From Eledone cirrhosa (taxonomy: Eukaryota > Mollusca > Cephalopoda > Octopoda > Eledonidae), in assembly GCA_964016885.1 (NCBI GenBank), contig OZ024744.1:73062474-73126473 (forward strand): 64,000 bases of DNA, written 5' to 3'. The notes beneath the pieces are model-generated. The model had not been told where the DNA came from and searched no databases. It worked only from the letters and a program-made list of their open reading frames with translations. The position numbers and the translations under genes were made by a program. Shown piece by piece: positions 1-64,000 of the stretch (within the stretch, counting starts at the first letter, position 1; each line of letters starts with the position of its first letter).

Positions 1-845
1 GATCTAATAAAAACAAAACACACTATTAAAGGGAATAGAAAAAAAAAGAAAAGAAATTGAAAAGGAGAAAAAGAAAGAAGGATCAAGCGACGAAAGAACG
101 GGAGAGGGGAAGGGACATACAGTACCTCAACTGTACCGTGAACAAAATAGCAAAAGCCTTTCAACAGAGAATGGTCAGAGATACCCACTGCAGCAGCCAC
201 CCCACCTTACGGGGCTCCTCCCTCAAGCAGGCTACCATCTTTCCAATTTTACAGAGGAATCAGCAGTGCAGGGACCAAGAACGCCAGAGGTCTTGACAGA
301 GACCGGTGCAAAAAGGAAGCAGTCGGTCAGGCCCTGGTATTTAACTATCTTCCTGTCCTCTGCATTGCAGGCAATTGAGCCTGTGTTTGGGGAGCCGAGA
401 ATGAACCGCTGCATAAGAGTGTTTATATTTATCTAAAAACCTTTCATCATAGTTTATTTTCCAAACAGCAGCTAAATAATGAGAAGGCTAGTTATATTAG
501 TAAATCCATCCAAAATTTGATATTTAAAAATTATTTGAAAATCGTAGCAAATGTCTTTTATGAGAAATATGGTGATGAAATATGTCTAACCAATGCCAGC
601 ATGGAAAATGGAAGTAAAGTGATGATGATAATGAAAGGGTTAAGATGGTGTCATAAATTAAGTTTATCTCATCAGCTACACCACTTTGTAAAAAGTTTTC
701 TATGCAAGAAATTGTTATTAATGTAATTTCAATCAAGTATAATTTATATTAATTATGAATATGGTTCTATCTGTTGTCCACTACTCAACAATCCCAGAGA
801 CCAAAATATCTGTTCGATGAGTACAAATTCTTACCTGCATTATTG
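1..845. other. No recognisable gene or element
   Basis: A purine-rich start followed by moderately GC-rich sequence (about 170-420), then AT-rich sequence. Short frames of 60-80 codons occur on both strands, with no motif, splice context or repeat relationship that I can support. Confidence 0.4.
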
Positions 846-1043
846 AAAGAGCATTGGACACCTTGCTTTGCAGCATAGAGTTATGGCCCTTTATGTTCTG
901 AGTTGAGATCTCGCCTAGGTTAACTTTGCCTTTCATCCTTATGAGGTTGATAAAATAAAGTACCAGTAATGTACTGAGGTCGATTTAATTGACTTTACCC
1001 TCCCAGAAATTTCTGGCCTTGTGCCTAAATCAGAAACCATTAT
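846..1043 (+). mobile_element. tRNA-derived SINE, type B, 5'-truncated
   Basis: It matches the 27.2-kb copies from the GAGCATTGGACACC head through TTTGCCTTTCATCCTTA and AATAAAGTACCAGTAATG to CTGGCCTTGTGCC. The first part of the A-box is lost. Confidence 0.75.
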
Positions 1044-1289
1044 TCTTTACTTATTCCATACGTTTTTCTCCAGTTTATTCACACATCTAATCTAATGGTT
1101 CACAAACTTTTTTTTGTTGCAGAACACTTCTGTGATATAAAAAAAAAAAAATCCTGGAACCCATACCTATCATTTAATGACAATCCATGCTGCCCTAATT
1201 TTAATAAGACATTAAATGAATTAGTTGAGACATAGAATTTATTAAAATTTTCTATTAAAAAATATATGTATATAGTCCTCCAAGCCATA

Positions 1290-1543
1290 ATAGAGGAGTT
1301 TAAGACTGGCTGCCCATGAGAACTTCTCTATGCTGATGATCTGGTACTTATAGCAGAATCAGTAGAGGAGCTAGAGAATAAATTCTGGCTACGGAAACAG
1401 CAGTTGGAATCAAGAAGACTGAAAGTGAACCTAGCTAAGACTAAAGTGTTGATAAGTAGAAGAGAGGATAAAACGCTGATTCCATCAGGGAAATGGCCAT
1501 GTTCAATATGTACACAATGCAGATCTTGGGTTCACAAGGTTTA
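1290..1543 (+). mobile_element. LINE fragment (RT palm to zinc finger)
   Basis: Encodes EEFKTGCP, then LLYADDLVLIAES with an intact YADD box, then KTKVLISRREDKTLIPSGKW, and breaks off in the zinc-finger region. It is nearly identical to 41459-41740 but has an internal deletion after CSIC. Confidence 0.85.
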
Positions 1544-1552
1544 GCTTTGAGA

Positions 1553-1790
1553 GCTCCTTGACCAGCTTTTGCTCTTTCACCTCAGCTACTTCTTTTCTTC
1601 CTTAATCTAACCATCTCATTCCATTTTTCTTTACATCATTCTTCATTGTTAGCTTTATTCCCATCATTCTCTGCAATTCGCTTCTGAGCGATATTTTGCT
1701 CATCCATCGAACCATTTGGATTTCTGCTCTTTCCTGTCTTCTCCACTTATCCTCTTTCATCGCCCATATTTTATTCCTAGAAATCATATT
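1553..1790 (-). mobile_element. Fragment of a different LINE C-terminal region
   Basis: The minus strand reads ERAEIQMVRWMSKISLR and NDVKKNGMRWLD, resembling the post-RT region of L1/RTE-type LINEs (RWM-SL and K-RW-GH blocks). Open for 61 codons only. Family uncertain. Confidence 0.5.
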
Positions 1791-1799
1791 ACAAGACTA

Positions 1800-2670
1800 T
1801 GGTTTAAGAAATTTGTGTCGAACAAAAATATAGTAAATATTAGTGACATTCATATTGTCCTATTTTCTCAGCACATCATTGACTGACAAGCAGGTCAATG
1901 TAGATAAAAATATCAATATGAAACATTTTTATTTTTTTATTTTATATCTATAGAAAACATTCAATATCTGAGATGATATTACAGAGTATAATATAGGTGG
2001 TGGTGGTAGGGTATATTAAATATTTGTCATTCTCAAGAAAAAAAATATTTATATATCTGAATAATTTTAAGTCATTTTTATATCTGACTATGTTACATAC
2101 ATCTTGAAATTGACATCTTCCAGTCAAGAAATGCTATTACATTGAACCTTAATCCCCCAACATGTGTCTTGTCTTTCTGACAAATGAATTGGATGACATT
2201 ACATATCTCCTACTGTCAGCTTTCAGTCTCAGTCTTTGGCTCAATTTGACATCCAGAGGCATGGAGTAAACTCAAGCTTGAGTGAAGAGTTGATGTACAA
2301 GCTTTACAAAATCAGTATTTCATATGTTTGGGGATTTATGGAGCCCCAATTTTTTGTCAGGTGAAGGTTTTGTAAACAAACATGAATTTCTGTGAGAGAA
2401 GGTGAGGACCAATGGAAAGTGGAAGGAGGTGAATTAGGGGTAATAAGATCAAAGAGGTTTTTATCTCAAGTTACTTCTCTGCTGTTGGCAAGTTTTGAGA
2501 AACTTTATCAATTGTCTATGTTTGTGATTGCATATATAATATTATCATACATAAGATTATATACATAGTCACTCATATAGACAATTTATAAAGCTTCCTG
2601 TGTGGTATTTGCAAAATCTGTTCTATACACACACACACACATACTCACACATGTGTGTGTGTGTGTGTGT
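1800..2670. other. AT-rich sequence without recognised features
   Basis: Contains one (CA)n/(GT)n hairpin-like tract at 2628-2671. Nothing else stands out. Confidence 0.4.
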
Positions 2671-2671
2671 A

Positions 2672-2800
2672 TTGTCATTATCATCATTATAATTTAACAA
2701 CCACTTTGCCATGTTGGCATGGGTTAGGCAGGTTATCATGAACCAATTCTGTGTGTAATCGGGGTGGTCTGAAAATTGCCATGGCTCTTATACAAGGAAA
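2672..2800 (-). repeat. Degenerate LINE/SINE 3' tail
   Basis: (ATC)n-like start, then ATTTAACAACCACTTTGCC and GCATGGGTTAGGCAGG, the reverse complement of the common LINE tail of this window. Confidence 0.55.
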
Positions 2801-3290
2801 CTATTCATAGTTGCCAGTATTGATTTGAGTTGATCAAAATTAAATTTGTCTAGTACTGGGGGAGATTCTTCCTCTGTATCTCTTTCTCTCTTCTACTCTC
2901 TCACTCTCTCTATATTTCTCTGGAAGAAATCTGTTGCATATAGACCTGGAAAGGATTGGGCTCCACCAGGTTTAAAAAGGCCCAAGGAATGCTGTATGTC
3001 AATACATTGCTCCTATGACTCCTTCACAAGTACAGGACCATTCATGTATGCATATATATATAAAATATCATCATCATCATTTAGTGTCTGTTTTCCTTGC
3101 TATAGAGTAACACTTAACCATAATGAATTAATATTTTAAACACTACTTCAGTATTGAGTTCTATCTTCTCTCATCTGTCAACTACAAACAGATATATATA
3201 TATGTAAAAGGTAAACAGAAATAACAACACAATCAGTACAGTATATTAAAGGAATATATTAGGTTAACGCTTGATATAGCAGGAAGAGGG

Positions 3291-3326
3291 TCTTGACGTT
3301 TCGGACGCTAGTCCTTCATCAGAAGA
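3291..3326 (-). ncRNA. Hammerhead-like motif, minimal
   Basis: Minus strand: stem I UCUU/AAGA, core CUGAUGA, one A, stem II GGAC/GUCC with loop UAGC, GAAA, then CGUC. Stem III would be A-U and C-G with no loop, so a single copy could not close it and only a dimer could. A second, mutated copy lies at 40023-40054 in a matching repeat. Confidence 0.5.
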
Positions 3327-3574
3327 AAGAATGAGAAATAAGATAGATTGAAGGGACGGGCGGGGTGGAATTGGTTAAAATGTCTTTAGATAAAAATAAC
3401 CGGTCCATTCATGTTGACATCTCTTATATATATATATATATACACACACAGACTCACTTTATATAATTGTATCTTAATTCATTTCATATGTATCAGATTG
3501 AATCTTTTAAAAAACTTTATTGCAGGTTTTGTATCTTTATTATTGTAGACAAAATAACAAGAGTTATCTATATA

Positions 3575-4216
3575 TCTAAAACAGAGAATGTCTGTCTGTC
3601 TGACTCCCTAAAACTCGAGAACCACCCAACCGATTGTTTTCAAACTTTACACATATAATACTTATGGTCGTTGAGCAAAAAATATTTCAAATTTTCAATG
3701 CTCTAGGGACCGCATCATTAGTCTGTCTTTTTAGATAGATACATAGCTACGATGTCGCGCCCTTATAATATCTGTCTGTATGTCTGGCTGTCTGCATTAT
3801 GACGCTATCTGTGTGTGTGTGTGTATATATATGTGTATATATATAGTGTGTAACGTTTTTCGAAACATTTACGATTCTTTGCTTAAACTTTAATCTGTTA
3901 TTTTAATATATATATATATAATTATATATTCGTGTACAGATATTTTTGCATACACAATAACAAAATATAAACAAATGTATTTATTTCACGAGGCTCGACA
4001 GCAGTAAAAACAAAAACAAAAAAGAGAGGGAACACAATTACATGCTTTTGAAAAATCTCAATGGAAAATTATTTGCCTATTCACCCAAAGCGACTTCACC
4101 TTTTATTAGGACTTCTGCATCAATTGGTGAACATACAACGAAACTGCTTCAGAAAGGAGGGATAAACATGCCAATCTATGTTTAGAATCCCGAGCAACGC
4201 CGGGCCATTCTGCTAG
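3575..4216 (+). mobile_element. Non-autonomous Helitron-like element
   Basis: Starts A|TCTAAAACAGAGAATGTC and ends with a CCCG/CGGG hairpin, CATTCTG and CTAG|T. This is the A|TC...CTAG|T signature of Helitrons without target duplication. The 5' end recurs at 55181 and 55972. No Rep/helicase coding sequence is present (642 bp). Confidence 0.7.
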
Positions 4217-4564
4217 TTATATATATTTTATCATTATTATTACTGTTTTTCTTCTTTTTCTAAATACATGGATGGCAATATGTATGTGTGTATATGTGTA
4301 TGAGTGTGATTCTATACATATATGTAGATTCCAAAGTTATGTCAGAGGGGGGGGGGGAGTATCCACAATTAAAAAAAGCACTCAATACATTGGTAAGGTT
4401 TAGGCATCTTATATATATATAATAAAAAAGAGATTAATAATCGTTACCTTTTGGTACCCAACCAATGGAGACTGCCTTTGGTTCTGATATATTAAGTTGT
4501 TTATTTTAAAGTGTTTACATTTATCTAAAGCCTATCCATTATAATTTTACGTAAGAACCACCTT

Positions 4565-4755
4565 AATAATTGTTTCTACTTTTGGCACAAGGCCAGCAAT
4601 TATCCCAGTGTATTACTGGTATTTTATGTTATCGACCCCCGTAAGGATGAAAGGCAAAGTTAACTTCGGTGGGATTTGAACTCAGACTATAAAGGGCCAT
4701 AACTCTTTGCTGCAAAGCATGGCGTCAGACCCTCTACCGATACTGCCAATCCACT
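4565..4755 (-). mobile_element. tRNA-derived SINE, type B
   Basis: Full head-to-tail copy in reverse. The B-box equivalent is GGATTTGAACTCAGACTAT; the head ends in CTACCGATACTGCCAATCC. Confidence 0.82.
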
Positions 4756-4866
4756 TAATAATGAGAAAGTTAATTATGTTACTAAATTCCTCTAAATTCT
4801 TGATTATTTTTTAAAAAAAATTTAGTTTGTCATCTTTTATTAAAAATATAGTAATGTAATTGTTAA

Positions 4867-5071
4867 ACCTTTAGTATTTACATTACTCATATTTACTATT
4901 ATATTTTCATAGTAAAGGCTTTACTTCACATAATATCAAATCTGAGATTTTTATATTATTTATTTTGAGAACAATACCTTAACATCAGTATGAGCAGCTG
5001 GTTATGGCTAGTTTCAACAGAAAGAGATGAGAGAATTCTGGCTGGATCCGGCTGGTTTAAATGCTAAAGCC
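4867..5071 (+). mobile_element. TTAA-flanked MITE (piggyBac-like ends)
   Basis: TTAA is at 4863-4866, then a degenerate CCTTTAG-type end. The interior has TACATTACTCATATTTAC, AGTAAAGGC and AGAGAATTCTGGC, and the far end is AAATGCTAAAG. Confidence 0.65.
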
Positions 5072-5354
5072 ACTAATGGTGCCAAACTCATACTAGATTA
5101 TCTGTTTTGCCAGACTAGATGATATTAATTCACTAGAAACCTATTATGAAGTTAGGAGCACACTTCCACTACCACCACCCACCCATCAACTACAATAATA
5201 TAAAGGTGAAAATGTTGATCCTTTTTTACACCAAACCTCCTGAAACCACACCTCTTTCTATGATACAGTGCTGTTTGTTTTAAAACATTTAAAACCTTCC
5301 AGCTTGATTTCATGAAAGAAACTTTGTGAAGTTATGCTCCAAACACTGGCTTAA

Positions 5355-5562
5355 CCCTTTAGCCTTTACATTACTCTTCATATACTATTGTATTTTCATT
5401 GTAAAGGCTCTACCTCACATAATTTCGAATCTATGAGATTTTGATGTTATTTATTTTGAGGACAATACCTTAACATCAGTAGGAGCAAACAGTTATGGCC
5501 AGTTTGAACAGAAATAGGTGAGAGAATTCTGGCCAGATATGGCTGGTTTAAATGATAAAGGA
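5355..5562 (+). mobile_element. TTAA-flanked MITE
   Basis: TTAA|CCCTTTAGC at the left and ATAAAGGA|TTAA at the right. Same family as 4867-5071. Confidence 0.7.
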
Positions 5563-5807
5563 TTAATGGGAAAGTTAAATTATATCACTAAATCCCTCTA
5601 AATTATCGGTTCCTTTTCAAAAATAATGTATGGAAGAGTTTAAGGCTTTGAAATTCACTAATTATAATTTCTTGCAGTGTTAATTTCAATTGTCTCTAGT
5701 AAATGGATAAATTTTGAACTTTTAATCATTAGTTTATTAAGTCATTCTTTTTACTTTAGCAATTTACCCACAATTCTCTTTTCATTTGGTCTCTGAGTTA
5801 TATTCTA

Positions 5808-5859
5808 CCATATCTGTCTGTCTGTAGGTATGTATGTATGTATGTATATGTATATATGC

Positions 5860-5909
<50 letters not shown>

Positions 5910-6130
5910 ATGTGAGTATGTATGTCTTTAGGTAGGTATGCATTTATGCATGTGTGTATGTATGCATGTGTATGTATGTATGTATGTATGTAGGTGCATT
6001 CATGTGTATGCATGTACATGCATGCATCCATGTGTATGAGAGCGAGCAAGAAAAATAGAGAGAGAGAGTGTGTATATCTGTGTGTGTGTTTGTGTGTATG
6101 CATGTCTGTGTGTGTGTGCATGCCATATAG
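5808..6130. repeat. Compound TGTA/TA/TG microsatellite
   Basis: Tandem GTAT, (TA)n and (GT)n blocks. The long frames across it are repeats of Tyr, Ile, His and Thr codons and are not genes. Confidence 0.9.
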
Positions 6131-6462
6131 ATAGATAAGCACGTCAGTGTTCCCTTGTTTCCTGAACCATGCCAATGTATACCACAGAATGATTCAACAT
6201 CTTGTATGAGTCTTTCCTTGATGAATGCCATATTGTAAAGATTTAGTAAAGACCATATTTTATTATTATTATTATTATTATTATATTTCATTTTACATTT
6301 TTTTTTCTCGAAAAAAAAATCATTACCTTTTCTTTCCTTGATAGCTCTTCAGTCTTGCTTCATAGAATCTACTAGGTTGTTAAGTGGAATCCCTTGCTGC
6401 TAATTGGAACAGGATCTGGGGGATTTTATTTTATTTTATTTTATTTTTGGTGGGGGGAGAGC

Positions 6463-6470
6463 TTTTTTTT

Positions 6471-6509
<39 letters not shown>

Positions 6510-6511
6510 TT
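6463..6511. repeat. (TTTA)n microsatellite
   Basis: About twelve perfect four-base units. Confidence 0.9.
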
Positions 6512-6540
6512 GCTTTATTTGTTGTTTTCTTCTCATATAA

Positions 6541-6726
6541 TATAATTGTTTCTACTTTTGGCACAAGGCCAGCAATTATCCCAGTGCATTACTGGTACTT
6601 TATTTTATCGACCCCGTAAGGATGAAAGGCAAAGTTAACCTAGGCGGGATTTGAACTCAGTATGGCAAGGGCCGTAACTCTATGCATCAAAGCCTGGCGT
6701 CCAACCCTCTACCGATACTGCCAAAA
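6541..6726 (-). mobile_element. tRNA-derived SINE, type B
   Basis: Reverse copy closely matching 4565-4755, abutting the (TTTA)n tract. Confidence 0.82.
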
Positions 6727-7202
6727 TGCCATAGGAATATGTATTCAATTGTCACTTAACAGTTGAGAGCCCAAAACACAGACAGACAGACTCACATACA
6801 CACACATACACAGAAAATGACTTGGCAGGGTTAGGGAAAATTGGAATTCCCTAGGTTTGTTTACATTATGTGCAATCAGTAAGCTGTTTTGTTGAATTCA
6901 TACCCTTGACAACTACATTCTTGTTCTCATGAGATTAGACATGTATTATAATTGTCCTAGGTTATGTACATACATCTAGCTTAATTACTACAGCTTTTGT
7001 TTTATTTCATTTATTTATATATGTATATATGTGTGTATATATATACATATATATATCTATATCTATATATATATATGTGTGTGTATTTATATATCTATAT
7101 ATATATATTTATATGTATTTATATATATATATATATGTATTTATATTTCATTTCTGAATTTGTTTAGCAAGATTCTTTATCTGAAATCGTGTGTTGAAAC
7201 CG

Positions 7203-7657
7203 ATATTGTTATACTTTGGGAGGGTCATGTTGCCAATAAGAAACACACGCACCAGTTGCTTTCACTTCAATTTATTATAATAAATTTATAAATTTAGGAA
7301 TTTATAAATTTATAAATTTCTGGTTGGTTGGTTGGTTCCACAACCAGTTAGTTGTTTATATATTGTGTGACCTCATCAGTGACTGGGGATTCTTTGCTTT
7401 GTTTTTGTGCCTCTCCTTTGTTCTGTCCTACGCAATTTTGTTTCTTTGTGTGTGTTGTGTGCTCAGTCTGCGCATGCGTCACGTCCGGGTGTCTGTGTGT
7501 GTTTATATTTGTTTATTTATTTGTTTATTTACATGTTACCGGTTGGTTGTTTGTTCTATGTGTGTGTGTGTTTTCATTTTGTCCTTAATTGTAAGTTGTG
7601 ATGTTGCTGTTCCACTCATATTTTCTATTTAATTTTGGTTGTAATTCTTTTATGTTT
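7203..7657 (-). repeat. Left inverted arm of the Penelope-like element
   Basis: Inverted copy of 9805-10255, starting with ATTGTTATACTTTGGGAGGG. The minus strand at 7585-7657 still encodes the endonuclease C-terminus (IKELQPKLNRKYEW). It keeps the hammerhead 5' half (TCATCAG on the + strand at 7373-7379) but has a deletion of about 25 bp that removes the second half of stem II and the GAAA, so its ribozyme is broken while that of the right arm is intact. Confidence 0.85.
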
Positions 7658-7659
7658 AG

Positions 7660-9504
7660 AAGCATAATAGAATGGAGGCCCAGCAACTGGGAGAAAAATC
7701 TGCAAATGGCTTGCGTAAGCTCATGCAGCGCTCGCGTAATGGAGAGATAGCATGTTTTCCAACAGACAAGTCTGGCAGAATGTCGGTTGACAGCCTGCCA
7801 AACTACATCCAGGCAATGCAACCCCACATCACTAACACAAGAGAGGTAACACCACAGGAGCATGAGGATAGAGAAAAAGCCCTCAATGCCCATATGGTGA
7901 TGTGGACGAATATAATGCAGCCCAACAAAAGGACTGCCAACAACTTCCAGGCCTGGAATAATGACGTGCCGGCGTTGTATGGGCTTCGAAAAGACCATAA
8001 AACGGGCAATGACCCTGTCACGGGACCACCAACACGGCCAGTCTGTGGGGCTAACATTGCTAGTAACTACAGACTGTCCTACTTCCTCTCCCTGATCATA
8101 TGCCCCATCATTGAAATGTCCCCAGATGTATGTGACAACACGGAGGACCTCCTCAGCAGAATCAGCGAGAGTAACCGATCTAGGGACCTAACAAACTGCA
8201 TAATAGGTAGTATGGATGTTGTGTCCCTGTATCCATCTATTGACGTGGATTTTGCTGTGGAGAAATGCGTAGAAATGATCAGCGAGAGCAATGTTGAGTT
8301 CCGTGGGATTGATACCAGTGAGCTGGGACTTCTACTTAAACTTACCTATAGTAATAATTACCTAGACACTTACGACCTTAGCAACCTGTGCCCTACAAGA
8401 CCAGCAAGAGGCAGACCACCTACCATTACCTCAATGGCCAAAAAAAACCACACAGATAGATGGAACGGGTGGACCAGAGCCATACGGACCCCCGAAAACC
8501 AAGATGAACTAAAGAAAATGATTGCACATGCAGTGGGAGCCAGCATAAAACTAACCCTTAAGGAACATATGTTCAAATTTAATGGAAAAACATATGCCCC
8601 AGAGGAAGGAGCAGCCATTGGTGTTAGCATTGCAGGCGACATAGCTAACTTATTCATGGTATGGTGGGACAGTAGACTTAAACTTAAACTTAAAGAACAA
8701 TTAGAAGAGAGCTTAACCCTGATAATGTACTCCCGCTACATTGATGATATAAACATCGTAGTTAAGACACCCCCACTAGAGAACAGTCAGGAACTAGAGA
8801 AAAACACAATGGAAAGCATCCAGCAAATAGTTAACTCCATCCACCAGAGTATTAGAGTTACTATAGACTACCCAAGTAAACACACCAACCATCGATTACC
8901 TGTACTAGACACAGAGCTCTGGTTAGATACCATTAATAACAAAAAACAAATCCTCCATTCCCATTATGCCAAACCCATGACTTCCAAACATCTGATCCAC
9001 CGAAACTCGGCTGTTTCGGACCATACTAAAATCAACATACTGATTGCGGATTTGGTACGGGCGATGAGAAACGTGTCCCGCATGTGCAACCCCGAAGAAC
9101 TAGAGAGACACATACAACACTTCATCCACCGTATGCAGTTCTCTGGTTACAATCAGAGAGATAAAATCAGAGTGTATAGAGGAGCCAGAACCAAATGGGA
9201 AAAAATGGTAAATAATGACACAAATGGGACCTGCCCCTTGTATAAGAGCAAATTTTGGAATAGAATGAATAGAATAAAAAGAACTAGGAATAAGGCTAAT
9301 AGAATAAACTCATGGTATGATAGTAATAAATACCAGAGTGTAATGTTCATCGATACAACCCCTAGAGGTGAATTAGCTTACAAATTTAGAAGGGCCCTAG
9401 ATAAACATAAACTCAATATTAAGATAGTAGAAAGACCAGGTACCTCCGTAAAAACACTTATTAGCAAGACATACCCTTTTCAAAGACCCCCCCTGTATAG
9501 ATAA
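7660..9504 (+). CDS. Penelope-like reverse transcriptase (N-terminally truncated, frameshifted at its end)
   Basis: The frame is open from 7660, where the left inverted arm joins; the first ATG is at 7672 and gives 610 residues. From that ATG, RT landmarks in order are TDKSGR (31-36), LYGLRKDHK (102-110), the TRPV segment near 121, motif A MDVVSLYPSID (181-191) with the first catalytic Asp, motif B GAAIGVSIAGDIANLF (about 313-328), and motif C YIDD (356-359) with the catalytic Asp pair. DK, YGL-K-HK and sLYpSI are typical of Penelope-like RTs. It would copy element RNA by target-primed reverse transcription. The N-terminal extension usual in the group is missing because of truncation at the arm junction. 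The frame ends at TAA 9502-9504, just after a run of seven C; the endonuclease domain continues in the next frame. Confidence 0.85.
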   Translation, partial: KHNRMEAQQLGEKSANGLRKLMQRSRNGEIACFPTDKSGRMSVDSLPNYIQAMQPHITNTREVTPQEHEDREKALNAHMVMWTNIMQPNKRTANNFQAWNNDVPALYGLRKDHKTGNDPVTGPPTRPVCGANIASNYRLSYFLSLIICPIIEMSPDVCDNTEDLLSRISESNRSRDLTNCIIGSMDVVSLYPSIDVDFAVEKCVEMISESNVEFRGIDTSELGLLLKLTYSNNYLDTYDLSNLCPTRPARGRPPTITSMAKKNHTDRWNGWTRAIRTPENQDELKKMIAHAVGASIKLTLKEHMFKFNGKTYAPEEGAAIGVSIAGDIANLFMVWWDSRLKLKLKEQLEESLTLIMYSRYIDDINIVVKTPPLENSQELEKNTMESIQQIVNSIHQSIRVTIDYPSKHTNHRLPVLDTELWLDTINNKKQILHSHYAKPMTSKHLIHRNSAVSDHTKINILIADLVRAMRNVSRMCNPEELERHIQHFIHRMQFSGYNQRDKIRVYRGARTKWEKMVNNDTNGTCPLYKSKFWNRMNRIKRTRNKANRINSWYDSNKYQSVMFIDTTPRGELAYKFRRALDKHKLNIKIVERPGTSVKTLISKTYPFQRPPLYR

Positions 9505-9877
9505 GAAATGTATAACCTGTAAAATAAGCCCCCATATTAACTGTAAAACTAGAAATGTAGTGTATAGCATAAGATGTACTGAAGGACAATGTAGAGACAA
9601 AAATATAGTGTACATAGGTGAGACAGCTCGTAGTGTAGGGGAACGGATAAATGAACACTGGCGAGACCTTCAAGATAATAAAGAATCATCTGTACTCTAC
9701 CAACATGCAAAAATAGAACACAAGGGTAAATTAGAGAACATAGAAATAAAAATAGAATCTACACACAGAAAAGACGCAATATTTAGACAAATCAGAGAGG
9801 CAACAAACATAAAAGAATTACAACCAAAATTAAATAGAAAATATGAGTGGAACAGCAACATCACAACTTACAATTAA
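9488..9877 (+). CDS. GIY-YIG endonuclease domain of the Penelope-like element
   Basis: This region is read in the +1 frame relative to the RT and overlaps its last codons. It starts at the C-run with a cysteine-rich linker (Cys codons at 9494, 9509, 9518 and 9542, then IRC and GQC) and continues into VYIGETARSVGERINEHWRDL, the YIG strand followed by the catalytic Arg helix. The C-terminal REATNIKELQPKLN carries the Glu expected to bind metal. Stop TAA is at 9875-9877. In Penelope-like elements this domain nicks target DNA. There is no independent start codon with context, so the domain was probably part of one RT-endonuclease protein before the frameshift. Confidence 0.85.
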   Translation, partial: PPCIDKKCITCKISPHINCKTRNVVYSIRCTEGQCRDKNIVYIGETARSVGERINEHWRDLQDNKESSVLYQHAKIEHKGKLENIEIKIESTHRKDAIFRQIREATNIKELQPKLNRKYEWNSNITTYN

Positions 9878-10255
9878 GGACAAAATGAAAACACACACAC
9901 ACATAGAACAAACAACCAACCGGTAACATGTAAATAAACAAATAAATAAACAAATATAAACACACACAGACACCCGGATGTGGCGCATGCGCAGACTGAG
10001 CTCACAACACACACACAGAAACAAAATGGCGTAGGACAGAACAAAGGAGAGGCACAAAAACAAAGAAAAGAATCCCCAGTCACTGATGAGGTCACAGAAT
10101 GTGTGACGAAAGAAATTTGACAACTATCTGCTTGTGGAACCAACCAACCAACCAGAAATTTATAAATTTATAAATTTATTATAATAAATTGAAGTGAAAG
10201 CAACTGGTGCGTGTGTTTCTTATTGGCAACATGACCCTCCCAAAGTATAACAATA
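9805..10255 (+). repeat. Right (native 3') arm of the Penelope-like element
   Basis: It contains the end of the endonuclease frame, a GT/CA-rich 3' UTR, a hammerhead motif (10079-10121), a (AACC)n stretch and an AT-rich TATAAATTT repeat, and ends in CTCCCAAAGTATAACAATA. The same terminus recurs at 11747 and 20503. Confidence 0.85.
10079..10121 (+). ncRNA. Hammerhead ribozyme motif in the Penelope 3' arm
   Basis: Stem I is GUCA (10079-10082) with UGAC (10118-10121). The core CUGAUGA is at 10083-10089. Stem II is GUCACA/UGUGAC with loop GAAUG, after one unpaired G. GAAA is at 10108-10111. Stem III is a single A-U pair with loop GAAA, and the cleavage triplet AUU ends at 10117. Minimal hammerheads in Penelope-like elements are known. 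Confidence 0.78.
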
Positions 10256-10373
10256 CGTATTTATATATATATTTATATGTATGCATATATATATATATAT
10301 ATGTATTTATTTATTTATATATATATTACGTGTATATGTATATATATATGTATTTATATATATATATTATGTG

Positions 10374-10430
<57 letters not shown>

Positions 10431-10479
10431 GTGTGTGTATATATATATATGTGTATATATATATATGTATCATGTATCC

Positions 10480-11030
10480 CAGTACAACCTGTCTCATGGT
10501 CGGGTCGTTGGCGACTAAACGGGCAACCCCACCACATTTTCTTGGTGAGGAGGGTGACTTTGGACATCCTGAAGGACTAAAAACAAAACCTGTCAAAGGG
10601 CAAAGGAGCTCTTAAGAGTCAATGGCCATCCAAAATCACTGGGAGAGATGACCCCTTAGCCTTTGTCAAGGCAAAACTCTGATATAACACCTGCAACTCT
10701 GATGGTATCCAATGATGTTGACTTGTTCTTCTTTTTGGTAAATATCATCTTGGTTAAGAGAGTGTGACTGGCTTTGTGCAGTGCCTTTGCTCACTATAAA
10801 AGCTTCACGGCACAGCCATTGCTTTGTATCTGGAGACCTCTCTGCACTTGTCGTCACATGGTACCATGGGCCCAGCACTATGTGTCAATAATTGTCACAA
10901 GTGTAGTGTTTGTACCAGAGTTTTCAAGTTGCTGGCTGGACTAAAAAGTCACACTCATTCAGCGCATCGGTAGGAGTTCTCCTACATGGATATAAAGTAG
11001 TGGCCGTACTCGGAAACGAGTTGGCAGCCA
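10480..11030. other. Unclassified 550-bp block between (TA)n tracts
   Basis: GC-richer, non-repetitive-looking sequence with no long frame and no motif I recognise. It is bounded by (TA)n on both sides and so could be an old insertion, perhaps an untranslated part of a retroelement. Confidence 0.3.
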
Positions 11031-11383
11031 CCATATATATATATATATATATATGTGTGTATATATATATATATGTGTGTGTGTATATATGTGTGTATAT
11101 ATATATATTATGTATATATATATATATGTGTATATATATATAAATTATGTATATATATATATATATATATCGTTTCTGAATTTGTTTAGCAAGATTCTTT
11201 ATCTGAAATCGTGTGTTGAAACCGATATTGTTATACTTTGGGAGGGTCATGTTGCCAATAAGAAACACACGCACCAGTTGCTTTCACTTCAATTTAATTT
11301 AATATATATTTATAAATTTACAAATTTATAAATTTCTGGTTGGTTGGTTGGTTCCACAACCAGATAGTTGTTTATATATATAT

Positions 11384-11428
11384 AGTCATAGTTCTTTCGT
11401 CACACACTCTGTGACCTCTTCAGTGACT
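11384..11428 (-). ncRNA. Hammerhead ribozyme motif, left palindrome arm
   Basis: Mirror image of 11541-11585: stem I AGUCA/UGACU, core CUGAAGA, stem II GUCACA/UGUGAC, GAAA, and cleavage triplet CUA directly before UGACU. Confidence 0.78.
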
Positions 11429-11540
11429 GGGGATTTCTTTCTTCGTTTCTGTGCCTTTCCTTTCTTCTATCCTACGCCATTTTTCAAAATGGCGTAGGAT
11501 AGAAGAAAGGAAAGGCACAGAAACGAAGAAAGAAATCCCC

Positions 11541-11585
11541 AGTCACTGAAGAGGTCACAGAGTGTGTGACGAAAGAACTATGACT
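11541..11585 (+). ncRNA. Hammerhead ribozyme motif, right palindrome arm
   Basis: Stem I AGUCA (11541-11545) pairs with UGACU (11581-11585). Core CUGAAGA is at 11546-11552. Stem II is GUCACA/UGUGAC with loop GAGUG and one unpaired G before it. GAAA is at 11571-11574. Stem III is one A-U pair with loop GAAC, and cleavage triplet CUA ends at 11580. Confidence 0.8.
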
Positions 11586-11914
11586 ATATATATATAAACA
11601 ACTATCTGGTTGTGGAACCAACCAACCAACCAACCAGAAATTTATAAATTTGTAAATTTATAAATATATATTAAATTAAATTGAAGTGAAAGCAACTGGT
11701 GCGTGTGTTTCTTATTGGCAACATGACCCTCCCAAAGTATAACAATATATATATATATATATATGCATATATATATGCAGAGGTTATATTTAATTTGTTG
11801 GGATTCAACAAGCTTAAACATTTTTATAACTGATATAAAGCACTCAACAGATTAGTGGAGTAAATACATAATATATTAATAAATGGAAACTATATTTATA
11901 AAACTATATTTATT

Positions 11915-11972
11915 TTATTATATATATTTCAAGGGCAACCAAGGCAAATTATGGTGCGCTTTCATCAGATAT
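11915..11972 (-). ncRNA. Hammerhead-like motif, left arm of second palindrome
   Basis: Mirror copy of 11969-12026 on the opposite strand, with the same core, GAAA and AU-rich stem III. One stem II base differs. Confidence 0.48.
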
Positions 11973-12026
11973 CTGATGAAAGTGCACCATAATTTGCCTT
12001 GGTTGCCCTTGAAATATATATAATAA
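11969..12026 (+). ncRNA. Hammerhead-like motif, right arm of second palindrome
   Basis: CUGAUGA at 11973-11979 is followed by a long imperfect stem II (AAG, GCA and CC on the left pair with GG, UGC and CUU on the right) and GAAA at 12011-12014. UAUAUAUA then leads to an AUA cleavage triplet ending at 12022. Stem I is short (AUA with UAU). The GAAAUAUAUAUA segment is the same as in the hammerhead at 21582-21636. Confidence 0.5.
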
Positions 12027-12143
12027 AATAAATATGGTTTTATAAATATAGTTTCTATTTATTAATATATTGTATATACACATATATATGTGTATATATA
12101 AATGCATATATATATATGTGTATATATATATATATATTTAAAT

Positions 12144-12182
<39 letters not shown>

Positions 12183-12191
12183 ATATATCTT

Positions 12192-12490
12192 CATCATCAT
12201 TTTACGTCCGCTTTTCCCTGCTTGCAATGTTTGGACGGGAACTGATTCTGGCTTGATTTCTACAGCTGGATGCCCTTCCTAACACCAACCTCATTTACAG
12301 TGAGTGCTGGGTGCTTTTTTGCCCTGGCACCTCCACGACCACTTTGCAGTGGAATGATATGGACCCCAGTCCCTATCATCTCATTTCTACAGCTGAGTAA
12401 ACTGGAGCAATGTGAAATAAAGTGCCTTGCTCAAGGAAACAACACATCACCCGGTCTGAGAATTGAACTCACAACCTTTCGATTGCCTCC
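12192..12490 (-). mobile_element. tRNA-derived SINE with LINE-type 3' tail (inverted partner 1)
   Basis: Minus-strand copy of the SINE at 12533-12890. The tRNA-like head is at 12425-12490 and the CATCATCATTTTACGTCC end is at 12192-12207. Together with the next SINE it forms an inverted pair with arms of about 300 bp around a (TA)n centre. Confidence 0.85.
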
Positions 12491-12532
12491 ATATATATAT
12501 ATATATATATACATAATTTATATATATATATA

Positions 12533-12890
12533 TGGAGGCACATGGCTTAGTGGTTAGAGCATTGGCCTTGCAATCGAAAGGTTGTGAGTTCAATTCTCAG
12601 ACCGGGTGATGTGTTGTTTCCTTGAGCAAGACACTTTATTTCACATTGCTCCAGTTTACTCAGCTGTAGAAATGAGATGATAGGGACTGGGGTCCATAAC
12701 GTTCCACTGCAAAGTGGACGTGGAGGTGCCACGGCAAAAAATCACCCACCACTCACTGTAAATGAGGTTGGTGTTAGGAAGGGCATCCAGCTGTAGAAAT
12801 CAAGCCAACATCAGCTCCCATCCCACCCTTGCAAGCAGGGGAAAAGCGGACGTAAAATGAAATGATGAAATGATGATGATGATATATATA
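12533..12890 (+). mobile_element. tRNA-derived SINE with LINE-type 3' tail (inverted partner 2)
   Basis: The head has an A-box-like TAGTGGTTAGAGCATTGG and a B-box-like GGTTGTGAGTTCAATTC. A core follows with TTGAGCAAGACACTTTAT, TTTACTCAGCTGTAGAAATG and a region around CACTGTAAATGAGGTTGG. The 3' end CCCACCCTTGCAAGC, AAAAGCGGACGTAAAATG and (ATG)n is shared with LINE copies at 25395-25450 and 30660-30710. Confidence 0.87.
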
Positions 12891-12897
12891 TATACAC

Positions 12898-12945
<48 letters not shown>

Positions 12946-13119
12946 AGTTATTCCAGGTTGAATCGGAGGTAACCACAGTAAGTAAGGTACTCAATACATA
13001 GCAGAGTATTTCTAAAGAATGAAACAGTTCTGTAGAATCTCATCTATATTAAAACTATATACATATATGTATATATAATACAATACAATAAAAAAAATCC
13101 TAGTTTTAAAATAAAAATG

Positions 13120-13490
13120 TTAATTTTCATCATCATCATCAACATCATCATTAGGGTCTAAGTATCAGATAATACTAAGTAACATTTACTTTAACACTAA
13201 CCTTTGACCTGTCCCTCGTCATGGTCGCTCCCAAACTATGGTTCCGCTCTGAAAAGGGTTCAATGCAGCCAACGGCCTGTCGCTCCTCATAGCAGTGCCA
13301 TCCAGTTCCACACTGCAAATGTGATTGGTGTTAAGAAGGTCATCCACCTGTAAAAACCCTGGCCAAATTTACAGTCTCATCTGAGCAAGGTATGGTGTGG
13401 CCAATTTTGGCCAGACATGTCTCTTGATGTGGACAACCTGTCTAACCCATGCAAGCATGAAAAATGGATTTTAAACAGTGATGATGCTGA
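13120..13490 (+). mobile_element. Degenerate LINE/SINE 3' region
   Basis: Contains ATGTGATTGGTGTTAAGAAG, AACCTGTCTAACCCATGCAAGC and a final GTGATGATG tail, the 3' UTR order of the long-UTR LINE family. An (ATC)n block precedes it. Confidence 0.55.
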
Positions 13491-13802
13491 TATATATATT
13501 TTTTAAAGAAATCAACATTTGCTAATATTGATAAAGCTAATACATTTAAATATGTCAGCATTACATAAATGTTAAAGTGTAATTGGGAAGAATTACATCG
13601 AATTACACAAAACACAACAGTGAGCCTTTAACTGGATGTTCAACCTGCTAGAAATATCCACAAAATCTTCGGCTCTCACCTTACAATCATAAGAAAGAAG
13701 GAAACATGACATTGTGTAATAGTTCTAGGTAGACCTTCGTTAATGAAAAGCGAACGATTGTCACAGCTGGAACACCTTTGATTAGGAATTATATAAGAAT
13801 AA

Positions 13803-14215
13803 TAATAATAAAATGATTGTGTACAGAGCTCAGGTGCACTACAACTCATCAAAGGTGTATGTATAGTATATAGAATAATGTACAAATATCAGGAAAGTGA
13901 ACAGTGTATGAGTCATGATATACACACAGATACATGCGTGCGTGTGCATGGAGGGAGAATATCAGGTATAGTGTTGGCGAATTTCTGGAAGCATGGAAGT
14001 TTTGAAGGATGCAGCGTCCTGTCAGCTAACAATCGATGCAAGAAGTTTGTTCCACACTTCAGCAACTCTAAGCGTGAAAAAATGTTTCCGAAAATCATCG
14101 GAGCTGTACTGTTTTCTGATTTTGTAGGCATGTCTACGGGTGCTCAGGGTTGTTGTTGGCAAGATGGTTAATGATTTGGGACTAAACAACTAAAACAGTT
14201 CATGTGCTCTTAATT
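13803..14215 (-). mobile_element. CR1-like LINE 3' end
   Basis: The minus strand encodes the post-RT end (a basic block, then FANTIPDIL). Sister copies (43500, 52790) share the 3' UTR TGTGTACAGTGCTCAGGTGC and TCATGTATAGTACATAGAATA. The copy at 52900-53109 reads HFFMLRVAKVWNNL, the FF-R-WN-L block of CR1/Jockey-type LINEs. An (ATT)n tail lies on the left. Confidence 0.6.
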
Positions 14216-14610
14216 TCATGTTGACAACCTTAAATTTGTTTCCCCATTTTTCTTTTTAATTTAATTTCTCAATCACAAAAACAACAAATGAATTCCTACC
14301 TAATTTAACAAATAGGAAACACAACCAACCCTCACCACCACCCCTTCAACAATGATACTAAATACGATATGTTTTAATTTTCTTCTTTGCTGTAATTGCC
14401 CACCAAAATAGTTGTCTGAGATATAATCACTCTTTTGAGCTTGCAATCTCTGTTATTATCCCATTTGTTTGTTTGTTCAACAAACTCACCAACAAGTGAT
14501 TGTCTTTGTCATGGACATCAAAATACCTTTTGTTGTTTGAAATATATTTTTGTACACTCCTCTGGCTTAATTTTATTGTTGCTGTTTTTTGGTTAGTTTT
14601 TTTTTTCTTT

Positions 14611-14652
<42 letters not shown>

Positions 14653-14733
14653 GTATACGTACATATATGTATACAGACGTACATGCACACACATATATAT
14701 ATGCACACACATATACATGCACACACATATACA

Positions 14734-14786
14734 TGTACGTATCGGTTTACCAAACATTTATTATAATGCTCGGTTTGTTTGTAAAC
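14734..14786 (+). repeat. Direct repeat 1 flanking a hammerhead-containing unit
   Basis: Copy of 15159-15211 (TGTACGTATCGGTTTACC and GCTCGGTTTGTTTGTAAAC) with two or three differences. Both copies are preceded by similar GTATACAGACGTAC and CACACATATATAT tracts. Confidence 0.8.
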
Positions 14787-14856
14787 AAACAGCCCGAATT
14801 AATAGCCATAGTGTTCAGCAACCATCATTGCCCTTTTGTTCAACACTGACTAAAGA

Positions 14857-14899
14857 ACGATGAACTAGTTTCTAGCTTATTAGCTGTCATCAGCATCGT
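14857..14899 (-). ncRNA. Hammerhead ribozyme motif (best-formed compact copy)
   Basis: Minus strand: stem I ACGAUG/CAUCGU (6 bp), core CUGAUGA, stem II AGCU/AGCU with loop AAUA closed by a C-A mismatch at position 10.1-11.1, GAAA, stem III AC/GU with loop UA, and cleavage triplet GUU directly before CAUCGU. All conserved core positions are present. Confidence 0.85.
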
Positions 14900-15158
14900 A
14901 TACCTTCCTGTCAGTTGATAGAACGTTTGAAAGTATATACTTTCCTTATGCATATTAACGGCTGAGCAGCCTAATTTGCATATCGAGTGAGTTAGTCGGC
15001 CGGGTGCACCAGAAACGATAGATGGAAAAAATGAAATTTCATTTTTCACTCTTAGTATGGCTGATACTTAAATATAAGTATGTATATGTACATACATATA
15101 TGTATACAGACGTACACTAGTATGTATATATATACCTACATGCACACATATATATATA

Positions 15159-15211
15159 TGTACGTATGGGTTTACCGAACATTTATTATAATGCTCGGTT
15201 TGTTTGTAAAC
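15159..15211 (+). repeat. Direct repeat 2 flanking a hammerhead-containing unit
   Basis: Second copy of 14734-14786, offset 425 bp. The pair brackets the ribozyme at 14857-14899. Confidence 0.8.
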
Positions 15212-15230
15212 TTATTACATATATATATAA

Positions 15231-15372
15231 CAAATTTAATATAGAAATGGCTTAAACAGGACTAGAACTGTTTCATTCAAAGGAAATCATCTGGGCTTTC
15301 CTGGTCATTTCTTTTGGATGAAACAGTTCTAGTCCTGTAGAAGTCATTTCTATATTAAATTTGTTGCATACT
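15231..15372. repeat. Inverted repeat with degenerate hammerhead-like centre
   Basis: Arms of about 60 bp (ACAAATTTAATATAGAAATG and ACAGGACTAGAACTGTTTCA with their complements). The inner parts resemble CUGAUGA-UUUC-loop-GAAU-GAAAC, but the core reads CAGAUGA or CUGGUCA, so activity is unlikely. A related GAATGAAACAGTTCTGTAG block lies at 13018-13036. Confidence 0.65.
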
Positions 15373-15487
15373 CTCTACTAATGTATTGCATACTTTACTT
15401 ACTGTGGTTACCCCCTATTAAACCTGGTAGCCCAAGTCACAATAGCAGTCCAAAAATAGATAGACCAATAACTAATATAGATATATA

Positions 15488-15692
15488 TTGGCAAGAGTTC
15501 GGGCCCGATGGCTAAGTTCTTGCCATTTTGACAGCTAATTCTGGACCGTTAACAGAACTATCTGAAGTGGAATCACCATCTTGTCAGGGGCATGGTGATC
15601 CCACTGCAAGTAGTTTTGCCAACAGTCCGGAATTAGATGTCGAAACGGCAAGAGCCCATCTGCCAGGCCCTCACTCTTTTTAATATAGTCAC
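15488..15692. repeat. Two-stem palindromic repeat ending in GAAACGG (copy 1)
   Basis: Nested inverted segments CTAATTCTGGAC/GTCCGGAATTAG, then TGTCGAAACGGCAAGAG. Same organisation as 16723-16841. Confidence 0.6.
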
Positions 15693-15764
15693 TCTCTACT
15701 ATCTCAAGTATCAAGTATTCTTAGTAGTTTAAAACTGGTTAAATATATATATATATATATTAGT

Positions 15765-16165
15765 GAAAAAGAACAAAGGAACTATTATGACATTATAACA
15801 AGTTTATTGCCGACAGCCGTTTCGTCCGACCACATGGTGGGACTTATCAAGGCATATAACATGTGATTGTAAGATCATTGTTTACATCAACGTATCACTC
15901 AAGGCTAGCAGTTTGAAATTGTGGTATACATCAGCAACTCCGCTTGTATAGTTGGGGTCTATATTCTAAGGGGGCTCTTTTATATTAGTTGTCGGGGTCA
16001 GGGATTGAAGTTTAAAAATTAGACAATAATATATAATTTACGCATTAACAGTAAACCAAAATATTTCTGCTCTGCGTATACGCATAGAGCTTAACTAGCT
16101 ACCGTCACATATTTGGTAGGTCAGACGTGATCATCGCGATTCACATACGACCTACCATACATCTT
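15765..16165 (-). mobile_element. Unclassified non-autonomous repeat bearing a variant hammerhead
   Basis: About 400-bp insert between (TA)n tracts with no coding potential. The ribozyme-like end is at 15808-15854, and an inverted TTGGTAGGTC/GACCTACCA pair is near 16110-16160. Confidence 0.45.
15808..15854 (-). ncRNA. Hammerhead-like motif with U3-A8 in place of C3-G8
   Basis: Minus strand: stem I UGCC/GGCA, core UUGAUAA, stem II GUCC/GGAC around CACCAUGUGGUC, GAAA, stem III AC/GU with loop GGCU, and cleavage triplet GUC directly before GGCA. The two core changes are the two partners of the known C3-G8 pair. Confidence 0.55.
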
Positions 16166-16722
16166 ACTTATATATATATATATATAATCATGAAGTACAA
16201 ATCAACAGATTAAAATTTACTTTATTTATTCATAATTATGAATAAATTATAATCGGTGTTATATATATATATTTAGAGAGAGAGAGAGAGAGAGAGAGAC
16301 AGGCAGATGTAGAACAGACATCATAACTTAGTTGATATATGTTTGGTAATGATTAAACAAAATGTTTAAGAAATTTATTATAATCAATGTAAATTAATGT
16401 AATAGAGGCAAGGGAGAAAAGATTAAGGAAAATCGAGGATTAAAATATCTTTACCTACTATTAGATTAAAAACTTTGACTATAAATCCAATCATTTTTTA
16501 CAGGTTCTAGGGTTATGTATGTATGTGTGTTTGTTATGTGTGTGTTTGTATGTATGCATGAGTGTATATGTGTGTATGTTCATAATTATGTATGTGTGTG
16601 TGTATATATATATGTATGTATATATATATATATATCTATATGACAATGAAGGTGTGGTAAGATACCAGGTGGACCATAATGCACCAGAGTACTCAATACT
16701 TAGGGTAATAGAGTGGGTAATA

Positions 16723-16841
16723 GGAAAAGAGTTCAGACACCGAAGGCTGAGCTCTGGCCATTTTGAGAGCTAGATCTGAACAGTTCGGATCTAGCTGTTG
16801 AAACGGCTGGAGCTCAGCTGTCGGGGTCCTGACTCTTTTCC
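16723..16841. repeat. Two-stem palindromic repeat ending in GAAACGG (copy 2)
   Basis: Inner hairpin GCTAGATCTGAAC/GTTCGGATCTAGC with 1-nt loop. Outer stem GCTGAGCTC/GAGCTCAGC plus AAAAGAGT/ACTCTTTT. The strands between the two stems read ATTTTGA and TGTTGAAACG. The 75 bp upstream (ACCATAATGCACCAGAGTAC) recur at 48718. Confidence 0.75.
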
Positions 16842-16844
16842 TAT

Positions 16845-16889
<45 letters not shown>

Positions 16890-16894
<5 letters not shown>

Positions 16895-16966
16895 GTTCCC
16901 AAAAATATATATACACACTTCAATGGCATTCTAATAAATATGTGTATGCATTTTTTAGACACCCTG
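16890..16966. mobile_element. Tiny mariner-like MITE
   Basis: 77 bp with inverted ends AGGGTGTTCCCAAAAA and CAGGGTGTCTAAAAAA (reverse complement), inside TA dinucleotides. The terminus resembles that of the mariner at 34823-35705. Confidence 0.6.
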
Positions 16967-16972
16967 TATATA

Positions 16973-17021
<49 letters not shown>

Positions 17022-17023
17022 AA

Positions 17024-17225
17024 ATAAAGATCCGAAGGCATGGTTTAAATTTCCAATCATTTTAATCTCGACACGTTTCAATAAGAGATAGATTGATTGG
17101 GCAGCCTTGATCAATTATCACTGATCTCCTCAGCTGAAAATGAATTGTCTTCAAATCCTTGATATGAGGGAGAAAATTTAAAGATGTTCACTCACTAGAG
17201 TTTTGTCCCCCATATAAGTTTATTG
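17024..17225 (-). mobile_element. Non-autonomous repeat with hammerhead-like core (copy of 48405-48610)
   Basis: Same repeat as 48.4-48.6 kb in the opposite orientation. Core CUGAGGA is on the minus strand at 17127-17133 and GAAACGUGUC at 17070-17079. The stem I complement is not preserved, so this copy is probably inactive. Confidence 0.55.
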
Positions 17226-17265
17226 GACCGCATGATACAACCATTAATACACCTTACTATATAAC

Positions 17266-17268
<3 letters not shown>

Positions 17269-17314
<46 letters not shown>

Positions 17315-17351
17315 TATATATATATATAGATATATAGAGAGAGAGAGAGAG
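17269..17351. repeat. (TA)n / (GA)n microsatellite
   Basis: Simple dinucleotide repeats. Confidence 0.9.
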
Positions 17352-18237
17352 AGGAAGGGAAAAAAAAAGGTTAGTTTTTTTTAATTTGTTCTTAATTGTT
17401 AGTTTGTGTTGGACTAAATAGCTAGATATTTGTCTGTCCAAATTCTCTCTATTTCCTTAACTACTTGTGTATCTGTCTGGAATGTGTGTATATTTATGTT
17501 ATTTCATATAATATCATAGTCAGAAGCAGTCTTGTTTTTAACCCTTATACTAATCACCAACATGACAAATAAAATGTATAAAAAGAAAAGGAAATGTGTG
17601 TGAGTATGTATACTATATATATATATTTATATATATATATATATGTGTGTGTGTGTAGAGAGAGAGTGAGAGGGAGAGAGAGAAAGAATAAGGATAAAAA
17701 ACCAGGGGAGACCTTTCCTTGCATTTGTACTCTGAAACTGATATAAAACATATACACATGCACACACACCACCAGCCATTTACCTCGAAGGTGAGTTGGG
17801 GGAGGGCAGAAGGGCATATGGGGTAGGTTGGCAGGTGAGTTCGGGATGGGAGTAAAGCCAATGTTGGACAAACAGCAAAGATTTTCTGTGGAACAATAAT
17901 TTCATTGTCTTAGTGTACTATGTTGTCTAAGTTGTCATAGTTAGGAAGCAAGTCTCCCATTTCAAATCTACCCCACTATACTAGCTACCTCCTTAATCAG
18001 ATGAATAAGGTATTTGTTATTCATACATTAAACACTCATATACATTTTTCTATGTGCACTGTCTTTGAAGCTTGTATACATTTTTTTTTTTTTTTTTTTT
18101 GTGCTTTCACATTCTTACTAGTTTCACTCATGGCACTGTGGCCAAGCTGCGGCACTGCCATCAGTGATTTTTAGTCGATTATATCAACACCATTGCTTTG
18201 TATGATATTTATTTTGCCTCCTCTGTTAGGTAAGAAA

Positions 18238-18500
18238 TGGAGGCACATGTGGTAAGGTTGTTCAACTTACAATCATAATAGCGCAGGTTCCTGCGCTGGG
18301 TTACGTGTTGTGTTCTTGAGCAAAACACCTCATTTCAACATCATTATTCCAGTATATTCAGCTGAAAATGAGTAACTGGGTGTTTAACTCTGCAATGGAC
18401 TAGCATTCTGTCCAGTGAGGAGTCTTGTACTGTCAGTCGCTTCATACCAAACAAACCGAGATAAGCACCGGCCTGGTGAGCCTCTGAGCTTGAGACAGAC
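18238..18500 (+). mobile_element. tRNA-derived SINE, type C
   Basis: Degenerate head (GGAGGCACATGTGGTAAGG), core TTCTTGAGCAAAACACCTCA and AGCTGAAAATGAGTA, 3' part GACTAGCATTCTGTCC to GAGACAGACTTTAG. Same family as 29784 and 61768. Confidence 0.7.
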
Positions 18501-18603
18501 TTTAGTTAGCTAAGAAACATAAACAAACATAACTGAACTGAAGCAAAATACCATAAAGTATTTTTATTCAATGCAGCAATTCTGACCTCACTCAACAGTA
18601 AAT

Positions 18604-18960
18604 CATCATCTCTTTTATCATCATCATCATCCTCAGCTTTTCCCTGCTAGTATGTGTAGGGTGAGTGATAACACATCAGTGCTTAATGAAACTACTGTTT
18701 TCCTAGATGGACCAGGGACTGTATTTTGTTTTGCTTACATTCATTCCAGTTTCGGCAAGGTCTCAACAGCTGATGCTCTTCCTAATGCCAACCTGTTTAC
18801 AAACTCTAACTGGGGCATTTTATTGTGGCACCAGAACTATGGAGTTTGTCATGTCACTGACTCTATAGAAGATTCTTTTGAACCATATTTTAGCACAGTT
18901 TCTACAACTGGATGCTCTTCCTAATACCAACCACTTCATAGTGTACTGAATGCATTTTAT
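18604..18960 (-). mobile_element. Degenerate LINE 3' UTR
   Basis: (ATC)n start, CAGCTTTTCCCTGCTAGTATG and two diverged CTGATGCTCTTCCTAATGCC blocks corresponding to CTGGATGCCCTTCCTAACACC of the family. Confidence 0.5.
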
Positions 18961-19030
18961 CAAGACACTGATCTCTCTCTCTCGTTATTTAGTTATTTAT
19001 ATATATATAGAGAGACACACACACACATAT

Positions 19031-19675
19031 ATCATCATCACCATGTTATGTTTGCTTTTCCATGTGAACATGGGTTGGGCTAAGTTTTTTCTAACATTAC
19101 ATGCCTCCTCTCATCGCAGACCTTTCTCATGTCTCTGTGAGCCTCAGCAATTTGAGATTAGCTCTCACAACTTCTGCCCAGTTCTTCCTTTGTTTTCCTC
19201 TCCTTTGCTACCTTCTACTTGGATTTTCTAGTACTTCTTTACCCAATGTTCATCATCCATTCATGTTACATATCCATCCTAGCAGTGTCTTCTCTCCTGC
19301 ACACTACATTCGAGTCCTCTTATACGAAGGTTTTTTTTTTTTTTATCAGCTCATCCATGATTCACCTTTCTCAATTATTAACATTGCATATCCAACCAGC
19401 ACATGTTCATTTCAATTCCATCCAGCCTTTGCAAATCATTTTTTTTTTCACTGCCCAAGTTTCACTACCTTACAACACCGTACTTTGCACTCAGACATCA
19501 TACAGATGGCCTTCCATCTATAGAGAGAAAACTTTTGCTGCCAACAGCAAGAGTAGCTCCCTGAACTTGTTTCCATCCTCTCCTAGATACTATGCTCTCA
19601 GAGCAATGTCCTCCATTGATAACTATATCATCTAGGTAACAGATGCTATCAAACACTTCTATGGATCCTTCCTGG
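19031..19675 (-). mobile_element. Degenerate LINE C-terminal/3' fragment (short-UTR family)
   Basis: Reverse copy, much diverged, of the 3' kilobase of 41.1-42.5 kb. Recognisable parts are the LVRWY-GH region (GTTCATCATCCATTCATG), the MLHGS region and the CCTAGATGATATAGTT-type LGD block, with an (ATC)n tail at 19031. Confidence 0.6.
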
Positions 19676-19726
19676 GAATGAAAAAGTTTATTTCACTGAT
19701 GCTCTTACTACCAACAATCTTTTTGC

Positions 19727-20040
19727 TGCTGCTGCTTCTTCTTCTTCTTCTTCTTCTTCTTCTTCTTCTTCTTCTTCTTCTTCTTCTTCTTCTTCTTCTT
19801 CTTCTTCTTCTTCTTCTTTTTCTTCTTCGCCTTCTTCTTCTTCGCCTTCTTCGCCTTCTTCTTCTTCGCCTTCTTCTTATTCTTCTTCTTCTTCTTTGCC
19901 TTCTTCTTCTTCTTCTTCTTCTTCTTCTTCTTCTTCTTCTTCTTCTTCGCCTTCTTCTTCTTCTTTGCCTTCTTCTTTGCCTTCTTCTTTGCCTTCTTCT
20001 TCTTCTTCTTTGCCTTCTTCTTCTTTGCCTTCTTCTTCTT
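19727..20040. repeat. (TTC)n array with CCTTCTTCG interruptions, about 310 bp
   Basis: Long TTC/GAA triplet array. The poly-Leu, poly-Ser and poly-Arg frames across it are repeat artefacts. Confidence 0.95.
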
Positions 20041-20412
20041 GTCATGGAGGCAGAGTCTTCAAACACTCCTTTCAGCAGGTCCTGTCAGAAGCAACTGTCT
20101 CAAACTGATACAACTGGATCCCCAAGTGAGACCAGCCAAGCTCATGTAATGAAAGTTGTGAATCAAAAACTATATTCTAAATGACACTCAAATCATTTTA
20201 AACATCAAAATGTTGAAATTTCATAAATATATTTTATATTCATGAGAGTTTCAGAACCAGGCCATCTAAACATAATGTGTTGATTAGCTGCCTTGGCTTA
20301 TAAATGGGGTTTGGATTTGTGCCCAGTTCTCAGACAAAAAATAGGGAGTAGGGAAGGTCAGCTTATATTCGAATATATACTGTGTGTGTATATATTCGAA
20401 TATATATATATA

Positions 20413-20503
20413 ATCCATTTTTGAATTTGCTTTGCAAGATTTCTTATCTGAAAATGTGTGTTAAAACAGATATTGGCTACATGACCCTCCCAAAGAATAA
20501 CAA
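20413..20503. repeat. Fused remnant of Penelope terminal sequences
   Basis: The 58-bp segment found beside the other two copies (TTGAATTTG... to CAGATATTG) is joined directly to the outermost 35 bp of the right terminus (GGCTACATGACCCTCCC... AATAACAAT). Confidence 0.7.
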
Positions 20504-20515
20504 TATATATATATA

Positions 20516-21319
20516 CTAGCAGTGGTACCCGGCGTTGCACGGGATAAGGTATTTTGGAATGTGGGCCGCCAACAGACCTAATCGTGGAAAAACTGCATGC
20601 CTGGACAATATGTAAAGAAAATAAACTGAATACTCTGATGGCTGGATCATCTAAGATTTTCCTTGATAAAGCAGGAAAAGGCAGGTTTTCACATAATGCA
20701 GGCCCTAGGGGATCAAGAAAATGAATTTTTTTTATGTGCATAATATGCCTTGAAATTTTGGGAAAATCGGCTAGACGTAACGCCTCAAAAATGCCCTAAA
20801 AAGCTGAAAAAAAATGTTGGATTTTCTTTGCTCACAGTATGAAGAATGACTGACTAATACATAGTTACAATTTCAAGGAAATCGGTCTGACGTAACGCCT
20901 CAAAAACCCCTAAAAAGCTGAACAAAAACGCAGTTTTTCACTTAATGCGGGCCCTAGGGGATCAAAAAGTTGAATTTTTTTATGTGCATAACACTCCCTG
21001 AAATGTAAGTAATACACATGTAAAGTTTGCAATGAACAGAAAATAGCGAATATAATACGTCATCAATGTTCGTCAGAATGTCGTAATGCAGACAGCCAGG
21101 CATACAGACAGATATTATAAGAGCGCAACAGAGATGGATAACCGGCGCCTAGCACACCTTTAACAACAGAAAATTGAAAAATAAAAGCTGCAGTTAATAT
21201 CTTTAGACCGCAAGGAATATATGAATGCAAGTTTGAAGTCAATCGGAGTAGAAATGTGGATTTGTATAGACTTTGCAAAAATGAGGACACACAGACAACA
21301 ACAGTTTTATATATATAGA
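20516..21319 (-). mobile_element. Non-autonomous Helitron-like element
   Basis: On the minus strand it starts A|TCTATATATATAAAACTG and ends with a CCCG/CGGG hairpin, CCACTG and CTAG|T. It is 804 bp and non-coding. Internal duplication: TTATGTGCATAA and CTAGACGTAACGCCTCAAAA blocks occur twice. Confidence 0.68.
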
Positions 21320-21330
21320 TATATATATAT

Positions 21331-21376
21331 ATCATCATCATCATTGTTTAACGTCTATCTTCCATGCTAGCATGGG

Positions 21377-21378
<2 letters not shown>
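21331..21378 (-). repeat. Minimal LINE tail
   Basis: (ATC)n, TTTAACGTCTATC and CATGCTAGCATGGG only. Confidence 0.6.
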
Positions 21379-21434
<56 letters not shown>

Positions 21435-21440
<6 letters not shown>

Positions 21441-21900
21441 AGTTTATGTTGGTTGTATACCAACACCTCAGTATGCAGGCTGGCGCACTCGACGAAGTGC
21501 GCAGGTTGGTTTGGTTACTCCGGAGTAGTGTAAAATAAAGTCAAATAAGAGTCAAATGATTAAAATTTTGCTTCGTTTATTACTGCTATATATATTTCAG
21601 TGACAGCCATCTTTGGCTGTGACCTCTTCAGGCAGTTTGAATTAGTATGGTATAGACAAGTACATATGTTGTTTAGGTGTATAATATTGTCAATACTCTG
21701 ATATGCCCAGTTCCTTGTTGGGTTGTTAATTCACTGAGGAACTGGAGTCATATGAATTCAAACAAACGAATTTCAGTGTCAAAGGTCCCCTTCTCCTCTC
21801 ATTGGTCAGTTATTAGAACATTCCTCATTCTAAGTGTTGTTATTGTTGGAGTTAGCTTAAAAATTGATAAAATGGTAGAAGGGACAAGGTGTTAAAGGAA
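21435..21900 (-). mobile_element. Unclassified non-autonomous repeat bearing a hammerhead
   Basis: Non-coding insert after a long (TA)n tract. A GCGCAC/GTGCGC hairpin is at 21484-21502, and the ribozyme near 21.6 kb is on the minus strand. Confidence 0.45.
21582..21636 (-). ncRNA. Hammerhead ribozyme motif with long stem II
   Basis: Minus strand: stem I ACUGC/GCAGU (5 bp), core CUGAAGA, stem II of eleven positions (GGUCACAGCCA against UGGCUGUCACU, one C-C mismatch and one G-U pair, loop AAGA), GAAA, stem III AUA/UAU with loop UA, and cleavage triplet AUA directly before GCAGU. Confidence 0.85.
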
Positions 21901-21959
21901 CAAAATAACAAAAAAAGTGTCAAACTTCCCATTGGTCAGTTCTGAGAGCATTCCTCAGT

Positions 21960-22690
21960 CAGAAGTCTATAGAATTCTTTCTGGGGTGAGGCTCTCTGTA
22001 GTGTTTTTGCCTGCTATTGTTCAGTACATTTGACCTCTACCATTATTTTGGTAGTGTTGTTGGTGTAGTGGTCAGCTTATATCTTGCTGCTGCTAACAAT
22101 TTAGAAGTATCCAGTTTGTGTTTTTTCTTCATCCCTCCTGCCACCATCGTAGTGGTGGTGGTGGTGGGAGGGGGGGGTTCTTCCATGTATATGAAGAAAT
22201 ATAAGGCAATAAATGAAGAAAACAGAAAATAAATAAATAATATAATAAAATAATTAATATAATTTGTATAATTTGAAAATAAATAAATAAATAAAGAATA
22301 AAGAATAAATGAAAAATTGGTGAAAAAGTAATGAAAATGAATATGGAGAAGTGAGAAATAATGTAGGATAAAGTGTGTGTGTGTGCTATAACCAATCTCA
22401 AGGTCAGAATATGTTGGATAGATTGGTATGAGACAAGATGTTAAGATGAGATATTCAAACTAAATGTGTTTGTGTTATAATCAATCTCAACTTAAAATAA
22501 ATATAAGGTGATACAGTGAAGAGGGCAGAAAACAAATAACATTAATAAAGAGAAATCAAGATTTAAGATTGGAACTTGAAAATCAGAAATCTAGTAAGTT
22601 AAAAGTGTTTGTGTTATTGATGTTGGCCAAATTATTATGGCTGTGTCCGATTCTATCTGTAGGCTATCATGGTGTCTGCTCTGCCTGGGT
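21960..22690. other. Low-complexity AT-rich sequence
   Basis: A (GTG)n/G-rich patch at 22148-22178 and AATA-rich tracts. Nothing gene-like. Confidence 0.4.
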
Positions 22691-22692
22691 TG

Positions 22693-22900
22693 TTCCCTAT
22701 GGCTTGAGGGGAGTTCACAACCTAGGGTGTTGTTATTGCCCATATAGCTTGAGGGAGGTCTGGCCGAGAGGTGTTTTCATGTTCTGTAGAAGTCCCTATA
22801 GCTTGAGGGGAGTTCACATCTTCCTGTGTTGCTACTGTCCATATATCTTGAGAAAGGTCCCGGCTCTAAGGTGTCTGCATGTCCCGAAGAAGTCGGTTCT
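22693..22900. repeat. Two tandem units of about 101 bp
   Basis: CCCTATGGCTTGAGGGGAGT (22693) recurs as CCCTATAGCTTGAGGGGAGT (22794), with diverged remainders. A 134-codon frame covers it but consists of repeated Tyr-Gly/Ser-Leu-Arg units and has no known domain. Confidence 0.65.
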
Positions 22901-23047
22901 GAGGTTTATCAGGCCGCTTCCACCTCTTAGTATTGATCTGCTATTTATTTTAGTTCTTAGTTTTTATTTGTAATTGCAGTTATATTTGTGGATGTATTTT
23001 AGGATTGTGAATTTTTAATCTTTGTTATTACACAACAGGTAAATTAT

Positions 23048-23560
23048 ATCATCATCATCATCATCATCACTGTTTAACACCCATTTTTCCATGCTTGCAT
23101 GGGTTAGGCAGGCTGGATGCCTTTCCTAACACCAACCTCATTTACAGTGTAGAACTGGATGGCTCCAGTATGAGGAGAGACAGACCACTTGGCTGCACTG
23201 TACTTGTCTTACAGCTGAACCATAGTTTTGGAGCCTGACCCATCTCACAGCAGAACCATAGTTTAGGAACCCAGTACTGGATGATTCCACTATGTGGAGG
23301 GACAGGTGCAGAACCACAGTTTGGAAACCTGTTGCTGGATGGCACCACTACGTGGAGTAACAGGCCAGCTGGACATGCTGAACTCTTCACACAGTGGACC
23401 ATCAGTTCAGGTGTCACATGGCAGCGCTGTGAGCAGGGACAGGCCAGTTGGCCACACCACACCCGTCTCTCTCTATATATAAAGAGTATATAAAGAGGAG
23501 GGATTTGAGAGGACCCATTAGTCATGCCTCGGTACTGCAACCTTTTTAGTGTTGGAAACC
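23048..23560 (-). mobile_element. LINE 3' UTR, internally duplicated
   Basis: (ATC)n, CCATGCTTGCATGGG and GATGCCTTTCCTAACACCAA define the tail. Then several diverged repeats of a GGATGGC-CCA-TA-GTGGAG unit of about 60-110 bp. Confidence 0.6.
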
Positions 23561-23569
23561 TACACTATC

Positions 23570-23830
23570 AATGCACCCAGTACATGCTGTAAAGTGGTTG
23601 GTGATAGAAAGCTTGCCAAATAAAGGGTTGGAAGGACCTTTCAGTTGTGTCAAGGACATGACAGCCTTCATAGTGTTGGTGGCCTACATTACAAAAAACA
23701 CACAGTACATGTTTTAAAGTGGTTGGTCATTGGAAGGGGATCCAGCTGTAGCAAACTTGCTAAATAAAGAGTTGGGAGGGCTCTCAGTTGAGACAAAGAC
23801 ATGACAACCCCTCCTGTACACCCAATAGAA
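23570..23830. repeat. Tandem duplication of about 130 bp
   Basis: ACCCAGTACATGCTGTAAAG and CACAGTACATGTTTTAAAG begin two diverged units, each with TTGCTAAATAAAGAGTTGG and AGGACATGACA. Confidence 0.5.
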
Positions 23831-24047
23831 CGTGAAACATACATAAATGAGATGCAGATCCCTGACCTGTGTGGGAAATCAGCATCCCCACTTCAGTACT
23901 GATTCAGTCTACATAAACCTGTGGAACTCTTGCTAGAAGGGCAATCGAAATACTAGAAATAGCAGCCAAATCAAATTCCATGCCATGGTAGCTTATAAAA
24001 TAGTTTCAGCTACAACACCTTTTCTATTAAATTTGCTTGTTGAAGTA

Positions 24048-24330
24048 AAGACCTGTTGCTTAGTGGTTAAAGAATTGGATTTGCAATTGTAAGGTTGTGA
24101 GTTCGATTCCCAGTCCCGGGCGAAGCATTATGTTCTCGAGTAAGACACTTTATTTCACGTTACCCTGTCTGCCAGGAGTTGTAATCAGTAGATAGTATCA
24201 GCAATGGAAACATTGTTTTCCTGGTCTAATTTGTTCCACCCCATTTGGTATGAAAGTGAGATCTGGGATCTTGTCAGTAATTCAATTTTAGGGCTTATTT
24301 AGTGTTAAATAAAAATAATTAAAGGGGCCT
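24048..24330 (+). mobile_element. tRNA-derived SINE, type A variant
   Basis: Head GTTGCTTAGTGGTTAAAG with B-box GGTTGTGAGTTCGATTC, core TCGAGTAAGACACTTTAT, then a different 3' part (GACAGTATC- and GGAAACATTGTTTTCC-like) shared with 58472. Confidence 0.75.
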
Positions 24331-24408
24331 ATTTATGGTTATTTGACTAGCTATAAATTGCATCCAAAGCTCAATCGAGTCATACCTTACAAGAAGGATA
24401 CTTTAGAG

Positions 24409-25559
24409 CAGTAGTCGCCAACCTTTTGGACCTCACATATCACTAAATTTTAAATCCTGCAGACCACTAATATTAATTTTTTTAAAAAGATAAATACATT
24501 AAAATCTTAAACCCCGTGGACCACTAATATGGACTTAAAAAGATAAATACATTAAAATTTTAAGTCCCGTGGACTACTTATATGAATTCTGGCTATGGAA
24601 ACAGCAGTTGAAATCAAGAGGACTGAGAGTGAACCTAGCTAAGACAAAAGTGTTGATAAGTAGAAAAGAGGACAAAACTCTGATTCCGTCAGGGAAATGG
24701 CCATGTTCGATATGTACACAATGCAGATCTTGGGTACACAAGAGATGTACTTGGATAGCAGGCAAACTAACAGGGAGGAAAAACTATGTATACGGTAGAT
24801 GAAAATTTGACAGTAGGAGTCGCAGTGATAAACGCATTTTTAAGCAGGTAGGTTCTATAGAAGTGGTTGATAACTTCCAGTACCTTGGTGATCAGATTAG
24901 CATGAGAGGAGGTGTTCTGAGGCCATAGTATCTATAATAAGAATGGGTTGGAAGAAGTTTAGGGAGCTGCTTCCTCTGTTGACAAAGAAGGGTTTCTCCC
25001 TGTGTACAAAAGGCCGGTTATATGGTACCTGTGTGAGATGCGCGATGCTGCACGGTAGTGAGACATGGGCAGCAACTGCAGAGGATATGTGACGGCTGGA
25101 GAGAAATGAAGCAAGCATGCTCCGTTGGATGTGCGTGAATGACCAATCATAGACGAGTTAAGAGAGAAACTGTGTATAAAAGGGATAAGTTGTAGTGTGC
25201 GGGAGAGAAGACTGCATTGGTATGGACATGGGATGCACATGGAGGATGACCACTGGGTAAAGAAGTGCCAAGAAATCACAGTAGAGGAAGACCACGAAAA
25301 ACATGGGCGGAGGTGGTGAGAGCAGACCTCAGGTCGCTGAAACTCACTGAGGAGATGACGAAGAACCGTGACAAGTGGAGAGATGCTGTGCTGAATAGGA
25401 CCCATCCCACCCTTGCAAGCAGGGAAAAGCGGACGTAAAATGATGATGATGAAATACATTAAAATTTTAAAACCTGCGGACCACTAATATGAATTTTTTT
25501 TTTTTTTTTTTCTGCAAACCACCAAAATTTTTTCTCAGACCACTGGTTGGTGATTACTG
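24409..25559. mobile_element. hAT-like MITE split by a LINE insertion
   Basis: Inverted ends CAGTAGTCGCCAACC and (reverse complement of the right end) CAGTAATCACCAACC. Imperfect 8-bp flanks CTTTAGAG/TTTTAAAG. Internal tandem units contain GTGGACCACTAATATG. The LINE at 24584-25453 sits inside. Confidence 0.6.
24584..25453 (+). mobile_element. LINE, short-UTR family, C-terminal part with 3' tail
   Basis: 5'-truncated just after the RT YADD box. Reads LRVNLAKTKVLIS, the zinc-finger region with a deletion (CSICTQCRSWVHKRC), the LGDQIS, GWKKFRELLPLL and MLHGSETWAA blocks, and RRLHWYGHGMHMEDD in broken frames. It ends in CCCACCCTTGCAAGC and AAAAGCGGACGTAAAATG with (ATG)n. Confidence 0.85.
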
Positions 25560-25564
25560 TTTTA

Positions 25565-25958
25565 AAGAATGTATAAGTTGCTAAGACTTCATCTTACAAT
25601 GGATCAAAACCAGCTGGGTGAAAAAAAAAAACACTTTAAAAAATGTACTCCATCATACAACAAAACATTTGGTGGCTATTGCTCAAAGTCTTTCATCATA
25701 GATGTGCTTAATGGTGGCTGACTTGGTGCTGCTATACAACTGTAAACATTTCCAACCAAGAAAGATCTTCTTTCCTGTGATTGTCAATCCTTCATTTGTC
25801 ATTTACCCGCATGGTTTCATATATTTCACCATTTCCTCCCTTATTCTCAGGCAAAAAGAAACATGAAATAATAGCTGTATATTAGCTATGACACTGTAAA
25901 AATGGTATCTTTTAAAGTAGCTTGTTGTCACTAGTTATATAATATGATTTAACTAGTA
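25565..25958. other. No recognised feature
   Basis: AT-rich sequence between the hAT/LINE nest and the CT tract. No motif or repeat relationship seen. Confidence 0.35.
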
Positions 25959-25959
25959 T

Positions 25960-26400
25960 AGTGTGAGTTGCTTATTTTCCTGTTTTTTTTGTCTTTCTCT
26001 TTCTCTCCTCCTCTGTTCTTCTCTTTCTTACTTTACCCCTATCTCTCTCTACCCTCCCTCTCCCTACCCCCTCTCTCTACTCCCCCCTCTCTATCTACTC
26101 CCACCTCTCTATCTACTCTCCCTACTCCCTACTCCCCCTCTCTCTCTACTCCCCCTCTCGCTCTACTCCCCCTCTCTCTCTACACCCCCCTCTCTCTCTA
26201 CTCCCCCCTCTCTCTCTACTCCCCCCTCTCTCCCTCTCTTTAGATGTAACTCTCATTTCTGTCTTCCAAACGCACACACACTTATCTCTTTCTCACTCAC
26301 ACACACTTTCTCTCTCTCTTTTTCACCCATATACACTTCATACTTAGATGCACTTGATTCACTCATCTACACACACACACTACACCCCCCCTCTCTCTTT
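25960..26400. repeat. CT-rich low-complexity tract
   Basis: (CT)n with repeated CTCTCTACTCCCCC units of about 20 bp. The proline/serine/leucine-rich frames are artefacts. Confidence 0.85.
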
Positions 26401-26822
26401 GTCTAAGTGTATTTTATGGATGTATTTTATATAAATATAAGAAATATAATGATGGAACTAGAGTAAAGTAAGAATGACAAAATAAAACTATAGTTTTTAC
26501 CCTATATTTCATAATATTTTGAGTTTAGAAACTCTTTATCAAATGAAGAAAAATATGAGAGTATATGAGAGTTATTCACTATTGTATGACTGACCAATAG
26601 TAGAAGTATGTCAATAGAAAGGCAGCATGTGAAGACCAGTCATAATAGCAGGTCATCCTTATGTAGCTCTCATCTGTTGTTAATACTAGGTGTATACCTA
26701 TTGATAAGAAGGGCTACTTTGATCCATAAATTACCAATGTATTTTTTTTTTTTAAATATTCAGTTTTATTTACCATTTCTTCCTTCATAGTTAGTCTTTT
26801 ATTCTTGCATTTTACTTTTCAG

Positions 26823-26917
26823 GAAATAGAAGACAGGCATGTTACTGACACCACTCTATTGGTTCACTTCTTTGGAGCAAATGGCACCGATGTTCTGAAT
26901 TATGATGACTTCCACAG
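26823..26917 (+). CDS. MICU3: MICU3-like exon (internal, upstream of the giant intron)
   Basis: This internal exon of 31 codons plus two bases encodes a segment containing VTDTTLLVHFFG and LNYDDFH. It is preceded by a pyrimidine tract ending in AG (26821-26822) and followed by a GT donor (26918-26919). The last two bases (AG) are completed to an Arg codon by the first base of the exon at 63625, so the intron is phase 2. MICU proteins are EF-hand regulators of the mitochondrial calcium uniporter on the intermembrane-space side of the inner membrane. The wording matches MICU3 better than MICU2 or MICU1. This segment lies between the two canonical calcium-binding EF-hands, so no DxDxDG loop is expected. 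Earlier exons (targeting peptide, first EF-hand) were not found in the window. Seen: ORF, splice sites and joining phase. Known: family motif. Inferred: MICU3 rather than MICU2. Confidence 0.88.
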
Positions 26918-26961
26918 GTAACTGTTTTTAGTGTCATTATAAACTAATTTATTATCATTGT

Positions 26962-27168
26962 TACAGTATCAGTAGAGTATCGGACGCCATGCATTGCAGC
27001 ATAGAGTTACGGCCCTTTATGATCTGAGTTCAAATCCCGCCGAGGTTAGCTTTGCCTTTCATCCTTACGGGGTCGATAAAGTAAAGTACCAATCATGCAC
27101 TGGGGTCGATTTAATCGATCCCTCCCCCTCTAAAATTTCTGGCCTTGTGCCGATATAAGAAACCGATA
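26962..27168 (+). mobile_element. tRNA-derived SINE, type B (tandem copy 1)
   Basis: Just downstream of the MICU3-like exon. Includes the GGGGTCGATTTAATCGA segment before CTGGCCTTGTGCCG. Confidence 0.82.
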
Positions 27169-27174
27169 TTATTA

Positions 27175-27370
27175 GGATTGGCAGTATCGGTAGAGGGTCG
27201 GACGCCATGCTTTGTAGCATAGAGTTACGGCCCTTGTCATTCTGAGTTCAAATCCCGCTGAGGTTAACTTTGCCTTTCATCCTTACGGGGTCGATAAAAT
27301 AAAGTACCAGTAATACACTGGGTAATTGCTGGCCTTGTGCCAAAAGTAGAAACAATTATTATTATTATTG
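27175..27370 (+). mobile_element. tRNA-derived SINE, type B (tandem copy 2)
   Basis: Complete head GGATTGGCAGTATCGGTAGA and (ATT)n tail. Lacks the TCGATTTAATCGA segment. Confidence 0.85.
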
Positions 27371-27390
27371 TTGTTGTTGTTGTTGTTAGG

Positions 27391-27603
27391 GCAGTAGATT
27401 GGCAGTATCGGTAGAGCATCAGACAACATGCATTGCAGCATTGAGTTATGACCATTTATGGTCTGAGTTCAAATCCCACTGAGGTTAGCTTCGCCTTTCG
27501 TCCTTATGGGGATCGATAAAATAAAGTACCAGTCACGCACTGAGGTCGATTTAATTTACTTTCCCCTCCACCCAAAAAAAATTGCTGGCCTTGTGCCTAT
27601 AGT
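27391..27603 (+). mobile_element. tRNA-derived SINE, type B (tandem copy 3)
   Basis: Third copy in the same orientation, inserted into the (ATT)n/(GTT)n tail of copy 2. Such tail-on-tail chains fit insertion into AT-rich tails. Confidence 0.83.
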
Positions 27604-27790
27604 ATTCTGTCCACCGGAGCTGCATGGCGACCAGTGCGTGAGCCCCCCATTTTCTTACAATAGTGAGAGATGGGGAGAGCAGGAGAGATGGAGGCAGTGA
27701 CAGTGGGAGTTTGGTCCGTTTGTGTTTGGACCTGGTGTATATATATGTGTATATAGGAGAGAATAAGTCTAAAAGCTGTTTCTTGTACAA
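27600..27790 (+). repeat. Unclassified repeat of about 190 bp (copy 1 of 3)
   Basis: GC-richer unit with GTCCACCGGAGCTGC, GTGAGAGATGGGGAGAGC, TTTGTGTTTGGACCTGGTG and TCTAAAAGCTGTTTCTTG. Related copies at 53640-53850 and, reversed, 61600-61770. Confidence 0.6.
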
Positions 27791-27949
27791 AATATATAAC
27801 TGACGTCCAAACCCAAAAACATCCATACGCATGCATACATGAGCAAATATTTACTAATCAAGCAAATATTTACTAATTGCTATTTAGATGTTTTCTAGAA
27901 TGTGTGTGTATATATATACAAGCAGTACTGTAATATAGATTGTACCTGT

Positions 27950-28265
27950 GATGTTTAAACTGGCTGTATCGGGCCAGAATTCTCTCACCTTTTTCTGTTC
28001 AAACCAGCTGTAAGCAGCCACTCATACTGATGTTAAGGTCTGCTCTCAAAAAAATAATATCAGTATCTCATAGATTCGATATTATGTCATATATTATTTG
28101 AGGTAAAGCGTTTACCACAAAAATACAATAGTATATATAGAGTAATGTAAATAAACTGGCTGTGACTGGCCACTCATACTGATGTTAAGGTATTGTTCTC
28201 AAAATAAATAATATCAAAATCTCAGAGATTCGATATTATGTGAGATATTATGTGAGAATACAGTA
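27950..28265 (-). mobile_element. TTAA-type MITE plus partial second copy
   Basis: A full reverse copy (27950-28153) followed by about 110 bp of a second copy in the same orientation. Confidence 0.6.
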
Positions 28266-28541
28266 TTCACTATGTTATATATGTGGATGTATGCCCCCAC
28301 CACCACTACCACAAAAAAAAAAATAAATAAAAAAAAAAACCAAGTCATCAGATTTTGTGCAACCTAGTGTCTGTAAATGTTATACTGAAATCTGGTAGGC
28401 ATCATTTCTGTGAGTATTATAGAATTATAGTTAGTTAATGTTTTTCTCTTCTCTAAACTTTTTCACACCTGCTTTAAACTTTTTCTCATCGTCCTTCATT
28501 CACACTGTTCCATTCTTTCATTCAAATAAATCTTTGATATT

Positions 28542-28551
<10 letters not shown>

Positions 28552-28572
<21 letters not shown>

Positions 28573-28576
28573 GGGG
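28552..28576 (+). repeat. Run of 25 G after a T run
   Basis: T12 followed by G25 in one strand, with clear quadruplex potential. Confidence 0.9.
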
Positions 28577-28743
28577 TTCTGAACCCAAAAGTTGTATCAT
28601 TCTTAAATTCTTTGTGTGTGTGTGTGTCCGTGTGTGTGTCTGAAGAACACAGCAGTGCCAGTGATGCTACATGTAACCATCAAACTTTCAGATGGTAGTC
28701 AGAAAATTCTAACAACTTTATCAGCTTATTAGCTTGCAAGGCT

Positions 28744-29082
28744 CAGAAGTTCTCAAATTTTTAGGCCACCCACCCCTCTCCATCATGGCCACATAATACC
28801 TTCAGCACCCCCAAACACTATTTCCAGAGAGACCTGCCTATACACAAATTGTAAATAATATATAATAAATAAAATTGTTAATTTATATATAATAAATAAT
28901 ATAATATATATTATGTATAAATAAATATTATATATTTTTTATTTTACTATATTTATATATATTATGTATCATTTAATATTTAATATACTATTATACCATT
29001 TCTAGCGCTCCCTTAGGCCCTAGCACCCCTGGACCTTCTCAACGTCCCCTGGGAGCGGTAGCCCCCGCTTTGAGAACCTCTG
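28744..29082. mobile_element. hAT-like MITE
   Basis: Left end CAGAAGTTCTCAAATTTTT; right end, reversed, CAGAGGTTCTCAAAGCGGG. AT-rich centre. Same family as 39282-39636. No 8-bp duplication preserved. Confidence 0.65.
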
Positions 29083-29783
29083 CTCTACATGGTCACTCAA
29101 CCTTCTGGAAGTAGCAACCAATTTTCTTTTAAACCTTTCGGTGTCATATTTCTAATGAAAGATAATTCCTATAGTTTTAAATAATTTTGAAAATATTTAA
29201 GAATTTGGATGGATTTAGTAAGATATTTAAATTTTCTTACTATTTTGGATCATAACTTAAAGATTCTTATATGCAATTAAGATGGAAGATTTTTGGATAA
29301 ACATATACTTCAAACTGTATTGTATGGTGATTTAGTATCAAAAGGGTTAAACTACATGACAGTCTTTTTGAAAAGAAAAAAAATGAAATACACATAGTAT
29401 AAAAATAATCCTGGATATTAATTCTGGTAAAGCAAAGGAAGAGAGACAGCTCTGGGATTTAAATTGATTAAAAATTAATTAGAAAAACAATATATATATA
29501 TATATATATATATTCATATGTATATATAGTTGTGTTGTGTTCTCTCTGATTAATTTTTATAGACTCACTTTGTAAACCTTACTCATTAACTTGATTAATG
29601 CTAATATGAGGCTAAACAGAAACAACTTCATCAACTGTAATTCTCATAGTCATCTAACACGTTATGTTACTTTGTTAACTCAGTAAGTAAAGCAAATAAA
29701 TTATTTCTTTATGGCACAAGGCCAGCAAATTTTGGAAGAAGAAATTAGTCGATTAAGTAAACCTCAGTACTCAATTGATTGTT

Positions 29784-30060
29784 GAGGTGCATGGCCTAGT
29801 GGTAAAAGTGTTGGACTTGTTGGACTTACAATCATAATGTCATGGGTTTGATTCCTGGGCTAGCTTGCATGTTGTGTTCTTGAGCAAAACACTTTCACGT
29901 TGCTCCAGTATACTCAGCTGAAAATGAGTACCAGCAATAACTGGGTTTAACCCTGCAATGGACTGGCGTCCTGCCCAGAGTGGAGTCTTCTACTCTCAGT
30001 CGCTTCACACCATGAAACTGGCCAAACAAGCTTTCAATGGCTTAAGACAGACTTTTAGGC
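29784..30060 (+). mobile_element. tRNA-derived SINE, type C
   Basis: Head GGTGCATGGCCTAGTGGTAA with a small tandem slip (TTGGACTTGTTGGACTTAC), B-box-like GGGTTTGATTCC, core TTCTTGAGCAAAACACTTTC, 3' part CTGGCGTCCTGCCC to AGACAGACTTTTAG. Confidence 0.78.
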
Positions 30061-30384
30061 TCAATTGATACTATATTTTTTTAGCCATGGAAGGATCAAA
30101 GGCAAAGTTGAACTTCAGTGCAGTTTGAACTCAGAACATAAAAGTTTTAGACCAAATATCACAAAGCGTTTGTTCAACACTTGCAATTCTGCCAATTTGC
30201 CATGCTCAGTAAACGTAATTAAATGATAAAAATGCTAAGATGCCCATCGTCATAAACCCAGTCCAATAAGTAATGTTAGAAAACAATTTATTGTTCATTG
30301 TTAAGAGGATTTTGATTTTATATATTTATATCATCATTGTTTTTACATCCATTTTTCCACACTGGCATGGGTTATATATACATG

Positions 30385-30425
<41 letters not shown>

Positions 30426-30427
<2 letters not shown>

Positions 30428-30720
30428 AAGTTGTAGTGTGCAGGAGAGAAGACTGAGATGGTATGGACATGTGATGAACATGGAGAATGACCGCTGGGTA
30501 AAGAAGTGCCAAGAAATCCCAGTAGATGGAAGACACAGAGGAGGAAGACTATGAAAAACATGGGTAGAGGTGGTGAGAGCAGACCTCATATCACTGAAGC
30601 TCATGAAGGAGATGACGAAGGACCGTGACAAATGGAGAGATACTGTACTGAATAGGACCCGTCCCACCCTTGCAAGAGGGAAAAGCGGACTTATGATGAT
30701 GATGATGATGATGCTGATGA
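30426..30720 (+). mobile_element. LINE 3' end, short-UTR family
   Basis: Reads RRLRWYGHVMNMENDRWVKK, KCQEIPVDGRHRGGR and a C-terminal region in a broken frame, then CCCACCCTTGCAAG, AAAAGCGGAC and (ATG)n. 5'-truncated into (TA)n. Confidence 0.82.
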
Positions 30721-30780
30721 TGTATATATATATGTATATATATATATAAATAAATATACATGTATACATACATATATATC

Positions 30781-31016
30781 ACCCAGCCCACACTGTAAAG
30801 TGGTCGTGTAGGCGCCACGGAAATAAAGCACCCACCACTCACTGTAAATGAGGTTGGTGTTACGAAGGGCATCCAGCTGTAGAAATCACGTCAGAATCTG
30901 TTCCCATACAAGCAAGACAAGGTCAACCAACCGGACACTGCCCACAACAGGACAATCTGTCTAATCCATGCTAGTGTGTAAGAACGGATGTAAAACGGTG
31001 ATAATGATGATAGATA
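30781..31016 (+). mobile_element. LINE/SINE 3' UTR, long-UTR family
   Basis: CACCCAGCCCACACTGTAAA to CACTGTAAATGAGGTTGGTG, ending in AACGGTGATAATGATGATAG. It abuts the next LINE tail-to-tail. Confidence 0.75.
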
Positions 31017-31017
31017 T

Positions 31018-33199
31018 CATCATCATCATCATCATCATCATTTAACGTCTATCTTCCACGCTTGCAAGGGTTTGGACGGGAATTTTCCCACTTGAGGCAA
31101 GATTGGTTGTCTTGCTCGTATAGGACTGTCTGGCGGGTTTTCTATGGCTGGATGCCCTTCCTAACACCAACCAAGTTTACAGTGTGGACTGGGGAGTTTT
31201 TACCGTGTTACCTACACGGCCACATTACAGCGTGACTGTGTTTTTTTGTCGTGACACCTACACGTCTGGTGGGTTTTCTACGGCTGGGTGCCCTTCCCAA
31301 CACCAACCACGTTTACAGTGTGGACTGGGAGGTTTTTACCGTGTTACCTACACGGCCACATTACAGCGTGACTGTGTTTTTTTGTCGTGACATCTACACA
31401 ACCTCATTTATTTCGGACTGGATGTTGTGGTACAAACATAACTTTACATCGAAAGGGGTGGTGTGGATGGGGTGGGGGTAGTGGAACGGGGGTGTATTTT
31501 GGTTAAGAGGTGCCTACTGACTGTAGGTTTCGCTCTGTACTTAGGCAAGGCGGGTCTTCTGTATTACTGTGTAGCCCCAAAGATCTCGGTCCAGTGACAT
31601 TGTCTTGGAGAGGTGAAAGTGTGTGAGGTCAGAATTTATCAAGTCGTCCCAGGTTTATCTGGGTCTGCCTACTCCGTGGCTACCATCTATTTTTATCGCC
31701 CTGCACTTTTTTATACAGCTGTCGTCTTTCATGCGCATCACGTGACCATACCAACGTAGTCTTCTCTCGAGTAAACAACATCTGATCCCTCTTATTCCTA
31801 ATTTCTCCCTTAGTTCATTTATGCTTTGCCGTTCACGTATATTACTATTACACATCCAACGGAGCATGCAAGCTTCATTCCTCTCCAGTCTGCGTATATC
31901 CTCTGCACATAATGCCCAAGTGTCACTGCCATGTAACATTGCTGTTCGTATGCAGGCATCATACAGCCTGCCTTTCATTTTTAGAGAGAACTCTTTAGCG
32001 GCCAATAGTGGTATAAGCTCTCTGAACCTTTTCCATCCCGTTCTGACTCTAGCTACTGTACTTTCAGAGCCCCCTCCACCACTGCTGATTTTGTCACCCA
32101 GGTAACGGAAGGTGTCCACTATTTCTATAGAACCATCTGGGCAATGGAAGGAGCTAGTATCCTGTGGGCACTTGCTACTACTTATTGCACCTGAGTACCG
32201 GCCACATATAAGATCTATATTCTTAGTTAGCTTACCTGTGATCGCACTACATCTTTTATGCACCCATACTTTGCATTTGGGACATAAAATGGAGTTTCTG
32301 CCTACTCCTTTCCTACACACTGCCATTTCCCAGATGGGACCAATGCCCTATTTTCCTTCCTACAAACTAGAACTTTAATCTTTGACAGGTTAATTTTAAG
32401 GCCTTTTGATTCTAGGCCATGCTTCCATGTTTGGAATTTCTTCTCTAATTCAGCCATTGATTCAGCTATGAGCGTTAGATCTTCTGCGTATAAGAGTTCC
32501 CATGGGCAGCCAGTCTTGAACTCCTCTGTTATAGCCTGAAGGGCAATAATAACTAGTAGGGGGCTAAGGACGGAGCCCTGATGAACACCAACTTTTACGC
32601 TAAACTCTTCACTATATTCGTTGTTAATTCTAACCTTGCTGACTGTTTCTTTATACATGGCTTGTATAGCTCTCACAAGCCATTCATCAACACCTAGTTT
32701 TCTAAGAGCCCACCAGATAATGGAGCGGGGGGACTCTGTCAAAGGCTTTCTCCAAGTCAACAAAAGCTAAGTATAGGGGTTTACTTTTAGCTAGGTACTT
32801 CTCCTGTAGTTGTCGTACAATGAAAAGAGCGTCTGTGGTACTTTTACCTGACACAAACCCGAACTGCATTTCATCTAGATCAATTCGCTCTCTGATTAGT
32901 TGCGCTATTCCTTTTTCTGTGACCTTCATGACCTGGTCAATTAATTTAATGTCTCTATAGTTTCCCCTATCTAGGGCATCTCCTTTACTCTTGTAGCAGT
33001 TAATGATGATGCTGCTGCTACGCCAGTCCTTCGGAACGACCCCATTCTGTATGACTTGGTTTACTATCCGGGTGACCATAGTTCCAGATGCTTTCAGCAT
33101 TTCAGCAACTATTTCCAAAGGCCCAGCCGCTTTGCCTGTCTTCATATCTTTGATCGCCTTACTTATTATATTACCTTCAACTTGCACTGCTGGTCCCTC

Positions 33200-33205
<6 letters not shown>
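31018..33205 (-). mobile_element. LINE, long-UTR family, longest copy (RT, zinc finger, C-terminal region, 3' UTR)
   Basis: Read on the minus strand from 33205. It starts inside the RT fingers (KDMKTGKAAGP) and lacks the endonuclease. RT blocks follow: FGFVSGKSTTDALF, AFVDLEKAFDRVP, HQGSVLSPLL, and LLYAEDLTLIAES, where the catalytic YADD has become YAED. After the RT come a Cys/His zinc-finger-like region (CPKCKVWVHKRC), then TFRYLGDKIS, TAMLHGSDTWAL and RRLRWYGHVMRMKDD. At least two frameshifts break the coding (near 32.75 and 32.31 kb). The 3' UTR (31018-31655) holds a 136-bp tandem duplication and ends in (ATG)n. Non-LTR retrotransposon, RTE-like by its C-terminal blocks; clade not certain. 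Confidence 0.88.
31128..31399 (-). repeat. 136-bp tandem duplication inside the LINE 3' UTR
   Basis: Units 31128-31263 and 31264-31399 both carry GGTTTTCTA-GGCTGG-TGCCCTTCC and TTACAGTGTGGACTGGG, with few differences. The copy at 49070-49260 has one unit. Confidence 0.8.
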
Positions 33206-33214
<9 letters not shown>

Positions 33215-33230
<16 letters not shown>

Positions 33231-33440
33231 CTGATGGTAGCTAAGATGCTTCCATAGGTGGTATGCCGGTTGAGCACTCTATGCTCTTACAGAGTAGAGT
33301 ATGATAGAATAGAAAACAATTCAGACAGATCCACACAATGATCGCGTCTCGAGCTGTCCACCGGCGAAACAATTGTAACACACAATAATTGAGTTCAGAT
33401 GCATCACTGATTTTTCGTTTTCTATTCTATATATATATAT
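33215..33440 (+). repeat. Unclassified repeat between (TA)n tracts with a GAAAC-N4-GUA segment
   Basis: Contains GAGCACTCTATG, shared with 48850-48880, and GGCGAAACAATTGTAACAC. The strand expected to be CUGANGA reads CUCGAGC, so it is not called a ribozyme. Confidence 0.4.
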
Positions 33441-34101
33441 ACAAACAAAATTTAAAAAAAACAGTACACATTAAAAACAAAAACAAAAAAAATCTAGAGA
33501 CAATTGAAATTGAAACGGAATCTAAAAAAAAAAGAAGCCAAAATCTAATTGTATTACTAGAAATGTTCTTGATGAGCATTTAATAAAAATATGTAGTAAT
33601 ATTGATTTGATATGATTAATTTGGTGAATGTTGCTAGTTGTGTGCATCTATTTTTTTTTTTCTATTATATCTTATCATACCACTTCTATTATATCTCACC
33701 ATTCCATTTTTTTTTGTTTTTTGGGAGGGATTTTTTGTTGTTTTTTTTTCTTTTTTTTCTTATATCCACCATGTTATTCCTGCAAAAAAAAAATGTGTTT
33801 ATATATATATATATATAAAATCGAATATGTAATTACAGAAGTGGAGTGGAATATTCCCTACAAATTAACCCTGTTTCACACAGACATGCTGTCTGTGTGT
33901 CTCTCTATGTCTATCTATCTCGACCTATCTCTCTTTCTATCTTTCACTCTCTGACCACTTTCTCGTTCTACACCCACCATCCACCCACCCAATCTCTTTC
34001 TTTTTCTCTTTCTTTCTTTCTCTCCCTCCCTCCTTTCCCTTGTTCTCTTGTCTGTTTCTCTCTCTGACCATTTTCTCATTCTTCACCCCCATCCCACCTC
34101 A

Positions 34102-34103
<2 letters not shown>

Positions 34104-34174
<71 letters not shown>
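34104..34174. repeat. (CT)n microsatellite
   Basis: About 35 perfect CT units. Confidence 0.95.
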
Positions 34175-34176
<2 letters not shown>

Positions 34177-34262
34177 GTGATCACATTAGTTTTCTAGCAT
34201 TGAAATACTGTTCCTTTCTGATTCTTTTTAATTATTCTGCAATGTACTATATATATATATAT

Positions 34263-34790
34263 ACCATCATCATCATCCGCTTTTCCATGCTTGCAAGGGT
34301 GGGACGGGCCCTCATCATCACAACATCTCTCCATTCGTCAGGGTCCCTCGTCAGCTCTCACCACCTCCGCCCATGATTTCCGTGGTCATCCTCTACTGTG
34401 TCTTCCTTCTACTGGTATTTCTTGGCACTTCTTTACCCAGCAGTCATCCTCCATTCACATCACATGTCCATACCAACGCAGTCCTCTCTCCCGCACGCTA
34501 CAGTTTATTCCTCTTATACACAGTTTTACTCTCAACTTGTTTAGGCTTGGTCATTCATGCACATTGACATTGCACATCCAACAGAGCATGCTTTTTTCAT
34601 TTCTCTCCAGCCGTTGCTGCCCATGTCTCACTACAATGCAGCATCACACATCTCACACAGGCATCATATAACCAACCTTTCATTAGTAAGGAGAAACCCT
34701 TCATTGTCAACAGAGAAAACAGCTCCCTAAACTTCTTCCATCCTGTCCTTATTCTAGATACTATGGCCTTGGAGCATACACACACACTCA
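34263..34790 (-). mobile_element. LINE 3' part, short-UTR family
   Basis: Reverse copy. (ATC)n and CGCTTTTCCATGCTTGC start it; the minus strand encodes RIRTGWKKFRELFSLL and MLHCSETWAATA. The internal RWYGH region is degenerate. Confidence 0.78.
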
Positions 34791-34822
34791 ATATATTTAA
34801 CACACACACACACATATATATA

Positions 34823-35705
34823 CAGGGTGTGGACGATATTTGTTCACAAGATTACTGTCTAGGAAAAAATAACACAGTAGTTTTATTTTTAAGATATATT
34901 TATCAAACTTGGGTCAGTTTGTCTTCATGACTTGTTCTTTCGATCTCACTCAATAAACCCGCCATTGGCTTTGATGATGGCCTTAAGGCGGCCTCGGAAC
35001 CGGCTACAGGCCTTTGTCACTGTCCCCTGACTTAGGCCCCTAATGGCATTTGTGATCCTGGCATTCAGATCGTCTTTCGTATTGCAGCTAGATCTGTTGG
35101 TGTCTCGTTCCACTGCGCCCCGCACAAAGAAGTCAAGGGGGTTGCAGTCAGGCGAGCTGGGAGGCCAGATGTCAGGTGAAGTGTGGTCGACGAAGTTCTC
35201 TGACAGCCAGCCTTGGGTCTTTCGGCATGTATGGCAGGGCGCTGAGTCTTGCTGCCACACGTATGGCCTACCTGCAGCTACCTGGTCGATCCAGGGCTTT
35301 ACTACCTCGCTCAGAATGTAGATGTAGCCATCGGTGTTCAGCTTGAGGCCCTCAGGGAAGAAGTGAGGTGGCATGACGTCACCTTGACAGCTGACGACAC
35401 CTAAGACGAATGCTGTCGCTGGAAACTTTGTCTGCATGACTCTGGGCACGTCTTTGGATGAGACAGCGAGCCACCTGTTGTTCTGGGAGTTTCTGAAATT
35501 TCCTTATTTGTCCTCCCGGTGCGGATTCCAAGAACTCCATGTCTCTTCCACAAATTTGGAGGTTCAAAATTATTCATAATCAATTATTCTGAAAATAAAT
35601 AATGGAAATATAGTCTGTTTTTATGAAGACAAGAGTGACAACGGAAGTAAAAAAAATGTGCATATAATTAGCAGTTGAAAATTGAGAACAAATATCAACA
35701 CCCTA
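34823..35705 (-). mobile_element. Mariner/Tc1-like transposon, internally deleted
   Basis: 883 bp inside TA dinucleotides. The inverted ends share AGGGTGT followed by ATATTTGTTC (left CAGGGTGTGGACGATATTTG, right read inward TAGGGTGTTGATATTTGTTC). It encodes the C-terminal half of a transposase on the minus strand. The N-terminal DNA-binding half and the first catalytic Asp are missing, so it cannot move itself. Confidence 0.82.
34946..35449 (-). pseudogene. Mariner/Tc1-like transposase, C-terminal half
   Basis: 167 codons containing GDVMPPHFFPEGL, RPYVWQQDSAPCHT with the second catalytic Asp, IWPPSSPDCNPLDFF with the third acidic residue 33 positions on, and CSRFRGRLKAIIKANGGFIE at the C-terminus. 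In the complete enzyme these residues cut and join the transposon ends. A second minus-strand frame at 35401-35583 shows remnants of the region just upstream (EISETPRTTG), so a frameshift near 35.45 kb and a large deletion upstream have killed the gene. It stops at TGA close to the left inverted end, as expected for the family. Confidence 0.8.
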
Positions 35706-35821
35706 TATATATATATACATACATACCCACACATATATTCACGCACACACATATATATGGTGGTGCACCAGCATGGCCTCAGCCTGTCACCTGGAACACA
35801 ATAGAGTAATATATATATATA

Positions 35822-35878
<57 letters not shown>
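35822..35878. repeat. (GT)n/(TA)n microsatellite
   Basis: Simple repeat. Confidence 0.9.
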
Positions 35879-35879
<1 letters not shown>

Positions 35880-36075
35880 ATACAGAATATAAAACAATCA
35901 AATTTTTGTTTAATGCATTTAATTGTTGATGATCATTTCCTCCAGATAAATGTCTGGAATCATCAGAGCATACACAATGTTTAAACAAGTAGTTACATTA
36001 TATACAAGTAAATACAATATATTACCCTTTCTTATTTATAATTGTATATAGATTATATATATAAATATAAATACT

Positions 36076-36107
<32 letters not shown>

Positions 36108-36108
36108 A

Positions 36109-36300
36109 GGGCGGTGGATTGGCAGTATCAGTAGAGGGTCGGACGCCATGCTTTGTAGCACAGTTACGTCCCTTTACGGACTGAATTCAAATCCCGCCGA
36201 GGTTAACTTTGCCTTTTATCTTTACGGGGTCGATAAAATAAAGTACCAGTAATGTACCAGTAATTGCTGGCCTTGTGCCTAAAGTAGAAACAATTATTAT
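36109..36300 (+). mobile_element. tRNA-derived SINE, type B
   Basis: Head GGCGGTGGATTGGCAGTATC, B-box region GACTGAATTCAAATCCC, (ATT)n tail. Confidence 0.83.
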
Positions 36301-36795
36301 TATTCCCAGCATTTTGTTGAAAGATGGGTGAGAGAGGCAAGAATGGCCCGAGTGAATGGGCCTACTCTGAGTATGTGTCTGTAAATTAAAGGTGGAAAAC
36401 TGGGAGAGGGCACTTGCCCAGGTGGTCAGGGTCACTGTGGCTTTTTAATGGGCTTTCTCCACGAATGTCACTCGGAAGTCTCCCCCGTATTGGGGAATTT
36501 TTCATTGTTAATTTTTGTTACATCCTCTGTTTTTGTTTTTTACATGCAGAAATACCCATTTGTACCGTCCTGTACTGTCCTTAATGTCTAATTTATGTAA
36601 ACCCTTGTGGTTAATAAAGAAAGCATTATTATTATTATTATTATTATTAATATATATATATATATAATGATGTATGAATGCTCAATAACCAAAATATGGT
36701 GAAACTGGATAAAATTACTGTAACAAGTTGAATTTTTATAGGTAACTGACGCTTAAGAGACCACATCTAGACTGGCTACTTCTATTATAGTTTAA

Positions 36796-37003
36796 TCCTT
36801 TAGCATTTACATTACTCTATATTTACTATTGTATTTTCATAGTAAAGGCTTTATCTCACATAATATCGAATCTATGAGATTTTGATGTTATTTAATTTGA
36901 TAACAATACCTTCATATCGGTATGAGTGTCCGGTTACAGCTGGTTTGAACAGAATAAGGTGAGAGAATTCTGGCTGGATATGGCCGGTTTAAATGCTAAA
37001 GGG
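36796..37003 (+). mobile_element. TTAA-flanked MITE
   Basis: TTAA|TCCTTTAGC at the left and GCTAAAGGG|TTAC at the right. Interior as in the 5.4-kb copy. Confidence 0.7.
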
Positions 37004-37508
37004 TTACATTGTTGCAGCCCTTGTGCTTTTATTTTATTTATTTATTTTTTTTTTGCTGTGAATAACAAGGTGGATATAGTAGATATGTCTCATTTGCCTG
37101 GATGTAGAGGGCCTTTCCTTTAGAGCAGAGTATGTTCTTATGTTCCAAATTAGTTGTTTTTTTTTCCTTTGACTGTCAGTCTTATGAAAGCACTCTGCAC
37201 ACAAAGCTTTACACTTCAGAAGTATGTCGTCCCAATATTTTAGATCAAACTCTAATTGCCTCAGACCCTCCTTCATCTTATCCTTGTAGTGCAGCAGTAG
37301 TCTTCCAATATGTTTTTCTAGGACATTTAGAGGTTAGCAATGAAGAAGTATGATGCACCTCACACAGCACATTTGTGTGTATAACAAGGATTTTTCCACT
37401 GTTTCTTAGATTATATTTTTCAAAGGCATTGTAGTCTATGCAGTCTAGTGTCATAGCATCCCATGAAACTTAGATAGTCTATGTGAAACAAATCTAGAGA
37501 GTTGATTT

Positions 37509-37735
37509 CATCATCATCATCATCATCATCATCATTTCCGTTTAACGTCAATTTTTCCACGCTTGCATGGATTAGATGGGTCGTCCACACCGGGAGGCAA
37601 GTATGGCCAGGGTAGGCCATATATTGCACCTTGCTCCAGCGAGGACTGTAAATTTGGCTGGGTATTTTACAGCTGGATACCCTTCCTAAACCATCCACGT
37701 TTACAGTGTGGAACTGGATACATATGCTTATATAT
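37509..37735 (-). mobile_element. LINE 3' UTR fragment
   Basis: (ATC)n, TTTAACGTCAATTTTTCC, GCATGGATTAGATGGG and ACAGCTGGATACCCTTCC. Directly followed by a second copy in the same orientation. Confidence 0.68.
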
Positions 37736-37736
37736 C

Positions 37737-39109
37737 ATCATCACAGTTTTACGTCCATTCTTCCATGCTAGCATGGGTTAGACGGGTTGTCCTGTTGTGG
37801 GCAGAAGCCGGTCAGCTGACCATGTCCTGCTCATACAGGAACTGATTCTGGCTTGATTTCTGCAACTGGATGCCCTTCCTAACACCAACCTCATTTACAG
37901 TAAGTGCTGTGTGCTTTTTTCCCGTGGCGCCTACACATCCACTTTACAGTGTGGGCTGGGTGCTTTTTTGCCGTGGCACCTCCACGACCACTTTGCAGTG
38001 GGGGGAGTGGGAGGGGGCGCATATTGTCTATATGCTTCAGCTTCGGCTTGTACTCGAGGGAAGTTCGGTCTTCTGTATTACTGCATGACCCCAGAGGTCA
38101 CTACCATGTAACATTGCTGTTCGTATACACGCATCATACAGTCTGCCCTTCATTTTGAGGGGAAAGCCTTTTGTAGCTAGCAGTGGCAGTAGCTCCCTGA
38201 ACTTTTTCCATCCCGTTCTTACCCTAGTTATTGTACTTTCCGAACACCCACCTCCGCTGCTAATTCGGTCACCTAGGTAGCAGAAGCTGTCTACTGTTTC
38301 TACAGAGCCCTCCCAGAGTTTGGTGGTGCTTGTTTCCTGTGGCCGTTTGCCTCTTGCTGTCCCAGCACAGTTGCTACATGTGAAGCCTACATTCTTAGTT
38401 AAGCTTCCTGAGATCCCCCTACATCTCTTGTGTATCCATTGTTTGCATTTGGGGCAGAGGATGGAGTTCCAACCTAAACCTTTCCTACATACTGAGCAAG
38501 GCCATTTTCCTGAGGGGATCTGGGTTCTGTTTTCTCGTCTACATACAAGGACGTTAGTCTTTGTCAGGTTTACTTTGAGACCCCTTCTTTCTAGTCCCTG
38601 CTTCCATGTTTGGAATTTCTTCTCTAATTCTACCCTAGATTCAGCTATAAGTGCAAGGTCATATGCATACAGGAGTTCCCATGGGCATCCGGTCTTAAAC
38701 TCCTCCGTTATTGCCTGCAAAACTATGATGAACAGGAGAGGGCTAAGAACAGAGCCCTGGTGGCCACTGATATGTATGCTAAATTCCTCACTGTAGTCAT
38801 TGCTAACCCTAACTTTGCTGACTGCTCCCCTATACATGGCTTGTACAGCTTTCACAAGCCATTCATCTACTCCTAGTTTTCTAAGAGCCCACCAGATTAT
38901 AGCATGGGGAACTCTGTCAAAGGCTTTCTCGAGATCGACGAATGCCAGGTAGAGCGGCTTACTCTTAGCTAGGTACTTTTCCTGTAACTGCCTCACAAGG
39001 AAGTGGGCATCAGTGGTGCCTTTTCCTGGCACAAACCCAAATTGCATCTCATCTAGTTTCACCCGGTCCCTAATCAACTGTGCTATAACTCTTTCTGTTA
39101 CTTTCATGA

Positions 39110-39112
<3 letters not shown>
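37737..39112 (-). mobile_element. LINE, long-UTR family, second longest copy
   Basis: The minus strand has one frame of 356 codons (39107-38037): FGFVPGKGTTDAHF, AFVDLEKAFDRVPHA, HQGSVLSPLLF, LLYAYDLALIAES (YADD changed to YAYD), CSVCRKGLGWNSILC and CPKCKQWIHKRC, SFCYLGDRIS and GWKKFRELLPLL. It then jumps at MLHGSD straight into 3' UTR, so the RWYGH region is deleted. The 5' end is lost in a (TA)n tract at 39113. The 3' UTR is like 49.7-50.0 kb. Confidence 0.87.

Positions 39113-39160
<48 letters not shown>
39113..39160. repeat. (TA)n microsatellite
   Basis: Simple repeat truncating the LINE 5' end. Confidence 0.9.
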
Positions 39161-39162
<2 letters not shown>

Positions 39163-39281
39163 GTAATAATAAATACAAAGACCAAAATCGAGAGAGGACT
39201 TGATACGAGTTGTATAACATCATAATCATCATCGTTTAAAATCCATTTTCCACTCTAGTGTTTGATTTTTTTCCTTTAAAC

Positions 39282-39636
39282 CAAAGGTTCCCAAACTTTT
39301 TTTGCTCACCCCTCACAGCCACATATTACTCTCAGCGCACCCCAACCATATTTCCAGGTAGACCTGCCTATACATGATATATAATAAATAAATATATATA
39401 ATAAATAATATAATATATACTATGTATAAATAAATAAATATTTTTTATTTTACTATATTTATATATAATATGTATCATTTGATATTTAATATACTATTAT
39501 ATCATCTCTACCACCTCGACACCTCACCACCATCACCACTGCCCCCATAGGCCCCAGCACCCCTTCCTGAATGTTCTCAACGCTCCCCCCCCCCCCATCC
39601 CCCAGGGAGTGGTAGCGCCCACTTTGAGAACCTCTG
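39282..39636. mobile_element. hAT-like MITE with 8-bp flanks
   Basis: Ends CAAAGGTTCCCAAACTTTTT and (reversed) CAGAGGTTCTCAAAGTGGGC. Flanks CTTTAAAC/CTCTAAAC differ at one base, as expected for a hAT target duplication. AT-rich non-coding centre. Confidence 0.72.
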
Positions 39637-39903
39637 CTCTAAACTGTCAACATTTCATACATTTACACTATCGAGGTTGCTGTGGAACCAAAGAGAGCAA
39701 AATAATAAAATGATGATCTTGATAGGGTTATCATGATAAAGCTTGACTGTAATGCATTTGGTCTTGATTGATGCACAAGTTCAGTTTTTGTGATACTAAT
39801 GGTGAGATCAATAGCTTTTAGCATGGTTCTACTTCTACAACAAGATGTTCTTCCTATTGCAAACCATCTTACAGGGTACATGCACAAACAAACACACACA
39901 TAC

Positions 39904-39934
<31 letters not shown>

Positions 39935-40160
39935 AAAGTAATAACAAAAATAACAAAACAAACGGCACAGTACATGGAAGAAATATATTAGTTTAACGCT
40001 TGAAATAGCAGGAATAGAGTATTACGTTTCACACACTAGTCCTTCATCAGAAGATAGAGTTAGAAAGTAAAGAGCGATGAGAGGAAGGAACAAGGAAAAT
40101 GAGAAAAATGTTCTGGAGAAGAAAAACATGGTAGTATTAATCATTTAACATCCAATTTCT
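39935..40160 (-). mobile_element. Repeat carrying a minimal hammerhead-like core (sister of 3.2-3.4 kb)
   Basis: Matches 3205-3410, including GTTTAACGCTTGAAATAGCAGG. Core CUGAUGA (minus, 40044-40050), AGGACUAGUGUGU and GAAACGUA (40023-40030). Stem II is weakened and the stem I partner lost. Confidence 0.5.
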
Positions 40161-40261
40161 ATATATATATAATTAGAGAGAGAGTGGGAGAGAGAGATTT
40201 TAAGAATGAATTCATACTTTACTTATGTGTGCTTTTTATTTAATAATCACAATTTAGCTGT

Positions 40262-40330
40262 ACTCATCATCATCATCATCATCATCATCATCGTTTAACG
40301 CCCATCTTACACACTAGTATCAAACCAGTA
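40262..40330 (-). repeat. Minimal LINE tail
   Basis: (ATC)n, GTTTAACGCCCATC and ACACACTAGTATC only. Confidence 0.55.
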
Positions 40331-40624
40331 ACTCTGCAAGTTTATCTCTTCATTAGCAGAAAAAGAGATTGATTGATCATCTGCCTATGCTGTGAGATAA
40401 ACCTGCTGTGTTTATTTTTCATAGCCAGATTAAATTGTGCATGGAACATTTACAAGTAAATAGTTAACAGAATTAAATCAGGCCTCATTTAATACTTGTA
40501 TTAATCTGTATTATTTTCCCACAATATATGCTGTTATTTCAGCATGAAAAAAATGACATATTCAATAGCAAGAGAAAGAAAGATTGCCTGAAAGAAATTA
40601 AATAGCATTATAATAGTGCATTAG

Positions 40625-40832
40625 AAGAGTCAGTTGAATGTCAGATAAAATGCTTTGTAGCATAGAGTTGCGGCCGTTTATGCTCTAAATTCAAATTCCA
40701 CCAAGATTAGCTTTGTCTTTCATCCTTTCAGAGGTCGATAAAATAAAGTAACAGTAACGCAGTGGGGTCGATTTAATTAACTTACACTTCCCCTTTCCCC
40801 AAAATTGCTGGCCTAAATCAGAAATGACCATT
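40625..40832 (+). mobile_element. tRNA-derived SINE, type B, diverged
   Basis: ATAGAGTTGCGGCCGTTTATG, AATAAAGTAACAGTAACG and ATTGCTGGCC segments are retained; the head is degenerate. Confidence 0.68.
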
Positions 40833-41104
40833 TTTAGAAATATGAAAACATAGGGATATTTTTCTATGGGTAGAAAATATTGGGATCGCTCTGACTAGTT
40901 TCATTTCTACTTGAAAATTCATCAGAAAATATATGTAAGCAGTTATAGTAATCGCTCAACACTATTTTGTGTTTCAGTACTTAGACTGCAGCCATGTTAA
41001 GGCCTTGACTTAGTTGATCATATTGACCCCAATACTTATTTCTTCAAGTCTGGTACTTATTTTATTGACCTGGTTTTTTGTCAAAATGTTAATTCTTAGG
41101 ATGC

Positions 41105-42455
41105 AACAAGCATAAACATAGACACAGATACAGTTTGGTTTTGTACCTTGGAATAGTACAACAGATGCCCTCTTCTTAGTGAAACAACTTCATGAGAGGT
41201 TCTTAGAGAAGAATAAGCCACTGTACTTAGCCTTTGTTGACCTAGAGAAGGCCTTTGATATAGTACCCCGATCTGTCACCTGATGGTCCCTAAGGAAACT
41301 AGGTGTAGAAGAATGGCTTGTGAGGACAATGCAAGCTATGTACAGGGGTGCTGTCAGTAAAGTGAGAGTAGGAATGGAGTTTAGTGAAGAATTCCAGATA
41401 CAAGTAGAAGTACAAGCCCACTCTTGTTCATTATAGTTCTCCAAGTCATAACAGAGGAGTTTAAGACTGGCTGCCCATGGGAACTTCTCTATGCTGATGA
41501 TCTGGTACTTATAGGAGAATCAGTAGAGGAGCTAGAGAATAAATTCTGGCTACGGAAACAGCAGTTGGAATCAAGAAGACTGAAAGTGAACCTAGCTAAG
41601 ACTAAAGTGTTGATAAGTAGAAGAGAGGACAAAACTCTGATTCCATCAGGGAAATGGCCATGTTCGATATGTAGAAAAGGAGTTGGCATAAATTCTATAA
41701 AATGTGCGCAATGCAGATCTTGGATACACAAGAGATGTAGTGGGATAGCAGGCAAACTAACAGGTAGTGAAAACTACATATGCAGTAGATGTACAGTAGA
41801 AGGTGCAGTGATAGACACATTTTTCAAATGGAGGTAGGATCTATAGAGGCGGTTGATAGCTTCCGATCTTAGGTGATCAGATTAGCAAGGGAGGAGGGTG
41901 CTCCAAGGCCATAGTATCTAGAATAAGGACGGGTTGGAAGAAGTTTAGGGAGCTCTTCCTCTGTTGACAAAGAAGGGTTTCTCTCTACGAACGAAAGGAT
42001 AGTTATATGATGCTTGTGTGAGATGCGTGATGCTGCATGGTAGTGAGACATGGGAAGCAACTGCGGAGGCTATGCGACAGCTGGAGAGAAATGAAACAGT
42101 CATGCTGATGTGTAATGTCAATGTGCATGTACGACCAAGCATAGACGAGTTGAGAGAGAAACTGGGTATAAGAGGGATAAGGTGTAGTGTGTGGGAGAGA
42201 AGACTGCATTGGTATGGACATGTGATGCACATGGAGGATGACCGCTTGGTAAAGAAGTGCCAAGAAATCCCAGTAGAAGGAAGACACAGTAGAGGAAGAC
42301 CATGAAAAACATGGGTGGGGATGGTGAGAGCTGACCTCAGATCGCTGAAGCTCACAGAGATAACGAAGGACCGTGACAAATGGAGAGATGATGTGCTGAA
42401 GAGGACCCATCCCTCCCTTGCCAGCAGGGAAAAGTGTAAGTAAAATGATGATGGT
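41105..42455 (+). mobile_element. LINE, short-UTR family, best-preserved copy
   Basis: It begins inside the RT (FGFVPWN, TTDALFLVKQL) and continues AFVDLEKAFDIVPR with one in-frame stop, the SLRKLGVEEWLV block, and LLYADDLVLIGES with intact YADD (frame 41424-41837). Then come ICRKGVGINSIKC and CAQCRSWIHKRCSG as a zinc-finger-like region, then in other frames GWKKFRELF, MLHGSETWEATAEAM, RPSIDELREKLGIRG and RRLHWYGHVMHMEDDR. It ends in AGCAGGGAAAAG and (ATG)n. Several frameshifts and stops make it non-functional. The endonuclease half is absent. Confidence 0.86.
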
Positions 42456-42598
42456 GACAGAAACACATATACAATATACTTCTGCAGTTCTATCTACCAA
42501 ATTCCACTCACAAAGTACTAGTCAACACAAGACACTTGCTGAAGGATTCCAGAACCTTTTGGTTTTGAAGTGAACTTTTTACCACATAACCAGGCCTG

Positions 42599-42930
42599 TG
42601 AAGGCGCACGGCTTAGTGGTTAGAGCATTGGGCTTGCAATCAGCAGGTTGTGAGTTTGATTCTCGGACCGGGTGATGCGTTGTGTCCTTGAGCAAGACAC
42701 TTTATTTCACATTGTTTCAGTTCACTCAGCTGTAGAAATGAGTTACGACATTACTGGTGTCAAGGTGTATCGGTGATTGCCTTTCCCTTGGATATTATCG
42801 GTGGCATGGAGAGGGGAGTCTGGTATGCATGGGTGACTGCTGGTCTTCCACAAACAACCTTGCCTGGACTTGTGCCTCGCAGGGAAACTTTCTAGATGCA
42901 AATGTCATGGTCATTTATGAACGAAGGAGG
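42599..42930 (+). mobile_element. tRNA-derived SINE, type A, alternative 3' part
   Basis: Head GGCGCACGGCTTAGTGGTTA, B-box GGTTGTGAGTTTGATTC, core TTGAGCAAGACACTTTAT. After TGTAGAAATGAG it continues into ACTGGTGTCAAGGTGTATCG and GGGTGACTGCTGGTCTTCC, not the LINE-type tail. Confidence 0.78.
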
Positions 42931-43189
42931 TCTTTACCTTACCTGATTATACTGAACAAACATGGGCTGGTATTTCAAACAAATTGAGATATGTTGATCT
43001 CTTTGTTAAAGTAAAAACACTTTCTAGAAACTTAATTACGTAATAAAAATACTTCCAAAGTTATATTTAAAATATGATTTAGACATATATCTGTTAAACG
43101 TAACACATTCCAACTGATCTTATCTGAAGTATAATACCACAGTGATCATTATCATCATAAGCCTCATCATCATCATCATATATACCATT

Positions 43190-43402
43190 GAGCATTTAAA
43201 CCAGCCATATGCGGCCAGAGTTCTCTCTCTTCTTTCTGTTCAAACTGATCAAAACTGGCCACTCTTACTGATTTTAAGGTATTGTTGTCGAAATAGATAT
43301 CAAAATCTCATAGATTCGATTTTATGTGAGATGATTATGTGAGGTAAAGCCTTTATCATGAAAATACAATAGTATATATAGAGTAATGTAAATGCTAAAG
43401 GG
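43190..43402 (-). mobile_element. TTAA-type MITE
   Basis: Reverse copy. Right end AATGCTAAAGGG|TTAA; left end short of CCCTTT. Confidence 0.65.
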
Positions 43403-43497
43403 TTAAAAAGTTCTCTTGACCATTTGTTTGGCAAGATCAGTAAATAATGAATGATGAGTAAGAATATTTAGAGCCGTAGTATTAATCTATATGATAA

Positions 43498-43740
43498 TAA
43501 TAATATATTGAAATTATTGTGTACATTGCTCAGGTGCACTACAACACATCAAAGGTGCATGTATAGTACATAGATTAATGTACAAATGTCAGGAAAATGA
43601 ACAGTGTATGAGTCATGATATACATGTGTGCATGTGTATGGAAGGGGATATCACGTGTAGTATTGGCGAATTTCAGGAAGAATGGGGGTTTTAAAGCTAA
43701 CAACTGAGCGTGAAAAGAATGCAACCAAGTTACATGACTG
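43498..43740 (-). mobile_element. CR1-like LINE 3' end, short copy
   Basis: Shares TTGTGTACATTGCTCAGGTGC, AGTACATAGATTAATGTAC and the following block with 13.8 and 52.8 kb. The coding end is mostly deleted. Confidence 0.6.
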
Positions 43741-44372
43741 ACAAAAATCACATTAAACTATATGTTAAAATATATATTTAGTGCTGCATTGGAGTCCTGT
43801 TTTGTGGGTCTCTGTGTATGTGTGTGAGTGTCTGTGGTTGTCTGTGTGTGTGTGTCTGGATGGTGTATGTATATCATTGCATCTGTTTGTGTGTGTGAGT
43901 GTTTGTGTGTATGTCTGCATGTCTGTATCTATGTGCGTGTTTCTGAATGATATGTGAATGTCTGTATCTATATGTGTGTGCGTGTGTGTATGTCATTGCA
44001 TCTGTGTGTGTATATCTGTCTGTATGTGTTTTAGCTCTTTAACACGGGAACATGTTCTGTTTCTACTATCCAAAGTCAGAGCTTGTTTTATTTGTATATC
44101 TATGTATTTGGTGAGTATAAATTATTTTTGTTATATTCACAATTGCTGTCTTTTCAATAGTTCTGTTGTTTGGATGAAATATATCAGTCAATATTACATT
44201 ATCTGTCCAGTTTATGTAAATTGATGTGATGTGGTTGAAACAAAACAGAGAAGAGGAAGTATCACACTGTAAAATTGAAAGAGAGAGAGAGAGTGTGTGC
44301 GTGTGTGTGTATGAGTGAGTGTGTTTATTGGTTTGCTTGATTGAATAAATAAGCAATCATCTAAATATAAAG

Positions 44373-44545
44373 CGGCGATTTGGCAGAGTCATTAAGACAT
44401 TGGATGGAATGCTTTACGGTATTTTTCCCACTGCATTGCATGCTCTGAGTTCAAATCCTGCCATGGTCAATTTTGCCTTTCATCCTTTCGAGGTCGATAA
44501 CAAAAATGTACCAGTCAAGTACAAGGGGTCGATTCTTTCTCTATA
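44373..44545 (+). mobile_element. tRNA-derived SINE, type B, diverged
   Basis: GGCAGAGTCATTAAGACATT head, CTGAGTTCAAATCCTGCC, TTTGCCTTTCATCCTTTCG. The tail was replaced by other sequence. Confidence 0.65.
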
Positions 44546-45251
44546 GAAAAAAATCGGCTGTGTTCAGACCGGGAGAAGGTTGGGCTCTGCCAGGTTTAAA
44601 AGTGCCCTAGACATACCGTATAATGGTGCCTCTATGACTCCACAAGGAGTTCTGGGATATTTATCCTTTTTATGAAATATGAAGACAGTTATGGGTTATC
44701 TGAATTCTTACTAGGAAATTTTTTTTTTTTTGCTGCTGGCTGTATGAATTTAGCTGTGCTGCCAGCAGTGAACAAATTGTGTTGTGTTGTAGTTAGCTAG
44801 TGCCAGGTGGGGAGCAGTGAACACATAAGATATAAGTAAAACAGTAAAAGGATTATTATATTAGGAATCAGACCAGAAAGGCCATCAACAGCAAATAGTA
44901 GTAGAGTCACATTTCTAAAGTATCTCGTTAATAATCATGGTGTGAAGTATGTATGGTCAGGACTATGAATAATAATAATAATAATGTAATGGTGGTGATG
45001 TTGATGATGATGATGATGATGATGATAAAGATGATGATACAAGACCACCTGAGATTGTAAACTAGATATATATGATCTGATTGTCTGATTGTTTGTTTGT
45101 TTTTAACGTCCCTCTCCCCTGCTTACCTACATTATACTTTACCTAGGTTAAAAAAACAAGGGTAATAAAAAGTATTAAAAAATTCAAAATATAACAATAA
45201 ATATATATGAGCAAATACACACACATATATCATCATCATCATCATCATCGG

Positions 45252-45540
45252 ACATGAAGGTGTGCAGCTTAGTGGTTTTGGTGTTCAGCTCATAATCATC
45301 AAATCATGTGTTCAATTCCTAGGTCAGGTGGCACATTGTGTCCTTGAGCAAGACACTTTATTTCATGTTGCTCCAGTCCGCTCAGTTGGGAAAAAAATCA
45401 GTTGCTACAACACTGGTGCCATGCATGGACAACCGCTGGTCACCTGCAAGACAGCCTGCTCAGGCTTATGCTTCAGATATGAAACTAATGGTTACTCAGT
45501 CATTTGTAAAACATCCATTGGTCAGTCACAATCGAAGGAG
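45252..45540 (+). mobile_element. tRNA-derived SINE, type A, diverged
   Basis: GTGTGCAGCTTAGTGGTTTTG head, CCTTGAGCAAGACACTTTAT core, ACTGGTGCCATGCATGGACA 3' part. Frames over it are not genes. Confidence 0.7.
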
Positions 45541-45544
45541 CCTT

Positions 45545-46409
45545 TTCCTTTCCTTTTCTTTTCTGCTTTTGCTCTTTCTTACAAGGTTGGCCATATGTTA
45601 TCATATATGCTTACCTGAAAAGGAATTAATTCTACCACAAGACAAAAATAGACACAATTCAAAGAATAATCTTCTTTCTAACTGTTTATATAAAACAAAT
45701 TTTTTACTAAGCAATTTTTAAATGAAGGATCTCTCGTTTTCTATCTCTCTCACATATTCTGTTGTTTTCTTTCTTCCCATTTTTCCTTCACCCTTTTACC
45801 ATTTTGGTTTTTGCTTTTCAGTGTTCCTTTTTTTTTCTTTGGTAGGGATGGGAGGGCTCGTTTCAACTAAGAGAGGAGGGCACAGACTGCTTAATATATG
45901 TTTTTGATATAGAAACTTATGAATGAAGAGCAAATGCTTATAACATTTGTACAAAGCAACATATATTCCTTTTATCCTTCTTTCATTTTTGAGGAATGGA
46001 ATATATATTCCATTTCTGAGTGTTTTTTTTTTTTCTTCTTAACTACTTTCTCTAATCTTTATTGTTAATAATGTACTATATTTGAAGCATTTAATGTGAG
46101 CAATGTTGTGAACAGATCTAGCAAAATGCTGCCATAGTGAATTATAATTTTATTTATTCATACTGTTATAATTTTCATTGATATATATATATAATAATTT
46201 TAAGTGATATGTTGAGATATATCAATTGAGAAACTAACTAGGCTTTAATACATATATATACATAAAAACAAATACAATTTAAGGTGTTAAATAATAGCAA
46301 AATTGTTTTATATTATGGATGCTCTAAACAGAAGTTTATTAACCTTTTACTGAAAAACATTATCTATACATATTTTATACGTATTGATTAAACCTAAAAT
46401 TAAGTTTTG

Positions 46410-46420
<11 letters not shown>
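45545..46420. other. AT-rich intronic sequence without recognised features
   Basis: T-rich tracts at 45820-45840 and 46020-46035. No motif. Confidence 0.4.
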
Positions 46421-46447
<27 letters not shown>

Positions 46448-46604
46448 GTAATATTGGGGTTTTCCAATAAGGATCGTGGTAAAGATGAGAGAAGCACTGT
46501 GCTATCCAGTTTCCCTGATACAGCAGTAATTCAAAATTAACTGAGTATTTTCTCAGCCATTGTAGATTCTGTTGGAGATTGTTAGGCTACAGGCTGCAGA
46601 GCTC

Positions 46605-47060
46605 AACATTTATAAATGGAGAGAAAATAAACAAGTTATACTTAAAACATAAATTTAATTCTACATATTTTTCAATGTAAAGCAGCAGGCGATACCATGA
46701 TACATACAAGGCATCTGCCCATTGCTCTACATATCTTCAGGAATTTAGATATTGTTAGAACTTTCAAGAGTAATACATACAAGAGATAACTCCATAACAT
46801 ATCAATTAATACATTGCAAATTACAAGCACATTCAAAAGCAACAGCAAAGCTGAAGTAGTATTAAAAACAGTATATCAAAATGTAGTACTTCTGTACATC
46901 CAAACATTAACAGACATATTAAAAGATTTTTAGTGTGCATATTGACAAGAAAAAGAATGATAGTTGCCCACACTCTATATTGAAACATATGTAGAATGAA
47001 AATTATAAATATGTTTTAAGTATAATTTGGTATTCTCTCTCTCTATTTATAACACTGGAA
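46605..47060. repeat. Inverted-repeat element with hammerhead in the left arm
   Basis: 46605-46690 is related in inverse orientation to 46975-47060 (TTATACTTAAAACATA and ATTCTACATAT blocks with their complements). The right arm keeps TTGAAACATATGTAGAAT, but its 5' core is degenerate. Confidence 0.62.
46657..46745 (-). ncRNA. Hammerhead ribozyme motif with extended stem II
   Basis: Minus strand: stem I AAUUC/GAAUU (5 bp), core CUGAAGA, stem II AUGUAGAGCA/UGCUUUACAU (10 pairs, one G-U) closing a loop of about 32 nt, GAAA, A-U closing stem III, and cleavage triplet GUA directly before GAAUU. Confidence 0.72.
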
Positions 47061-47599
47061 GGTAATATCCGTAGTAGTAGAGCACTCAGCCCATGGGATG
47101 AGTTTGGTAGAAGTAGTAACAACAGTTAGTTCACCTTATACGGATCTTCAGCTCAGACTGGTCATGGATATACGGAACAAGAAGAACAACTGTATTGAAT
47201 GCACATGCGCAGAAACGGTCACTTCACCCAAGCGATACAAAACCACGCGTGAAAAGTGTAAAGGAGATAACTGTGATAGTCCGGAATTTTGAGTTGATTA
47301 GAAAATTAGAATGTTGTTGTTATTCAATCCGGAGCTTTGTAGTTATGCAAGAGGTGTTTCCAGACATGTGGACAACATGAGAACATTTCATTTCTTAAAT
47401 TTAGGAAATTGCTATTACATAATCTCCTTAGAATGTTTATCCTTTCTTCAATACACAGTCCACAAGAAGGATTGCCCCTTGCGTATGGCTTGGACTTAGT
47501 GATGGCTTTCCATTGAATGGAGTAGTCTATACCTGAGTATTGAGGGACCATACGTGACTCACGAGTTTCATATATATGAAAATTAAACAATATAAATAT

Positions 47600-47655
47600 C
47601 GGAACTAGATGTTGAAACGGGAAGCGCTAAACCTTCAAGCCCTGACTCTCTAATA
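47600..47655 (+). repeat. Partial copy of the GAAACGG two-stem repeat
   Basis: GAACTAGATGTTGAAACGG and CCCTGACTCTC correspond to the 3' half of 16723-16841. Confidence 0.5.
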
Positions 47656-47667
47656 TATATATATATA

Positions 47668-47790
47668 TATATATCATTATAATTATCATCATTTAACATC
47701 CACTTTCCTTGCTAACAACGATTGAATGAGTCTACATAGACTATGTCAGTACTGAAGCAGGGTTATTGACCTTCCAAACAGTGCAGGGAA
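47668..47790 (-). repeat. Degenerate LINE tail
   Basis: ATCATTATAATTATCATCAT, then TTAACATCCACTTTCC and GCTAACAACG. Confidence 0.45.
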
Positions 47791-47791
47791 T

Positions 47792-48057
47792 CTGTAACAT
47801 CCGTATCGTCTAAATAGTGTATGTTTTGGTATATACACATCCATGTAGGGTTGGGTATTTGAGTTAACTCAAATACCCAACCCTACATGGAGCCTCTTGG
47901 TGGTCTACATGGCGGGTTCTTGCACGCACAGACTCGGGGACTCAGTTTCTCAACAGGACAACGGCACATACAGAGTTCGATACGAGCTGACTACTTGCTC
48001 TACACATGGATGTGTATATACCAAAACATACACTATTTAGATGATACAGATGTTACA
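47792..48057. repeat. Foldback element with a 50-bp perfect palindrome
   Basis: 47841-47890 is a perfect 50-bp palindrome (arms CCATGTAGGGTTGGGTATTT plus GAGTT, no spacer). Outside it, 47792-47846 is inverted at 48001-48057 (about 55 bp, one or two differences), giving a nested structure with a 110-bp asymmetric loop. Confidence 0.88.
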
Positions 48058-48404
48058 ATTCAATCGATACACGTATAGCAGCACATTGAACAGAATTTAC
48101 TTGCGTGTGTATAGGGTTGTGATTGACCCAATTTTTCTAATTTACATCGTTAAAATTGATATTTGACCAATATAACATTCGGTGCATACTATGTTGGTAT
48201 ATATATTTTTTCTCTGACCTCGCGTCGGTGTGTGTGAGTGTATGTGTACTCACTAACACTAATTGTGACCGACCAACATTCTACAGATTTGATGCCTCGA
48301 TTAGACCTATTCAGTGTCTTTTACAGCTATTGAGAGATAGAGACTTGATAGATTTCTGACCCTGACTGAAGACGATAGCAGTTGGCGTGTTTTGGCTGCT
48401 GAAT

Positions 48405-48610
48405 CTTCATATGGGGAACAAAACTCTAGTGAGTGAACATCGTTAGTTTTTCCTCCCTCATATCAAGGATTTGAAGACAATTCATTATTCACCTGATGAG
48501 ATTAGTGATAATCAATCATGACCACATGATCGATCTATCTCTTATTGAAACATGTGTTGTGATTAAAATGATTGGAAATTTATACCATGCCTTCGGATCT
48601 TTATTTTGAT
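48405..48610 (+). mobile_element. Non-autonomous repeat bearing a hammerhead
   Basis: Opposite-oriented sister of 17024-17225. Flanked by (TA)n at its 3' side. No coding potential. Confidence 0.6.
48489..48562 (+). ncRNA. Hammerhead ribozyme motif with very long stem II
   Basis: Stem I UCAC (48489-48492) pairs with GUGA (48559-48562). Core CUGAUGA is at 48493-48499. The stem II hairpin of 47 nt has apical AUCAUG/CAUGAU and basal GAU-AG-GAUA against UAUC-CU-AUU with U-U mismatches. GAAA is at 48547-48550. Stem III is AC/GU with loop AUGU. Cleavage triplet GUU ends at 48558. Confidence 0.72.
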
Positions 48611-48656
48611 ATATTTATATATATATTTATATATGTATATATATATATTTATATAG

Positions 48657-48687
<31 letters not shown>

Positions 48688-48692
<5 letters not shown>

Positions 48693-48779
48693 CGAAGGAA
48701 ATGGGGTAAGGAACCAGATGGACCATAACGCACCAAAGTACTCAATACTTAGGGTAGTAGACTGGGTCCTACTCGTTCC

Positions 48780-48780
<1 letters not shown>
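48688..48780 (+). repeat. Partial copy of the repeat upstream of 16723
   Basis: GATGGACCATAACGCACC, AGTACTCAATACTTAGGGTA and GGGTCC match 16668-16720. Confidence 0.55.
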
Positions 48781-48814
<34 letters not shown>

Positions 48815-48829
48815 CCAGGGAGAGTGTAA

Positions 48830-49045
48830 CTTGGAGTTACAATAGGTTCACCTGGGTGAGCACTCTATGTTTAGGTTCACTTCAATGTCGAGGTGTATTA
48901 TAGTTAAATAAGATAACAAGGACAATTGGTTACTCTTTCATTACGTTTATTGGTTGGTGACGTGCGTTTCGCCACTGACTAGCTCAAGGTTTGATCTGTA
49001 TCGATCTGACCTAGCTCGTCAGACTCCTTGTAATGTTATTTACAA
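48830..49045 (-). repeat. Unclassified repeat with a GGCGAAACGCACGUC segment
   Basis: The minus strand reads CTTGAGCTAGTCAGTGGC then GAAACGCACGTC. It has the GAAAC-N4-GUC pattern but no CUGANGA and no stem II, so it is not called a ribozyme. Confidence 0.4.
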
Positions 49046-49069
49046 TTAACATTACAAGGGGTGTTACAA

Positions 49070-49260
49070 GCTGGATACCCTTCCTAACACCAAGCACGTT
49101 TACAGTGTGGACTGGGAGTTTTTTTACCATGTTACCTACACGGCCACATTACAGCATGGACTGTGTGTTTTTTTATCGTGACACCTACACAACCTCATTT
49201 ATTTAGGACTGGATGTTTTGGCACCAACATAACTTTAGGTGTAGATGGGGGTGGGGGTAA
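49070..49260 (-). mobile_element. LINE 3' UTR fragment, long-UTR family
   Basis: One unit of the 136-bp block of 31.1-31.4 kb and the adjoining CCTCATTTATTTAGGACTGG. Confidence 0.72.
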
Positions 49261-49390
49261 GGGTAGTGGGAGGGGTATATTTTTGGTTATATATATTTAT
49301 ATGTATAAATAAATAAATAATTACTGACCTTTCTGTTTATAGTTGTTTATAGTATATACATAACTATAAATAGTATTATTATTGTATCGT

Positions 49391-49575
49391 TGATTGGCAG
49401 TATCGGTAGAGAGTCGGACACCATGCTCTGAAGCAAAGAGTTACGTCCCTTTATGATCTGATTTCAAATCCCGCCGAGGTTAACTTTGCCTTTCATCCTT
49501 ACGGGGTCGATTAAATAAAGTACCAGTAATGTACTGGGTAATTGCTGGCCTTGTGCCTAAAATAGAAACAATTAC
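49391..49575 (+). mobile_element. tRNA-derived SINE, type B
   Basis: GATTGGCAGTATCGGTAGAG head to CTGGCCTTGTGCC. Confidence 0.83.
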
Positions 49576-49585
49576 TATATTTATA

Positions 49586-49618
<33 letters not shown>

Positions 49619-49706
49619 AAATATATATTTATATATTTATATATATATTTATATATATATATTTATATATATATTTATATATGTATATATATTTATATAC
49701 ATATAT

Positions 49707-50246
49707 CATCATCATCATCATTTTACGTCCGTTCTTCCATGCTAGCATGGGTTAGACAGGTTGTCCTGTTGTGGGCAGTGTCTGGTTTGGCTGACCATGC
49801 CTTGCTCATACAGGAACTGATTTTGACTTCATTTCTACAGCTGGATGCCCTTCCTAACACCAACCTCATTTACAGTGAGTGCTGGGTGTTTTTTCCGTGG
49901 CGCCTACACGTCCACTTTACAGTGTGGGCTGGGTGCTTTTTTGCCGTGGCCCCTCCACGACCACTTTACAGTGGGAGGGTGTGGGGGCATATTGTCTATA
50001 TGCTTCAGCTTGTACCCATGGGAGGTCGGCTACTCTGTATTACTGCGTGATGCCAGAGGTCACGGTTGTGTGTCATCGCCTTTGAGAGGTGTAATTGGGT
50101 AAGGTCGGCTTTTATCACCTCATGCCAGGTCTTCTTCGGTCTCCCCACTCTGCGGTTTCCATTGATTGCTAGTGCTCTGCACCTTTTTATGCAGCTGTCA
50201 TCCTTCATACGCATCACATGTCCATACCAACGCAACCGCCTCTCCT
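49707..50246 (-). mobile_element. LINE 3' end, long-UTR family
   Basis: The minus strand begins at RWYGHVMRMKDDSCIKRC, runs through NRRVGRPKKTWHEVIKADL and NRDLWHHAVIQ to the C-terminus (76 codons), then a 3' UTR of about 300 bp and the (ATG)n tail at 49707. It supplies the C-terminal sequence deleted from the 37.7-39.1-kb copy. Confidence 0.85.
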
Positions 50247-50269
50247 ATATGTATATATATATTTATGTG

Positions 50270-50525
50270 AAGTTGCATGGCTTAGTGGTTAGAGCATTGG
50301 GATTTCAGTCAAAAGGTTGTGAGTTCAATTCTTGGACCGTGCGATGTGTTGTATCCTTGAGCAAGACACCTTATTTTACGTTGCTCCAGTTTACTCAGCT
50401 GTAGAAATGAGTACCGTCCTGCTCACCCAGCCAGTGGGATGGCGTTAACTTATGGCTAAAACAGCACAACGTGCTATGACCAGTGGCACCAAATGGACGC
50501 CCGACAGACTGGTCGGTCAAGGTGA
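50270..50525 (+). mobile_element. tRNA-derived SINE, type A, alternative 3' part
   Basis: TGCATGGCTTAGTGGTTAG head, CCTTGAGCAAGACACCTTAT core, 3' end CCAAATGGACGCCCGACAG. Confidence 0.8.
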
Positions 50526-50816
50526 TATATATATTTATATATAAATATTTATATATATATGTATATATATATATATTTATATTTATATATATATTTATAT
50601 TTATATATGTATGTATATATATTTATATGTATGTATGTATATATATTTATATGTATGTATGTATATATATTTATATGTATGTATGTATATATATTTATAT
50701 GTATGTATGTATATATATTTATATGTATGTATGTATATATATTTGTATGTATATATATATATTTATTTGTATATATATATATTTATTTGTATATATATAT
50801 ATATATATATATATTG

Positions 50817-50906
<90 letters not shown>

Positions 50907-50941
50907 GTATATATATATATTTATATGTATGTATATATATT

Positions 50942-50972
<31 letters not shown>

Positions 50973-51095
50973 GTATGTATATATATATATATATATTTAT
51001 ATGTATGTATATATATATATTTATATGTATATATACATATGTATATATTTATATGTATATATACATATGTATATATTTATATGTGTATAAATATG
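50525..51095. repeat. 570-bp (TA)n/(TATG)n array with a 28-bp higher-order period
   Basis: At 50610-50745 the block ATGTATGTATGTATATATAT plus TTAT repeats at about 28 bp. Tyr/Ile-rich frames of up to 210 codons are artefacts. Confidence 0.93.
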
Positions 51096-51109
51096 TGTGT
51101 GTACAAATT

Positions 51110-52025
51110 TGCTAACAGATGTTTTGCTTGAAATAAGCATTACATCTGTAAATGTAGAGGCAACCAACCAACCTACCTACTTACATACCACAGCTACATG
51201 CCTTAAATACTTACACATATTTCTTTTTTTTTTTGTTCTTTTTTTTATTTTCACAACTATACTTATACTTACATCCAAATCATAGAATGTCTTAAATATT
51301 TTCCACACTACTTTGACATTCTTACCCTATATATAGTTATTTGCAAATCAAGTCTGAATAACTCTCTCCGTAGCTCACACCTCCATTTTCACCTTAGTCA
51401 TTTTACTTTTCACACCATGTCACTTCTTTCTGTAACATTTTCTGTCTCTCCCTAACACCACCACCACAACCCTGATCTCCTCTCTTTTACTTAGTGGCTT
51501 TCTTCTTTGTGGGGAATATTTTTTTTTTGTTCTCTTCTCAAGTAATTTAAAAATTGTAAAAATTAACAATTTTTTTAAATATCGATTATATACATATATG
51601 TATCTATAATGAGAAAAAACAAATTGCATGTGGTGAAGAAATTTTGTCTTTTGCAATCATGCTGTTCCAGATTTGATCTAACTCAATACTATGAATGAAA
51701 TTTTTTTTTTTTTTTTTTGTGGTTTTGTTTTTGCCTATGACTGGTAATATTTCCAATCAATATTGATAAAAAGACAATAATAGTATGTTACCAATAAAAA
51801 CACCATAAAATTTTAAAATTGAAAGCACCTACTATTTAAGGTTTTTAAGAAGTGTGCCTTCTTTCGATATAATTTATAGCATATAAGGATTTTTTTGTTA
51901 TTGTTTCTGCTGGCTATAGAGTTATATAACATATGTTGGAATTCTTGATAACACTTAGAGAAATGTTTTTCTTTATAGCTGTTTGAATTTTTAAATAATA
52001 TACATTCTTATATGCTGAAATTTAG
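51110..52025. other. AT-rich intronic sequence without recognised features
   Basis: Homopolymer T runs near 51222 and 51700. No motif or repeat relationship seen. Confidence 0.4.
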
Positions 52026-52029
52026 AAGC

Positions 52030-52155
52030 ATGGGTAGGATGGGCTGTCCCTTTGGGAGAGATTTGGTCAGAGGACCATGTTTTGCTCACACAGGGCTGAT
52101 TTTGACTTGGTTTTTACAGCTGGATGCCCTTCCTAGTGCCAACCACATTGTATAT
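52030..52155 (-). repeat. LINE 3' UTR fragment
   Basis: GGACCATGTTTTGCTCACAC, ACAGCTGGATGCCCTTCCTA and GCCAACCACATTGTA. Confidence 0.55.
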
Positions 52156-52159
52156 TACT

Positions 52160-52620
52160 AAATCCTTTAGTTGTTTTTAAAGTGACTTGAAAAATCATAA
52201 GCAGTGTTTATATTTTCTTACTATATCAAGCGTTATACTTCATTATCCTATACTATTTGCTTTGTTGTTTTCCATTTACTTTTCACATACATTCATAGTA
52301 AAAATATAGTTACAAAAGGATTTATATAATTACCTGATGATCTAAAGATATGATGAGACTGACAGTTGTAATTGAAATTTAGGATTGATCCAGAATTTGA
52401 TTAAGGTTATTAGCCTCTACGTTTTTATTATTATCATTATTATTATTATCATTATTTATCATTATTATTGATAAAGAAATCATTATTTGAAATTATCCAT
52501 GTGGTTCTGAAATCACACAGCCATGTCTGCCCGTATATGTGTGTGTGTGTATTCTTTTATTCTTTCACTATTTTTCAGTTGTTGAACTGTAACCACTGTA
52601 GGGCACCACCTTGATTGGTT
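52160..52620. other. AT-rich intronic sequence
   Basis: A degenerate (ATT)n stretch at 52425-52470. Nothing gene-like. Confidence 0.35.
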
Positions 52621-52626
52621 TAATTA

Positions 52627-52793
52627 TAATAATTGTTTCTACTTTTGGCACAAGGCCAGCAATTATCCCAGTACATTGCTGGTTCTTTATTATATCGACT
52701 CTGTAAGGATGAAAGGCAAGGTTAACCTCAACGGGATTTAAACTCAGACCATAAAGGGCTGTAACTCTATGCTGCAAAGCGTGGCATCCAATA
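52627..52793 (-). mobile_element. tRNA-derived SINE, type B, head-truncated
   Basis: Ends at GCGTGGCATCCAA, where the next LINE tail begins. Confidence 0.78.
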
Positions 52794-53240
52794 ATGAAAA
52801 TTATTGTGTACAGTGCTCAGGTGCACTGCAACTCATCAACGGTTCATGTATAGTACATAGAATAATGTACAAATGTCAGGAAGAAAACTGTATGAGTCAT
52901 CATATACACACTGATACACGCATGCATGTGTATGGAGGAATATCAGGTGTAGTGTTGGCGAATTTCGGGAAGCATGGAAGTTTTGAAGGATGCAGCTGAT
53001 GCAAGTTGTTCCACACTTTGGCAACTCTCAGCATGAAAAAATGTTTATGAAAGTCATGGGAGCTGTACTGTTTTCTGAGCATGTAAGCATGTCCATGGGT
53101 GTTAGACACATGGAATTAAAAAAAGTGCTTAGGGTTTGTGTTGGCAAGATGGTTAATAATTTTGTGGGTGTCTACCAAGTCAGCTGCTAGATGTCGGAGC
53201 TTCAATGTATCCATGCCCAGGGAAGCAGTGCTTACATCTT
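52790..53240 (-). mobile_element. CR1-like LINE 3' end, longest copy
   Basis: The minus strand encodes HDFHKHFFMLRVAKVWNNL and LHPSKLPCFPKF, the conserved C-terminal block of CR1/Jockey-like RT proteins, followed by the shared 3' UTR. Its tail lies against the SINE at 52627-52793. Confidence 0.68.
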
Positions 53241-53259
53241 TTTCTTTAATATGATACAT

Positions 53260-53635
53260 ATTTTATTGATCTTTATGTGCCAAGCTGTTAAGTTATTTGA
53301 CATAAACAAAAGGCATCGTTTTTGTTGAGCAGTATCAAGACAAGAAAATTATCATCTTTGTCATTTTTACGTTTGCTTTTCCGTTCTGTCATGGATTTTC
53401 TGGGACATTTCTGGCAGTAGTTTAAAGCTAGCTGTACATCACTCCAGACACCAACTTGTTTGGTTTCATTCTATGACAAGCAAGGATAGGATACATCTAT
53501 CCTAAAAAACTATAATAAACTAGCATACATTTATTTATATATTATCCACAAACCACACTATATCAATTCCCATTAAATGTTCCCATGGCTCTTCCAATAG
53601 GTCTCTCTCACCATCCTCTGGGGAAACACCTTCTT
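53260..53635. other. Intronic sequence without recognised features
   Basis: A faint (ATC)n/TTTTTACGTTTGC LINE-tail trace at 53350-53385. Otherwise nothing. Confidence 0.35.
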
Positions 53636-53639
53636 TATT

Positions 53640-53850
53640 CTGTCAGCTGGCACTGCAGGGCAGCTGGCGTGTGGGCCCCCATTTCCTCACAATAGCTAGA
53701 GATGGGAGGAGCGGGAGAGATGAAGTCAGGGAGAGTGGAAGTTTGGTTCCTTTGTGTTTGGACCTGGTGTATATATGTGTGTATATAAGAGAGATCATAA
53801 TCATCATCGTCATTTAACATCCGAGTCTAAAAGCTGTTTCTTGTAATCTA
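53640..53850 (+). repeat. Unclassified repeat (copy 2 of 3) with a 30-bp LINE tail inserted
   Basis: Matches 27600-27790, but between TATAAGAGAG and GTCTAAAAGC lies CATAATCATCATCGTCATTT plus AACATCC, a bare LINE/SINE tail. Confidence 0.6.
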
Positions 53851-54332
53851 TTGGTTACAATGTTCCCATTATAAGCAAATGAGAAAAGGCATTGCTATCA
53901 GATGTTCCATAGGCAGTTGTAAGCTGCCATCTTTCTCTTCAAATAACAGATGAAATAAACAGTTCTGATGAAACATTAATAACCAAGTGAAAATGGTTGA
54001 GTTGTTCTTAAATCCATTTTGCCGAGAGATACTTCTGGATTAGTCATGAGCTCTGTTTCTACAATGAGAATAATTCTCCTCCTCTTCCTTACTATCATTA
54101 TCATCATCATCATGTCACTCCTCCTCCTCATCATCATAATTATCATCAATTTTCATATGTTTGTCATGTTGAAATGAGTTTAATAAACATGCACATATAA
54201 ATTTGTTTTGGGGGTTTTATGTAATAAAGAGCCACTCTAAGATGGCCTACCACATTGTCTTGGGGTTGTGAAGTTGTTGAGAAATACTAGTGTTACATAG
54301 AAATTGCACAGCTTTCGTATTACATGGTTTAA

Positions 54333-54534
54333 CCCTTTAGCATTTAAACCGGCCATATCTGGCCAGAATTCTCTTACCTTATTTTTGTTCAAACTGGCCA
54401 TAGCTGGTATTGTTCTCAAAATAGATAACATTAAAATCTCGTAGATTCGATATTATAGGATATAATTATGTAAAGATAAAGCCTTTACCACAAAAATACT
54501 ATAGCAAGTGTAGAGTAATGTAAATGGTGAAAGG
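54333..54534 (-). mobile_element. TTAA-flanked MITE, both target sites intact
   Basis: TTAA at 54329-54332 and 54535-54538. CCCTTTAGCATTTAAACC at one end, AATGGTGAAAGG at the other. Clearest evidence for a piggyBac-type TTAA target in this family. Confidence 0.75.
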
Positions 54535-54539
54535 TTAAA

Positions 54540-55000
54540 CATTTCAGTCTCATCCTTCTTATTTATGTCATGGTGTATATATCAAGTGAAGAAATTCTTT
54601 TGCAAGGAACTATTGCTATATGTTCCTTGTAATAATATCTCTGATGTCCTTGGTCCCCTCACTACCAATTTCCTCCAGAAAATCATAAAGACAACCCCAC
54701 CACTTCTGCTATATGTTTTGTTAAATCTCAACTATAATAAAGTAAGGAGTGCGGTACTGTGTCCAGAATATATTTTTTTATCCCGTTTGTAAAATAAGGT
54801 GGATTACTTTGAATAAATAATGAATGAATATTACATAATTTATCTACTAAATTTCGTTATTCTTGATTTAATATAAATAATATTGTTGCTTATTTTAAGA
54901 TTCACTTCTTTAAAATGTTCAAATGTCAACACTTTCAGTTAGCGATCGCTTAAATAAACATTCATATATTTCAGTCACTAATTTTCTCCTAATGCAGTTT
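54540..55000. other. AT-rich intronic sequence without recognised features
   Basis: No motif or repeat relationship seen. Confidence 0.35.
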
Positions 55001-55008
55001 ATATATAA

Positions 55009-55160
55009 CTAGCAGAATGGCCCAGTGTGACTCGGGATTTGCTCTAGGGTTCTTATATATTTGATATATATTTATCCTTATTGAGCCTCGTGAAATAAAT
55101 ACGTTTATTTATATTTTGTTATTGTGTATGCAAAAATATCTGTACACGAATATATAATTA
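55009..55160 (-). mobile_element. Helitron-like 3' end fragment
   Basis: On the minus strand it ends CATTCTG + CTAG|T. The interior (TTCGTGTACAGATATTTTTG and CACGAGGCTC) is shared with 3930-3990. The 5' part is missing. Confidence 0.62.
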
Positions 55161-55180
55161 TATATATATATATATATATA

Positions 55181-55921
55181 TCTAAAACAGAGAATGTCTG
55201 TCTGTCTGTCAGCTCACTAAAACTTGAGAACCACCCAACCGATTGTTTTCAAATTTTACACATGTAATACTTATGGTCCTGTGAGTGTTTTGAGCAAAAA
55301 ATATTTCAAATTTTCAATGCCCTAGGGACTGCATTAGGCGATTTAGCGATCTCTCTCTATAATTCTTAGTCTTTCATTTTAGATAGATACATAGATATAA
55401 TGCCGCACCCTTATATCTGTCAGTATGCAAACGTACACAAACTCACACACGCACACGTACACACACACGCAATAGTTATTCCACTGTCATGTATCTTTGA
55501 TGCATACAACTCTCAAAAGACGGTGTCTGTGACTCTCTCTCTCTCTCTCTCCCGCTATCCCCCTCTTTTAGTCTGTCTGTTTCTTTCACTCTCACTCTTT
55601 CTCTCTGTAACTCGTTCACATTTCTCCCCTCTATCGAAAAACGCTGTGACAAATGGGGAATAGGAGGAGTAGAGAGCCACTTCTTCACTTCGCCTCTCCG
55701 TTTCTTTCTCTCCCCTCTCACTCCCTCATTATGTACAGACATTGGCCACTTCACTAATTCGATCCCTAGGTCAGAATAATTTGAAATTTTTTTTTTGCTC
55801 AAAACACTTCCGGGGCCATACAGGTTACATGTGTAAAGTTTGAAAAAGAACGGTTTGGTACTTTTCGAGTTTTAGAGAAACAGACACACAGGCAGACATC
55901 CTCTGTTTTATATATATATAG
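55181..55921 (+). mobile_element. Helitron-like element with inverted 5' ends
   Basis: Begins TCTAAAACAGAGAATGTCTG. Its right end (CAGACATCCTCTGTTTTATA and ATATAGA) is the inverse of the same 5' terminus, so the CTAG end has been replaced. Confidence 0.6.
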
Positions 55922-55964
55922 ACTAGCAGAAAACCACGGGGGGGGGGGGCGGTTTTCTGCTAGT
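55922..55964. repeat. Hairpin ACTAGCAGAAAACC with G-rich loop
   Basis: Perfect 14-bp arms around a 15-nt loop containing twelve G. Lies exactly between two Helitron-like copies. Confidence 0.8.
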
Positions 55965-55971
55965 CTATATA

Positions 55972-56459
55972 TCTAAAACAGAGAATGTCTGTCTGTCTGT
56001 CAGCTCACTAGAACTTGAGAACCATCCAACCGATTGTTTTCAAACTTTAGACATGTAATACTTATGGTCCTGTGAGTGTTTTGAGCAAAAATTATTTCAA
56101 ATTTTCAATGCCCTAGGGACCGCATTAGGCGATTTAGCGTTCTCTCTATATAATTCTTAGTCTTTCTTTTTAGATAGATACATAGATATAACGTTGCGCC
56201 CTTATAATATCTGTCTGTATGTCTGGCTGTCTGCATTACGTCATTATGACGCGCTCAGCGCGATTCACTCGGCCTCAGTGACCAAAGTCAGTGGAGAGGG
56301 GAAGGTAATGTTTCTGTAGCACGTGTTTTAGCGTCTATTCACTCTCTCTCTCTCTCCCTCTTGCTATCCCGCTCTCGTAGTCTGTCTCTTTCTTTCACTC
56401 TCACTCTCTCTCTATGCACGTGTTTCCACTGTCGGACAGACAGACAGAGAAATTGCTGG
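55972..56459 (+). mobile_element. Helitron-like element
   Basis: Same 5' 170 bp as the copy at 55181, then diverged. It probably ends near GAAATTGCTGG|T, a CTRR-type terminus without a clear hairpin. Confidence 0.5.
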
Positions 56460-56643
56460 TTATATATATAAGTAGATATCTTCTTTTTTTAATGTATCAT
56501 GGATTACGTTACTGATTACATAAGACAGTGTAACACAGTCTTCGTTCAATTTCTATCTATATTGTCAATTACAATTTTATTTCATGTATCATATCTACAT
56601 GCATATATACTTGCATATAATATCAATATGCACACCACACATG

Positions 56644-56681
56644 CTAGCAGAAAACCACCCGAAGGGTGGTTTTTCTGCTAG
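56644..56681. repeat. 38-bp palindrome with CTAG at both ends
   Basis: CTAGCAGAAAACCACC, CGAA loop, then GGGTGGTTTTTCTGCTAG. Same arm as 55922-55964 but a different loop. Confidence 0.8.
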
Positions 56682-56802
56682 TATTATTAAAGATTTTCCA
56701 TATTTCATTATTAGTCCTTTAAATTCAATTTTGAATTATACCATTCATAAATCCATTAGTTTCTTAATATCTCCAGACTTTCTTAACTTCATCATCAGAT
56801 TA

Positions 56803-56995
56803 AAATAATTGTTTCGACTTTTGGCACAAGGCAGCAATTACCCAGTGCATTACTGATGCTTTATTTCATCGACCCCGTAAGGATGAAAGGCAAAGTTAAC
56901 CACAGCAGGATTCAAATTCAGATCATAAAGGGCCGTAACTCTATATGCTGCAAAGCATGGCGTCCGATCCTCTACCGATACTACCAATCCACCGC
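56803..56995 (-). mobile_element. tRNA-derived SINE, type B
   Basis: Reverse copy, ATTGTTTCGACTTTTGGCAC to CTACCGATACTACCAATCC. Confidence 0.83.
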
Positions 56996-57048
56996 CTTCA
57001 TCAGATTAAAATAATGGTAGTAATTGTACATTATTTCTATGCTTTGTC

Positions 57049-57221
57049 CAGTGAAATTCCATTATAACGAAATTCACGGGGTATAAAAAAGAATTTGTTG
57101 TAATGAAATATTCTTTATAACGAGATTGACCTAATATATCAAGCGTGTGACCAGAGACTGAAAAAAATGTTGCTATACTGAAAAATTTGTTGTAATGGTC
57201 ATTATAATGGAATTTTACCTG
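57049..57221. mobile_element. Small pogo/Tigger-like MITE
   Basis: 173 bp with inverted ends CAGTGAAATTCCATTATAAC and (reversed) CAGGTAAAATTCCATTATAA. Internal ACGAAATTC/ATTTGTTGTAATG blocks are repeated in mirror fashion. No coding capacity. Confidence 0.6.
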
Positions 57222-57224
57222 TAT

Positions 57225-58130
57225 TTGATTGTAAAAGATTATAGGAATACTGCTAATATCTTCAATACTGAATTTAAACATTGATTAAACTCTAATAGAT
57301 TTCTTATCTTCTTAGCCATTGATAATACATAGACTTCACTCTCACTTTGCTCATAAAGAAACGCAGCAGTCTTTACTGTGATAAAATACTGTTGCCCACA
57401 CATGATAACAAATTCCTTCATCTTTCACTGCTCACACTAAGCCATGATCAAATTACACTCCCGAATCACAGCAGAAATTTCCATCTCAAACGCAAATAAG
57501 ACCAAAATAAGTTGAACTTGAATTGCTTTATCAGTCCCTCCAGATTCTCAGTGATAAAAGTATCATAAAAACTGATGACAAACTGTGAGACTTATTCAAG
57601 TATGAAGGCCACAAACAGTGATATAAACACAGCAGCAAATATGTACTTAACAAGAACCTAAAGTTAGATCTGTATGAACTAAAACATAATGAACATATTG
57701 TAATTTGTAAATGTGTTAAGAGCAACCTGTTTGCTGTTATGGATAGAGAGAAACATATTACATAAATGAATAATATATTCCCAGACGACAGTAAATTCAA
57801 GAAAAGTAAGGAAGATAACACTACTCAACTCAAAATCAAACTTAAATAATTACTGCATGCCAATGTTTAAATAAAAACAGTCTTTTAGTAATATATAGAA
57901 AAGTAATTTAGCCTTGCATACATCTATAGCTCTGTTGAGATAAACGAAATTATCCTCTCTGAGTCACAATCTCAATACTACAATTCTATATAGAATTCCA
58001 CGAAAAAAAAAAAAAAATGATAGGTGTACTTATGGAGATGTTTAAGGATTTTTAGTCAATCTTATAGACTTGGTATATAAAACATTCTATGTTATGAGAC
58101 ATAAAAGAACCAACATAAACTCAGATACAC
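57225..58130. other. AT-rich intronic sequence without recognised features
   Basis: Frames of 60-96 codons on the minus strand show no motif. Confidence 0.35.
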
Positions 58131-58471
58131 ACATATATATATTTATGTATATACATATATAGAACTGACTTCTGTACCAAATTCCACTCCTTTGCCACAG
58201 CCGAACCCAAGACTTTATTAGGACAATCATGCACTAGGTACTTGTATTGGGAACAAAACCAGAACTATATGGATACAAAGAAAACGACCTAACGATATAG
58301 TCATACTTGCAAGTATAGTATCACTAAAGGACAAATTTATATATATATTTATTATATTAAATATATTATTTATTATACTAAAACTCCAGTTGATACCTTA
58401 CAGAGAAAATCCTAAGGAATACAAATCGTTAAGTGCTATATGTCTGTTTATGAAAAAAGTCAATGAAAGCG

Positions 58472-58690
58472 CGTGGTTGAGTGATTAGAGAATTGGATTT
58501 GCAATCGTGAGGTTGTGATTTTGATTCCCAGACCGGGCAATGTGTTATGTTCTTGAGCACGTTGCCTCTTTTGCCTGGATTTGCAACCAACAGACAGTAT
58601 TAGCAATTGGAAAGACCAATGGAAACATTGTTTCCTTGGTCCAATTTGACGAGCTCCACTATTTAAGCTAATGAGATATGGTATCTTGTC
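58472..58690 (+). mobile_element. tRNA-derived SINE, type A variant
   Basis: GCGCGTGGTTGAGTGATTAG head, CAATGTGTTATGTTCTTGAGC core, GGAAACATTGTTTCCTTGG 3' part as at 24.2 kb. It interrupts a repeat (ACTCCAGTTGATACCTTACA, 58383-58470) that recurs uninterrupted at 58914-59000. Confidence 0.7.
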
Positions 58691-58808
58691 GATATATATA
58701 TATGGTGGCATAAAAAAAACACTGTTATATGATGATATACATATATATGTGTGTATATATATTTATGTTTCTGTATGTATATATGTCTAAATATATATAT
58801 ATAGTAGA

Positions 58809-58900
58809 TGAGAGTCGTTTTTTTATTCATAAATTTTATTACATAATTCCATGGAATTATGTAATAAAATGAAGATGTATGAATAAAACAGTCTCTCTTA
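58809..58900. repeat. Palindrome with 38-bp perfect centre
   Basis: 58833-58870 is a perfect palindrome around CCATGG. The outer parts AGAGTCGTTTTTTTATTCAT and ATGAATAAAACAGTCTCT extend the pairing imperfectly. Confidence 0.8.
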
Positions 58901-59035
58901 TTTATTATATTAAAACTCCAGTTGATACTTTACAGAGAAAATCCTAAGGAATACAAATGTTGAGTGCTTTACGTCTGTTTACGAAAAGGTCGGTAGATTA
59001 AATGATCAACCAACTTTCATCAACTGAATATATGT

Positions 59036-59042
59036 ATGTATA

Positions 59043-59111
<69 letters not shown>

Positions 59112-59170
59112 GTGTGTGTGTGTGTATATATATATATGTGTGTGTGTATATAATCTATGTATGTGTGTAT
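59036..59170. repeat. (TA)n/(GT)n microsatellite
   Basis: Simple repeat. Confidence 0.9.
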
Positions 59171-59174
59171 ATAT

Positions 59175-59925
59175 GTATACCAAAAACCTTTTTCTATCTT
59201 TTTATTTCTTGAAGTCCATCGTTCTCAGGTGTCCTACGCAGATCAAAATCACTATCAGTCTACTATATAATCATGAACAGGGCTTAAATTTAGCAAATAT
59301 TTTTGTCTCTGATAAGAACAGGTTTTTACCTTGGTGGACTACATAATTCTATTGTCAAAGCCACCTGCTTGATTACAGTTCTAAGGTTCTGTAAGTTTTA
59401 CTTCATTCTTCAATGTGCTATAATAAGTTAATAATTACCATTTAACCAAAATGAAGATGTCCCATTTATTTTTGTTTTAGTTTTTTTTTTTTGTTGGTAT
59501 TGTTGTCTTTTTGTATTGTTTTGTTTTGTTTTTTGCTAAGAATAACTAAATTCCTTCGAAGAATTCAAAGCCTTCTATTTTCTGAATCGTTTGGAAAGTT
59601 GACATTTTTTTCTCTCTAGCATTACATATACATTCTTGTTAAGTCACTACTGTAGATTTGTATGTGTGTGAGTCTATGAATGTATAACATAAATAAATAC
59701 ACAAACACGTATACCATACATAATATTTACACAAGGGCAATAGAAATTACTGAGAAAGTAGAATACCAATCAATGTTACTGTTTTTCTCCTATCAAATGT
59801 CAAACTTCTCTGTTATGAGTTCAAATCTTACTGGAACCACTTTGACATTTATCTTATTAGGATTCAATCAACATATTTATTTATTTATTTCAATTAAAAC
59901 CTCCATCTATATTATGTTGGCACCA
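59175..59925. other. AT-rich intronic sequence
   Basis: GTCAAACTTC-TGTTATGAGTT and CTTACTGGAACCACTTTTAC segments occur at both 59797-59880 and 60218-60300, a direct repeat flanking the next LINE tail. Confidence 0.5.
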
Positions 59926-59929
59926 CAAA

Positions 59930-60215
59930 ATATCCGGCCCACACTGTAAAGTGGTTGTGTAGGTATCATGACAAAAACACCCAGCCCACACTGTAAAGTG
60001 GCCATGTAAAAAACACAGCAAAAAGCAGCCAGCATACACTATAAATATGGTTGACACTACGAAGAGTATCCAGCCATAGCAAACCAGCCAGAAACAGCCC
60101 TATATGAGTGAGACACGGGCACCCAACCCAACTTGCCTCTAAATGAGACGACCCGTCTAACTCATGCTAGTGTGGAAGATAGACGTTAAACAATAATGAT
60201 GATGATGATGATATA
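59930..60215 (+). mobile_element. LINE 3' UTR, long-UTR family, inside a direct repeat
   Basis: CCGGCCCACACTGTAAAGTG twice, then AGTATCCAGCCATAGCAAAC and GCTAGTGTGGAAGATAGACG with (ATG)n. The about 80-bp sequence on its left is repeated on its right. Confidence 0.72.
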
Positions 60216-60290
60216 GATGTCAAACTTCACTGTTATGAGTTCAAATCTTACTGGAACCACTTTTACATTTAATTCATTTGGATTCAATAA

Positions 60291-60296
60291 AAAAAT

Positions 60297-60360
<64 letters not shown>
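60291..60360. repeat. (TTTA)n microsatellite
   Basis: About sixteen units. Confidence 0.92.
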
Positions 60361-60465
60361 TCAATTTAAACATCCATATAGAGCTAGTAAGCCATGACAG
60401 ACTAAAAAGAAGTATGTAGTACTACTTATAGTTGGGAAGCGAAAACCAAAATAGACAGAGATAAG

Positions 60466-60795
60466 GAAGCACATTGCTTAGAGGTTAAAGGATTGGGCTG
60501 GCAATCGAAAGGTTGTGAGTTCAATGCTCAGACCGGGTGATGCGTTGTTTCCTTGAGCAAGGCACTTTATTTCACATTGCTCCAGTTTACTCAGCTGTAG
60601 AAATGGGATGATAGGACTGGGGTCCCTATCATTCCACTGCAAAGTGGTTGTGGAGGTGCCACGGCAAAGAAGCACACAGCACTCACTGTAAATGAGGTTG
60701 GTGTTAGGAAGGGCATCAAGCTGTAGAAATCAAGCCAGAATCAGTTCCCGTCCCACCCTTGCAAGCAGGGAAAAGCGGATGTAAAATGATGATAA
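60466..60795 (+). mobile_element. tRNA-derived SINE, type A with LINE-type 3' tail
   Basis: Close relative of 12533-12890: head GCTTAGAGGTTAAAGGATTG, B-box GGTTGTGAGTTCAATGC, CACTGTAAATGAGGTTGG, and the CCCACCCTTGCAAGC / AAAAGCGGATGTAAAATG tail. Confidence 0.86.
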
Positions 60796-60799
60796 GTGA

Positions 60800-61268
60800 A
60801 TATACAAGTAAAAAAAATATTTGATAGGGATCACCAACAAAAAGCAGATTAAGCATTTAACAAAAAGATAAAGAAAAATCAGAAGGAATGGAAGCTGTAA
60901 AGCAGCTATAAGTTTCTGTTTTTGAATCTTTTCAGATATTCTATGTACTCAAAGATTTTATTTATATTGGTAGATCTTTCACAATATATTGTTATCTCCA
61001 ATTTTGGTACTTTTTTAGTGATTGGCGTAGTTTTTAATGATTGGCTTCAAGATATCCTCTCTCTGAGATTGGTAGTTTCTTCATTGGAACAAATAAATAC
61101 CAGTAGTTTTGGTTGATAAGGGTTATCAGCATTTTTTCAACAGTTTTGGGCAAATTTCTACTACATTATTTGGTGTACCTCCTTGTTTCAGAGCTGTTCG
61201 CTGCATTTTCTTTTGAAGGGTTACTTTACCCAAATAAATATTCTGTTTTCATCATTATTATTAGCTTT
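60800..61268. other. AT-rich intronic sequence without recognised features
   Basis: No motif or repeat relationship seen. Confidence 0.35.
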
Positions 61269-61270
61269 AA

Positions 61271-61489
61271 CAGGGTGATGGATTGGCAGTATCGGTAGAG
61301 CGTCGGACACCATACTTTGCAGCATAAAGTTACGGCCCTTTATGGTCTGAGTTCAAATCCCGTCGAGGTTAACTTTGCCTTTCATCCTTACGGGGTCGAT
61401 AAAATAAAGCGCCAGTAACGTATTGGGATTGATTTAATGGACTTTCCCCTCCCCCCAAAATTACTGGCCTTGTGCCTATACTAGAAATC
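61271..61489 (+). mobile_element. tRNA-derived SINE, type B, near full length
   Basis: GGATTGGCAGTATCGGTAGA head to CTGGCCTTGTGCCTATACT. Includes the TTGATTTAATGGAC segment. Confidence 0.85.
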
Positions 61490-61599
61490 CTTAGCTTAGC
61501 TATCTTGTTTCATCTTAATGTCCATTGATTTCTATATTTTCTTCTCTTCCACTACACCCACAAATCAATCCTCCTTTAAACTTTAAGTATACATGAGTA

Positions 61600-61770
61600 T
61601 GTGTCCATATACACATACACAAGGTTCGAACACAAAAGAACCAAACTCTCACTGTCTCAGTCTCTCCCGCTCTCCCCATCTCTCACTATTATGAGCAACT
61701 GGGGTCCCACATGCTGGCAGCTCCGGGGTCCCGGCGGACAGAATGGAGAAGGCGTTTCCCCGGAGGAGTG
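61600..61770 (-). repeat. Unclassified repeat (copy 3 of 3)
   Basis: Reverse relative of 27600-27790 (CTCTCCCGCTCTCCCCATC, GGCAGCTCCGGGG). Confidence 0.55.
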
Positions 61771-62052
61771 GAGGCATGTGGCCTAGTGATAAGGGTGTTG
61801 GACTTACGATCATAATGTCGTGGGTTTGATTCCTGGGTTACATGTTGTGTTCTTGAGCAAAACACTTCATTTCATGTTGTTCCAGTATACTCAGCTGAAA
61901 ATGAGTACCAGCAATAACTGGGAGTTTAACCCTGTGATGGACTGGCGTCCTGTCCAGGGGGGGAGTTTTGTACTCTCAGTCGCTTCCTGCCATGAAACCG
62001 GGGTAAGCACCGGCCAAATGAGCCTTCTGGCTTAAGACAGACTTTAGATTTT
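61768..62052 (+). mobile_element. tRNA-derived SINE, type C, near full length
   Basis: GGAGGCATGTGGCCTAGTG head, GTGGGTTTGATTCC B-box, TTCTTGAGCAAAACACTTCA core, GGACTGGCGTCCTGTCC and TGGCTTAAGACAGACTTTAG. Confidence 0.82.
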
Positions 62053-62189
62053 TCCGGAGGATGGTAATGGAGACGCGCTAGAAGCGTCATTCCGGCTCTT
62101 CTGCTTATATGTTTACATTTGTTTGCTCTGTTGTAGGTTTAGTCATTTGTTTTGTTATTTCTGGTATTGTTTTAGTGTTTTACCTGCCT

Positions 62190-62890
62190 GTTGTGTAGAA
62201 TATGTGCAATGTTGGTTGTGTTACTTTGATGGGTGATGATTGTATGTGAGATGTGTTATGTCTGTCAGATGGTGATTATATACAACAATATTTCCTATAT
62301 TTATTTTGTCACCGAACCTTTATGCAATTTTCCGAAAATTGTGGAACTCTTAAATGGTTCTTGCAAAAATCATGAAACCCATACCAACATTTTCTCTGCC
62401 TGCTGTGTTATTTTTTTCGGGTAATGTTTATATAGAGTATGTGTATTGTGTTATTTTGTTCATAGTGTTGGGTGTAATTGTGTAGAGTGTGTAATGTTGG
62501 TTGCGTTATTTTGATGAGTGTGTTTATGTAGAGTATATTTATTGCGAGTTGTGTTATTTTGTTAGGTGTGTTTATGTAGAGTGTGTGTAATGTTGGTTGG
62601 GTGTGTTTATGTAGAATGTGTGTAATGTTGGTTGTGTTATTTTGTTGGGTGTGTTTATGTAGAGTGTGTGTAATGTTGGTTGTGTTATTTTGTTGGGTGT
62701 GTTTATGTAGAGTGTGTGTAATGTTGGTTAGGTGTGTTTATGTAGAATGTGTGTAATGTTGGTTGTGTTATTTTGTTGGTAGTGTTTGTGTAAAGTGTGT
62801 GTGATGTGAGCTGTATTATTTTGTTGCATTTTAATTGTGTAGAGTATGTGTAATGTAAGTTGTTATATTGTAGGGTGTGATTGTGTAAAA
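62190..62890. repeat. Minisatellite, about 46-bp unit, with half-units
   Basis: Unit built from GTGTGTTTATGTAGAGTGTG, TAATGTTGGTTG and TGTTATTTTGTTGG, repeated from about 62190 to 62890 with some units lacking the TTATTTTG part. Most regular at 62560-62780. Confidence 0.85.
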
Positions 62891-62894
62891 CACG

Positions 62895-63600
62895 TCTTCC
62901 TTTTGCTGTTCTGTGGGGAATATAATTGTTTATCCCCCAACTCATCCCTAATTGAAGAAAGATTTGGAAGCTATTTCAGTGTTAAAGTATTGTGTGTCAA
63001 TTATGTAAAACTGTATTGTGTTATTTATTGGGGTGTTGATTGTGTTTTGTATGCATTTGGAGGTGAGTTGAAATAGTATTGTGTTAGATAGGTAACTTTT
63101 GGACTACATTTGTACAATTTTTATGTTTTATTTATCTTCTTCATTTTGATACCCAATGCTCCAGTTATTACTGATACTGCATTTCTTGCCATGCCTTAAA
63201 TCCTAACATCTTTCAGAATTGAGATCCTTATACTTTGAAGTTTTTTCAACTTCCTTCCAAGTGATGTTTTGGTCCGATAGGATTAAAATTACCGTATTTC
63301 CCAGTGCCAAAGACACTTTGTCCTCGAGGACACACCCTAATTTTGACAAGCAAAAATTTGAAAAAAATAATAAACAACCTTTGGCCTCCAGGATGTATGG
63401 TAGATTTTTGAGACTTATTTTAGGAAAAAAGTAGCGTCTTTGACGCCAAGAAATACGGTATATATGAAAGTTCAGCAATACTCTTTTTGAGAAATTGTAT
63501 ATTTTGACAATTCTTTTTGACATTCTTGACATCTTCATCATTCACCATTTACCATTATTCTTATTGTTGTTGTCGATGCTGTTACTTATCATCATGTTTT
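62895..63600. other. Intronic sequence before the exon, nothing recognised
   Basis: A short inverted pair TTTGGCGTCAAAGACGC-like (63289-63319 against 63429-63455) suggests an old DNA element. No other feature. Confidence 0.35.
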
Positions 63601-63624
63601 TTTTCTTTCTTATTTTTCTTTAAG

Positions 63625-63802
63625 ATTCATGGAGAACTTGCAGACAGAAGTTATTCAGTTAGAATTTACTGATTTCTCCAAGGGTATGCAAAGAATATCC
63701 GAGGAAGATTTTGCCCGAATTCTGTTGCGTTACACAGTCCTAGAGAAAAATGAAGTTGAAGAGTGTATTCGGCGTGTCAGAGAACGGATGCCCGAAGAGA
63801 AG
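63625..63802 (+). CDS. MICU3: MICU3-like exon (internal, downstream of the giant intron)
   Basis: This exon contributes one base completing the split Arg codon and then 59 codons. It opens with FMENLQTEV and continues through an FSKGMQRISEEDFARILLRY segment to a C-terminal MPEEK. The acceptor is TTTCTTTAAG (ends 63624). The donor GT is at 63803-63804, leaving a phase 0 junction at PEEK, where vertebrate MICU3 proteins continue with a Gly-rich EF-like segment. The F-M-E/D-N-L-Q-T-E-V block and the ISEEDFA-ILLRYT block are MICU2/3 hallmarks, the latter favouring MICU3. It reads directly on from the exon at 26823-26917. The second canonical EF-hand and the C-terminal helix should lie beyond the right edge of the window. 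If the donor were ignored the frame would run only five more codons before a stop, which supports the splice site. Confidence 0.9.
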
Positions 63803-63835
63803 GTTTGTAGTTTACTATAACCATTTAAAAACAAA

Positions 63836-63910
63836 TCACATATGCATGTATATATATACATCAATGTATGTATATACATCAATGTATGTATATACATCAA
63901 TGTATACACA
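63836..63910. repeat. Tandem repeat of about 18 bp
   Basis: TATACATCAATGTATGTA repeated about three and a half times, just after the exon. Confidence 0.85.
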
Positions 63911-64000
63911 TACTAGCTAGAATAAGAACAGGGTAGAAAATGCACAACAAACTTTTTCTATTGGCAACAGAGGGACTCTCTCACTCTAGTTCTTTCTCTC

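Follow-up and report, generated by a model that had tools for sequence, protein, structure and literature searches.

The window, the 64,000-nucleotide stretch of DNA analysed here, holds an open frame of 614 amino acids (7660..9504, +) with a reverse transcriptase (RT) and a YIDD-type motif (SRYIDDINIVV), belonging to a repeat family that we call A. The frame scored 19.2 bits against RVT_1, under the 29.6 cut-off, and matched an Octopus vulgaris protein at 70% identity over 99%. A GIY-YIG endonuclease (9452..9877, +; PF01541, 25.6 bits, over cut-off) is encoded in a frame different from that of the RT in this copy; in the relative P0001, the RT and the start of the GIY-YIG domain share one frame. 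The endonuclease was matched by 96 of 125 relatives (120 of the family A RT and 5 of another frame) at E ≤ 1e-3 and by 94 at 1e-5, and the RT or the endonuclease was matched, in any orientation to the motif described below, in 13 of 30 family A loci, of which L009 is the window itself. Family A is certainly a Penelope-like element (PLE) with an RT and a C-terminal GIY-YIG endonuclease, which does not bear out the terms "unrelated" and "non-autonomous" that the original prediction applied to the repeats of this window. A hammerhead motif lies downstream of the endonuclease (10079..10121, +). Penelope-like elements have tandem pseudo-LTRs around the coding part; upstream of the family A coding part is a partial copy in inverted rather than tandem orientation, its motif broken (7320..7394, -). 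A search of the window for motif units repeated in tandem, which covers periods up to 500 bases, returned none. Two further family A 3' ends lie head to head in a near-perfect palindrome (11225..11748) composed of two 100% stretches with registers 4 bases apart, and its arms carry the motif at 11384..11428 (-) and 11541..11585 (+).

Seven dispersed hammerhead sites had been proposed, and each is present in its given position with the full motif plan: a CUGANGA core, a hairpin, GAAA, a NUH triplet, and a stem I complementary at both core edges. They are not seven independent cases, however, because 11384 and 11541 are arms of one palindrome and 10079 belongs to the same family. The sites represent five repeat families (A to E), in agreement with the at least five originally counted, and a sixth family, F, has the same plan at 3291..3326 (-), where the range given in the original prediction begins. 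With slashes separating the parts, the motif at 10079 reads GUCA/CUGAUGA/G-GUCACA..UGUGAC/GAAAGAAAUU/UGAC, that of family C (14857..14899, -) ACGAUG/CUGAUGA/C-AGCU AAUA AGCU-A/GAAACUAGUU/CAUCGU, that of family B (21582..21636, -) ACUGC/CUGAAGA/GGUCACAGCC AAAGAU GGCUGUCACU/GAAAUAUAUAUA/GCAGU, and that of family F, without stem III, UCUU/CUGAUGA/A-GGAC UAGC GUCC/GAAACGUC/AAGA. Families D (46657..46745, -; stem I AAUUC/GAAUU) and E (48489..48562, +; stem I UCAC/GUGA) have 60 and 47 nt, respectively, between the two core parts, forming stem-loop II. Family E occurs a second time in the window (17018..17204, -) as a degenerate copy whose stem I is non-complementary at the core edge. In canonical hammerheads, a Watson-Crick pair, most often G-C, joins stem II directly to the core, a feature that PLE forms may or may not require. 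Direct Watson-Crick closure was found in none of families A to F, the first stem II position being an extra G (A), G-U (B and E), C-A (C), U-U (D), or an extra A (F).

Such motifs could be chance or relic look-alikes without ribozyme ancestry, that is, hairpins of AT-rich repeats that happen to sit beside CUGANGA and GAAA words. CTGANGA cores number 41 in the window versus a mean of 27 in shuffled sequence. A strict scan, whose one-extra-nucleotide tolerance was chosen after the sites had been seen, returned five sites from three families versus a mean of 0.003, and 0 of 300 shuffles reached five. The untuned first scan returned three cores (48489, 21582, and 40889, the last judged false) versus 0.075 in 40 shuffles, and a loose scan modelled on the criteria of the original prediction gave 10 sites versus 0.96 per shuffle, with a maximum of 4. 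An energy-based scan found 11 sites versus 0.36 (200 shuffles), three of which were judged spurious and set aside: 42392-42473, 17019-17137 as paired by that scan, and 40829-40931 (40889-40929 in other scans). Only D (31.6) scored above the best shuffled match (20.7); the excess over shuffles is thus in number, not in score. Shuffled scores exceeding every site but D, the false match at 42392, the non-canonical stem II junctions, the preference of E for another fold, and negative Rfam results at every site searched all speak for look-alikes. Against them, six families each have a stem I complementary exactly at both core edges, an arrangement expected at 0.003 to 0.96 per shuffle, most of the copies sampled keep the core, family A shows compensatory changes, and family A adjoins a PLE RT, a known hammerhead setting. 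We consider look-alikes very improbable, and the original observation is in good part confirmed.

Copies elsewhere in the same genome, where each family has hundreds to thousands of candidates, retain the core in most of those sampled. The strict descriptor was passed by 36 of 51 blastn-anchored family A rows (window plus L009-L038), or by 30 of 44 without the seven rows that are repeats by coordinates (L009 = window; L021/L026 and L020/L033 overlap). In stem II of family A, GUCACA/UGUGAC is replaced by GUCGCA/UGCGAC in L012 and by GUUGCA/UGCAAC in L010, a divergent relative. Three of 10 pairs changed on both sides, and the covariation score was reached by 0 of 500 shuffles, the number of pair types by 24 of 500. 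In view of their long, imperfect stem II, the D and E sites were first read as chance, a reading overturned by copies elsewhere. For D, the core is intact in 9 of 13 copies and most of stem II is kept (79.6% paired, with both-sided changes in 8 of 23 pairs), with weak covariation (score reached by 47 of 500 shuffles). For E, 14 of 15 rows, among which L069 is the window itself, have an intact core, and the chance reading was dropped because the predicted cleavage place is GUC in 11 of 12 rows from L070-L080; it is GUU in the window, and covariation is again weak (31 of 500). The core is intact in 8 of 8 copies of C, with the full descriptor in 6 of 8, and the motif is conserved in 7 of 9 sampled copies of F. 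The covariation originally claimed is clear between families but modest within them.

The motifs may be former hammerheads, now inactive, that survive only through the young age of the repeats or through a use of the hairpin in protein binding or in the start of reverse transcription. All 30 B copies, among them the one in the window, have the same motif region, and B copies are too similar for selection to show; both motifs of the palindrome (11225-11748) would be hidden in a long duplex; and cleavage mutants of PAc, a Poseidon element of Anolis carolinensis, still insert in vitro according to the available text of PMC11167929. In D and E, by contrast, core letters are somewhat less variable than the rest of the element (96% versus 89% and 99% versus 97%, respectively); the corresponding values for C and F take in sequence outside the element and are unusable here. 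We hold loss of activity to be less likely than not.

The covariance-model check, named with the original prediction as a refuting test, came out negative for the public models. Rfam gave 0 matches on the window at the gathering threshold; at E ≤ 10, no hammerhead family appeared among the 150 listed of 193 matches on the window, nor in slices around five sites, which cover neither D nor E. The miRNA rows of the E ≤ 10 output were rejected, as they lie on inverted or simple repeats and under the gathering score. Over 20 loci of this genome, Rfam identified four canonical hammerheads, all of another family; none fell in the 16 loci holding copies of A to E (no F copy included). That other family (L001-L008) matches RF00163 Hammerhead_1 at 35.3-37.8 bits, with four members reconfirmed; the window sites share the core and the type I helix order of RF00163 yet receive no score. 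A covariance model built for family A recovered from the window only that family's four copies (E 2e-9 or better), and none of its eight weaker rows (E 0.43-5.6) fell on other families' sites there. Single-sequence folding energies of A, C, E, and F were not distinct from those of shuffles; D had a z of -3.78. Only at 10079, 11541, and 21582 did the lowest-energy fold contain both stems; that of D had just stem II, and C, E, and F adopted other folds. RNAalifold did not choose the hammerhead fold on the D and E alignments.

Families B and E are probably Penelope-like retroelements as well. Copies of both have variable 5' ends and, within each family, one 3' end, followed always in B and often in E by (TA)n; the window copy of B (21430..22918, -) has its 3' end against such a tract. 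Some copies run approximately 1 kb upstream to GIY-YIG remnants, which were identified by motif only and are inverted in places; an RT belonging to the element was not read in either family. In B, remnants occur in the window copy (C-terminal; 22918-22868, -) and, inverted, in L047 and L048 (3 of 30), with a more distant one in L062; in E, they lie upstream on the same strand in L072 and L074 and inverted in L079 (3 of 12). Pfam returned no match for L040:2539-3240, a segment with five unnamed relatives. Pieces of A-type endonuclease in two B loci (L054 and L057) and a piece of RT lying at a distance in E locus L072 were assigned to no element. For B and E, the labels "unrelated" and "non-autonomous" are thus doubtful, given that some copies carry or join GIY-YIG remnants and look 5'-truncated with one 3' end. 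The sole protein link of D, a candidate seen in the window only, is an upstream GIY-YIG-type C-terminal remnant (47324..47524, -); Pfam gave no match on fragment 47324-47626. No protein linked to C or F was seen within the approximately 330 bases sampled per copy.

The sites had also been described as nearly all beside (TA)n. Across A, B, E, and F, the families compared, a (TA)n of 10 or more within approximately 60 bases past the 3' end was present in 29 of 29 B copies and 7 of 8 F copies, and 13 of 29 A copies and 5 of 11 E copies also exceed the background frequency of 13%. An AT-rich target, a trait of Penelope-like elements, was thus found.

An alternative is that the families are non-autonomous metazoan retrozymes, short hammerhead-bounded repeats spread by circular RNA and moved by Penelope-like proteins. 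The available portions of PMC7229834 and PMC7761336 describe non-LTR retrozymes as type I hammerheads of high copy number, with a mollusc included, and PMC7761336, as far as its text was available, describes PLEs and retrozymes together. Copy numbers here are comparable to this picture in running to hundreds or thousands of candidates, and C and F have no linked protein within the bases sampled. Unlike those retrozymes, the window sites form no tandem 150-300-bp motif-bounded units, and protein-free tandem units were not found, the tandem part being judged on the window only. Family A encodes an RT and an endonuclease of its own, GIY-YIG remnants are reached upstream in some copies of B and E, and a canonical stem III is absent, as is an Rfam match. 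We regard a retrozyme origin as quite unlikely.

The preferred reading is that the sites are likely minimal type I hammerhead motifs (stem III of at most 2 base pairs) located close to the 3' termini of six or more repeat families, A certainly and B and E probably Penelope-like. Motifs that seemed dispersed and unrelated are thereby tied to the 3' termini of truncated elements that are, at least in part, Penelope-like. What stands of the original interpretation is the presence of hammerhead-type motifs in several repeat families; in place of a new non-autonomous repertoire, most of the sites probably mark where Penelope-like elements end on the 3' side, in line with what has been published on other animals. 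Hammerheads in PLEs are a known association, here dense and in a form missed by Rfam models. Minimal PLE hammerheads were reported by Cervera and De la Pena (2014) and by Luense, Weinberg and Breaker (2017), as cited in the available parts of PMC6155905, PMC7761336, and PMC10085705, and thousands of minimal motifs in many animal genomes are reported in the accessible text of PMC7761336. Going by these descriptions, they share the core, stem I, stem II, and a stem III that is short or absent, and they occur both within PLEs and dispersed; the 47 (E) and 60 nt (D) between core parts and the non-canonical or extra first position may set the present families apart.

In this Penelope-like scenario, the element would be transcribed and the motif would cut RNA at the NUH triplet, perhaps only in tandem copies or with the element's protein as helper. 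New copies would arise when AT-rich DNA primes reverse transcription at the target. Such a mechanism would account for the adjoining (TA)n, for the 5' truncation, and for inverted copies lying head to head. PAc is a likely parallel: the available text of PMC11167929 describes an RT and GIY-YIG, a hammerhead, an AT-rich target, an internal start of reverse transcription that gives a fixed tail, to which the elements here may be likened, and a protein that helps hammerhead cleavage. In PAc, the motif sits where the pLTR meets the ORF and copies are arranged in tandem, whereas here it is downstream of the endonuclease, and inverted neighbouring copies are frequent among sampled repeats. A bolder and, in our view, unlikely proposal is that these families belong to a large Rfam-invisible class of Penelope hammerheads, with stem II closure made non-canonical by an extra nucleotide, wobble, or mismatch and 47-60 nt in two families, that would have no activity by themselves and would need the element's protein to turn them on, timing cleavage to insertion. 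If the variants cut only with that protein, the role of the Penelope ribozyme would become testable in several families at once. Because public hammerhead models miss the families described here, Rfam-based counts, such as the 235 hammerheads given for the giant squid in the available text of PMC6962438, may be low.

The original prediction counted seven hammerhead sites in at least five repeat families. Five families (A, B, C, D, and E) were recovered at these sites, but the sites are not seven independent cases, because 10079, 11384, and 11541 all belong to family A. The other motifs are those of families C (14857), B (21582), D (46657), and E (48489), and a sixth family, F, carries its motif at 3291–3326 on the minus strand, the start coordinate of the predicted span. 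A further copy of family E, at 17018–17204, is degenerate, and a copy of family A at 7320–7394 is broken. The motifs at 11384 and 11541 are mirror images within a near-perfect 524-base palindrome (11225–11748) with two 100% stretches whose registers lie 4 bases apart. Transcribed whole, this palindrome would self-fold and hide both motifs.

As predicted, the sites exceed chance expectation, for which dinucleotide shuffles within 2-kb blocks served as the control. A strict motif descriptor, tuned after the sites had been seen, retrieved five (10079, 11384, 11541, 14857, and 3291) versus a mean of 0.003 over 300 shuffles. A loose descriptor retrieved 10 versus 0.96 per shuffle (maximum, 4), and an energy-based scan retrieved 11, three of them judged false, versus 0.36 on average over 200 shuffles. 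An initial scan, run before any tuning, yielded three sites, one probably false, versus 0.075 (40 shuffles). Because repeats cannot be treated as independent events, six families is the fairer tally. The predicted placement of nearly all motifs beside (TA)n held for only some of the four families assessed: among copies outside the window, a (TA)n run of at least 10 within about 60 bases after the 3′ end was found in 29 of 29 copies of B and 7 of 8 of F, but in only part of A (13/29) and E (5/11), against a background of 13% of flank stretches. This partial association, and energy-based scores in which only D (31.6) rose above the best shuffled match (20.7), weigh slightly against hammerheads and lend a little weight to chance or relic look-alikes. 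Set beside the excess over shuffles, look-alikes appear improbable, and we consider it likely that families A–F carry minimal type I hammerhead motifs, with predicted cleavage, near their 3′ ends.

The refuting test named beforehand was a covariance-model search. Rfam was negative wherever asked, which, taken literally, counts against the claim. The models detect a canonical hammerhead family in the same genome (4 of 20 loci; 14 matches of 74 scored in a separate search). Since motifs in Penelope-like elements (PLEs) are described, in passages of PMC6155905 and PMC7761336, as minimal forms without stem III, we weigh the negatives as probably reflecting a limit of the models rather than absence of a hammerhead. 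The stem II junction is non-canonical in all six families, and both the extended stem II and the additional base may be new to the literature. Consensus folding of D and E preferred other structures over the hammerhead; by single-sequence energy versus shuffles, only B (z −2.28) and D (z −3.78) stand out, and the best single-sequence fold holds both stems only at 10079, 11541, and 21582.

Family A has a 614-aa reverse transcriptase (RT) frame and a GIY-YIG endonuclease domain in a different frame. Among named relatives, this RT is matched best by a protein of Octopus vulgaris (70% identity over 99%). In the relative P0001, one frame spans the RT and the start of the endonuclease, so the window copy is probably frame-broken. 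The endonuclease was matched at E ≤ 1e-3 by 96 of 125 fetched proteins, and the motif starts 202 bases past the end of its frame. RT or endonuclease matches, counted regardless of orientation, occur in 13 of 30 family A loci, the window among them.

First-look candidates, unverified as copies, numbered 1084 (A), 710 (B), 1758 (C), 271 (D), 1654 (E), and 3395 (F); 40 were scored per family search, so the copies sampled are those most like the window's. The descriptor passed in 36 of 51 family A rows (30 of 44 after removal of seven repeating the same places). The core was kept in 8/8 copies of C (full motif, 6/8), 9/13 of D, and 14/15 rows of E, one duplicating the window, and the motif in 7/9 of F. 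Family B, with the motif identical in 30 of 30 copies including the window's, is young and thus uninformative on selection. Judged by shuffles uncorrected for relatedness, A shows clear compensatory changes, although one of the rows behind them, L010, comes from a divergent relative and fails the descriptor. The signal is modest in D and almost lacking in E, a family with very little variation.

Copies of B and E share a common 3′ end and differ at their 5′ ends. Families A, B, and E often have inverted copies placed head to head. GIY-YIG remnants were identified in B and E by motif and mutual likeness rather than by Pfam. For B they lie about 1.2 kb upstream, on the element's own strand in the window and inverted at loci L047 and L048; for E the upstream distance is some 0.9 to 1.2 kb, with same-strand remnants at L072 and L074 and an inverted one at L079. 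D has an upstream remnant in the window only. Among the 18 secondary pieces listed for B, 16 lie in inverted orientation and stop at query base 190, a second fixed boundary that may correspond to the PLE "tail" (PMC11167929). Downstream of one B copy, L040:2539–3240 holds an open frame of 234 aa whose motifs resemble GIY-YIG; it belongs to a separate element family with five unnamed relatives. The D region (46610–47052) has a reverse self-match at 61%, an old inverted repeat.

Passages of PMC11167929 report that the hammerhead of an Anolis element did not cleave without protein in the assay used and was dispensable for insertion in vitro. By analogy with that account, the element's protein would cut AT-rich DNA and would initiate reverse transcription at an internal point of the element RNA. 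Such a mechanism would account for the (TA)n neighborhood, truncation, and weak stand-alone folds of the window families. Earlier publications already describe hammerheads carried by PLEs, minimal forms in dispersed positions, and copy numbers in the thousands in many animal genomes (in parts of PMC7761336 and PMC6155905), as well as 235 Rfam type I matches in the giant squid genome (a passage of PMC6962438); a literature search of open-licence papers found no publication on families A–F.

Outside the window, a canonical type I hammerhead family (loci L001–L008; e.g., L001:1501–1545) scores 35.3–37.8 bits against Rfam and may have a stem III of 2 bp. Several of its copies adjoin (TA)n, and one has a head-to-head neighbor. 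Other repeats in the window include a tRNA-like repeat in inverted arrangement (12212–12844; 275 bp, 95% complementary; tRNA model at 12543–12600, 28.1 bits, just below the cut-off of 29), a 136-bp tandem of two copies 94% alike (31128–31399), and a tandem array with periods of 48, 83, 96, and 131 bp (62424–62889).
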